64,000 nucleotides of DNA from assembly GCA_963922205.1 (NCBI GenBank), contig CAWUHX010000144.1:434001-498000 (forward strand). Direction: 5' to 3'. This document shows, one piece after another, positions 1-64,000 of the stretch. Each line of letters begins with the position of its first letter. The stretch's first letter is position 1. A program made the position numbers and the translations under genes. Origin of the DNA: Romanomermis culicivorax. Its lineage: Eukaryota > Nematoda > Enoplea > Mermithida > Mermithidae. The notes beneath the pieces were generated by a model. The model saw only the letters and a list, made by a program, of their open reading frames with translations, ran no database searches and was not told where the DNA came from.

Positions 1-383
1 AACTATCCATTAGGAACGATTAATCAGTCGTTTGAACCGTTTCTTCAATGCACAAGTGGCAAATTGTGCGGATGGTAACTTGTCAGGTGCGCACTCATAT
101 GTAGCTCGTTTTCGTGTTCAGTGGGCGTATTGAATATTTTTTTAATTAAATTATGTATTGTGTAGATTATGTTTCTCGGAAATGACGGTCAACAAAAAAA
201 AATTTAAGGCGAAACAACACAGGAACAAATAAAGCATTATATTCAAATGTTTGAGGAAAGGAGGAAAGCCAAAAACATATGCAATAAGAAACCAGAATTT
301 CGTTCATAAATGAAATCAAATATGCATTTTACATTATTAGGAAAAATGGGGACGCGTTACTTTGAATGATTTTCCTCAAGACC
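1..383. other. Left flank, no gene seen
   Basis: This stretch lies before the 5' LTR. I see no open frame with coding character, RNA gene or repeat that recurs elsewhere in the window. Its last four bases (380-383, GACC) are the left copy of the target-site duplication of the LTR element. Confidence 0.6.
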
Positions 384-999
384 TGTTGGGCACCCTGTTG
401 ATGCCAATTTCGTGTGGGGAAATCGACATGCAAATCGACAAAAGGGACGACCAGTGGCGCAGACATTTGCATAGAATGGAGCGCCAAAGAAAGACGAAAA
501 ATGAAAGTGAAATCATTCTTCACTTAATATCGTTTTTTATTATATTTTTGGTTTTTATTGCTGGCGTCCCCAAATACAAATTTCCCAGCAACTTGTGTTT
601 TTTATGAGTATTGCACTGTGGTATACCCACATTCTTTTTACATATTTCGCCGGACTTATTGCTATACATATTCGTTTATTTATTTAGATAATCCGCGTCG
701 ACGGAGGCGGAGGGCCAGAGGCCCAGGCGCCGGCTTACATCAAGTAAGTTTTGGGAAACCCCTTTCGGGTTATACCCAAGTAAGTTTATCCCTGAGGGGA
801 TTCCTTGTCTCATCTAGGAGACTGCGGAGGTCTTTGGTAAGGCCCCCGTATTTAGAACAAAGTTTATCTTTGTTGTTGTAGGTCTGGGGACAAACGGACT
901 GTTGCACAGATCACCGAGGCTTAGCCAAGGTATCAGTTCTAACAGGTCAGTTCAGACCCAATCTTTTCTTACGCCTCTTAAGGAAAGACCTGCACAACA
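384..999 (+). repeat. 5' LTR
   Basis: Starts TGTTGGGCACCC and ends TGCACAACA; the same sequence recurs at 14430-15044. The 5-bp inverted termini TGTTG/CAACA are the usual integrase recognition ends. It carries two good splice-donor words GTAAGT at about 744-749 and 780-785, which could serve a spliced leader for the downstream ORF. The small open frames inside it are present in both LTRs and show no coding character. Confidence 0.95.
744..785 (+). promoter_or_regulatory. Candidate splice donors in LTR leader
   Basis: Two close GTAAGT words, both in an AAG-rich context, lie in the 3' half of the LTR, where retroviral-type elements keep the leader donor. They could join to an acceptor upstream of the second ORF (8519 or 9158). 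This is inferred from consensus only. Confidence 0.3.
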
Positions 1000-1001
1000 A
1001 G

Positions 1002-1019
1002 TGGTGGCTTTTAACTCCT
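1002..1019 (+). other. Possible primer binding site
   Basis: TGGTGGCTTTTAACTCC lies two bases after the 5' LTR, where a tRNA 3'-end complement is expected, and it starts with the TGG complementary to a CCA tail. Beyond TGG I could not match it to a particular tRNA, so the position is better supported than the identity. Confidence 0.35.
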
Positions 1020-1095
1020 TACCACGGAACTTCGTAGTCAGACTAGGAGAAAAGAAAATCCTCCAGGTTTCTACAGAAAGTTAGCAGGATTTAAA

Positions 1096-4000
1096 ATGCC
1101 TAACGAAAGGATACCGAGAGGTAATACTTTACGTAGATCACCACCCAGAGTGGCGAGTGCTGGGAATCTAGTCAATTTGGGAGACGGAGATCAGCAACGG
1201 CATGCTGCTCCGGACCCAGTGATCCCAGATCAAACTCCCGCGAGGGTTCAACCATTGCAGCAAAATGCAATGCATTTTACGCCTCAAGATGCAGGCGTAC
1301 CAATTGACCGACCGCCAGCGATTGCCATCGATCCGCAGGAGGCAGGCCCGGCGAATCCGAACCCAGACGCCGATGGACCGCCGCAACAAAATTTCAAAAG
1401 GTCACCACCGCCAAAGGTCGAATTAGCAGGACCAAAAAGGGACGTCGTTACGCCCGAGATTCGACCAAATTTCGAAGAAAGGGACCCCGAAATCGATCAA
1501 AGATTAGAGAGGATTCCCCAGGAACAAGAGCGATTCCAACCGCAGGAAAGAGCTCCCGAGATGTCCAACCAGGAGTTGGCGACGCAGCTACGCGAGTTGA
1601 AAGGGACCGTCGAAGCCTTGTTCGACATAATCGCAAATGCCGCCACAGAGGACAACAAAAGGGAAGCCGACAGGCGCCGACAGGAGCCGGATAGACAGGT
1701 TAGACCATGTAATAGGGGTGCAGAAAGAGACAACCGTCTCGCTGCTGAAATAAATGCAGGCGCAGGGCCTAGTAATAGGCCTGATATTGATGAAGGGCAA
1801 AGGCTTAACTTTGAGCCCAAAAGTTGGAGAGGTCCAGCTAGAGATCTTCGATTCGAAGGAGCTGAGCAATCGGCAGACTTCAGGAATCAAAGTCAGATAG
1901 CTCCGCAGCATCCAACTTTAACTAGAGTGGTCTATGATGGTAGAGGAAATATAGTTGATCCAAATACCCTTAGACCAGATCAATTGGCATGTTTCCCATA
2001 TAGGGATTACAGGTTTGACAAAGACAATATGCCATCATATCAAGGAGGTGTACCACCTCAACGAGATCCAAATAGGGTTATGCTGCAATCCCTGAACTCT
2101 GATCTTGATCCAGTATTAACAGCAGCTTATGATCAGAGGGAAGTGCCATCAAATAATTTGGCACAGGAGATTGTAGTCAGGAATATCGTTAAAGGTGTGT
2201 TACCCAAACTTTTAGATGAGGGTATGGTAAATCAGCAGGTGCTTAGCTTTTTAACAGCACTTGAAGGGGAATTCCGTAGGGATACACCCGAATCAGCTAA
2301 GTATGAAGCACTGCTGAGGCTTTCTAAAGGTAGACCGAAGGCTGTTGCAGGAGACAACATGACCTATAGGGAGGCCAGGAGAGCCATTATTAATGTCTTT
2401 GCACCTGAGTGCAACCTGGAAATGTTAACCAGGGAGTTGTTTGAGATCCAACAAAGACCCAATGAACAGGCCGTAGAGTTTTTAAAAAGGGTCAGTATAT
2501 TAGTGGAACTAGTTAAAGGTGATTTAGACTATCAGTCTAAACAGAGACTGATTATTGATACCTTTATTTACAAGAGTGATCCTACATTTCAGTCTGAACT
2601 GAAAAATTCAAAGCATACCTTTAGAACCTGGTATGATCTTGCAGTAGAGGTTCATGATATTGAACGTAGGTACAAAAATGCCTTTCAGAGATATGGACCC
2701 AAGGGTACACAACAGGATCCTATAGTAATTAATGAAGTAGGTATGCCTAGTGGGCATGATCCTGAAATTGCCGTAGTTGCCAGGAACCAGTCAGAAGGAT
2801 ATCAACAAGGCCAGAGGCAAAGGTTTCGGCAACCATATCAAACTGTAGGTAATCAGGTACAGGCCCAAACCCAAAGGTCAAGGAGTGATTCTCCTGAAAT
2901 AGAGGAGATTCCAGTTCGGGAAGCCCCTAGGGCTCAGACCGAAAAAGGTAAGAAAGAATCTCTTCTATTGAAAATCTCAAAAGAGATGGTACAACTGGTC
3001 GAAAGGTTCGACCAACTCCAGCAAAAGGTTGATAACAGGCAAACGGAAAATCGGTCTGATGTGGCCATACCTAGTACAAGTCAGGGAGGTCAAGTTTCCC
3101 GAGATCCGACAAAGCCATGGTGTGAGTTCCACAAGAACATAACACATAATACTGCAGACTGCAGGACACTGAGAGTATTGTCCGAGCGCAGGAGCAGAGG
3201 TAGAGCCAGCTTCCCTACCTTCAACAGGGGAGGCTTCAACACTTTTGCTCGAGGTAACTATAGAGGTAGAGGAGGTTACCCAAATGCCAACTTTAATAGC
3301 AGAGGCAGAGGTGCTTATAATGTAGGCTATTCAGGTTATCAGGATAGCCACGAGAGTTACCAACAGAATTCAGATTATAATGAATTTCTGGAGTTTAAAA
3401 AACAGAAGGAGCTGCAGAAGCAGTTCCAACAGATGCAGCAATACCAACAGCAAGCTGCATTACAGCATCCTCAGCCTCCTCAGGCTATTATGGGTCCGAC
3501 TCAGACTCTTCAACAAGGTCAATTCACAAATCAGCCACCTCAGAAGGATTATTCGAGTGTTATGGTTGCAAGGCAATCTCAGATGAGTCCTTTAGGTGAA
3601 GTAAACCAGAGAGTGAGTTGCCCAAATGTTGTATTAGGTAGTATTGTGCAAATGAATGCAATTGCACCACAACCTGTAGTACCATCAGTACAAGTAATAA
3701 GGAGAGGCACACCAGCTAGTCCTCAGGAACAACATTTGCTGGATACGTACCCCAGAACAGCCCCATTCCACATTGAGGTTGTTATAGGAGGTCGTAAGAC
3801 AATGGCTTTAATTGACACAGGAGCTCAGTGCACTGTCATGTCGGCTAAGTTTCTGAAGGAAACTTTGGGCCCAGATTATACTGAATATCCCAGGATATTA
3901 AATGTCACTGTAGCCAACGGTAAGACAGTCCAAGCCCATGGGTATATCCAATTTAGGATGGATACATTGTGTGGACAGTTCCCCGTTAAAGCAATTGTAA

Positions 4001-7000
4001 TTCCTGAAGCAGGTGAAAATGTCATTGTAGGAACAGACTTTTTGGCTCATCCTCAGGTAGGAGCCATAATAGATTTCAGGAATAGGACGATGACGCTCAA
4101 CAACCGTCAACAACGGATATACGTGACGCCGGACCAGCCCCAATCCAATTGTGGAGAGGTCATGACCACGAGCGCCGCGGAATCCACAATGAGCGCCGCC
4201 GACCAATACCAGCCAAAGATTTGCCTGCTAAAGGTTTCGGTGCCAGTGGTGAGTGTGAATCCCATCTACTTACCTAGTGGTACTGATATACTTCTGAGAG
4301 CAAAGCTTTGGGATAAGGTAGGCGAAAATCGCCTCAATGGAATCATAATAGAGTCTGAAGACAATGAAGAAAGGTTCCACATTGATAGTACCATAGTAGA
4401 TGGTACAAAAGATGATTTTGTTGTTATGGTATCCAACAACACAGGATCAGGATGCCATTTGAAAAGAAATCAAATAATTGGCCATACTAATTCAGTGTTG
4501 TGTGATACTGATAACCAAGATCAACTTAAGGGGAAGATAGTTGAGGATTTGGAGAAGCTGCAAACTTGTGCAGTCCAGGCTAGACCTGATTCGACTCAAG
4601 TGGATGAGAAAGAGTTCAAGGAAGCCTTGTACAATATGCTAGCTAAATCCAACATACCATCTGAACAATTGGAACAAGCTTTACGGTGTCTCGCAAAATA
4701 TAGAGACGTGTTCAGCTTGCCCAGTGATCCTCCAACTACTACACCCTATTTGACCTGTAAAATAAATACAGGGGATGCAGCACCTGTGGCAAAAAGGTAC
4801 CACAGGACTGCCATAAATTTACGGCCACATGTTCGTGAGCATGTGCAAGATATGCTCAAGAAGGGTGTAATTGAGCCATCAAAGTCGCCTTGGGCAGCTC
4901 CGTTATTCCTTGTAGGTAAAAAGGATGGTACCAAGCGACCAGTAGTGGACTTTAGGGGTATAAATGACGTTACCAAGGATGATAAGTATCCCATTCCTAG
5001 AATGGATGACTATCTAGACTGTTTAGGTAAAGCCAAATTTTATACTACCCTAGATCTCAAATCAGGATATTGGCAAGTGCCAATGGATGAAGAAAGCAAG
5101 GAAAAAACTGCTTTCATATGCCAAGAAGGGCTTTATCAATTTAAAGTCATGCCCTTTGGCCTAAAAAATGCGCCAGCCGAATTCCAGCGTATGATGGAAA
5201 GAGTTTTGCATCCATATGTTTGGAAAATCTGTCTAGTCTATATAGACGATATAATTGTGTTCTCAAATACGTTTGAGGAACACCTAGTTAATCTAGAGCT
5301 AGTCCTGCAAGCTCTAAGAAAGGCTCATTTGACCTTGAAGCCGGAGAAGTGTGAATTCCTGCCTGAGAGAGTTCATTTTTTAGGACATATCTTAAATTCG
5401 GATGGAGTTTCCCCAGATCCGAAAAAGGTCAAAGCTATAAATGATTTCCCATTCCCAGAGTCTAAACGTAAACTGCAAAGGTTTCTAGGTATGTTGCAGT
5501 GGTGTAAAAAGTTCATACCGGGTTTGGCTAAACACGCCGAACCGTTGTACAAACTAACTGGGAAGAACTGTGTTTGGGAAGTCACGGAGGTTCACCATCA
5601 GGCTTTTAGGAGCCTGAAAGAAGCACTATTGTCTGTGCCATTCCTTAGGTATCCGGTTTTGGACGGGTCTGCGGACTTTGTCCTTCAGACAGATGCCAGC
5701 GGAACGGCACTAGGAGCAGTCCTTTACCAGGAGACCAAGTCAGACCGCTGGGTAATTGCTTACAATAGCAGAATTTTAAAAGCGGATGAGAAAAAGTGGT
5801 CAGCCACGGAAAGGGAGTGCTTGGCAATTGTGTATGGCTTGAAGTTATACAAGCACTACCTAGTAGGTCATAAAGTGATCATAAGAACTGATCACAAACC
5901 TTTATTATCTATGAAGGTCAATGCCATGACCAATGGTAAGTTGAAGAGATGGTACTCGTTCATCTCTCAGTTCAACCATAAACTAGAGTATGTGCCTGGA
6001 AAACAAAATGCCATGGCAGACTTTTTGTCCAGGATGGATGAACCAGACGATCAAGCGGAAAAGATACCGCCAAAATGGGAACACATGTTCTCAGAGGGTA
6101 AACGAGAGTCCGAAAATCTGAAAGATCTTGAGGCACAGCTTATTGAGAAAAAACATCTCAATTTGGTGAAGAGATTCAGAATTCTGACAGATCGGAATCC
6201 TGAAGACGGTACTCCGTTACATCCGGAGCCAAAAGGTAAGAAGAATCAGAGGACTGATATGAGTCCGAGATTCACCCAAATTTATCCAGAAGATTCTGAG
6301 GGTGATCCAGAATCAAACTCGCCTGCAGACTTGATAAATGCCGTAACTACAAGGAGCATGGCGAAAGAAGCGGACAAGAATAATCAGGCTCAGATCCAGC
6401 CTGACGGCAATCAGGTCAACGAAAAGGTAAGTAGGGGAAACCAGGACAAAGGTAAGGAAAAAAGAGTAACCTGGTTATACCCAGAAAAGGAACAAGAGTT
6501 TACTTTGGCAGACCCCAAAGAAGATGAACTACCAAAAGGGCTAATTAGAGATGATCTCATGGCCCTCTTGCAGAGAAAAGATCAGGTATTACAACCATAC
6601 TTTGATAGATTGGGTCCAAATGGGACAACCAAGTATCATAGTGGATTTTATATCCAAAATGAAGTGTTATACCGCGAAGCCGGACAGGGATCGGATGATC
6701 AGGTGGTCGTCCCATCCTGCCTTAGGGACAATACTTTGCACCAGTACCACGGTGCCGTAATGATGACTCATCAGGGGTTCAAAAGGACCCTTGCTATGAT
6801 TAAAAAACGGTTCTGGTGGCCTGGAATTGAAAAGGATGTCAGGCACTGGATCAAGTTTTGTCCAGTTTGTCAAATGGCTAATCAGGGAAACACAGAAATT
6901 CCGCCACTGATACCAATTATTCCACAAGGTCCTTTTGACATAGTATCAGTGGATATCGTGGGTATTTCTCCACTTAGTGAGAAGAGACCGTATGTCATAG

Positions 7001-7932
7001 TCTTTCAAGACTATTTTACAAAGTGGGTTGAAGCTGAACTGATCCCAGATCAGTCAGCTAGCACCGTTGTAGATACTTTTCTACAAGCTATTGTATTTAG
7101 GCACGGGACTCCACGGAGACTACTCAGCGATAGAGGAGGTTGTTTTACCTCAGATCTAATGAAGGAGATCTGCAAGTTATTGGAGTGTCAAAAAATTTTT
7201 ACAACAGCCTACCATCCACAAGGAAATGGTATGGTAGAAAGGTTTAACCAGACACTCATCAAACAGCTCAGAAAGGTGGCCATCGAGGAAAAAGATAACT
7301 GGCCAAGATACTTGAGAGCCGTGGTGTTTGCATATAATGCCACACCACATGCAGCCACGGGGCAATCCCCATTTTCGTTGCTTAGAGGTCACGAGGCAAC
7401 CTTCGGGTTAAACTTATCGAAAGCATACGATATTGTAATGCCGGACAGCAATGCTGAGGCATACAAATTTGTGTTGACAAATCATTTAGTCAACCTTTAC
7501 GAGGATATTGCCAAAAATATCCAGAGTGCTGCCGAAAAATCGAAGAAATACTTCGATAAAAAGTCCAAACAAAATGGATTTAAAGAAAAGGATTGGGTTC
7601 TGCTCAAAGTAGACAAGCAGAAAAAACTAGGACTACCATGGTCCGGTCCGTTCATAGTTACGGACATTTCGCGAGAAGCAGAGAACGTTGTCACCATTGT
7701 ACATTGGGACAACCCGCTAAATCGCCAAACAGTTTCAATCAGCAGGTTGAAACATTTTCGTTACGAGACCACTAGGGTCTTGCCGCGAATAGCGCGAGCC
7801 AATCAGGACGCGCCACGTGACGAAAACACGTCACTTTCCAATATGGCACAAACAGTTACGACTGGAGCGCCGATTCAAATGAAATCATTTGAAAATTCGC
7901 TCAAGGCGAATCTATGCGCGATCTCGCGCTGA
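1096..7932 (+). CDS. gag-pol: Gag-Pol polyprotein (gag, protease, RT, RNase H, integrase)
   Basis: One uninterrupted frame of 2278 codons encodes all retrotransposition proteins, so no frameshift separates gag from pol. The first 350 residues are Pro/Arg/Glu-rich, followed by a capsid-like helical region (about 350-550). A Gag zinc-finger-like knuckle with C676, H679, H684, C689 follows, then a Gln-rich linker. The aspartic protease has DTG with D907 and the downstream VGTD motif. The RT palm carries YIDD at 1382-1385. RNase H begins with its catalytic D1533 in TDASG. The integrase has an HHCC zinc finger (HQYHGA to CPVC) and the DDE triad D1953, D2012, E2048 with exactly 35 residues between the last two. 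A GPF motif (PWSGPF) stands near the C-terminus, and I see no chromodomain. All catalytic residues are present, so the product may be active. The start is the first ATG after the LTR leader. Confidence 0.96.
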
Positions 7933-9127
7933 TTTTTTTTATTTTATGTACATATCTCGCGCGTGTAAGTACTAATTTTAATTAAAATTGTATTAATTTG
8001 TAATATTTATCGCGTTTATGTAGTATTCGTATTAATTTTGTAAATTTTTCATATTTATTTCAGACTTTGGGAAAAATTCTTCGGAATTTTAGACCAAAGT
8101 GACAACCCAAAAAATTTCCGACATTTTTTCTAAAAAATTAATTTTCAAATTTTTCATTTTTTCAAAATCAAACTATAGCTGCCCCGCTTATCTGAATTCT
8201 AAACTTCCATCGGAAGGAAGAAGTAAAATATTCCCCGAACCGCGATAAAAAGGAAATTAGCAAAATTGCTAGATTAAACTTTTTCAGCGTTCAAAATTTT
8301 AAATAAATTTATCAATTTATTATTCGAAAACAAAAATTTCGAAAAGAAAAGAGATGGGAAAGGGCGCGCGGAACCGCCAACAAGCTCCGACGCGCGAGTG
8401 GTCGCACACAGAGCGCCACGTTGAATACGGCAGGGCCCAGCACCGCCAAGACAACCGTTTTTTCTTTATCGACGGTAAGTTTCGAACTTATTTTTATCAA
8501 ATATTCTTGGAAACCGCAGGTAATGCCCAGAAGTCACTGGAAGACCAGCTCGGCGCCCCAAAGGGCAGACGAGGTTAGAACTTAGAGGGAACGAAAAATG
8601 GGAGTACTGAGAAGCGGAAGCTCGAAGCCAAGCAGGGAATTTCCAATTTGGAAATATACCTGATACCACCGAGAGCTATACGATTCAAGGGAAACCTAGA
8701 ACCTTGGGTTCAGCCCGTTTTAAAGTTTTATCATTCAAAAATTTATCAAAAATTATTTATTTTCAAATCAAATCAAATCATATCACTTTTTCGATATAAA
8801 ATTCATTAAAAATTATCAATTTCGAGCGCTATAAAAATTGTAAATACAGCGCCATAAATGGAGCGTAGTTGGTCGCTCAAGCAGCTGGTCAGAGATTGGT
8901 GTCCGATCAAGTGGTGGACAATCGGATCAGGTCTACCCTCCCCAACATATAGAGGTAGCAAGGGTAAGATTTGGTAAGGTGTTAGTTGCCTACCAGCTCA
9001 ATGTTTGTATATCAGTGGCTCACCTAACAACCTGCACTAAACTTAATTTTCTGCGAAACTTAACCCGCTTGGTGTTGTGGTGCTGGTGTAGTATAGACCC
9101 GAAAATGCGCTGAAAAAAGGGGAATAA
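7933..9127 (+). other. Inter-ORF spacer of the LTR element
   Basis: About 1.2 kb of AT-rich sequence between the gag-pol stop and the open stretch that leads into the second ORF. It contains a candidate leader exon (8354-8474), a GTAAGT donor at 8475 and acceptors at 8519 and 9158. Otherwise I see nothing in it. Confidence 0.6.
8354..8474 (+). CDS. Predicted first coding exon of the second ORF
   Basis: The second ORF is open upstream of its first ATG (9254) back to 9128 with no start codon in that stretch, which suggests that translation starts on an upstream exon. An ATG at 8354 opens 40 codons plus one base to a strong donor (GTAAGT at 8475). The acceptor TTTAG ending at 9158 leaves two bases before an in-frame codon, so the phases match exactly and the intron is 684 bp. 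The 40 encoded residues are Arg/Gln-rich. Splicing has not been shown; a start at 9254 on an unspliced message remains possible. Confidence 0.5.
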
Positions 9128-9253
9128 AACACTAAAATTAATAGTACTTTATGTTTAGATTATAACGTCAAACGGGCCGTACGAATCCACGAACTGGATC
9201 AGTGGTTTAAAGCCACATTTGGGTACTGGCCGGCCAATCCCAAGGAACCTCGA

Positions 9254-12200
9254 ATGGTAGACATCGGGAAGGTCAGCCAGGTACTCCATTTTATCCGAGA
9301 AGTGTCAATCTTCAGAGGACAACCAGTTTGTGGCTTCGACGTTGAAAAAGTCAACCAGGATAAGGTCGCCGCCTTGTTCAAAACAAGGGAGGTCGACAAT
9401 CCAATGGGAAAGCAGTTTGCCCGATATATCAGCTTCGCGCTAACGAATGGTCAAACTTACGTTATTGATACAACGTCGATGATGATCAAAGAGTGGACCA
9501 GCCTCCACGACTTCTTGAACTCCGACATGCTCTTCGCCGGATATGCCGTGCTGGAAGATCTGGTGAGTATCTATAACGTTTGTGGCGCAGGGCGAGATAA
9601 TAAGGACAGGGACAAAACTGTCCCCTTACGGGAATTTCTAAGAAAGACCAAAGGTCGATACTTTGACTTAGACCGTTTCGCCCTCACCATGGTAGGAGTA
9701 AACCTGGAGAAAAAATGCTTTCAGACAGGTATATGTCCCGAAACTTTTCGGTTAAAGGGACTGTTCACGGAATTTTATTTGATAGACGTGGGCCCCTACC
9801 AATATGACTTTTCGTTAAAAGCGAACCGTGATCGGTTTGCCAAAAGGGGTATATTGCCGGAAGAGCTCAGATACGCCGCTCTAGACGCATATTACTCCTT
9901 ATTGGTCATGTTTGCCGCCATTCACTATGGCATGGCCGATCAACTGCTTATGCAAATGCAGATTTTCGACCATGACAAGGTGGATCCCAAACAGATCAAC
10001 ACCATTGCCCTCCACTTTTATCAACAATATCTACTGATTCCGGGCAATGTGAACCGAGAAATGGGGCTAGGTACCCCAGTTATGGAAACCGATCAGGTTC
10101 AACCAAATATGGTCTATCACATGATGAAGTGTGAGATGTATAACCGTTGGGCGGTGCAGATGCAGGGAAATAACACAGGTTATTATACCGCGCCCACGGA
10201 GTGTAATCCAGTCCGTCCGCAGGGAGTTCAGTTGCCAAGTGGTTTCTACCCACTACTTCCAAGAGATAACAAACCAATGAAGGACGACGGATACACCACA
10301 GATAGCGATCCCGACGAAATCCAGGACGTCCAGATACCAGACTGGGTAAATATTTCAAAAGATATCCTGGAAAATCTCAAGTCAGGCGGAGCCTACTGGG
10401 ATTTAGACGGGAAAATTTCTTTAACGTTGTACGAAAACGCCAAGCTATACTGGCAACAAGCCGGGAAGCCCGATACCATTCCACAAGAGGTGTTTTCCTC
10501 TAATAACCACTACCCAGTGGGTATCGAGGGCCATAGACAGGCCTATAAGACCAATTTTTACACGCCAAACTTGGCAAAGATTTCAGGTATGCTGGATGAG
10601 CGAAACTTCCCAGAGTTAGAGGTCATCTGCAAATTTATGCCATTGGCTTATCATTTGGCATGGCCTCATTCTAGAGCGGAGTGCGACTATGAAACTAGCG
10701 CTCTGCTAAACTATAACTTTCTAAATAGTTATACTAAAGAGGGCCAGGAAATGATAAAGAAAATGTCCTGGAAGTCAGGCGACCGCCTGGCTTACTATTT
10801 AGAATTAGCAGCGACGCTACCGCCGTCGGAACCCCGCTTTCCATCTAAAAAAGGGGTATACGCATGGCAGAATCGGTTCGGTTTTGTCCCGCTACGATTT
10901 CGAGAAGCCGAGGAGATTCTACAAATTGGCGACGACAAATCGTTATTGAAGGACGGAGCCTACAAGGTAAATCCTTATTTCTATGTAACTTTTTACTACG
11001 TAGGCTTCGAGACTTTAACGCCGGGACTGCGGTATCCCATGACGGAAGACGCATCGCCAACCGACTACCCGATTACCTACGCACCGAGAAATCCGCTCGA
11101 GCTCAGACCGGAGTTTGTCAGCAAAAGCTTCCGGGAGAGAACAATCGCTTCGGAAATGCCCGGGTATACACTTACATATACCCCAGCCGGTGAGTTAATT
11201 TCTAAGGTACCGCTAAATCGTCCCTCAACTTCCCAAACGGCGCAAGCCGGAGGGACGGGACAGGTCAAAGCGCAGCCGCAGGCGCTAGCGCCAGTGGTCA
11301 AAGCTACACCAGCTTTGGACACTGCTGCTACGCAGGCAGCTGCAGTAGTTGTCGTGGTGCCGCCGCCAATCCAACCAGCGGTGGCACAGCCGACTCAAGT
11401 ACCTCAAGTACAACAACCGGCCGAGCCTGAGCCAGAGGTTGTCACCATAATGCAATCAGTACCTCCAGCACCAGCTGTTTTGCCAGCTAAAGTAAAGCAG
11501 CTGTTGCCGAAGATACGGAATTCAGACTCTGAGTCCAGTTCAGAGGAGGATGTAGAAGAAGAAGAAGAGGGTGAAATCCTCGAATCTGAGGGCCAGACAT
11601 CAGAGAATAAGGATGCGATGGAGGCCAAAACTCAGAAACAGGCTCTTGAGGAGGAAAAAATCCAGACTCAAATTGACGAAGCAGTCACCAAAATGTCAGG
11701 GATCGATGTCAGACTGGAGAAGATGCAGGAAGCATCCCAGGAGATACCTGTGAAGGCCAAAGATCCTAAGGATCATGACCGTCAAGCGAAGCAAGAGGCC
11801 CTACAGGCCAAAATTCAGGAACAGAGAAGGCTGACGCAGCAGGAATTCCTGCGTCAGAGGGCAATCCAAAGAAAGCTGAAGGAGCAGGCACTAGCCGACG
11901 ATAGCTCAGATTCAGCCATTGCAGCGACAGAGCTGATGCGGAGGGGAAGAATTGCCGAGGAAGGTATTCCTGGAATTTATTCCCCAGACAAAGTTCAGCA
12001 GATGTTAGCTGAAGGGATGTCGGAAAAATTTATCCGACACCTAGCCAAGGAAAAGGTAAGGCGTAGAAAGAGGATAGGTAAGGCCAAGCGACGCAGACTT
12101 GCAGCTCAGGGACAGCAGCAACAAGGAGCGGCCGCCACCGGATCCGAAAACGACGCCTACGATACGGCCGAAGAAACGACGACCCCACAATACTCGACGA

Positions 12201-13687
12201 GCCAAAAGTCGAGATCGGAGACTTCAAAGAGTCAGACGAGAACGGAGACTTCAAAAAGTCAGACGCGAACGGAGACCTCCATAGGCCAGACAAAATCGGA
12301 TAGGACAACAGGGTCCACTGCGACAACATCGTACACTCAGACGCGAACGGTATCGAAAACCGGCGGAGAGGTTAGTACTTCTTCTGGCAAAAGTAAATCC
12401 GTGCCCTCCAGCTATACCGCAAGAAGTAGCAAACCTGCGGGAAGCGTATTGGTGAAGCCCGATCTTGAATCGGAGGAAAAATTGATCAAGAAGGTCAAAC
12501 TGAATGTGGTAGCTAGTAGACCCGAAAGGGAACCACAGCAGTTTGTCACTCCTGGTCAATTAGCCGAAACTCTGATTGATTATTGGGAGTGGCAACGGGA
12601 ACAAAGGCGTTTAATTGGGCCGATCTCATTTGAAAATCCAGAGGTCGCCAATTACTTCGCCTTTGATCGGCAAGAACGGCCGATAATTTACAGAATGGTC
12701 AATGATGCCATGGCCGAGATTCACGAAAATTACCGCCAGCAATTCGAAATGCAGGGCGGATTTATGTTTGACGGAGAGCGCATCCCTGAGGAGATCTGGG
12801 AATGGATAATTTTAATTCTCATCCCCAGATGGCTTCAGGACTACGATGCCTCAGACGTCTTTACGGCCATTAGGTATGTGACCCTAATGATTTTTCTTCA
12901 GTTGGACTTCGCTCCGATCACGCCAACGGCAATTGGTAGGTGGTATGCCCAGGCGTGTTCGTTTGCGAACAGACAACTAGTCGTTGAGGCCCAGGGAAAC
13001 CGCGTAGACGATGTCTACATTGCAGCCTTTAATCAGTATATTTTTATGGGCTCGCAAAGGTTAAACCAGATGGGTGTTAAGAGGAAGGCACCAGGCGATG
13101 ACAGGTCGCAAGCTGATAAATTTCAGCGAACGGCTGCCAAGAGCCCGAGTAAGTTCAAGGTGCCTAGACTCCCTCCGGCTAAGAAACAACCACCGATGAT
13201 ACAACAATCATCGGCTACGACCAGCCAGAGGTCATATAGTGAAGCTGCTAGCACTTCTTACAAAAGTCCGCTTTCTCGATCAAAATCAATTTCATCTAAA
13301 TCTCTTAATTCAACTTATCGGACACAAAAACCACAACGCAGCAGCTCCACTAGCAGTGGTCAAAGGCAGCAGGGGAGAGACGATATGTTCTCAAACCCGG
13401 CCCCGTACAGGGCTAGACCGGGGTATGACCAAGGTCAACCCAGGGGAGGCTTCAGAGGGCGCCCTCAGCGACCTTACAGAGGCCGAGGAACCTGGCAACA
13501 CCAAGGTCAAGACCCGGATGCTCAATTCCATAATCCGAATTTTATGCCGCTAGGTAGACGCGGCGGAAGCCAACAAGGCCAAAATAGAGGCCAAGATGGA
13601 GGTCAAACCCGAGGCCAACCAGGTCAGAGGGGGTACTATCAAGGTAGACCTCGAGGAGGCTACCGAGGCGGCGGGCAGCAGCAGTAA
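9254..13687 (+). CDS. ORF2: DEDDy 3'-5' exonuclease domain plus RGG-rich tail, in the env position
   Basis: A 1477-codon frame counted from the internal Met; the coding exon probably starts at 9159. Near the N-terminus the three exonuclease motifs of the DnaQ/RNase D/WRN-like DEDDy family are present: GFDVE (D29, E31), GYAVLEDL (D102) and [12 protein letters not shown] (Y207, D211). All five catalytic residues are retained. The middle (about 650-780) is Ala/Pro/Val/Gln-rich with an acidic [10 protein letters not shown] run. Then come a charged coiled-coil-like part, a basic cluster ([13 protein letters not shown], about 930-945), short Thr/Ser repeats built from TETSKSQTR, and an unrecognised domain (about 1090-1280). 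The C-terminus has many RGG/RGR boxes typical of RNA-binding tails. No signal peptide, fusion peptide or membrane anchor is visible, so it is not an envelope protein. From memory, DEDDy-type third ORFs are described in bdelloid rotifer LTR elements. The role here, perhaps nucleic-acid trimming during replication, is inference. Confidence 0.88.
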
Positions 13688-14429
13688 ATAGCCGCAAAAA
13701 TTTTGGCCCAAAAATTTCTTTTTCGTACATATATTTTTACTTATTTCATAAAACACAAAACCCAAAAACACTAATAAAATAACAAAAAATCCAAAAAAAT
13801 CAAAAAACAAAAAATCCAAAAACATTTCTTTTCGGTGCTGCTGGCCATCAAAAATCTCTTTTTTGACAAAACCGGTGCAAAAACGCAACCGTAAAAAATA
13901 TTTTAACTTTTGGCCACATTCTTGCTCAAATTTTTTAGCGCATTTTAAATTTTGTGATATCCGTACATTCCCGCGTCGTCTTTTTGTATCGTAATATAAT
14001 CTCGTATTTTAGTTTAATTTAGAAAAAATAGAGACGCGGGAAGTCGATTTGCATGCGGTTAGACCCACGGCCAACGAATTGACACAGCATGCAGACCGAG
14101 CGGCCGAGCCCGAAGCCGACCACACATCCGGCACCGACGTTTACGTCATACTCCTTAGGGCAGGAGGTTATTCCATCAATGCCGAGGTCAAAATGGACGT
14201 CACTTGCCAGCCATTGCGGCGAAGCCCTTGGTATTCGTTGTGTCCAACGACCAGCACAGGAGTTCTATTAGGACAGACTGTGAAACGGGAGTCCGGTGAG
14301 ACAAACTGTTTATCAGGAGTCAGCCGGAGTTGTAGATTTTTTCTTTTTGATTAATTCTTTTAATGCCGGGGTAACCCGGCCAAAAGTTTTTTTTCTACCT
14401 CCCGTAGGTCGGTTTCGACGCGCGAGGGA
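13688..14429 (+). other. 3' untranslated part of the LTR element
   Basis: It is AT-rich and has no coding frame of interest. It contains a perfect 10-bp inverted repeat, TTCCCGCGTC at 13968-13977 and its complement at 14033-14042, enclosing 55 bp of A/T-rich sequence. The bases just before the 3' LTR (GCGAGGGA, to 14429) are the only short purine run in the place of a polypurine tract. Confidence 0.6.
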
Positions 14430-15044
14430 TGTTGGGCACCCTGTTGATGCCAATTTCGTGTGGGGAAATCGACATGCAAATCGACGACAGGGACGACCAG
14501 CGGCGCAGACATTTGCATAGAATGGAGCGCCAAAGAAAGACGAAAAATGAAAGTGAAATCATTCTTCACTTAATATCGTTTTTATTATATTTTTGGTTTT
14601 TATTGCTGGCGTCCCCAAATACAAATTTCCCAGCAACTTGTGTTTTTTATGAGTATTGCACTGTGGTATACCCACATTCTTTTTACATATTTCGCCGGAC
14701 TTATTGCTATACATATTCGTTTATTTATTTAGATAATCCGCGTCGACGAAGGCGGAGGGCCAGAGGCCCAGGCGCCGGCTTACATCAAGTAAGTTTTGGG
14801 AAACCCCTTTCGGGTTATACCCAAGTAAGTTTATCCCTGAGGGGATTCCTTGTCTCATCTAGGAGACTGCGGAGGTCTTTGGTAAGGCCCCCGTATTTAG
14901 AACAAAGTTTATCTTTGTTGTTGTAGGTCTGGGGACAAACGGACTGTTGCACAGATCACCGAGGCTTAGCCAAGGTATCAGTTCTAACAGGTCAGTTCAG
15001 ACCCAATCTTTTCTTACGCCTCTTAAGGAAAGACCTGCACAACA
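14430..15044 (+). repeat. 3' LTR
   Basis: Almost identical to 384-999, with one fewer T in a homopolymer run near 14581. It is followed at 15045-15048 by GACC, the right copy of the target duplication. Confidence 0.95.
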
Positions 15045-15048
15045 GACC

Positions 15049-15296
15049 TTCGTAACTACACATCACGAGCACGTCCATTGCGAGATCCACAGACATTGAA
15101 ATCTGAAAAAATGAGTGGTAGAGTCGAATGTCTTCCCACTACCGCTATCGTTCGACATTATTGTTACAATATCATGTTGACGCGCAAGTATGAATTTATT
15201 TGCTTTTATTCCTCGAGTACTTGCTCGGTACTGTATTCTACGAGATGAGGAATTTAGTTCCGTATTTTCCATCCACTAAGCATTATTGAGCATTAG
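15049..15296. other. Short gap between elements, nothing recognised
   Basis: Unique-looking AT-rich sequence between the LTR element and the next transposon. Its last eight bases (15289-15296, AGCATTAG) resemble the sequence following that transposon. Confidence 0.5.
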
Positions 15297-15504
15297 CACT
15301 GTTTTTTTTCCACATTTGCACAATAATGTGGAAAAAAATCTGGAATGTGGAAAAAATTTTTTGAGGTCTTTGCACAAATGTGGAAGAAAAATTTGGGGTT
15401 TTCATACTGAAAAGATGCGTTTTGGTGCATTTTAAGAATTAAGATTTCCAAATCTCAAAATTTTCCGGCGCTTCGCGCCGGTTATAACTCTAATAATCAT
15501 CATT

Positions 15505-15731
15505 CATATCTGTACTTGGGGGGTTGGGGGAGACCCCCCCCCAACTCGGCCAACCCTGTACCCAAAATCATTTCCCCCCAACCCCCCCCCCCCAGTTTGG
15601 AAAAAATTAAAAAAATTTTCAAAAAAGTATGTTTTTTTGGGGAAAATTTCGACTTTTTCCTACCCCCCCCCCCCCAAAAATTTCGGATTTACCCCCCCCC
15701 CCCCCAACTGGTCGGAGGTCTTACAGGTATG
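15505..15731 (+). mobile_element. P-family C/G-run MITE, copy 1
   Basis: Ends CATATCTGTA and TACAGGTATG (inverted) with the 8-bp duplication TCATCATT on both sides (15497-15504, 15732-15739). The interior is mostly C runs separated by AAAAATTTT-like words. It sits inside the A-type element. Confidence 0.85.
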
Positions 15732-15801
15732 TCATCATTATTCATTAAGTAGCTCAGGCTGGCTTTTATCATGTCTACCTTCATTTATCACTTAATCTAT
15801 A

Positions 15802-17182
15802 CAGGGTTGGCAAAAACCAAACTTTTGAAATTTCGACTTTTTGGTTTTTTGGTTTTTTAGTGGTTTTTTATGGTTTTTTAATGGTTTTTTTGGTTTTTCT
15901 ATGGTTTTTTAGTGGTTTTTTTCTGGTTTAATTCTTTAGAATGTTAGATACATCAAAATAACTATGAAAAAAACTGCTGGAAGCTCCCTGTATCATCTAA
16001 GACTAGTTAGGGAGCCTTGAAATGGCAGCTAGAAGTATTAATCTTATCGGAAGTGTCATTATTTTATGCTATAGGAAATCCCTATTATAGCAATAGAAAT
16101 ACAGTAATAGTGGGCACACAAGAGAGGAACCATGAACGAAGAACATAAGAAAAGTAAAAATGGAACAGAGCATGCGATATGTAAGGGGTAAATTCAAGAA
16201 AAAGAAGAAAAATTACAAGTAAAGAGAAATATACAATACACAATGTACGTAATCAAAACTCAAAAGAAATCAACTACAGAATTGTATCAATGCATATGCA
16301 TCACATATGCACAGAAAAGTTGAAATGACACAATTTTTAAGTATATACCGTTTTCGATAAGATGGTTTTGAATTGATAGATTATTACATATGTTATTAAT
16401 ATTACAAACTGCAGTTGAAGGTCCCACATAGACATTTCAGATGTTTCCAATTTTTTGCTTTTCAAACCTGTCTGCGAGCTATAACTACAGCAAATGGGTC
16501 TTATTATTATTCTCGTTTGCATGATAGATACATATTTTTGTAAGACTTTTTCTACTTAGCAGCAACATCAAGTCACATAAAAATGAGCCACTCAGAAGCT
16601 CTTCTCTTCGTCAACCTACAGTATGATTAACTGATCTGTATAAAATTTTATTATTGTTGTCTCATTTATATTTTGAAATTTCGAGCTAAGAAAATTAAAA
16701 AGGTTACTGTAACAATAGATTCAGGATATTAAACTCAATCAAATTCTATAACATTTTGATGATGATATGGATCAATGGATGTCACCCCGTATGGTCGAAG
16801 TACACTCCACAAAAGATTTAGCATCTACTTTTTTGTGAGCAAATTATAGCAAAATTGACTCATGTACTAAATGTGTGCTTGCAAGATAGATGCAAAGGAT
16901 ATCGATTAATTTATATTACATCTTTTGAGTACAAAATGTAGCATAAAAATACAACTTTTTTCTACTTTATAGTGAAGTCAATTCAACTAAATTAATTGTT
17001 TTGTTGATTTAGATAGACACCAAAACATGCCTAGAAGATCGACTAATGTGAAAAAACAGTTTCCCAATGATTTTGGAAAAAAAACCAAAAAAACCAAAAA
17101 ACCAGCGATTTTCCAATTTTTTGGTTTTTTTAAAAAACCAAAAAAACCAAAAAACCAAAAAACCAAAGCCTTGCCAACCCTG
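15802..17182. mobile_element. F element: hAT-like, GGTTTTTT subterminal arrays
   Basis: The inverted ends are CAGGGTTGGCAA, with a perfect 8-bp duplication AATCTATA at 15794-15801 and 17183-17190. The left subterminal region (about 15838-15926) is a tandem run of GGTTTTTT words, and the right (about 17083-17166) is the complement, AACCAAAAAA. The 1.1-kb interior has no coding frame, so it is non-autonomous. It interrupts the core of the surrounding A-type element. Confidence 0.85.
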
Positions 17183-17970
17183 AATCTATAATAGTTTTCA
17201 TCATCTTAAACGTAGTATCTCATGTTTTAATTGATAATCTTCAACATTTTATCATAATATTTAATGAAGATTCGCATTTTTTCTTTTTGAGAAAAATCAA
17301 TACGTCAAGTCTCTTTGCTTCATGATGCGATGCGATTATTTCTTTGATAACAAAAAATCAATTCAAAAGCTTCATGGAAATATCTTTCGGAAATTTATAC
17401 TCTTCTTACTCATATATTTTCGACCAAGTTCATGAGAGTTTACGAATAAATTACAGATTTTAAAAATTTTCAATTAAAATTCTAGAAAGTACGACTCTTG
17501 AACACAAAATTGGTATCTAATTCTTGAAATAAATGTTTGGAAAATTGATTTTCCAGCATCCCAGAATGTCAATATACCCAAAAAATTTTCCGGCGCTCTG
17601 CGCCGGAAAGATTACCATCCTTTTTGAGCTTTCGCTTGTCATCATAGAGGACTTGACGTTACCATTGATTTCTTGTATAATTCAAGTCAATTATGCTCTT
17701 GGATAGTTTCCTAGAAAATTTGTTCAACAATGCTTGTAGATTAGGCTTTTAAGTCGAACATTTCAATTTTTTCTTCAATTTTAATGAATTAACTTCTCTA
17801 AAAACGCCGGTAGGCTTGAAAAAGCTCAAAAACAGTGCGATAAAGCGTCTGTGAGCATTTTTTAGCTAAAAAACGAGGATTTTAAGACGAAAAAATTTAT
17901 TTCCACATGTGGAAAAAAATTTGACCCCTTTCCACATTTGTGGAAAAAAGTTCGTGAAAAAAAAACAGTG

Positions 17971-19048
17971 AGCATTGCCGAAATTACCGCCCCCTTGTTG
18001 ATTGCTCAAAATTTTTAAGATGTCGAAAATGCATTATATGCGTTTTAAATGGTTTTAACTAACAACTACATTTGGAAGAGCCTCAACAGCACTGCGCTCT
18101 TCGGGCGCAGCTGCTTTACCCTATAGCCTAAGCCTAAGGAAAATTTTAAAGGAAAAATTAATGGAAAATACATATAAGGCGAAAAACCGTCTGGGGACGG
18201 TAATTTCGGCCAATCAGAAGAAGGCTAACACTTCGTCTCTAATGCTTAGTGTATTTTCCCGACACTGTTTCTTTTTTCCCGCCGACCTTTTCCCCAAAAC
18301 GGGTCAAAATTTTTTTACCATTTCCCGAGGTCGTTTTTTCGCCTAAAAATGCTCACAGACGCTTTATTTAAGTGTTTTTGAGCTTTTTTAAGTCTTCTGA
18401 TGTTTTTAGAGCCGTTAATTCATTAAAATTGAGGAAAAAATTGAAATTTTCGAGTTTAAAGTCTAATCTCTACAAGCAGGCCCGTATTTAGAGGGGGAAG
18501 GGAAGAATTAACCCTCTAAATTTTTTTAGAATAAAATTTTCAGCAATGTCATTGTACTTATACATCACAATTTCCAAATTAAAGTATTATATTCACATAC
18601 TTTTCGCCAATAATCATAGAATTGAGCCACTAATCCGAAGCATTGTGGAACAAATTTTCCTGCAAACATCCAAAGGCATAATGAATTACATTCTAAATTA
18701 CATGAGAAATTAGTGGTTATAGTCATGGGCAAAAAAACCAGACGAATATGGGGAGAAAACCAAGGCAATTAAATTGGAATTACCGGAAATTGGCGTTTAG
18801 AGCATATTGAGTACTTGCTAAGAACGTCTTATCCCAAGTTTGAAAAAATTGAAAGCATTTGGTAAGTTTTAACAGCACTTTGGAAATTTAGTGAAATTTC
18901 GAAAAACCTCAACCATTTTTAACGCATTTTTAAGGCACTTTTGGCGTCACGCAGTTGACCGTGTGGTGAAGTCGTGCAACCTCTGACATGTTCCACATAT
19001 AGACGCCCCTAAGGCCTCTTCACAAAAAAATCTTTCAGTTGTTGGTGT
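17971..19048. other. Transposon fragments
   Basis: No gene. An A-like left terminus (CACTGTTTCTTTTTTCCC) begins near 18262 and runs into the inverted core, which is interrupted at 18477 by a sequence starting CAGGCCCGTATTTAGAGG, related to the J element at 43518. The segment 18049-18160 recurs at 19729-19815. No right-hand partners were found for these ends. Confidence 0.55.
18049..18160 (+). repeat. Direct repeat unit (partner 19729-19815)
   Basis: The sequence ATTTGGAAGAGCCTC followed by a CAGCRCTGCGC word and CCTAAGCCTAAGGAAA occurs here and again at 19729-19815 with small differences. The two flank the double P-family insertion. They may be parts of one family or a duplicated stretch of target. 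Confidence 0.55.
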
Positions 19049-19437
19049 CATACCTGTACTTGGGGGGACCCCCCCCCAGTTTGCAAAAATTTTAAAAATT
19101 TGCCAAAAAGTGTATGTTTTTTTGCCTTTTTTGGGGAAAATTTCGACTTTTTTCGACCTCCTTCGCCCCAAATCATATCTGTAAAACCTCCGACCAGTTG
19201 GGGGGGGGGTCGAAAAAAGTCGAAATTTTCCCCAAAAAAGGCCAAAAAACATACACTTTTTTTTGCAAATTTTCTTAATTCTTTCCAAACTGGGGGGGGG
19301 GGGGTTGCGTGATGTTGGGTGTATGGTTGGCCAAGTTGAGGGGGTCCCCCCGCAACCACCCCCCCCCCCAGTACAGGTATGCCCCAAATTTCGGATTTAC
19401 CCCCCCCCCCCAACCGGTCGGACCTCTTACACGTATG
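19049..19437 (+). mobile_element. P-family C/G-run MITE, copy 2, interrupted by copy 3
   Basis: Ends CATACCTGTA and TTACACGTATG. Its middle is split by a second family member at 19174-19381. No convincing outer target duplication is left (GTTGGTGT and GTCGGCCT match at five positions only). Confidence 0.7.
19174..19381 (-). mobile_element. P-family MITE, copy 3, inserted into copy 2
   Basis: Starts CATATCTGTA, ends TACAGGTATG, and is flanked by a perfect 8-bp duplication CCCCAAAT (19166-19173, 19382-19389) made from the host copy. It lies in the opposite orientation to the host copy. The family inserting into itself confirms the element ends and the 8-bp duplication. Confidence 0.9.
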
Positions 19438-20236
19438 GTCGGCCTTTTAAAGTCCACCAAAACGCATCCTTTCGGTTTTAGGAACGAGTATATTTTAGCT
19501 GAAACTCTCAAATTTGCTCAAATTGGACTTTTTCTAGTGTTTTGACGCTTGAGAAAGCTAACCAGCACATTTACAAAGCGCGGAATGGCTCCTACAGAAA
19601 AATACTACCTACGTCAAGAATCAAACCTGGTCCACCAGCCTATGGACTTGATGCATTTACCACTACACAATTTCCCCAGAAAGTATCAACACTATATTCC
19701 TTTAAGTAAGACCCTTGATACTATTTAAACTAACAACTTCATTTGGAAGAGCCTCGACAGCGCTGCGCCCTGCTGTTGTACCCTAAGCCTAAGGAAACTT
19801 TTAAAGGAAAACTAAATGTCTATACTCACTAATCACAGAAATCGATGAAAATCGAAATTATTAAAATACTGAACTCAAATTAGATTTCCAAATTCGTTAC
19901 TTTCGACAATAAAGGATAATATTTTGAACATGGTCAGAAAATTTGCATAATATATATAAAAGTCTGAAAATAGTTATATGTGAATTTTATGGCAAAATAC
20001 CCTGCAGAATTTGAACCGGTCGTTCGCATTTCGTCATTTTTTCTTTCCACGCTTCCATTTTACCTGTAATAATTAAGAAATAACTATTAATGGTATAAAC
20101 GGTGGGTAAATTCATTTCGCGCGCTTCGCGCCCAAAATGAATTTTACCCGGATTTTGAATTCCCCAAAATTTTTTTCACCATGGGAACCATACCGGAAAT
20201 TTTTTTCTTCAAAAGACCCCATTTGAGAAAAAAACG
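19438..20236. other. Intergenic, mostly fragments
   Basis: I see no gene. It includes the repeat unit 19729-19815 and a GC word (GCGCGCTTCGCGCCC near 20120) resembling the recurrent hairpin. Near 20160-20239 there is a right end of E type (GAGAAAAAAACGGTG). Confidence 0.5.
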
Positions 20237-20430
20237 GTGCCTGTAAGAGGTCCGACCAGTTTAGGAGGTAAACCCGAAATTTTGGATAGAGTGTCGAAAA
20301 AAGTCGAAAATTTTCCCAAAAAAAGGCACTTTTTTGCCAATTTTTTCTAATTTTTCCAAGTTATAGCGGGGTTGGGTATGGGGCTGGCCAAGTTGGGGGG
20401 TCCCCCCGCCACCCCCCAATTACAGGTATG
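20237..20430 (-). mobile_element. P-family MITE, copy 4, left end eroded
   Basis: The body and the right end (TACAGGTATG) match the family. The left end reads GGTGCCTGTAAG and abuts an E-type terminus, so the left TIR is changed and no duplication is visible. Confidence 0.65.
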
Positions 20431-22112
20431 AAACTGCTCATATGGCGCAGCATGAAGTCAAAAAAATCGTTCGGTTTTTTTCTTAATATGGTTTTTTTCT
20501 CCCACATTTCTGAAAATCTGTTTTTTTTAACTTTCACCTTATCATTTCTGGCTCCGCCAAAACTTGACCAATAACTTTTTTGATTTGTTTACTATATGCC
20601 TCTATACCACCCAAGAAAAATGTGACACAGTTTTTGAAGGTAGACATGCTAAAAGCTGCGCCTGAGCTAGGTAATATGTAATGATAATTTAAGTTATCAA
20701 GATTATGACCTTCTATGCACTAAAATAAATCTTTTCTGTATCCGATTCCCAGAATTTTCTTTCCCAATTGGCGAAAGAGCCCAAAAACACCGTTTTTTCT
20801 CAAATAGCGTCTTTTGGGGGGAAAAAATTTGGGAATGAGGAAAAAAATTTTGGGTACGGTTCTCAGTGTTGAAAGAATCTTGGGTAACTCAAAGCCGAAA
20901 AGAAGCGTTCTGGTGGACTTTGAAAGCTCAAATCTCAAAATTTACCGGCGCTTGGCGCCGGTATGGGTAGGAATCACTATTTTCTATCAGGCGCTCGAGT
21001 TAGCTCGTCCTATTGCTTGGAAGTTTTCAAACGTTTGCAACGTAGACTTTTGCGTTTATTGAAGATGGAAATTGAAGACTTTTGATTCTAGACTGCGATT
21101 TTTGAACTTCTGTTCATGAATATCTGTTAGAGAGATTTATTTTCCAGCGTTTCAGAATACGCCCGAAAATTTTTCCAGCGTTTCGCGCCGGAATGGGGAT
21201 TAAATTACACTTCACCAGTTTGACTTTAATTTATTTCTCAACGTTATGAAGGTTAATTTTCCAGCGTTTTAGAAAACGAAAATCCAAAAATTTCCGCGCC
21301 GGGCTGGGAACTGTAAACAAAATTGGATAATTCTAATCGGAACCACAGAAACGTTAATAGCGGATAAATTCATGGGAACTCTGTCGTTGACATGCTTTCT
21401 CTATTCCTACAAAACACCAATATATTCTTCATCAGCTCATTTTGACTAACATAACCAGAGTTTTCTCAATTTGTTCCTCATTCTTGCAGGTTTCTGACTC
21501 CAAAAACATCGAAATGTTTGGGTATATGCACATACAAGGGTTGTCAGGGGGAGGTTAACCCTCCTACACGAGACCCTAAACACCCCTCAGTAGCCTGGAA
21601 AAAATCGTCAAACACCCCTCCCTGAACTTTTTCGGAAACAGCTTCCTTGATATTTTTGATGCATATTTTGTATGAAAAGTATGTTTGTAGAACTTTTTTG
21701 TTTTTGTTGCTCACCCACCCCCACTTCTCCCTCGATGAAAAGTCCGAAGACCCTCCCTCCTGGAAAATTCTTGCCGTACATGTCTGTTATGTATGCTTCT
21801 AAAATGCATGAAAACGCATCAGTAGTCACATTACAAGCGTTTAAAAAAATATGGAAAATCTTTGGAAAATGAGGAAAAAAATTTTGGGTCCGGTCCTCAT
21901 GTGGAAAAAATCATCGAGAAAAACGGTGATCCAAGCACACATAAACCACTGAAAATAAGTCGTCTTTACTGCAAAAATGATTTTCTTTTTATCCAGTAAA
22001 TTCTGAAAAAATTTTGGAAAATTCTCCCCTTTTTTAAATCCTGAATACGGATATGCTCAAATCTAGGCGTTTTTCGAGGGCGACTTATTTTTGAGGTTTT
22101 AGGGGCGTTCCA
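20431..22112. other. Intergenic transposon debris
   Basis: No gene. An E-type terminus (CACCGTTTTTTCTC) starts near 20779, another E-type end (GAGAAAAACGGTG) lies at about 21920-21934, and part of a J-like element reversed (AAATCCTGAATACGG) near 22035. GC hairpins of the recurrent type are at 20945-20961 and near 21177 and 21294. An H-family repeat is at about 21527-21786. Confidence 0.5.
21527..21786 (+). repeat. H-family repeat, copy 1
   Basis: About 260 bp beginning TGCACATACAAGGG and ending GCCGTACATGTCTG. Related copies are at 33550-34047, 40458-40682 and 43031-43282. The ends carry the inverted word CATGCAC/GTGCATG, and the interior shares the CATATTTTGTATGAAAA and CCTGGAAAATTCTTGCCG words. 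Confidence 0.65.
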
Positions 22113-23590
22113 CAGGGTTCATGCGCGTCCTTGAAATCCTTGAAATCCTTGAATTGTCCTTATTTTTGAAAGCCGTCCTTGAAATCCTGGAATTGTCCTT
22201 GAATTCTGGAAAAAAAGAGAAATGCCCTTGAATTTTCTCAAAGTTCATAGCGTGAAATTAATTTTGAGGAAAAAACGTCAAAAATTTCCGGCGCTCCGCG
22301 CCAAAAAACGTTGTTCTCTTTTCAATTCTTAGTTGTGACTTTTCTGCTTTGTTTTTATTTTTCATTTATATACCAACTGCCCAGAATTCTGCTGACAAAT
22401 GGTTTTTTTCCTTCGCTGGTGTGCCCTCATCCTTTTTCTGCATTGCATGGATTAAGCCTCTATCTCAGGATTGTATTAGTGTAATGTTTTCTCACTAACA
22501 GTAATCAGGCACCTATAAAAATTATCGTGATCAGTGCACCACTTTCAGTACTGTTTAACCTGTGAAAGCTAAAATCTAGGTACCAAAACTTTGTTTTTAT
22601 AGTCTTACAACTGGGCATATGAATAATTCTTGTGAAACTCTTAGGCCTTGTTTAAAAGTCACTGTATAACGAAACTAGAAATTATACACATCCAATAGAT
22701 AAGTGAAAATTCAGATAAAACCTGCATCAACTGCTGAAAGTATAGTGATGTTGCTGCAGATAATAGAAAAGACATCAGCTATGAGCCAGCAAGTGGAATA
22801 CGATAACCTTCAAGGTATCATCACGATGAGCACTTTGTCTGCATATAACGTTTCCTTGATGTTAGCAAAAGTTAAGGTAACCAAATTAAATGAGGATTCC
22901 CATTTTGTTAGTGCATATGTATTTTTCGACACATGAAGTCAGAAGAATCTACAATTTCCAATTCTCTCTGAGCAAAATTATGGGATTGAATTATGTGGAA
23001 TTAATCAATTAATTGATGTGAATTGTGTGAAATTATGTGTAATAAGCAAACAAATTTTGTTATTATAGTTTCTAGTTGGTCGAAAGGTTGCGAGGTGATG
23101 GATCACAATCTGCATTGTATTCAAGATGTCAGTAATTGAGCAAACTTAACTGCATCTGAGCGAGTTGCAGTTGAGTGGTTTGGGATAGCTTATCATGTTT
23201 TTCGTGTTGGATAGAATCTGTGATGCAAATCCTGATAGACTGTGTAAACACAAGGTCGTTGTCCTGGTCAATGAATTGCAATAATACATGGAGAGTGAAT
23301 ATATTTCAGGGTTTGGAATTGCTCTAGATTTCGATGATGATTTAATGTAAAGGTATGTGTCTGGTATGTGTGGTATGTCTTCCAAGTTGAACACTGGTTT
23401 GTCTTTGTAGTTGATTATGTCTATGGCTGATATGTGATTGATTTTTCTGAGGATGCTTGGCTATTTCCTTTTGCCATTCTGGAGTATCACTATTTTTTGA
23501 TGAAAATTGTCCTTGAAGAATGAAAAATTTTGTCCTTAAAATCCTTGAATTGTCCTTGAATTTCATTTTCAAAAGGGCGCATGAACCCTG
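22113..23590. mobile_element. N element with TCCTTGAA arrays
   Basis: The 14-bp inverted ends CAGGGTTCATGCGC are perfect and are flanked by a shared 6-bp word GTTCCA. Next to each end lies an array of TCCTTGAA/TCCTTGAAAT words (22128-22235 and 23507-23565). The 1.2-kb interior shows no convincing coding frame. It is probably non-autonomous and hAT-like by its CAGGG ends. Confidence 0.75.
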
Positions 23591-24832
23591 GTTCCAACAA
23601 ATTAGCTTGTTTGAATTTTGCTGCGCTTAAGGGGGGATTACTGTATAAATTAAGAAAAAAAGCGTGTCGAAATTTAAAATAATGAAAATTGAAATGAATA
23701 TTAATGTGTTGCCGGTTTGTGTAATTTACAATTGAATTAGCGTCTTTTTTGCCTTGATTACCGAATTTTGGCTTTTGGTGCAGCGTGTTTTTTTTCCCAA
23801 AAATTTTTCCTCAACTAGGGAAAGACCCTGAAAATTTTCGCCTAAGTATTAATAAAACTGAATGAATTTAGGGTACAAAAGCACTGAAACACATTGAAAT
23901 TTGATAAATCGCGGCTGAAGTACAAATCGTACTTTTTGGGGAAAAAATTCGAAAAAGGGGGAAAAAATTGCGCTCTTTCTCTATTTGGGGAAGAAAATTT
24001 GGGGGATCGGATACAAAAATGATGCATTTTGGTGCTTTGTAGAAAGTCATAATCTCAAAATTTTCCAGCAGTTCGCACCGGTTATAACTTTAATAATCAT
24101 TTGTATGTAGTATCTAGTTCACGCGCGGCTTTTAGAATATGTATCTACCTTCACCTATCATTTAATCTATAATAGTTTTCATTATCTCAAACGTTCATCT
24201 CATGTTTTAATTGATAATCTTCAATATTTTATCTCGATATTTATTATGAAGATTTGCATTTTTTCCTTGACACGTTTTTTGAAAAAGATAAATACGTCAA
24301 CTCTCTGAACTTTTTGAAGCGATTATTCCTTCCTTAACGTAAAAGCAATTCAAAAGCTTCATGGAAGTAGTTTTCGGGAATTTCTACTCTTCTTACTCAC
24401 ATCTTTTTGGCCAAGCTCATGCAAGTTAACAAATAAATTACTGGATTGAAAATTCTTCAAATAATGAAATTCTAGAAATTACGATTTTTCAACAGAAAAT
24501 TCGAATTCAAATCTTGAAATAAATGTTCGGAAAATCGATTTTCAAGCGTTGCAGTATGTCAATACCCGAAAGAAGTTTCCGTCGCTTCGCGCCGCAAAGA
24601 TTAACATTAGGGTTCTCACTTGTCGACTTAACCGTCAATTTATCATCTGATTCAAAGTCATTTTGCTCTTAGATAGTTTGCTGGAAAATTTGTTCCACAA
24701 TGCTTGCAAATTAGACTTCAAACTCGAAAATTTCAATTTTTTTAAATCTTAAAGAATTAACGGCCCTAAAACAGCAGAAGGTAAGAAAAAGCTCAAAAAC
24801 ACTTGAATAATGCATAGGCTTAAACACAGCGC
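23591..24832 (+). other. Partial element with shared core
   Basis: No gene. A terminus-like word CAGCGTGTTTTTTTTCCC near 23781 leads into the same core (about 24035-24780) found in the A, D and G elements, including a degraded hairpin near 24065 and GTCGCTTCGCGCC near 24580. The right half continues after the G element at 25541. No matching right terminus or duplication was found. Confidence 0.55.
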
Positions 24833-25540
24833 CATAGTTTTTTTTAGCATTTTACAAGCCATGGCTTGTTGGACTGACAAAATGGCTTGTAGAATTTTAG
24901 TCCAACAAGCCAAAATGGCTTGTCAGAATTTTTTGAGTCGTGTGTTTGATCACATCGGATACAGAAAACATGCATTTTGGTGGATTTTAGAAGGTCATAA
25001 TCTCAAAATTTTTCGGCGCTTCGCGCCGGTTATAACTTTAATAATCATTATTATTTATTTCCTAGCTCAGGCGCCGCTTCTAACCTGTCTACCTTCACTC
25101 ATCATTTAATCTTCAATAGTTTTAATCATCTTAAACGTATTATCTCATGTTTTAATTGGTAATCTTCAATATTTCATCTTGATATTTAATGAAGATTCAC
25201 ATTTTTTCCTCGACAAATTTTTTCAGAAAGATCAATACGTCAAGTCTGTAAACTTTTTGAAGCGATTATTCCTTCCTTAACGTAAAATCAATACAAAAGC
25301 TTAATGGAAGTAGTTTTCGGAAATTCTACTCTTCTTACTCACATCTTTTCGGCCAAGTTCATGAGTTTGATCGATTGCCGTGATGCTCAATATATACATT
25401 TCTTTGAAAAATAACCTAGCATTGGAATTTATCCACGTATACTGATATTATAAAATTGGCTTGTAAAAATTTGGAATGGCTTGTAAAATTTTAGGTCAAC
25501 AAGCCACTTGGCTTGTGACTCGTAGGTAAAAAAAACCCTG
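24833..25540 (+). mobile_element. G-type element, ACAAGCCATGGCTTGT palindromes
   Basis: Ends CATAGTTTTTTTTAGC and GGTAAAAAAAACCCTG. The flanks ACACAGCGC and ACACAGCC look like an 8-bp duplication with one extra base. Subterminal words are CAAGCC/GGCTTG, with ACAAGCCATGGCTTGT at about 24847-24862. The middle (about 24990-25370) is the shared core with the GGCGCTTCGCGCCGG hairpin. A second member is at 62896-63972. Confidence 0.75.
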
Positions 25541-25991
25541 ACACAGCCTAAGCCTAGTCTGAAGCCTATACAATGAAACTACAAGACTCATTCTACCGCT
25601 GTTTTTTCCTCAAAGGAGCCTATTTGTGGAAAAAATTTGTAGAGTCTTTCCGCTTTCCACAAACGCGGAACAATTTTTTGTGACTCTTGACGAAGTCTTT
25701 TTAATTAAAAATCTAAATTCATAGATCAGAAATAAAATGAATGTCTATCACAACATTTATTTCCCAGATTAACGGTCAATCAGGATCATCGTCATCATTA
25801 TACTCATTCATCGTCATTATCCGCATCATTACTTCCATTAATGTCTCTATAAAATATGATTAAGTTCTTCAAGTTTCTCGGAATGCTAGAATAATGAAAA
25901 ATGTACAAAATTTTGCGAAAAGCTGCCTAATTTTTTGCTTTCGATGCGAGTCATTTCATTCACGCGGAGTTTTTTCTAGACTTATCTATTT
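25541..25991. other. Region upstream of the reductase gene
   Basis: It contains an A/E-like fragment near 25604 (CTGTTTTTTCCTCAAAGG, TTTCCACAAACGCGG) and then apparently unique sequence that should include the promoter of the gene starting at 25992. I could not identify a TATA or initiator with confidence. An in-frame TAG at 25977-25979 precedes the start codon. Confidence 0.45.
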
Positions 25992-37951
<11,960 letters not shown>

Positions 37952-37955
37952 GTTA

Positions 37956-37995
37956 CCCCTTCAATTCCGCGCATTCAACTAGGAATTGGAAGGGG
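37956..37995 (+). promoter_or_regulatory. Strong stem-loop just after the Sec codon
   Basis: CCCCTTCAATTCC (37956-37968) pairs with GGAATTGGAAGGGG (37982-37995) over 13 base pairs with one bulged G and a 13-nt loop. It starts 10 nt after the UGA. Such stem-loops 3' of a UGA can favour Sec insertion over termination (selenocysteine redefinition elements). It lacks the UGA/GA quartet of a SECIS, so it would be an accessory signal. Confidence 0.5.
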
Positions 37996-38076
37996 ATTTT
38001 ACAGAAAATGCAGATTTATAAATTTGATTGTGACTGGCTTTTCGGAAAATCGTCCTTTGCGATTCGATTGGCTACG

Positions 38077-38151
38077 ATGATTATATTTCTGCGTTTTCAT
38101 ATATAGTTCGATTCATCATAGGCAGAGTTTTATTCGAAAGAAATGTACGAG
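38077..38151 (+). promoter_or_regulatory. Weak SECIS candidate in the 3' UTR
   Basis: ATGA at 38077-38080 faces GAG at 38149-38151 in a possible quartet. It is closed by 9 base pairs, TATATTTCT (38082-38090) with AGAAATGTA (38139-38147). The loop is large and the usual AA at its 5' side is not obvious, so this is only the best candidate I could find by eye. Confidence 0.25.
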
Positions 38152-38267
38152 AAGCTTTCGTATTCGCTTAGGTTTTTGAGTATTGTTTACGGTTGACCTC
38201 TTTTTGTACTTATTTTAGTCTATAACTACAAATTTTTATGCAGTTTTGACGTCATAGTTGTCTGTAC

Positions 38268-38273
38268 AATAAA
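38268..38273 (+). terminator. Poly(A) signal of the reductase gene
   Basis: AATAAA lies 317 bp after the stop codon, giving a 3' UTR of roughly 330-350 nt that would hold the SECIS. Confidence 0.6.
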
Positions 38274-38771
38274 GGATTATGATCGTTGCGACTATTTACT
38301 TCGGATTTCTATAGTTTTCTGTTAAACTATAATACCAATCGTGGGTGTGCTCATTTCGCTTCCGAAGATTTTTCGAGTCGAGATGCATTCAAAATGCAAG
38401 ATTGAAAATTCGGTACTCTTTCATATAATCGATGTAACACAAATTTTGAGCAAAGAGTGATGGGTGAAGCGAAAATTTTGCTCTAATTGCCACCGTACTG
38501 GGTGAATTTTTCCTTCATAATGTAGAATAATTTCAAGACTACAATGAATTTCCTAATTGATAGCGTGCCGAAAATTCAACTGCTGCACCAATCACTTCAA
38601 AATCAGAGTGGTATTGATTGGATTATCTGAGGAAGGAAAAACGGACATCAGGAATCGAGATAAAAGTTATTCATTCAGGAATCTGATCGATATAAAACGT
38701 CGAGGCATTAAATTTCATCGATACTTCGATACAGTTTATTAACAAACGATAACAAGAACGGAAACTAAAAG

Positions 38772-41700
38772 TTACTCGAACAAATGAGGCTTCACATTTC
38801 CATAAAGATCTGATGAAATCCGCGGCCTCAAATCTTCGTGGGTTGTCCACTCATAATCAACAACCTTTTGATTCGTTTCGATTTCCATACTCCTAGAAAT
38901 CGTCGTCGCCTTGAAGACGAACATCTAAAATGATGGAACGTTGTATTTTGTAATAATATAAAGATAAAGTAGTAACAGTAAACAAATACAATCCATAAAG
39001 GAACAAAAAATCATTCATACTTTCAAACCATCGAACGAAGTCGATTTCTGAATCGGTTTGGGGAATCGCCATTTATAATAGCCGACGGGTGCATTACCGT
39101 AAAACGTAAAATGTTCTTTATCGTTAACCAATTCTTTTAGGGCTCTCTCAGCAGCCTAATATGAAAAGAAAGTTAATGTTTGGGAAACTTTTTTCGAACC
39201 ATGCTTTGAAATTCGGTATTTTTATGTAAAAGAACGAAATAATACAGAAAAGAATTAAAAAACGGATTAGAGCTTGATTGCGTGAAAAATCACAATATAT
39301 ATCGTGAAAAATCAAGATGTGGTAAGAGTTTTTCGATGTTAAACTTTTCTTTAAGTGCATTACGATTTTAGTTTGGATAACGTTTCGAAAATACATTTTG
39401 GGCGAAAAACACTCATTTATGACGTTTTCTAAATGTCTTAAATAAATTTTTTGTCAAAAACGGATATGTTCATCGCGTTCTTCCTGTAAACCCATGTAAA
39501 AACTAATACCTGCCTCATCTGGCAAATCCTCTAGCAAATGAATAAGCATATAATAACATAGTGAGGAGTAGGGGGTTCCAACATTTGTTCAACAGGTTGA
39601 CTGGTCGCCCATCTTGATGTCTTTAAACAACATCTCGATTGTTCTTCAAGATGCCATTCTGACTTTTTTAAATCTTGAAAATCATCAAACCTTGAAAAAA
39701 CTGCGACGCACTTGAAAAAAGTTGAACTTGGAAGAGCTATACATCTTGATTTCGTGAGATGAATCTTGATATTTTCGAGATGCATTTTGAAACATTATTG
39801 AAAAACGTTGAGCATCATATTCGAATATTCGAAGAAAACAGCTTTTTCAAGTGATTACGTGCGAGTAGTTACGATTTTTTTTCAAGTGATCGTTCTCGTA
39901 TTCCGTAAAAAATACTCCAAAACACAATCTACAGAACTAGCATTAAATCCGACGATCGATCGCTTGTTCGATGTTCAGAAACCATTCCTTTAATGTCACG
40001 GTACTGCATTGGTTTTAATTACCTGCCTTAAATTTTCTTGGGGCTTCACGATGGCGAAAGGCAACCACCACGCAGGATTCTGGCTTAGGTTGAGCTTGGC
40101 GATGAACGTTAATTTTCTATGAAGTAATCTGTTTAACGACTTGAGATCATTTTTTGCGTCGTCAGCTTAAAAGAGAGAAAAATTATCTGAACGGACAAGG
40201 GATAAAAATTTGCAATGCCGAACCCGTCTTCGTTGGAGCCGCAGCGAAATTTTTGAGTTCTGATAAAGCGAGTTCTTCGAAATCTTGAGCAGTCAGAGCG
40301 GCGACAGTTTCTTCACCAGAGGAAGACTCAGTCTGACTTTCTTTGGATTGCTTTTTGGCCAATCTTTCTAGACGCTTCCTTCAAAAAAATTTAGTCGAAC
40401 TGCGAACAATCTCCTTTCACTGGTAGTGTTCTACGAGGTGACATCCTGGGACCATAATGTACATAGGGAAGATAGGGAGTGTGAACCCTCCTACCTGAGA
40501 CCCTGGACACATCTGCCTGACCCGAAAAAATGCCCAAACAACCCCTCCTTAACTTTTTCGATTGTTTTTATGCATATCTTGTATGATAAACATGTTTAAG
40601 GAGCTTTTTTGTTCTCTCACGACCCTCTCGATGAAAGGTTCGAGGACCCTCTCTCCCGGAAAAGGCTTGCCGTGCATGTCTGCAAGGGACCAACACTATT
40701 TTTATTGTATATAAATGATCTTCCTAAGAAAATCAATTCTAATATTTTCTTGTTTGCTGATGACGTTAAAATTTTCAAACTCCTCAATGAACAATCATGT
40801 TCTCCAAGCAGATCACGATAGAATCTTAGCTTGGTCTTTTAGCTGGCAGCTTGACATCTCTCCTGATAAAGGTAAAGTACTCCGCCTTGGTTATTTTAGT
40901 CCTATGTACTACTGTCATATCTGTAAGAAGTCCGACTCCGACCAGTTGGGAGGGGGTAAACCCGAAATTTGGGGGAGGGTCGAAAAAAAGTTGAAAATTT
41001 TCCCAAAAAAGGCACTTTTTTGCCAATTTTTCGTCATTTTTTCAAGTTTGGGGGGGGGGTTGGGTATAGGGTTGGCCAAGTCAGGGGGTCCCCAATTTCA
41101 GGTATGACTATTATCAGGTGGACAGCAGATGTTCACCATATACTGATCAAACAGTAAAAGTTAAAGATTGCGCTCAAAAATGGTGTAAAATGCTTTGAAA
41201 AGTATATTTTATTGGTTTACAATATACTAAAATTGTTTTTAAGCGTAGAAAAGGTATTTTTCCTCAAGAAATTTTTCGCTCCGTCTGCACAGTGCTGATC
41301 CAAATCAAATTTTTTTTGCACTGAAAACTTTTTCCGTTTCAGGTTTAAAATTAGCTAAAAATGCGCACAAATGAGCGAGAACTGTAGATTTTCGAGAAAA
41401 TCTTAAAATGTTGTATCTAACTCAACGACATTGTTTAGAATTATTGAGTAAAAAGATCAATGCTGCTGAAATTTCTTCATTGTGGTGCGCAACGTCCGAG
41501 AAATTTCAAGATTTTTATGCTCTAGAATGTGGAAAATAATCTTGTCAGCACTTATTCAAAATTTAAGATTCATTTTTTCAGCCTAGAATGTTATTCGGAC
41601 CTGAGCTATGAGCTGATGTTTTTTATCGGCTAACCAGCTAGAAAAATCAGATAAAAATCAAGGATGCTTCACAAATTTGGCAAATCAACAAAAATCGTAT

Positions 41701-42912
41701 TAAATAATAGAAGTGAAAACATGTAATTGAAATTCAAAAATCGCACACCATGATTCTCCATCTGGCAATAACCTCCCTCATTGCGTAGCACTGATGTTTG
41801 AATTACTTTTCACATATCTCAAAACTATATTCAACAATATACGCTGGTCTGTGGCAAGGGGTCCACACATTTTTTCACTCAATTTGCTGTAAAATTGGCA
41901 TTTCTGACTTGACTTTTTCTTGAAGAAAAAAACCAAACCTCTGCTTTTTTTAAACATGAAACATTTGGGGAGGCTTGCCCCCCACCATGCCTCTGCCAAC
42001 AGTCCTGAATACATGTGCCACATTTGTTTAATTCCAGATTGGTGGAAATCCTTTTTTTCACTCGTTTGTATTGAAAATGTAACGTTTGTGTTTTAATTTG
42101 ACTCACTTTTATACCGCTTTGTCTGCTATCTATCTATCCAGTCAATGTTCTTCATCGATTTCCTATGAACAAGTAACCTTTTACCTTAAAACTGTACAAA
42201 TCTAAGCTTAATTCAAATTTTCTTAAGTGTGATTCTTCGATTCGGTGCATTGATGTATGGAATAGGCTACCTGAATCTATCATCTCTAGTCCGAATACTT
42301 GTACTTTAAATCAGGACTGACAAAACTAGCTTAATTTGGCGCAATGACCTTGCGTATATGCTTATCGTTATTATTAATATACTCTCGTTTTGTAATAAAT
42401 TATTTTTTCTTCATAAAAAGGTCGGGCCATTGGCGACTATACAACTGTTTAATTTCAGAATATTTTATAAGACAATTCGATGTCAAAAGAATGTTGTATA
42501 CAATAAATAATCAACACTTTTTTTCATTCATAATCCATTTTTATAGACATAATGTCTATATGTACGTATTATATACTTACTTTTCCATAACCGAAAAAAC
42601 TACATAGCCTCACCTATCAGCAATGCCCCTTAATTCGTGATCACTCAATAAACTTTTCTCCAATTCTAAAGAAGTCATAAGGTCGTGAAACTTTTGCTGC
42701 GTATCATCCATGGGTGGTGCAATGATAGGTAAACGTTCTAGAATAACGATGGAAGCAATTTGCCATTTTCCATTGTTCTTTGACGATGTGACTGTTTCGA
42801 CGTCGTGGACTTTATTAGATTCTGGAGAGCCCGAATACAAGTTCGCGATACTCCTCCGAAGTTGTGGAAATGGTATTTTGGCAAGACGGTTAGTCATTAC
42901 GACGACCGCCAT
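38772..42912 (-). CDS. mRpL46: Mitochondrial ribosomal protein L46 (5 exons)
   Basis: A large-subunit mitoribosome protein encoded in the nucleus. Exons on the minus strand are 42912-42614, 40378-40224, 40165-40023, 39155-39021 and 38924-38772, with matching phases, giving 294 residues. Family landmarks are an N-terminal LELEKSLLSDHELR segment, NPAWWLPFA with LRQAAERALKEL across the exon 3/4 boundary, FYGNAPVGYYKWRFP in exon 4, and a C-terminus with FVFKATTIS and YEWTTHEDL. The N-terminus (ATG at 42912) has basic residues and few acids, as a mitochondrial targeting region should. The gene converges with the reductase gene; the stop codons are 820 bp apart. The 2.2-kb first intron has taken in LINE pieces and two short repeats. 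Confidence 0.93.
39156..40022 (-). other. mRpL46: Intron 3 of mRpL46
   Basis: No inserted element was recognised. A 21-base stretch near 39515-39535 with splice-like borders could be read in phase, but it is not needed for family continuity and I do not count it as an exon. Confidence 0.45.
40458..40682 (+). repeat. H-family repeat, copy 3
   Basis: Starts TGTACATAGGGAAG and ends CCGTGCATGTCTG. It lies in intron 1 of mRpL46 and directly abuts the LINE fragment. Confidence 0.6.
40686..40915 (+). pseudogene. LINE reverse transcriptase fragment (CR1/Jockey-like)
   Basis: The reading GPTLFLLYINDLP leads to FADDVKIFK, the RT catalytic box, at about 40753-40773. After a frame change it continues with AWSFSWQLDISPDKGKVLRLG, the usual thumb-side block of non-LTR reverse transcriptases. 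It has no start and is frameshifted, so it is dead. A P-family MITE cuts it at 40916. Confidence 0.8.
40916..41106 (-). mobile_element. P-family C/G-run MITE, copy 5
   Basis: Ends CATATCTGTAAG and TTCAGGTATG. The flanks ACTACTGT and ACTATTAT agree at six of eight. It is inserted in the LINE fragment. Confidence 0.75.
41107..42169. other. Rest of mRpL46 intron 1
   Basis: No gene. It includes a MITE-like sequence at about 41847-42016 (CTGGTCTGTGGCAAGG to CCAACAGTCCTG) related to 36891-37072. The remainder is unremarkable AT-rich DNA. Confidence 0.45.
42170..42330 (+). pseudogene. LINE 3' coding fragment
   Basis: The segment ending in a reading like VWNRLPESIISS corresponds to the C-terminal block of CR1/Jockey-type ORF2, where NxLPxxI is typical. 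The similar block NKLPESII occurs at about 59060-59110 on the other strand. It may be the 3' end of the same LINE as 40686-40915, separated by insertions. Confidence 0.6.
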
Positions 42913-43030
42913 ATTAAACTTAAATGTAGAAAGACGTATTAAATTACTACTATTGGCTGGTATAGAAACACTTCGTCACGATGATGATTAAAATACAATT
43001 TAAGTTTTTCATAAAAACTGTATTCAAACC

Positions 43031-43282
43031 ATATACATGCACATAGGGGGTAGGGAAAAAACCCCATACCTGAGACCCTGACCAGCCCCTAGCCCCAAAA
43101 AATCGTCAAACACCCACCCTGAACTTTTTTCAAGACCTCTTTTTTGATGATTTTTGTGCATATTTTGTATGAAAAACAAGCTTTCAGAACTTTTTTTTGT
43201 TCTTTTGCTCCACCCCACTACCCCACCCGGATAAAAAGTCCAAGGACCCTAGCCCCTGGAAAATTCTTGCCGTGCATGTCTG
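43031..43282 (+). repeat. H-family repeat, copy 4
   Basis: Starts ACATGCACATAGGGGG and ends CCGTGCATGTCTG. It lies upstream of mRpL46. Confidence 0.6.
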
Positions 43283-43517
43283 ATTTGAACTATTCGATAC
43301 TGATTTAAACTATTCGATACCTTTTCATTTTCTCTCCAAAACTCAGAAAATTGGGTTTCATAAGCTTTAAACCGACGCGAATCGAATGAAATACAAGAAG
43401 ACTAGCTTTTGATGGTTTTTCTGATGAAATTGAGCGAATTTATTGATTTAGAGTGAACAACCAAAAATTTATCTGCGGAACCAAATTTTTTCCACAAGTA
43501 ACACATTGCAACCTGGC

Positions 43518-43870
43518 CACACCCGTATTCAGGATTTTTAAAAAAGGGGGGAATTTTCCAAATTTTTTTTAGAATTTACTGAATAAAAAGAAAATCATTT
43601 TTGCAATAAAGACGACTTAGTTTGTATGTAATATAATAATTTCATTTGTAATATAATAATTTAATTTGGTAATTGTGATGTATAAGTACAATGATATTGC
43701 TGAAAGTTTTGTTCTAAAATTTATAATTTAAGTTTAATCCAACATTTATGATATCAGTTTAATCGTATACGGCGTGGATTTTGGAAAAAAAACTTCGAAA
43801 ATATAAAAAACCGAAAAAACTTTAAAAAACTTAGGGGAATTCCCCCCTTCCCCCTCTAAATATGGGCCTG
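43518..43870. mobile_element. J element, its right end split by a B-type insertion
   Basis: Starts CACACCCGTATTCAGG and ends CTCTAAATATGGGCCTG, imperfectly inverted. The left flank is AACCTGGC (43510-43517). The expected right flank AGCCTGGC is found at 45842-45849, after the B-type element, so the B-type copy landed in the last bases of J. Partial relatives are at 18477 and 21960-22052. Confidence 0.65.
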
Positions 43871-44411
43871 AACAGCGTTTTTTTTGTGCACGGACATTTG
43901 TGCCAATTGGCACAAGAGGCCAATTGTGCCAATGGCACAAAAAAAATTTTTTCTACCAGAAACATACCGAAAATTGCGGAAAGATTTGGGCCAAAAGTTT
44001 GATGAGGAGCTATAACGTTTAACGCGTTAATTTTTTGCAAAAATCTTTTTTTTTGCAAAAATCAAAAAAATTTTGCAAAAAAAAAACTTATTTTCCAGCT
44101 AAACCATGTCAGTGCACGTGGATTTTGGTGCGCATTAAAGATTTATAGTAATATCAATCCGCGTACCCCTCAGAACGTTGAACGCGAAGTACTTTCGAGG
44201 CGAAAATAATATCCATCAAAACGCAATCCGAGTTTTCGTTGAGGTATACCAAAGGACATGCTTTAAAATGATATATTTTAATTTCCGACACAGTTATATG
44301 AGGCCGAAGCTTGTTTGGCTTGTCCCCGATTTTATTTGCTGCTTACGCATGATCTTGATAGTCCGAATCTAACGTAATTTTGAAATTTACAAAACTTCTC
44401 ACCTGGTTCAC

Positions 44412-44624
44412 TTAAAGAAACATGTGATATAGCTTATTCGATAGCATTTTTAATTCTCTATCGTTGCATATAATAAAAAGATTAAAAGAGTGATCGAGTT
44501 CGATGTAAATTGCCGAAAAGAGAATAGCCTTAGTTCGACTCCTATCTACGGCGAGAATACTGACTCTATCCAAAAAAACTTCTTCGAGTTTGTCAAAAAA
44601 TTTTTCATCTTCAATTTGAGCCAT
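44412..44624 (-). CDS. Small ORF carried inside the B-type element
   Basis: A 70-codon frame starting MAQIEDEKFFDKLEEV and ending with TAA. I do not recognise the family. It lies in the stretch absent from the related copy at 47314, so it could be a captured host exon, a remnant of an autonomous element, or chance. A GTGAG donor follows shortly after the stop. Confidence 0.3.
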   Translation of the reverse strand: MAQIEDEKFFDKLEEVFLDRVSILAVDRSRTKAILFSAIYIELDHSFNLFIICNDRELKMLSNKLYHMFL

Positions 44625-45083
44625 AAATCATGAAAAATGGACAACTACAACAGAAGTTTTATGCTTTAGAAAAAATTTCGGGTTACTGTTGATTTCAATT
44701 TCTGATAGATTCGCACCGTTTCAGACAATTTTTTGTCAGTTCTATTCATTTTATTATAAATTACAACAATATGCAGTGGTAAAATTATGCTTTTGTCGCG
44801 CAAAATTCTATTCTGCGTTTGAGTAAACCTTTGTCGCGCTTTAGTTTCAAGTTGTTCTTGAGATATCCGTCGACGACTGACAATAACCCGGATTATGTTT
44901 GAACTCAGGTGAGTGAGATAAGAAAAAACTGTGCAAAAAAATAGTTCACGACGGCTCAAACAGAAATGAAATACTGACAAAATTTAATACACTAGAATTG
45001 TTTAGGAAGTTCAATTCGATTCAATTTTCGACTACTAATATGAATTATCTACATATTTAAACACAATGTAAAGCCAAAAACTG

Positions 45084-45388
45084 CATACCTGTAATTGGGG
45101 GGAACCCCAACCACAACTTGGTCGAACCTTATACCCAAATGATGGGACCCCCATCCCCAACTTGATCAACCCTATACCCAACCTCCCCCCCCCCCAAACT
45201 CGGAAAAATTGGAAAAAATTAGGAGAAAAGTGGCTTTTTTGGGAAAATTTGCGAAAATTTTTCAACTTTTTGGGGGGTTTTTCGACCCCACTCCCCAAAA
45301 TTTTGGAAATGTGGGGACCCCCACCCCAAAATTATGGGTTAGGGTTTATTTCCCCCCCCCCCAACTGGTCGGACCTCTTACAGGTATG
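45084..45388 (+). mobile_element. P-family C/G-run MITE, copy 6
   Basis: Ends CATACCTGTA and TACAGGTATG with a perfect 8-bp duplication AAAAACTG (45076-45083, 45389-45396). At 305 bp it is longer than its relatives because a CCCCAACTTG-type segment is repeated near its left end. Confidence 0.9.
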
Positions 45389-45995
45389 AAAAACTGTGTA
45401 AATTTTCGGTCGAAACATTGTACGATTTCCAACGATATCGATTTTTCTATTTGAATCAATCAAACACAAAAAGTAAGAATTTCAATTTTGAATCCAAATC
45501 TGACTGAATTAACAGAGGATATTCAAAATTTCTTTTCATTTATCAGTCATTGACAGCCCATAAAGTTTGCTGCAACGATACTAGTACACTGTTCGAAGAG
45601 AAATCGTTCGCATTCGGGTCAAACATACGAATAGGAAATATTATATTCATTGACTCGGCGCAAAGCGCCGGAAATTTTTTGCATTTTCAGCACCTAAAAG
45701 GTCTAAAAATCAAGGAAATTAAATGTTTGTCCAGCCAAAAATTTTGTGCCAATCGGCACAAACGGTAAAAAATTTTTGTGCCCTGCCAAATTTTTTTGTA
45801 CCAAAAACCATGTTTTGGCACAAAAAAAAACACTGGGCCTGAGCCTGGCCTGTGCAAAAAACCTTCTGGTCGCCAAAAACCCCAAAAAATTCGAAAATTT
45901 CCCTAGAAAATGTCAAAAAAAGCTACTTCCGCTAAATTTTTTCCGAGCGATCCCAACATTCGGGTATATGTCCCAACATGGGCCAGGCGCCGCGC

Positions 45996-46711
45996 CACTA
46001 TTTTTTTCCTCGAACTTTTTTTCCACAAATGTTGGAAAGAGGTCAAATTTCGTCTTGAAATGTTCGTTTTTCGCTTGAAAATGCTAATAAACACTTTATT
46101 TAAGTGTTTTTGAGCTTTTTAAACATCCTGATAATCATTCTGATCACAAATCTCAAAAATTAGATTTAAATTTTGTGTTCATAAATCGTAATTTCTAGAA
46201 ATTTATCATTCGAAAAAATTTAAAACCATCAATTTGTTCATAGCCTTTCATAAATTTGGTCGAAAAACTATGAGTCAGATGCGTAGAAATTTTTCTTTCA
46301 TGAAGCTTTTGAATTGAATTTACGTTAAGAAAAGAAGACACGCTTCAAAAAGTTCAGAAAGTTGACGTGTTGATCTCCCTGAAAAAATCTATGAAGGAAA
46401 AAATGTGGATCTTCATTAAATATAAAGATATAATACTTAAGATTGCCAATTAAACATGAAATAATACGTTTAATATGATGAAAACTATTAAAGATTAAAT
46501 GGTACGTGAAGGTAGACATGATAAAAGCCGCGCCTGAGCTTGCTAATGAATAATAATGATTATTTGGACCTGCTAAAATGCACCAAAATGCATCTTTTCA
46601 ATATGAAAACCCAAAATTTTTCTTCCACATTTGTGGGAAGACCATAAAAATTTTTTCCACATTCCAGATTTTTTTCCACATTATAGTGCAAATGTGAAAA
46701 AAAAAACAGTG
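45996..46711 (-). mobile_element. A-type short element with shared core
   Basis: Ends CACTATTTTTTTCC and GTGAAAAAAAAAACAGTG. The flanks CGCCGCGC and CCCCGCGC agree at seven of eight. It carries TTCCACA/TGTGGAA words at both ends and the inverted shared core (46100-46600). Confidence 0.8.
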
Positions 46712-47034
46712 CCCCGCGCTGACATCGAATTCACCGTTTTTTTTCCTGGAAGATTTTTTCCACATGAGAACCGGACCCAAAATTTTTTTCCTCATTTTCC
46801 AAAAATTTTCCATATTTTTGAATACGTTTATAATGTGGCTACAGATGCTTTTTATGCTTTTTAGGAGGATACCCAAGCATCTTGTTGTGAGTCAGAAACC
46901 TGCAAAAATTAAAGAAAAATTGAGAAAATTCTGGTAAGGTTAGTCACAATGAGCTCATGAAGAATATATTGGAGTTCTACAAAACCGATAAAGCATGTTA
47001 CGATAGAATTCTCATGAATTTATCCGCTATTAAC

Positions 47035-47260
47035 CATACCTGTAAGACCTCCGACCAGTTGGGGGGGGGGGGGTAAATCCGAAATTTTGGGGAGGGGGGG
47101 GGTAGAAAAAGTCGAAATTTTTCCCAAAAAAGGCCAAAAAACATACACTTTTTTGAAAATTTTTTCAATTTTTTCCAAACTGGGGGGGGGGGGTTGGGGG
47201 GAAATGATTTTGGGTACAAGGTTGGCCAAGTTGGGGGGTCCCCCCCCAAGTACAGGTATA
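47035..47260 (-). mobile_element. P-family C/G-run MITE, copy 7
   Basis: Ends CATACCTGTAAG and GTACAGGTATA. The flanks CTATTAAC and CTATGTGG share only the first four bases. It is inserted in the E-type element. Confidence 0.75.
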
Positions 47261-47977
47261 CTATGTGGTTCCGATTAGAATCATCTAACTTTTATTTAGT
47301 TCTTGATCGAGCGCAGCGTTTTTTTTTGTGCACGGACATTTGTGCCAATTGGCACAAGAGGCCAAAAAAATTTGTGCCAATTGGCACAAGAGGCCAAAAA
47401 AATTTGTGCCAATGGCACAAAAAAAATTTTTTACTAAAGACATACTGAAAACTGCGGAAAAGTTTTAGGCCAAAAGTTTGATGAAAAGTTGTTGTTTTAA
47501 CGCATTAATTTTTTGTAAAAATCGTGCCCAATCTATTTTTCAGCTAACCATGTCAGTGAGAAGAGAAAAAACTGTGCAACAAAATAGTTCACGAAATCCC
47601 AGAAGGAAATGGAATGCTGAGACAATTTAAATAGCTCTAGAATTGTTCAGGAAGTTTAAATTGATTCAATTTTCGACTACGAACGAATATCTATGCTATG
47701 TTTATTTAACAACCATGTAAAGACTAGAGAAAATAAAGTCAAAAATCACGTTAATTTTCGATCGAAACATTGTGCCATTATCAACGATATCGATTTTTCT
47801 ATTTGAATCAATCAAACACAAAAAAGTAACAATTTCAGTTTTAAATCCGAATCTGACTGAATGAAGAGAGAATATTCAGAATTTCTTTTCACTCATCAAT
47901 CTTAACAGCCTATAAAGTTTGCTGCAACGATACTAGTACACTGTTCAAAGAGAAATCGTTCGCGTTCGGGTCAAATG

Positions 47978-50900
47978 CACTGTTTTTTTTCCACATTTGC
48001 ACTATAATGACGAAAAAAAATCTGGAATGTGGAAAAAATTTTTGGGGTCTTTCCACAAGTGTGGAAAAAAATTTCAGTCATCAAGTATATATTGGCTTTA
48101 TGGTAGCTGTTCGAGCGAACAGAGTACTGTAGCCGAGAAAACGAAAAATCACGTATCAAAATTCATCAATTTTATTTTGTGTGCCAAAAAAGCAAAACGT
48201 GGCGTGACAAAAGAATCTGGAATGGCACAAAAAATTTTGAGCATTTGTGCGAATTGGCACAATTTTTTGACTGTCAAGGCTGAATTTCCTTGATTTTTAG
48301 GCATTTTAGGTGCTGAAAAGGCAAAATTATCTTGGCGTTTGGCTTGGCGCCGCCAAATCAATAAACATCATTTTCAAGTTCAACTTTTATTTGGCTCGAA
48401 CGCCAGGAAATTTTTGTCCAATAGTATGTCTGTTTTATCGCAGCAAAAGTTATAGATTTTGAATAATGATTTAAAAATGATTATACATTTTGGACCAACT
48501 AGTCTAAGTCTGTTTAACAAATTTTCTCCAGAAGCAGTGTTTTTTTCCGTCAGCTCTTCCTCAAACGGAAATAGAGGCCAAATGTTTTTCCTTATTTTCT
48601 CTTTTTCTGCTCCTGCTCACATAGGTCTTATTCAGTCAATTTAAAAGTTTTTCCAACATTCTCATATCCTCAGATTGAAAAAAATTTTCGAGTTCTCATA
48701 ATTAAAATATTAAAATTATTTTTCAAACGATCCATGTGATCTTGAATTGCTGGAGATATCAACAATTGAAGTCGGCAATAACTAGTAGTGATTTCCTTTT
48801 GAATCATTGTCCAAATGGCATTATTAAATTTTTGGGCAACAAAATTGTTAAATTATGCCAAAAAATTAATTTAATTAAAAATATACAGTTTTCAGTATAT
48901 TTTTAACCAGAAAAATTTTGTTGTGCTTTTGACATTGGCACAACTCCAGATTCATTACTTCAACTCTTAGCTCCTTGCATTAATCTTATCTGTTATTTTT
49001 TAGAACCATAAATATGATGAAAATTACTGATTATTTCAAGAAACCTCAATCGTCCTCAAATCATGCGGATGAAATTGGAATTATTAATTTTGAACCAACT
49101 GAATCGGAGAATATAGATTATATCATATGAAAGATTCAGATTCTGCTGGTACAACTATTGATCAAAATAATAATTTTATGGAGAATGACAGTTTAGCCGA
49201 TTCCCCTCATCCTGCCGATGAGAACAACACTGACAATTCGAATTTAATATTAGCTTCTTCCAGAAATGCTGACGTGGGTGACCAGGGAACTCGACGAACT
49301 TTCCAAAACGAATGGAGTAAACAGTTTCCTTGGTTGATTAAACTTGGTGAGAATGAAGTAAAATGTACAATATGTGCTAGAAATAAATCGAATTCCAAGA
49401 ATGATTGGGGAAGCTCAAAATTGATTCCAGTACTTTATTCAACCACGTTCAGCAAGCATGAAATGAGCAAAAAACATCGTGAAAATTTGCTCATTGCCCC
49501 TATGCAAAAGAATCTCATTACTTCTGTAGAAACTGCCTGTACAAAAGCGGAGGAACAGACAATTGACTTAATGTATAATATTTTGGCAGCTTTAAAAAAT
49601 GAAATGAGCTTGAATAAAGTGGAATTTTTGCACAATTTATGCGATATTCATATCAATCGAGCAGTAAAATCTTGTGATGGAGTTGCAACCAAAAATGTTA
49701 TAAAACTGTCCTCAAAGCATCGATCTTTATATTCAACGTACAAAATGGTCAAGGCCATAAATAATGTAATTAAGCGAGAAGAATACAAAATTTTCCGAGA
49801 AGCTTTATCAATTTGTATTCACATTGATGAATCTACGAATCTCAAAGATTCAAAGTTACTTCTAGTTTACTTTAATATTTGCTCAAGTGATCTTACCAAA
49901 TGTGGTGAACATTTCGTTTCTGTGATAGAATTAGAAAGCAAATGTGATGCCGAAACTATTTCGAGTAAACTTGATGCTCTCCTAACTGAAATTGGTATTA
50001 GAAAAGAAGCTATTACCATGTTCACCTCCGATGGTGCTTCGGTAATGACTGGAAAAATTAATGGAGTAGCTGAGCGATTACGATCACAATATGGTTATTC
50101 AAATATGGTGGATTTTCATTGCGTGTGCCATAGAGAAAATTTAGCTCTGAGAGATTCTTACAAAGTGAGCATAATTTGTTGAAGTTGTTTAGTATAAGTT
50201 TAAAACTTTTTGATGACCTATATTCTGTCTCTAGGACAATGTGGCTTTTATGCAAATCGAGCAATTACTTCGAGATACAATTAGTTATATGACATGCCAC
50301 AACAATTTGGTTCACTTGAAGAAAATTGCTGAAATTTTACAAGAAGACTTGTTTATGCCTCGTCCAATTTATGAAATTGGGTGAGTGTTTAAATTTTCTT
50401 TTTGGATCTTGTGTAAATAATATTCAATTTAGATGGCTTTCCCGGTTTTATGTCATCAAAAATTTTGTCAAATCCATGCCCATTATTCTACAGTTCTTGG
50501 AAGAGAAAAAACCAAATGATCCAATTGCTAAAGTAAGTTTCATACAGTTAAATTATGTGCAATAAATTTACTCTAAGCAGGTGTTACACGATCAACTTGG
50601 CCGCTTAGAAATATTGATCCTTCTGCATTTTCTAAAAGATTTATTAGCACCACTAGAAAACCTGATGCTTAATTTGCAGAAAAAAGAATTGCACCCAGCT
50701 GAAGCATTAGTGAGTGATAATTTTTTGGAGTAATCTTCAACCATAGGCATTTTTATAATTTTCAGATACTCGTGAATGCAACAATTGAGCAGATTACTGA
50801 CAAATTCGTTAATTTCAAAGGCCGGCTTTACACAAAATCGTTCGAGAGACTGATGAACAAGATCGAACAGAAAAAAATTCGATTGGTGGATAATTTAAAC

Positions 50901-52034
50901 TCTTCAGCTCGGATTCATGCTGCATCTGATATAAGAGGTAAGGTGTTATTATATTTGAATGATGATAAAAATTTTAAAAAACAAGTTTTAGAGCTCGCCA
51001 TTGCTGTTACCCAAAATTTAAAAAATCGATTGTGGAACAATTCAAAATTAATAAACTATTTTCGTATCTTCACGGATTTGCAGAGCTTTACATCTATTGA
51101 TGATTTTCCTAATTACGGCCATCACGAATTAAGAAAATTATTACGATTTTATCGCCAATTGTCTGTTATAGATGACAATTTTTTTATAGAGTGGGATATG
51201 TTCAAGGTAATTATATCAACAATTACTAAATCTTTTTCTAAAATCTAGTATTTTTCCAGTACACTTACCTTAAACCGATTATGGTGGGCCAAAATTCAAC
51301 ATCGTGGAAAAATGTTCTACAATTATGCATAGTCAACAAAGAAGTTTTTCCAAATTTGATCAAAATTGTAGCCCCGTGTAAGGTTTAAAATTTATATAAA
51401 CATTATAATACTAACTACAGTTACTTACACAATTTCTTTTAGTATTATCATTCAATGCACAGAATGCATCTGTGGAACGAGGATTTTCATTAATTAATCG
51501 AATTCAGACAAAAACCCGTAACAGGCTCTAAGTGGATACAATCGACATGCTGGTTCGAATTCGTCTGTCATCTAAAAGCTACCAAGAATTTGATTACAAA
51601 GCTACACTGTTAGAGTATATGAATGGCGTTGTTTATTCACTTGGTGTGAAGACGTTTAAAAAAACTACAAGTAAAAGAATTTGAAAATTTGAATGATGAA
51701 TTATCTGCATAAAATCTTGCTTTTTCAGCATACAGTGTAGGCGATGAAGAAACAGGATGAAGGTTATTTATACTTCTGTGAAATAATCTGAAATAGTGCC
51801 TAGTCGTCATAGTATGTACTTTTTTGTTGAAATAAATGTGATTTTGATCATAGCATTGTTTTTTTATGTTTATACTTAAATGTTGTAATTCATAGTCATA
51901 TATTTACATGTTTTGTTAGTAACTCATAGGATTTTCAGATGAAAACTTAAGACCAAAAAATTTTCCACATGTGGAAAAAAAATTTGACCCCTTTCCACAT
52001 TTGTGGAAAAAAGTTTGTGGAAAAAAAAACAGTG
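47978..52034 (+). mobile_element. A-type hAT transposon with transposase gene, innermost level
   Basis: Ends CACTGTTTTTTTTCCAC and GTGGAAAAAAAAACAGTG. The flanks GTCAAATG and GTCAGATG agree at seven of eight. Subterminal TTCCACA/TGTGGAA arrays match those of 15297-17970 and 45996-46711. It is 4,057 bp and holds a spliced transposase gene. B-type words (GGCACAAAAAATTTTG and GTGCGAATTGGCACAA) also occur inside at about 48224-48262. Confidence 0.88.
49014..51531 (+). pseudogene. hAT transposase gene, two lesions
   Basis: Cuts and pastes hAT elements by a DDE mechanism. Exons read as 49127-50164, 50235-50380, 50433-50532, 50581-50709, 50766-51206, 51260-51377 and 51443 onward, with all phases matching. 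The N-terminal zinc-binding region has CTIC and HEMSKKH spacing, BED-like. The catalytic blocks are IHIDEST (first D), FTSDGASVMTGK (second D) with FHCVCHREN after it, and the C-terminal ASVERGFSLINR dimerisation block, which supplies the E. Two defects are visible. An N-terminal piece starting MMKITDYFKKP at 49014 is in another frame and hits TGA at 49128. A TAA at 51529-51531 cuts the tail about 50 codons early. The first piece has a PCNA-binding (PIP) flavour, I-x-x-Y-F. The copy is therefore probably inactive, though recently so. Confidence 0.85.
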
Positions 52035-52417
52035 GTCAGATGTACGAATAGGAAATATTATATTCATTGATTCGGCGCGAAGCGCCGAAAAATTTTTGCA
52101 TTTTCAGCCCCTAAAACGTCTAAAAATCAACAAAATTTAATGTTTGACCAGCCAAAAAATTTGTGCCACTTGGCACAAACGCTCAAAATTTTTTGTGCCA
52201 TTCCATATTTTTTTGTGCCAAAAACCATGTTTTGGCACAAAAAAAACACTGATCGAGCGCGGAGCGCCGGAAAAAATTCTGAATTTTCACCTTGTAAAAC
52301 GCTGGAAAATAAACCTTCACAACGTTGAGAAATAAATTAAAATCAAAGTGTTTCTCATTTCGAAATTTTTTTCCTCAAAAGAAGACCCCATCTGAGGAAA
52401 AAAACGGTGATCGAATT

Positions 52418-53096
52418 TCGACCGAACCATCAGACTATACAGTAATTGACTAATAGTACGGATTGTTATTACACCACAAAGTTCTTGCAATTCATTCGCA
52501 TCGTAAGTGCGAACAATACATGGCTACACTCCATTCATTTTGAAATGATCGATGCAGTGATCCGATAAAGGATGCCAGGATATACGAGTACATGCGAACG
52601 TTGCGCGGCTATAGGGCATGCTTGCGGAGGCTTACGTCACCACGGACCAATGAAAAGACTTTTTAGCATCAATCAGACCTTATCAATAATGTGAGAATTG
52701 CACAAGGCACCCGAGATCTCTTAACTAAATTCTGAGAGACGCACATACTTGAAATATCACAAGGATCCACTTGTCCCAAATCAGGAGTTCATAAGTCCGG
52801 GAGTTTTCCGGAAATTCAGAAGTGGTTCAGGAGTTTATAGTCTGTTTTTAATAAAATGCTATAATAAATGCATAATAAATAAATAAATAATGAATCTGGA
52901 GCAGCAAGTATCATTTAATGTTTTCAGCATTTCCTGCCCAGCCGTATGCCAAATAGAGCTGAAAATTTGTGAAAAAACTCAACTAATTCTCGAAAATTTC
53001 CAGGTAGAAAATTAAACAGTAGAAGCTTTATATACAGGAGTTTTAAGTCATATAATATTTGTGTCATTTTTCATGTTATAAATATTTTATAAAAAA
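52418..53096. other. Intergenic; AGGAGT words from 52780
   Basis: No gene. The segment 52530-52570 resembles one in reductase intron 2 (near 26820-26870). Short words around GGGAGTTTTCCGGAAATTC and GTTCAGGAGT begin near 52785. Confidence 0.45.
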
Positions 53097-53117
53097 CAGA
53101 CTATAGGTGTGTTTGCT

Positions 53118-53812
53118 TGCACTAAAATATTCCTGGAGAGTAGTTCGTTTTCTAGGAGTTCAGGAATATGAAAGCTGTTTTGAACCATCAATAAGACATG
53201 GTCGATTTTCTTTGTTTTTATGCTGCTGTTTCTCTTTTCTTGCACGTTTCATTGATTTTCAGTTTATGTTTCAGTTTATCAGCAAAAAATGTACTGTTTT
53301 CTTTTTTTCATTACTTACGTTTTGTAGTTTTTTAGCCCATTGATGGTGTACACTTCAGCAGTTATATTCCTACCTAATTGAAATATGTATTTATTATGCC
53401 TCATACTAATTCCGACGCCAAAAAACTATTGACGCAAATTGAGAAACCGTCGTACGACTCATTCTAAATCGGTCGCTAAAATCATCCATATCAAAATTGA
53501 TTCTTTCCCGAATAAGTCTCGCTGATCTCCAGCCTCGACATCACTATAGAAATCTTTTTGGACCAAAGACCAATTATTCGGCAAAAAAACTACACTATGC
53601 ACAACCTTCTAGGAGTGAGAAAGTGACTCCTGAAAAATTGCACACAAAATTTTGTTTATTCCTGAACTCCCTATCCAGATTTTTGATGCAAGTCACTTCT
53701 TTCTAGGAGTGAAAAAACAAATCCTCTAGGAGTCGGATTTAATCCTTGGTGCAAGCATATTTTTTGACTCCTGAACTCCTAACCTCTACAAGTTCAGGAG
53801 TCGTTGGTGCAA
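53118..53812. repeat. Possible element with CTTGCAC ends and AGGAGTTCAGGAGT arrays
   Basis: Begins CTTGCACTAAAATATTCC and ends GTTGGTGCAAG. Subterminal words TTCTAGGAGT, ACTCCTGAACTCC and TTCAGGAGTC occur at both ends. No clear target duplication beyond TTTG/TTTA. The internal frames look non-coding. Confidence 0.45.
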
Positions 53813-54490
53813 GTTTATACTGGCAAAAATGAATTTGAGATTATATGATTTTTCTAACAGGTTTATCAATGCATGGAACGACCTTCCATGGGAGTAAAAT
53901 CATTTGATTCTTCCAGGTTCCATGAGGAAGCGCGTTGGTTCGTTACATTTTGTAACCTGCGGCTCCTAGACTAATCGAATTCTTCGTCAAGTTTGTTCAT
54001 TCCATATCGTAGGTGACGCGATAGCGTCAACCTATGGCTCCCAAATTTCATGCCCCCCACCCTAGAGCCAAAACGGTAAGAGCTAGAACCTTCGGGTTTT
54101 TTCATAATTTCGGGCATAAGGGGCAAACTATGGGGTGCCTTTTGTCATTTCGCCTCTATCTGCAAGTGGTGCTCGGTGGGGCCCCAAAAACAGGTAAAAA
54201 ACGCACTTTTTAAGGCCCCCCAGTTCCACCATGCCCAGAAATCGGTGTGCCATATTCAACCTCGATACTTCGGTCTAAGCATCTTGGGGGTGCAATCTCA
54301 AATGCAATTTTTCATTTTTTTAAATATGGCCTCAATTCACTAATCTAGTTGTTCTAAGTCCGGAAAACGCCAAATTCCCCAATTTTGTTATATAGCGCTT
54401 CGAAAAAATATTTTTTTGCAGCATAATGCACTACTAATTTTTTGCAGTTTCAGTTGAATCGGTAGCCTTATTGGGATTTTCGGGCTGTAA
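53813..54490. other. Intergenic, unclassified repeat-like DNA
   Basis: No gene. A GACGCGATAGCGTC palindrome near 54015 precedes about 300 bp of relatively GC-rich sequence (54030-54330) that looks unlike its surroundings, but I see no termini. Confidence 0.4.
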
Positions 54491-54920
54491 GGGTTTTCGA
54501 TCAATGGGAATTTGATGAACGCGGTCATTTTACATGAAACGTTATCTCGGATGTAAACAAGCGTATTTCCGTAATTTTTTGCTGGAAGGGGTTTTCGACC
54601 ACGGGTAATTTGATGAATGCGATCATTTTACGCCAAAAATTATCCCGGGTGTGAATTTTTCTTCGGAAGAGGTTTTTGATCACGCGAAATTTAATGAATG
54701 TGATCACTTTACACACAAAATTATATTGAGTTCAAACAAATGTATTTCTGCGATTTTTGATGGAAAATGTTTCTGACGATGGGGAATTCAATGGACGCAA
54801 TCAGTTTACACAAAAAATGGTCATTTGTGTAAACAAAGGTAAAAGATATTTCTGCGATTTTTTGGGTTGAGGGATTCTAGACCTTGGGGAATTCAATAGA
54901 TATGGTCACTTTTCAGTCTG
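54491..54920 (+). repeat. Divergent tandem repeat, about five units
   Basis: Units of about 80-104 bp start near 54491, 54588, 54670, 54767 and 54871. Each has a GGTTTTCGA-like word, then GGGAATTTGATGAA, a GTCATTTTACA word and a TATTTCTGCGATTTTT word. They are well diverged from one another, so the array is old. Confidence 0.7.
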
Positions 54921-55100
54921 TTCACAACGTGTTTTAAGTTATGCGGTTTAGACATCTTTTACTTTTACTGAAAGTGAGAATTCGTAGCTTGAAGATTGTT
55001 TTTTATTGTTTTTTTGACGTGAAGATGACCAAATTTAAAACTTCTATGTGCTTCTATGAAAGTTTTCGTGCATGGTTGAGACCCACTAAAAAGAGGCGAA

Positions 55101-56764
55101 CTAGTTTATTAGAAAATGCCCCGATGGCGCAGAAAAAAGAAGAATACATTTGCTTCGATAGTTGCCCAGCTAGAAAAAGAAGTGGACCAGATTTTTGAGA
55201 ACTTGGGTTAAAGTTGGAAAAAATTCACTTTCTTTATATTGGACTTTCTTCAAAAAAATTTTCCATGTCTGTGAAAAAGTATATTCTGCAGCTGAGTGCA
55301 TCAACACACTTTCCAACCAAACATGTACATCTTTAACATTTTTAGGAGGGCAGGGGTGGAACTTGGTTTTTTTGGCGTTTTTTGGGACAAAAAATCCCAA
55401 AAAAGTTGACCCAAAAATTTTTTTCATAAAAAATTTTCCAGTTTCAAAACCTTTGGGGAAGTTTGTACCCTCATGTCCCCCTCACACATGTGTACTTCGA
55501 ACAGTGTTAAACTTTTTTACTGAATTTGGTGTCAACAAAAGGAATCAACTGTTGGAAAGTGGCACATAAAATCCCACTCAGCTTTTTTAGAAAAGAGCTA
55601 CAACACAAAGTCTTCTTAGAACTATATCGATTGTGCAAGATATGTTTGATTCACTCATTTTGTATAACATATCGTATATAGAGTTCACTCCATAAAATCT
55701 GCTGATTACAAGCTATAAACAAATTTATTCTCTTTTATTTAACTATTCAACAGAAAAGCATCATTCGCGGTTTAACTGAAATTTCAGGAAGAGCGCTTTT
55801 TGCGGGATTGCAGACGGGAAGCAATTTCACCCATCCCTGTTGCTCCCGTCCTGCTTTCAAAAAAGTCGTACCGTTGCAGTGGGAGTGCCAGTAGTCAGGG
55901 AAAACCGGCTACGGGATTTGGCGCACGCCTTTAATATAGGCACGGCTGAATCCCATTTGCAAATCGGTGCCCAATCACCCTAACCAAATCCCAGTTGCAC
56001 TAAAGGGGTCTGAGCTCGAGCTCAAGGTAATCTCGAACAAAAACGCCACTCGTTTTGATCTCAAGTTCGGTATAATTTGAATGTCATCCGGATCATAACG
56101 AGCTCAATGTCCAGATTATCCCCAGCTCGAGCTGTCGGGTTGCACTAAAATTTTCGCATAATTTTCTTATGTCTAAAGCAAATAAATATAAAAATTTCTG
56201 CGATTACCAAACTCGAACTTATACCTCAGTTTTAGTTAATCCTGAAGTGAGTATGATTTGTGCATTGGAGGAAAATAATTTGGAGATTGTGAATAGCTTA
56301 AACTCAGGATCATCAATTTAATCCCAATGTTGAGATTATCCTCATGTTGGGTTAGTGCAACGAACCTCAGGTTCCTTTATAGTTCTGAAAATGACTATAA
56401 TATGCCCTCTCACTATTTTTCAGCTAGTGTGAGAGGCAGGAGTTTTGAATTGGTCGAGAGTTAGAATGTTATTGGTTTACCATTTCTTTGCATTTGAAAT
56501 CATGTGCATTTAATTTTCATATACAAAAATTTTACTGTAGTCGATGCAAGGGGAAGAACAGAATGCACGATGCTGCAGAATATAATTTTTTCACAGACAT
56601 GAAAAATTTTTTTGAGAAAGAATGAAAATCCAATATAGAGAAAGTGAATTTTCTCCAACTTTGACCCAAGTTTTCAAAAATCTAGTCCACTTCTTTGTCT
56701 AGCATGGCAACTATCAAAGCAAGTATTTTTTTCTGCCCCATCGGAGCATTTTCTAATAAACTAG
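55101..56764. repeat. Large inverted repeat (arms about 192 bp)
   Basis: The left arm 55101-55292 (from CTAGTTTATTAGAAAATG to TATATTCTGCAGC) is the imperfect reverse complement of 56571-56764. The 1.28-kb middle includes other sequence, among it a smaller element at about 55993-56361. This may be a foldback-type transposon. No target duplication was found. Confidence 0.75.
55993..56361. repeat. Possible MITE with GTTGCACTAA ends and GAGCTCGAGCTC words
   Basis: Starts GTTGCACTAAAGG and ends TTGGGTTAGTGCAAC. Inside are GAGCTCGAGCTC, CAGCTCGAGCTG and repeated CTCAAG/GATTAT words near both ends. No duplication was recognised. Confidence 0.45.
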
Positions 56765-57340
56765 ATTATTATTAACATGTCGTTGAAACTGTCGTTTTAC
56801 TTCCGTTTTTAATATTGTCCAATTTGTGATTTTTTTTATTTCCGAATATTTTTGTATTTTCGTTCTTCAGCATTCTGTTATATTTTTTCACTGTAATATT
56901 TTTATTTTAGATTCTTGTATGCTTTTGTTTTCGACTAGTAAATCAATCAATAGTTTTTTTGTCCGTGAACAACAGTTGAAAATTTATTTCAATAACCATG
57001 GTCAAAATCTGTCGAGTGGGAATCAGCTATCGACGCACTCTTCGGTCCAAATAGACGTTGGATAGGCATGATGCGATTCGGACTGATCTCATTCTAATAG
57101 AGAATTCTAGCGTTTTTCCACAGTATACAGCTTCCCTCCCAGGAAAATTGCGTATCAAATCAAACCTACATTTTTTGGTTTGCGCTGCTGCTATTGTTCT
57201 AAATCAGGTCGACTAGCCTAATCCAGAGATAAAGATCTGATATGGCTGCTTCTGAGCTTCATCTCAAACGACAAGAGCGACCGTTTGTTTAGTGCTTCCG
57301 TCAAATATGCACTCTACTGTGATTGACAAAGTATTATTCA
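56765..57340. other. Intergenic, nothing recognised
   Basis: AT-rich sequence without a coding frame or bounded element. Its last eight bases (ATTATTCA) are the target duplication of the following element. Confidence 0.5.
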
Positions 57341-58410
57341 CAGTGGTTTTTTTTTGGGCCATTGGAATGGCACAAAAAATTTTGGGCGTTTGTGCCAATT
57401 GGCACAAATTTTTTGACTAGTCGAATGCCGAATTTCTTTGATTTTTAGTAGTTTTAGGAGCTGAAAACTCAAAATTTTCCCGGCGCTCCGCGCCGAGTCA
57501 ATCACTTACTTAAGTTATAAGTCAAGAGTCAGGAAGCTGAAAGAATTGTATTCGATGATAGATTTGTATGATCGCAACAAACTTTGAGATTGTCAATGAT
57601 TGAAAAATGAATTAGTTAACTTCCATTGTTCATTCAGTGTGATCGGAAGCCGAAATTTTTATTTTTGGTGTTTGATTCATCGAACAGAAAAATTTACCTT
57701 GTTGGCGCAATTTTTAAACCAAAAATTTACGCGACGTTACTTCCGTTCTAGTTTTTTTCAGGAAAAATCATTTTGGACATCCTTAATTTATTTACATCGG
57801 TGTTAAGAAGAAATCCGTAGCCGAAAATTAAAGGAAAATATAAAATGCCTGAAAAATTGTATAAAAATATCTGAATTCTCGCAGCATAGCATCCATACCT
57901 GTAGTTGGGGGGGGGACCTCCCCCCAACTCGGCCAACCCTGTACCCAAAATCATTTCCCCCCCCCCCAACCCCTCCCCCCAGTTGGGATTTGGGAAAAAA
58001 TTAAAAAAATTTGCCAAAAAGTGTATGTTTTTTGGCCTTTTTTGGGAAAAATTTCGACTTTTTCCTACCCCCCCCCCAAAATTTCGGATTTACCCCCCCC
58101 CCCCCAACTGGTCGGAGGTCTTACAGGTATGATAGCATCTGATTTTTTTCCGAATCGTATAAACTGCTTTCTTCATCAGTTTTTCTTGTCGCACTGACGT
58201 GCTTAAGAAAAAGGAGTTTACACGATTTTTTTGAAAATTAGTGCGGCAAAAGTAAGCTTTAGTTATGTTTTTATCAAACTTTTGGCATAAAACTTTTTAA
58301 AAGTTTTCAGTATGTTTTTAGGCTGGAAAAAATTTTTTGTGCCATTGGCACAAATTTTTTCGCTCCTTTGTGCCAATTGGCACAAATGTCCGTGCACAAA
58401 AAAAACGCTG
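57341..58410. mobile_element. B-type element with a P-family insert
   Basis: Ends CAGTGGTTTTTTTTTGGG and GTGCACAAAAAAAACGCTG. It has a perfect 8-bp duplication ATTATTCA (57333-57340, 58411-58418), and GTGCCAATTGGCAC words lie at both ends. No coding frame. Confidence 0.88.
57894..58131 (+). mobile_element. P-family C/G-run MITE, copy 8
   Basis: Ends CATACCTGTA and TACAGGTATG with a perfect 8-bp duplication ATAGCATC (57886-57893, 58132-58139). It is inserted in the B-type element. Confidence 0.92.
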
Positions 58411-58887
58411 ATTATTCACCAAAAAAATTTTTTGTGCGCCACCAGTCTGTTTTTTTGTGTGAAAACAAAATTTTTTTGGCACAAAAAAATTTGGAATAGC
58501 ACAAAAGTTTTTTGGCGTTCGTGCCGATTGGCACAAATTTTTTGACTGGCCGAAGGCTGAATTTCCTTGATTTTTAGTCGTTTCAGAATTCAGGGCAGTG
58601 TTCTTTTTGTGCACGGACATTTGCTCCAATTGGCACAAAGGGCCAAAAAAAATTTGTGCCAATGGCACAAAAAAAATTTTTCACCGTAATGACGTACTGA
58701 AAACCTTTAAAAATTTTTGTGCCAAGAGTTTGATAAAAACATCAACTAAAGATACTTTCACCCAGGGTTTCTTTTTTTGCACACAGCAACCAAATTTCGG
58801 GCTGTGCAATCACAGTTATCCTGCCAAGTTGCACAGTGCAACTTGAGGCCTGACCTTTTGATTAGGTGATAGGGTTTTCTGCCCGGA
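58411..58887. other. Broken B-type ends
   Basis: No gene. A B-type left half (GGCACAAA and GTGCCGATTGGCACAA words) covers about 58440-58590. Another B-type terminus (CAGTGTTCTTTTTGTGC) starts near 58596, and a third terminus-like word (CAGGGTTTCTTTTTTTGCAC) lies near 58763. None could be paired. Confidence 0.5.
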
Positions 58888-58911
58888 GATGATGATGATG
58901 ATGATGATGAT
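58888..58911 (+). repeat. (GAT)8 microsatellite, likely LINE tail
   Basis: Eight perfect GAT units. On the minus strand this is an ATC run directly after the LINE 3' untranslated region, a usual tail for CR1/Jockey-like elements. Confidence 0.75.
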
Positions 58912-59290
58912 TTTATTTGCAACGGCACTAAGGAATGTTAGGAGAATATAATAAAATAAACAAATAAGTTAATTAAATACGGAATAAATATGCAGTACAT
59001 TTACGCGCTTGGTCAAAAAAGTATATTAGCTCTTACAGTTGACCAAAATTGAACTTGTCCAATTTAGAGCGAAAAATTTTACTATTTCTAGATGTTATTA
59101 TCGATTCAGGAAGTTTATTCCAAATAGGAATAACTCTATTTGTAAAGAAGTATTTCTTAATATCAGCCCTTGGAATATCTGTTTTTAACTTCCAATTGTG
59201 GTTGGACCGGGTCTGAGAATGTGTAATGGTGCAGAAATCACTCAATTTTACATCTACTTCATGGTTTATTATCTTATCTTCGCATATAAA
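58912..59290 (-). pseudogene. 3' end of a CR1/Jockey-like LINE
   Basis: The minus strand encodes the C-terminal block of LINE ORF2 (RADIKKYFFTNRVIPIWNKL, then PESI) and stops near 59034. About 120 bp of 3' UTR and the microsatellite follow. Upstream it runs into the shared transposon core at about 59290, so the 5' part is missing. Confidence 0.75.
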
Positions 59291-59645
59291 ATGCAAATGG
59301 AAAAAATGCGAATCTTCATTAAATATCATGACCAAATATTGAAGATTAAAAATAAAAACATGAGATAATACGTTAAACATGTTGAAAACTATTATAGATT
59401 AAGTGATTAACGAACGTAGATATGCTAAAAGTCGCGCCTGAGCTAGGTAATACATAATAATGATAATTGAAGTTATAACCGGCGCCAAAGCGCCGGAAAA
59501 TTTTGACATTATGACCTTCTAAAATGCAACAAAATGCATCTGTTCTGTATCCGATCCCCAAAATTTTCTTAGCCCTAAGTTTTTTATCCTTTTCCGAATT
59601 TTTTTCCCCCCAAAAAAGCACGATTTTTGAAAAAACAGTGCTGGG
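59291..59645 (-). other. Shared transposon core, partial
   Basis: Inverted copy of the core with the hairpin CCGGCGCCAAAGCGCCGG at about 59479-59496 and a terminus-like AAAAAACAGTG near 59640. The other end was not identified. Confidence 0.6.
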
Positions 59646-59757
59646 ATGCACTAGAAAATTTTCACTAATTACATACAGCAGCAATTTTGCTACAAACTCT
59701 CAAGCAAATTAGGCAGCAAGCTGTTGTAATCACAATAAGATCGTAATCTAAAATGTT

Positions 59758-59939
59758 TTATTTCAGTTCAATGCGACGAGACACTTCTGCAAAAATGTTC
59801 AATATATCAGAACTCTCAATCTTACTAGCTTCCTTGAAATAGTATGAAATAACAACAAGATCTGACACTCGCTCTGTTGTCGTTGACTTTCCGAGCCTGC
59901 ATAGTAAATGTTCCCTCGGCGTTGCAGTGTTGACTGGAT
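59758..59939 (-). CDS. Possible 3' terminal exon, unrecognised
   Basis: On the minus strand an acceptor-like CCAG precedes an open stretch of about 58 codons (NTATPREHLLCRLGKSTTTE onward) that ends TAA within an AATAAA. It could be the last exon of a gene extending right or a transposon remnant. I do not recognise the family. Confidence 0.25.
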
Positions 59940-59949
59940 AGGTTAGCAA

Positions 59950-60876
59950 AAATTTTTAAAACATTTAATTCAGCCTATTGGGTGCAATTGTACCACTGGA
60001 CCCCATGTCGCTTCGCCCCTGCCCTGGGTAGACTATCTTATTCAAAGCGAAACACTGAAAAATTTCGAATTTAATGTTTAGAAAACGTGGAAAAATGCAT
60101 TTTATGAGCTTATTATTTTTAATCATCGATCGTGGTTGTCTCAGAATTTTTTTGGAAGTTGAGCTGCAACACAGCAACTATACGAAACGAAAGCGAAACT
60201 TTGCTCTAAATCAAAAGTTCAAAAATAGAATTAGGCTTGTAGAGCATTGAAACTGATTTGAGTTATTCTGTTAATTATGATCATGAGGATTCTAAGGGTC
60301 TCATCCGTGTTAGAATCGAATAATGTTGAGATTTTCAACTTCTAAACACTTTTATCCGCTCCGACTCTTTGTTCTCCTCGAATCATGCTTTTTGGGAGTA
60401 AAAATTTTTGGGATATTTGCTTAATTTGAGAAAAATTTTGGTTGTTCGACGTTAAAAAATCATTTTAGTTCTTTTAGAAAGTTCAAATGCTTGCAAACTA
60501 ATGCATTAAAAATTTTCATCATCTAAAATGCATCATGTCATGTTTTAATTTTTAATCTTAATAGTTTTTGATCTTTATTTGATGACGATTCATACACAGC
60601 CCCGATAACGCAAAAATTCTGATCAAATAAGCATATTTGTATAGAAAAAACGGAATCGCGAAAATTTAGGCCGACAAAAACTCACCGTCGGCCAGTCCTG
60701 CCTACTATAAATAAATATTAGTATTCATGGACAACCTGCCGGTACTTGACTTTCGATTGTATCGCCATGAATTACTCGTTTTCATATATATTTTCTTACA
60801 TTTTTTTGACTAGATTCATCAGCCTAGTCATAAGTCGCAGTATTCACGAGACCTCTAACGCGGCAATCAGCTTTTC
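59950..60876. other. Intergenic upstream of the doublecortin gene
   Basis: A weak copy of the core occurs near 60530-60600. A TATAAATA word at 60706-60713 and a GGCCGAC/GTCGGCC inverted repeat at 60669-60693 precede the start codon at 60877 and might belong to a promoter. No other gene is seen. Confidence 0.4.
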
Positions 60877-61517
60877 ATGACACCAACGACCGATTTTGGG
60901 GAAACATCTACGCTTCCCCGAACTTCGGCCAAAAAACGCACTAAACAATCCGTTTGTTTTCTACCCATTTTGGTGCAAGAAAAAGCTCGGCAATCGTTTC
61001 AAGGGTCTAGTTGCGTCAACGTCGCCGACGTCGCCGCCACTTCGAATGCTTCTTCCGATTGCGTGCAACAACAGCAACCTCAGCGTAGTTTTATACGGAC
61101 ATGCAATAGGGCCAAACGCGTCAAGTTTTTCAGGAATGGTGATCAATATTTCAAAGGTAAAATTTAGTCATTTTGTGAAATCTCTAGAGGTTTACTGATA
61201 TTCTGTCAGACATATATTAATTTGACTTTTTAATTTTGCTACATTGAAAAATGTTTTTAAACAGGGATCTGGTACGCCATCGCTTACGATCGATATAGGT
61301 GTCTGGAAGCACTTTTAGAAGATTTGAATAGAACTATCGGCGATTTAGTTAACTTACCTCATGGTGTTCGTTGTATTTTTACGATCGACGGTTCGAGACG
61401 GGTTAAACATTTAGACGACCTTCTAGACGGTGAAAGTTACGTTTGCTCATCGAATGATTCGTTTAAAAAAATTGCTTACGACAAAGCCAGAGAACCGATT
61501 TGGTGCTACGGGACTAG
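60877..61517 (+). CDS. Doublecortin-domain protein, 5' two exons (partial)
   Basis: A microtubule-binding doublecortin (DCX) domain, most like the first domain of doublecortin or doublecortin-like kinase. Exon 1 is 60877-61156 and exon 2 is 61265-61517, with matching phases and GT-AG borders. Residues 1-77 are a low-complexity leader. The domain follows: KRVKFFRNGDQYFKG, then the LPHGVR and FTIDGSRRV motifs, and DGESYVCSSND. A donor at 61518 shows that it continues. No further exon could be recognised to the end of the window, so whether a kinase domain follows is unknown. Confidence 0.88.
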
Positions 61518-62895
61518 GTGAACTTTCAAATTAAATATAATATATTTCAGTATCATTCTTTATGATCATACATGCACTGCATGGGCATTTTGCTCGGGGT
61601 CAGTCAGGACGCTGGGTGGGATGGAAATTTTTTTACTTTCTTGGAAACGAAAAGGAAGGTCTTCTAACATCCATGCAGCATATTCTTCAACCTGTATTAG
61701 TCAAATATGTCTGGTCAGCACTTTTTAAAGCTCTAGTATTACTTCGTTGGAATCAAATATGCATTGTTTAGATTAGTCGTCAAACTACAGCATCATGACC
61801 ATTCTTATAACGACCTTCTTTTCCCTCATTCATTTTCCTTCATTATCTTCTCGATCATTCATTACTAGAGGGGCGAATCTGCTGGATGTCAGCAAGGATC
61901 TGCTGAGGGTCAATCAACATCTTTTGAGGATCAATATCCTCTAAGCCCATCACGTGCATGTATGGTTATGATTCAATTCATACCTATAGCTGGAGGTGTA
62001 AAATGCTATGAGAACTATAGTACATTTTATTGAGGGGAAGTGCCATTGGAATCTCCCACAAATTGTCAGCCATATGGTGATTCCAAGATTTGACGATCAT
62101 GTAGTTAAAATAGTCTGGCCGTTGTAACCCCATCCTTCCGAACGAAACAAACTGAAGACTGTCCAGTTTTTAGAAAAAATGGTCATATTGAGCAAAAAAT
62201 TGTCAACGATTTCAATTTTTAGGCACCTCCAGCCATGCATGTTTTACGATTTTTTAAACAACATTTACTATTTTCCTGTTTTCATCCTTTTTGGGCGGGA
62301 AAAAATCAAAATTTTTGTCTTTTGTTGATTTCTCCTAAGATTTTGGGCAATCAATGACCCCATCCATGAAAATGTCATCTGACCCCTTCCCTCAGACTTT
62401 GGAGCTCCGTTACACGCGGTGTGATAAAAGTCATTTTTTTAAGCTTCGCGTCCTCAAGACTGTTAATGAACTTTTTGGGATTTGATCATACATTAGCATA
62501 GGGAGCGTAAAGAGTATAGTGTATTATTCGTCCTGAGTCTTGAAAATTGTTCGTCGGGGGTCGTCGTCGACTTCCGCAGAATCTCTTATTTTCTACTTAT
62601 TTCGGGCAAATTTAAGCATCTATTTAGTCAAATGGCGAATTTGACTTAACATCAGAGTACTCATTTCAAGCCTATTCAAAAATATTTTAATTTTTGCTGT
62701 ATCTCAATCGAGTTATGAGTATCAACAAACGCATTCACAAAAAAGATCACGTTCTGTTCTTTCTCGTTGTTCAACCTTGTTAATTCATATATTTAATCAC
62801 GCATTTTCGAGACAATTTCAGCGATTTTTGAGGTCTCAATTCGGTTTTTTAGACCACTTCCTACCCTTTCCTACGGATGAGCTGCATCAGCTGAC
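61518..62895. other. Intron of the doublecortin gene or intergenic DNA
   Basis: No exon recognised. A sequence at about 61865-61970 resembles the repeat at 35384-35772. A stretch at 62380-62420 has words similar to reductase intron 7. Confidence 0.4.
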
Positions 62896-63972
62896 CAGGG
62901 TTTTTTTTGACCTACGAGTCACAAGCCAAGTGGCTTGTTGACCTAAAATTTTACAAGCCATTCAAAATTTTTACAAGCCAATTTTATAATATCAGTATAA
63001 CGTGAATAAATTCCAATGCTAGGTTATTTTTTAAAGAAATGTATATATTGAACATCATGGGAATCGATCAAAAAAGAGATGTCAATCAACATTTATTCAA
63101 TAACATTTTAGAGCCGTTAATTCATTAAAATTCAGGAAACATTTGAAATTTTTGAGTCTGATCGAAGTCGAATCTACAAGCATTGTGGAACAAATTTTCC
63201 AGCAAACTATCCAAGAACATAATGACTTTGAATTACATCAGAAATCGGTGGTTAAATCCTCTATGATGACAAGTGAGAGCTCAAAAAAGCTATTAATCTT
63301 TCCTGCCTGAAACGCCGGAAAATTTTTTGGGTATTGACATTCTGCGATGCTGGAAAACCAATTTTCCAAACACTTATTTGAAGAATTAGATTCGAATTTT
63401 CTGTTCAGAAGTCGTAATTTCTAGAATTTTATATTTGAAAAATTTTAAAACCATTAATTTATTCTCACACTCTCATGAACTTGGCCGAAAAGATATGAGT
63501 AAGAAGAGTAGAAATTTCCGAAAACTACTTCCACGAAGCTTTTGAATTGATTTTACATTAAGAAAGGAATAATCGCTTCAAAAAGTTTACAGACTTGACG
63601 TATTGATCTTTCCCAAAAAATGTGTCAAGGGAAAAATGTGAATCTTCATTAAATATCAAGATGAAATATTGAAGATTACCAATTAAAACATGAGATAATA
63701 CGTTTAAGATGATTAAAACTATTAAAGATTAAATGATAAGTGAAGGTAGACATGTTAGGAGCAGCGGCTGAGCTAGGAAATAAATAATAATGCTTATTTA
63801 AGTTATAACCGGCGCGAAGCGCCGGAAAATTTTGAGATTATGACCTTCTAAAATGCACCAAAATGCATCTTTCCTGTATTCGATATGATCAAACACATGA
63901 CTCAAAAAATTCTGACAAGCCATTTTGTCAGTCCAACAAGCCATGGCTTGTAAAATGCTAAAAAAAACTATG
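62896..63972 (-). mobile_element. G-type element, copy 2
   Basis: Ends CAGGGTTTTTTTTGACC and GCTAAAAAAAACTATG, the reverse orientation of 24833-25540. The flanks AGCTGAC and AGCTGAAC suggest an 8-bp duplication with one base lost. ACAAGCCATGGCTTGT is near its right end, and the inverted core holds CCGGCGCGAAGCGCCGG at 63809-63825. Confidence 0.78.
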
Positions 63973-64000
63973 AGCTGAACCCCCTCCCTCAAAAAGACCG

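Follow-up and report, generated by a model that had tools for sequence, protein, structure and literature searches.

How can one transposon interior come to lie between ends of different kinds? The question is raised by the window, the whole 64-kb stretch of DNA that was analysed, in which hAT elements of the A, C, D and G types contain a common core of about 0.8 kb and carry different subterminal arrays. The core had been claimed by the first-pass annotation for A, D and G, and sequence comparison bore this out; the C type, omitted there, has it as well, and targeted retrieval of loci yielded two further core-bearing types, I and J. The core is absent from B1, B2 and the autonomous A copy (A2), and the E type has its left edge only, one E copy matching A at 73% along some 150 bp that take in the end and the core edge. 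An exact 17-mer of the core occurs at 1179 places genome-wide; because it has no match in A1, the 20 loci under-represent the A types. The explanation that we favour, with a probability of roughly three in four, is that these are related hAT families and that a non-autonomous core lineage passes between them by nesting followed by deletion. A core-bearing copy would insert near one end of an element from another family, and the host family's transposase would then copy the composite. Loss of the old end by deletion would leave the core flanked by new ends.

The A1 element (15297..17970, plus strand; target site duplication AGCATTAG/AGCATTGC, 6/8) is non-autonomous and contains the core; it measures 1050 bp without its two nested elements (15505-15731, with duplication TCATCATT, and 15802-17182, with duplication AATCTATA) and a single copy of each of their duplications. 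A3 (45996..46711, minus strand, 716 bp; CGCCGCGC/CCCCGCGC, 7/8) is likewise non-autonomous and contains the core. Both, like MITEs, are short and noncoding and share only end sequences with the autonomous A2 (47978..52034, plus strand; GTCAAATG/GTCAGATG, 7/8), those common to A1 and A2 being 97 and 88 bp long. A2 lies in the B-type element B2 (47314..52251, plus strand; ATCGAGCG on both sides) and B2 in the E-type element E1 (46732..52409, plus strand; ATCGAATT on both sides), which makes this interval a three-level nest, E > B > A. Two other B-type elements are B1 (43873..45835, plus strand; GGCCTGAA/GGCCTGAG, 7/8) and B3 (57341..58410, minus strand; ATTATTCA on both sides). The D element (29183..29850, plus strand; TTACCGAC/TTACTGAC, 7/8) has two partial core copies, and the core is also present in G1 (24833..25540, plus strand), which is internally deleted relative to the second core-bearing G element, G2 (62896..63972, minus strand). 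C-type sequence consists of an alpha array with a decayed TIR followed by the core (C1, 23908..24801, plus strand), an alpha end with part of the core (C2, 59294..59637, minus strand) and a beta end with the right edge of the core (18263..18478, minus strand). In E3 (20788..20962, plus strand), an E-type alpha end runs into the core's left edge.

The subterminal palindromes claimed for these elements are present, with 2, 5, 2 and 2 copies in the window of CCACATGTGG, GTGCCAATTGGCAC, GCACCGTGC and AAGCCATGGCTT, respectively, and GTGCCAATTGGCAC occurs at 4387 places in the 359-Mb assembly (control 0). A search for TIR pairs in the window gave nine pairs with at most two duplication mismatches, among them B2 and E1 (perfect), B1, A2, A3 and D (7/8) and A1 (6/8); the pairs 35902-39810 and 46612-50467 were taken for chance. 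With offset controls averaging 5.6 pairs against 6 observed at ≤1 mismatch, the window-only count carries no evidential weight. A second search covered the window and loci L001-L024, up to 5 kb, with low-complexity sites left out. It gave 16 raw pairs at ≤1 mismatch (8 distinct, each counted twice) against 0-3 raw pairs at six offsets, and 8 raw pairs (4 distinct) at 0 mismatches against 0 at each of the six offsets. The elements thus have the 8-bp target site duplication of hAT transposons. The duplications had been claimed together with CASYG-style ends for A, B, D, E and G, but the ends of G are CATAG/CAGGG, with a perfect duplication, CTTAAGGC, in L022.

The arrays themselves follow one layout in ten types, in which same-strand half-sites lie 19-21 bp apart in the one copy chosen per type, and the next half-site lies 29-34 bp further in the eight types where it was seen. 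The spacing is nearly fixed at two and about three helical turns, and the motif is family-specific (GTGG, GAGG, GGGG, GTGC, GGCAC, GGCTTG and others). Of 13 alpha arrays, 11 contain a pair of identical 5-mers, not composed of A and T only, with both members on the same strand at a distance of 19-21 bp, compared with a mean of 3.08 and a maximum of 7 arrays in 200 shuffled sets; the exceptions, K and M, have a spacing of 22 and fall outside the 20-bp layout. Over the 55 pairs of 11 arrays, with half-site positions transcribed by hand, 168 of 203 half-sites coincided, against 95 ± 5.7 (maximum 113) in 300 simple random placements. K, M and the C array of L029, which has no clean half-site positions in the array alignment, were left out of this comparison. 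The spacing test is stronger than repeat counts, which are weak alone: for B, C1, D, E, M and N, at least 57 of 300 shuffles matched or exceeded the highest 5-mer count, and for B, C1, I and M at least 34 of 300 did so for the highest 6-mer count. A spacer-pattern search returned 165 rows, mostly unrelated, and no statistic was drawn from it.

By sequence, the arrays form three main groups, A/B/C/E, D/J/L and G/H. Pairs among the A, B, C and E arrays have z scores of 2.6-8.3, their spacers align and their half-sites differ; the difference between the C and A beta ends is largely CCAC to CCCC. Array pairs without sequence similarity include A-G (z 0.5, -0.2), D-C (-1.0, -1.0) and D-G (0.0, -0.2). 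Cross-group z values of 3-4 (A-D, A-J, J-G, J-N and D-M) mean that the groups are not cleanly separate. The A/B/C/E arrays have diverged from a single array, the D/J/L arrays from a second and the G/H arrays from a third. One core does carry many subterminal types, but to call the arrays interchangeable is loose, and the three main groups led us to reject the idea that A, B, D, E and G are exchangeable modules all equally far apart.

Such divergence is what would be seen if arrays mutated in place, half-sites changing in concert with transposase specificity while the core was inherited by descent. We consider this unlikely as a full account, although the aligned spacers of A, B, C and E speak for it. 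The first-pass annotation had proposed checking whether the core phylogeny conflicts with subterminal type, and it does: a single clade is rejected by the core tree both for D (AU p 0.0073) and for A (AU p 0.0012), so that ends were captured and not only mutated in place. D and I also retain old arrays or half-sites within the new ones. G and J together form a single core clade (support 99/99) in a tree built without row L022_A, which has the right part of the core only; the tree for the AU tests also omits rows L022_D and L014_x.

Capture by nesting and deletion was observed in the J elements. A C element is inserted in a J element at GTAACAGG, where the sequences read include empty as well as filled sites and the flank on either side. 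Among 10 J loci, five are empty, four are C-filled and one has an I-type end. In the four C-filled loci the C-type beta TIR is followed by GTAACAGG or by a variant with at most two changes; in one of these, L061, the C array itself is mostly lost. L030 and L039 are also filled sites. The left copy of GTAACAGG is present in L029 and L039, and in L039, the sole locus to show the C insertion with its flank on either side, the two copies, GCAACAGG and GTAACAGA, are not identical. Allowing at most two mismatches, the empty J site was found 185 times genome-wide and the filled right junction 553 times, with controls at 0. The deletion product, in which J ends are joined to the core, is present too. 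In J, therefore, the whole end module replaced the old one through nested insertion and deletion. The J inner flank is joined to the core in 9 of 9 G copies read (including L031 and L037), which implies the order C to J to G. J and G arrays were not seen together in any copy read, and the D and G switches could be products of template switching during repair. The proposal that sites turn over between fixed ends is not supported as it was worded, since more than such turnover is on record: the J end module was replaced whole, D and I keep parts of old arrays and G keeps the J flank.

Exchange of ends by ectopic recombination, gene conversion or gap-repair template switching, with no nested insertion, is rather improbable as the general route. 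In its favour, the G and I junctions coincide with an array boundary and a nested intermediate was not seen in the copies read, and exchange is the mechanism that the authors of the Galileo chimeras themselves propose (PMC3573991). Against it, J has the empty site, the two flanks, the composite and the deletion product, and in locus L043 an A beta array and TIR remnant persist within the D end. An A half-site lies inside D in 7 of 7 copies with the alpha side read (two degenerate); in the D element of the window, the inner A half-site and junction are at 29273-29301, and a CCCTG TIR-like remnant is at about 29749-29761. The I type keeps a C remnant inside, and J elements with a C insertion likewise contain remnants of the old array. 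Nesting, rather than template switching, presumably made D, I and G as well, but it explains only in part those D beta ends that have a second copy of the core. That the core is an independent mobile element, inserted many times in unrelated hAT elements, is very improbable: it is abundant and present in several element types, but its edges differ by type with array remnants alongside, A1 and A3 are colinear over their common parts, and no duplication around the core alone was noticed, without systematic search.

Under nesting and deletion, cores may, like hermit crabs, outlive any one transposase through serial capture (C to J to G, A to D, C to I), in hosts whose ends keep the layout of two and three helical turns and freely change the recognition word. 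The genome would then contain numerous lock-and-key hAT systems in parallel, all built on one template and each paired with a zinc finger of its own; we regard this extension as evenly poised. Any selective reason for end switching, such as the proposed arms race or escape from cross-mobilisation, would be supposition.

The statement that no such system had been described was wrong in part, since shared interiors with different ends are known from Acropora CMITEs (PMC2872659) and Galileo (PMC3573991). CMITE families have different TIRs and a highly conserved internal region in common, and in our elements, too, the interior is conserved more than the ends between families. They are of a different superfamily, being piggyBac-like, with TTAA duplications and about 100 bp long, and the available text describes neither subterminal arrays nor a chain of end capture (PMC2872659). 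One novel coral element arose through CMITE insertion, and the authors call the origin of the pattern unclear (PMC2872659). In Drosophila mojavensis, 12 of 170 Galileo copies are chimeric, with one central region between TIRs of different subfamilies, and are explained by ectopic recombination and conversion, not nesting (PMC3573991). Galileo belongs to the P superfamily, with 7-bp duplications and long TIRs (PMC3573991), and its chimeras have non-matching flanks, unlike D (7/8) and G in L022 (8/8). AgaP2-P12MITE of Anopheles gambiae also has ends from two different autonomous subfamilies, but is a single composite of the P superfamily, and the accessible part of its report describes no core passing through several end types (PMC1562414). 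Maize Ds elements, also non-autonomous hATs and in most cases equipped with transposase-binding subterminal repeats, show the reverse pattern, with ends in common and different interiors (PMC3260210). The J series documents, through empty site, composite and deletion product, a route along which a non-autonomous element can pass from one mobilising transposase to another, where the coral authors left such a pattern unexplained (PMC2872659).

Each family's transposase most likely reads its own arrays with its zinc fingers. Hermes, with 8-bp duplications, has a BED finger that cooperatively binds short subterminal repeats, including a quasi-palindrome, at sites placed asymmetrically at the two ends (PMC10368747), and Herves transposase binds a subterminal motif (PMC3143072). 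These have one main motif per element, and the portions of the two reports available describe no family set with one layout and many motifs. Here, left-end arrays adjoin several transposase genes, and the series of about ten putative recognition motifs in one layout, several beside their own transposase gene, could help work out the DNA-reading code of hAT zinc fingers. The annotation had also suggested matching types to transposases with distinct zinc fingers, and the genes beside the A, B and L arrays do differ in this region.

The A2 transposase gene (49014..51690, plus strand; about 7 exons, judged by eye) is disrupted in exon 1, by a frameshift, and in its final exon, by a stop. Its product has the C-terminal dimerisation region of hAT transposases (Dimer_Tnp_hAT, E 4.8e-4, 20.3 bits, slightly short of the curated threshold, 21.4), over which Hermes chains match at E 5.9e-5. 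The N-terminal finger is zf-C17orf113-like by Pfam, not BED, and below cut-off in A2; among four relatives it is above cut-off in L052 and below in the other three (one E 0.2). The left end of A2 contains a B-type alpha array that has lost its TIR (48207..48374, plus strand), and the array is placed likewise in L054, a second A-type transposase locus. The B alpha array is common to B elements and the transposase loci L049 and L050 (left ends read). A further transposase family, with an ill-defined left end, was seen at L045-L047, and 118 matches trace to transposase copies. Among the best 120 of 480 protein matches, most were repeat-rich entries, many of them from a pseudoscorpion, at 29-52% identity.

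hAT-type elements crowd the animal-like nuclear DNA of the window, which also holds a transposase gene with short introns and a Ty3/gypsy-type element. The latter, an LTR retrotransposon at about 384-14878, has Ty3/gypsy domains in the ORF at 1015-7932, and its second long ORF (9128-13687, 1519 aa) gave no Pfam match at E 0.001. By-eye translation of about 29974-30040 gave a 13-residue thioredoxin-reductase-like stretch, a likely host gene exon. Eight-bp duplications and TIR pairs delimit A1, A2, A3, B1, B2, D and E1 (letters denote the subterminal half-site motif) and, in a second analysis, B3; two further TIR pairs from the first listing, whose offset control was uninformative, were taken for chance. 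With low-complexity sites excluded, the window and 24 fetched loci (L001-L024) contained 16 raw (8 distinct) TIR pairs at ≤1 mismatch, versus 0-3 raw at six offsets. A2 lies within B2 and B2 within E1, a three-level nest with a separate duplication for each. Three G/C-run elements (15505-15731, 45084-45388 and 57894-58131; ends CATAYCTGTA..TACAGGTATG), which represent another small hAT-like family, sit inside A1, B1 and B3 with the perfect 8-bp duplications TCATCATT, AAAAACTG and ATAGCATC. A different hAT-like element occupies 15802-17182 in the A1 core (ends CAGGGTTGGCAA, duplication AATCTATA).

A1 is 1050 bp long once two nested elements are set aside, and about 0.8 kb of it, whole or partial, recurs in A3, C1, C2, G1, G2 and D at 73-82% identity to A1, with two partial copies in D. 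The first-pass annotation had proposed a fixed core with interchangeable subterminal palindromes. The shared core holds for the A, D and G types; it is missing from B1, B2 and the autonomous A2, and an E copy (20820-20962) matches A over the end and only the left edge of the core, at 73%. B1, B2 and five of ten J loci have no core, so the core cannot be counted as a constant feature of every type.

In the whole assembly (359,112,060 bases, 595 contigs), the core 17-mer TCTACCTTCACNTATCA has 1179 matches, against 0 for the control. Among 100 listed places, eight pairs lie 255-267 bp apart, as do the two core copies of the D type. Every fifth of these 100, on contigs C1-C10, gave 20 core loci, whose alpha arrays, judged by eye and BLAST, were of type D at six loci (one truncated), G at six, I at five (one truncated), C at two and J at one, with no A; because A1 lacks a match to the 17-mer, this sample under-represents A types. 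I and J were new in this sample. A first sample of twenty 10-kb stretches had again yielded ends of types A, B, D, E and G, plus the new type H (motif GGAGCC). One H-type element (L017:67-703; GGAGCC/GGCTCC), a G relative with altered half-sites, sits between two pieces of one core copy.

In a core tree of 31 rows, the type labels require 8 changes, compared with a shuffled mean of 18.9. Six D rows cluster with A3 (100/99), and L025 and L022_D, the latter mostly a second core copy, fall outside. With 29 rows (L022_D and L014_x left out), a single A clade was rejected (p 0.0012), as was a single D clade (p 0.0073), a tentative result as the majority of D rows cover a small share of the columns (32-36%); a single G clade could not be rejected (p 0.34). 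The clade tests and the grouping indicate that core and end histories are mostly, but not fully, in agreement; the full agreement that would have contradicted the annotation is not present.

Nested insertion followed by deletion is probably how a core changes its ends. The genome has 284 places with the J beta array, and ten of the first 17 perfect ones were read as J loci. At five of them the site is empty and reads TATTGTAACAGGAGAAAAC or something close to it; four are filled, with a C-type beta TIR followed by GTAACAGG (L060, and L061, where most of the C array is lost) or by a version of it altered at 1-2 positions (L063, L064); and one (L062) has an I-type end. Two others of the 17, L030 and L039, are likewise filled (GTAACGGG, GTAACAGA). 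The left flank copy ahead of the C alpha end, GCAACAGG in L039 and GTAGCAGG in L029, sits in sequence common to empty J copies. At ≤2 mismatches, the empty-site pattern occurs at 185 places and the filled right junction at 553 (controls 0), a ratio that is only rough because the patterns are of unequal length. In L030, a deletion junction joins the J alpha inner flank, ..TTTGATCACAT, to core CGGATACAG; in the stretch read, three of the five copies without insertion (L055, L057, L059) have ..TTTGATCACATATATTC there instead. This flank-core junction lies inside the G arrays in all nine G copies read (including L031 and L037). G and J form one core clade (99/99), so the core sequences agree with a J to G route: C inserted in J, a deletion joined the J end to the core, and the core would then have come to lie inside G arrays.

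Two other end changes may have left comparable traces. In 7/7 D copies with the alpha side read (two degenerate), an A half-site and the A junction come next after the D array, and L043 retains, within its D beta array, the beta array of the A type together with a TIR remnant; it is the one read of 54 genome places with the A-in-D junction pattern at ≤3 mismatches. An A to D change would thus have left A remnants within D ends. The innermost C site, e.g. CCCCATTTAGGG, is retained within the I array in all five sampled I copies, as a C to I change would leave it. Template switching can also explain how the G and I ends were made.

Half-site positions were taken from repeated k-mers in one chosen copy per type. 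The alpha positions are 12-, 31+, 50+, 83+ (A); 14-, 33+, 53+, 76-, 85+ (B); 18+, 38+, 67+ (C1, TIR decayed); 11-, 19+, 39+, 62-, 70+ (D); 11-, 30+, 50+, with an altered site at 84 (E); 22-, 32+, 53+, 73-, 86+ (G); 24-, 32+, 53+, 75-, 86+ (H); 9-, 18+, 38+ (I); 11-, 19+, 39+, 63- (J); and 13-, 22+, 42+, 65-, 74+ (the L-type array family). In these ten types the first two same-strand half-sites are 19-21 bp apart, and the next lies 29-34 bp further in the eight where it is seen (not I, J). An identical same-strand 5-mer pair (any not AT-only) at 19-21 bp was present in 11/13 arrays, against a mean of 3.08 and at most 7 across 200 shuffled sets; K and M fail, with a spacing of 22. The commonest pair distances were 20, 52, 51 and 32. 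Over 55 pairs of 11 arrays (hand-copied positions, excluding K, M and the C array of L029), 168/203 half-sites coincide, versus 95 ± 5.7 (maximum 113) in 300 random placements. Spacings of 20-21 and about 32 bp would amount to two and three turns of the helix and place the sites on one face; by analogy with other hATs, the arrays are putative binding sites and the elements presumably mobile.

Array sequence similarity is strong inside groups (z 2.6-8.3 for A/B/C/E, 4.3-6.3 for D/J/L, 7.0-7.6 for G/H), intermediate (z 3-4) for A-D, A-J, J-G, J-N and D-M, and absent for, e.g., A-G and D-C. The high C1-I value (8.1) arises because I retains the C remnant. The A, B, C and E arrays are compatible with change in place. 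Beta ends have a layout distinct from alpha, for example 13-, 27-, 36+, 59-, 66+ (A); 10-, 22-, 33+, 54- (C); 10-, 24-, 34+, 56- (D); and 11-, 25-, 35+, 56- (J). In the G beta end (L022:2497-2601; window 25436-25540), the site order is like a reversed A/B alpha array, and two G motifs flank the spacer AAAAATTTGGAA.

Different ends around shared interiors have already been published, in the sections cited, for coral CMITEs (PMC2872659) and Galileo (PMC3573991), which resemble the present elements in having one interior with several end types; the likeness of the Anopheles P MITE lies in its mixed ends, in the section cited (PMC1562414). Within the accessible parts of the open-access literature searched, no report was found of the nested-insertion route with host sites or of a single layout with many motifs.

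A2 carries a broken hAT transposase gene, whose exon 1 has at least 118 genome matches (117 of 426 first-look candidates scored). The upstream side was read for ten transposase relatives. An 83% identical one (L054) has an A array enclosing an inner B array, arranged as in A2; B arrays lie upstream of L049 and L050 (45%), a B-like array upstream of L051 (43%) and an L array, CTGCTC/GAGCAG, upstream of L052 (33%), and the TIR-like ends at L048 and L053 are of other kinds. In Hermes, the base contacts come from the apical loop and the helix preceding the zinc histidine (PMC10368747). By our own mapping, this region would correspond to part of the predicted zinc finger, and the residues ahead of the first zinc histidine vary (A YSTTFSKH, B RKSILKEH, L048 KKDIFQKH, L052 RSTYMNDH). 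Pfam names the finger zf-C17orf113, not BED, above cut-off in one of five tested. For L045-L047 (50-51%) no array was clearly recognised; an N-type end, motif TTGCACAGTGCAACTTG, adjoins these transposase relatives and also occurs at about 58763-58850 of the window.
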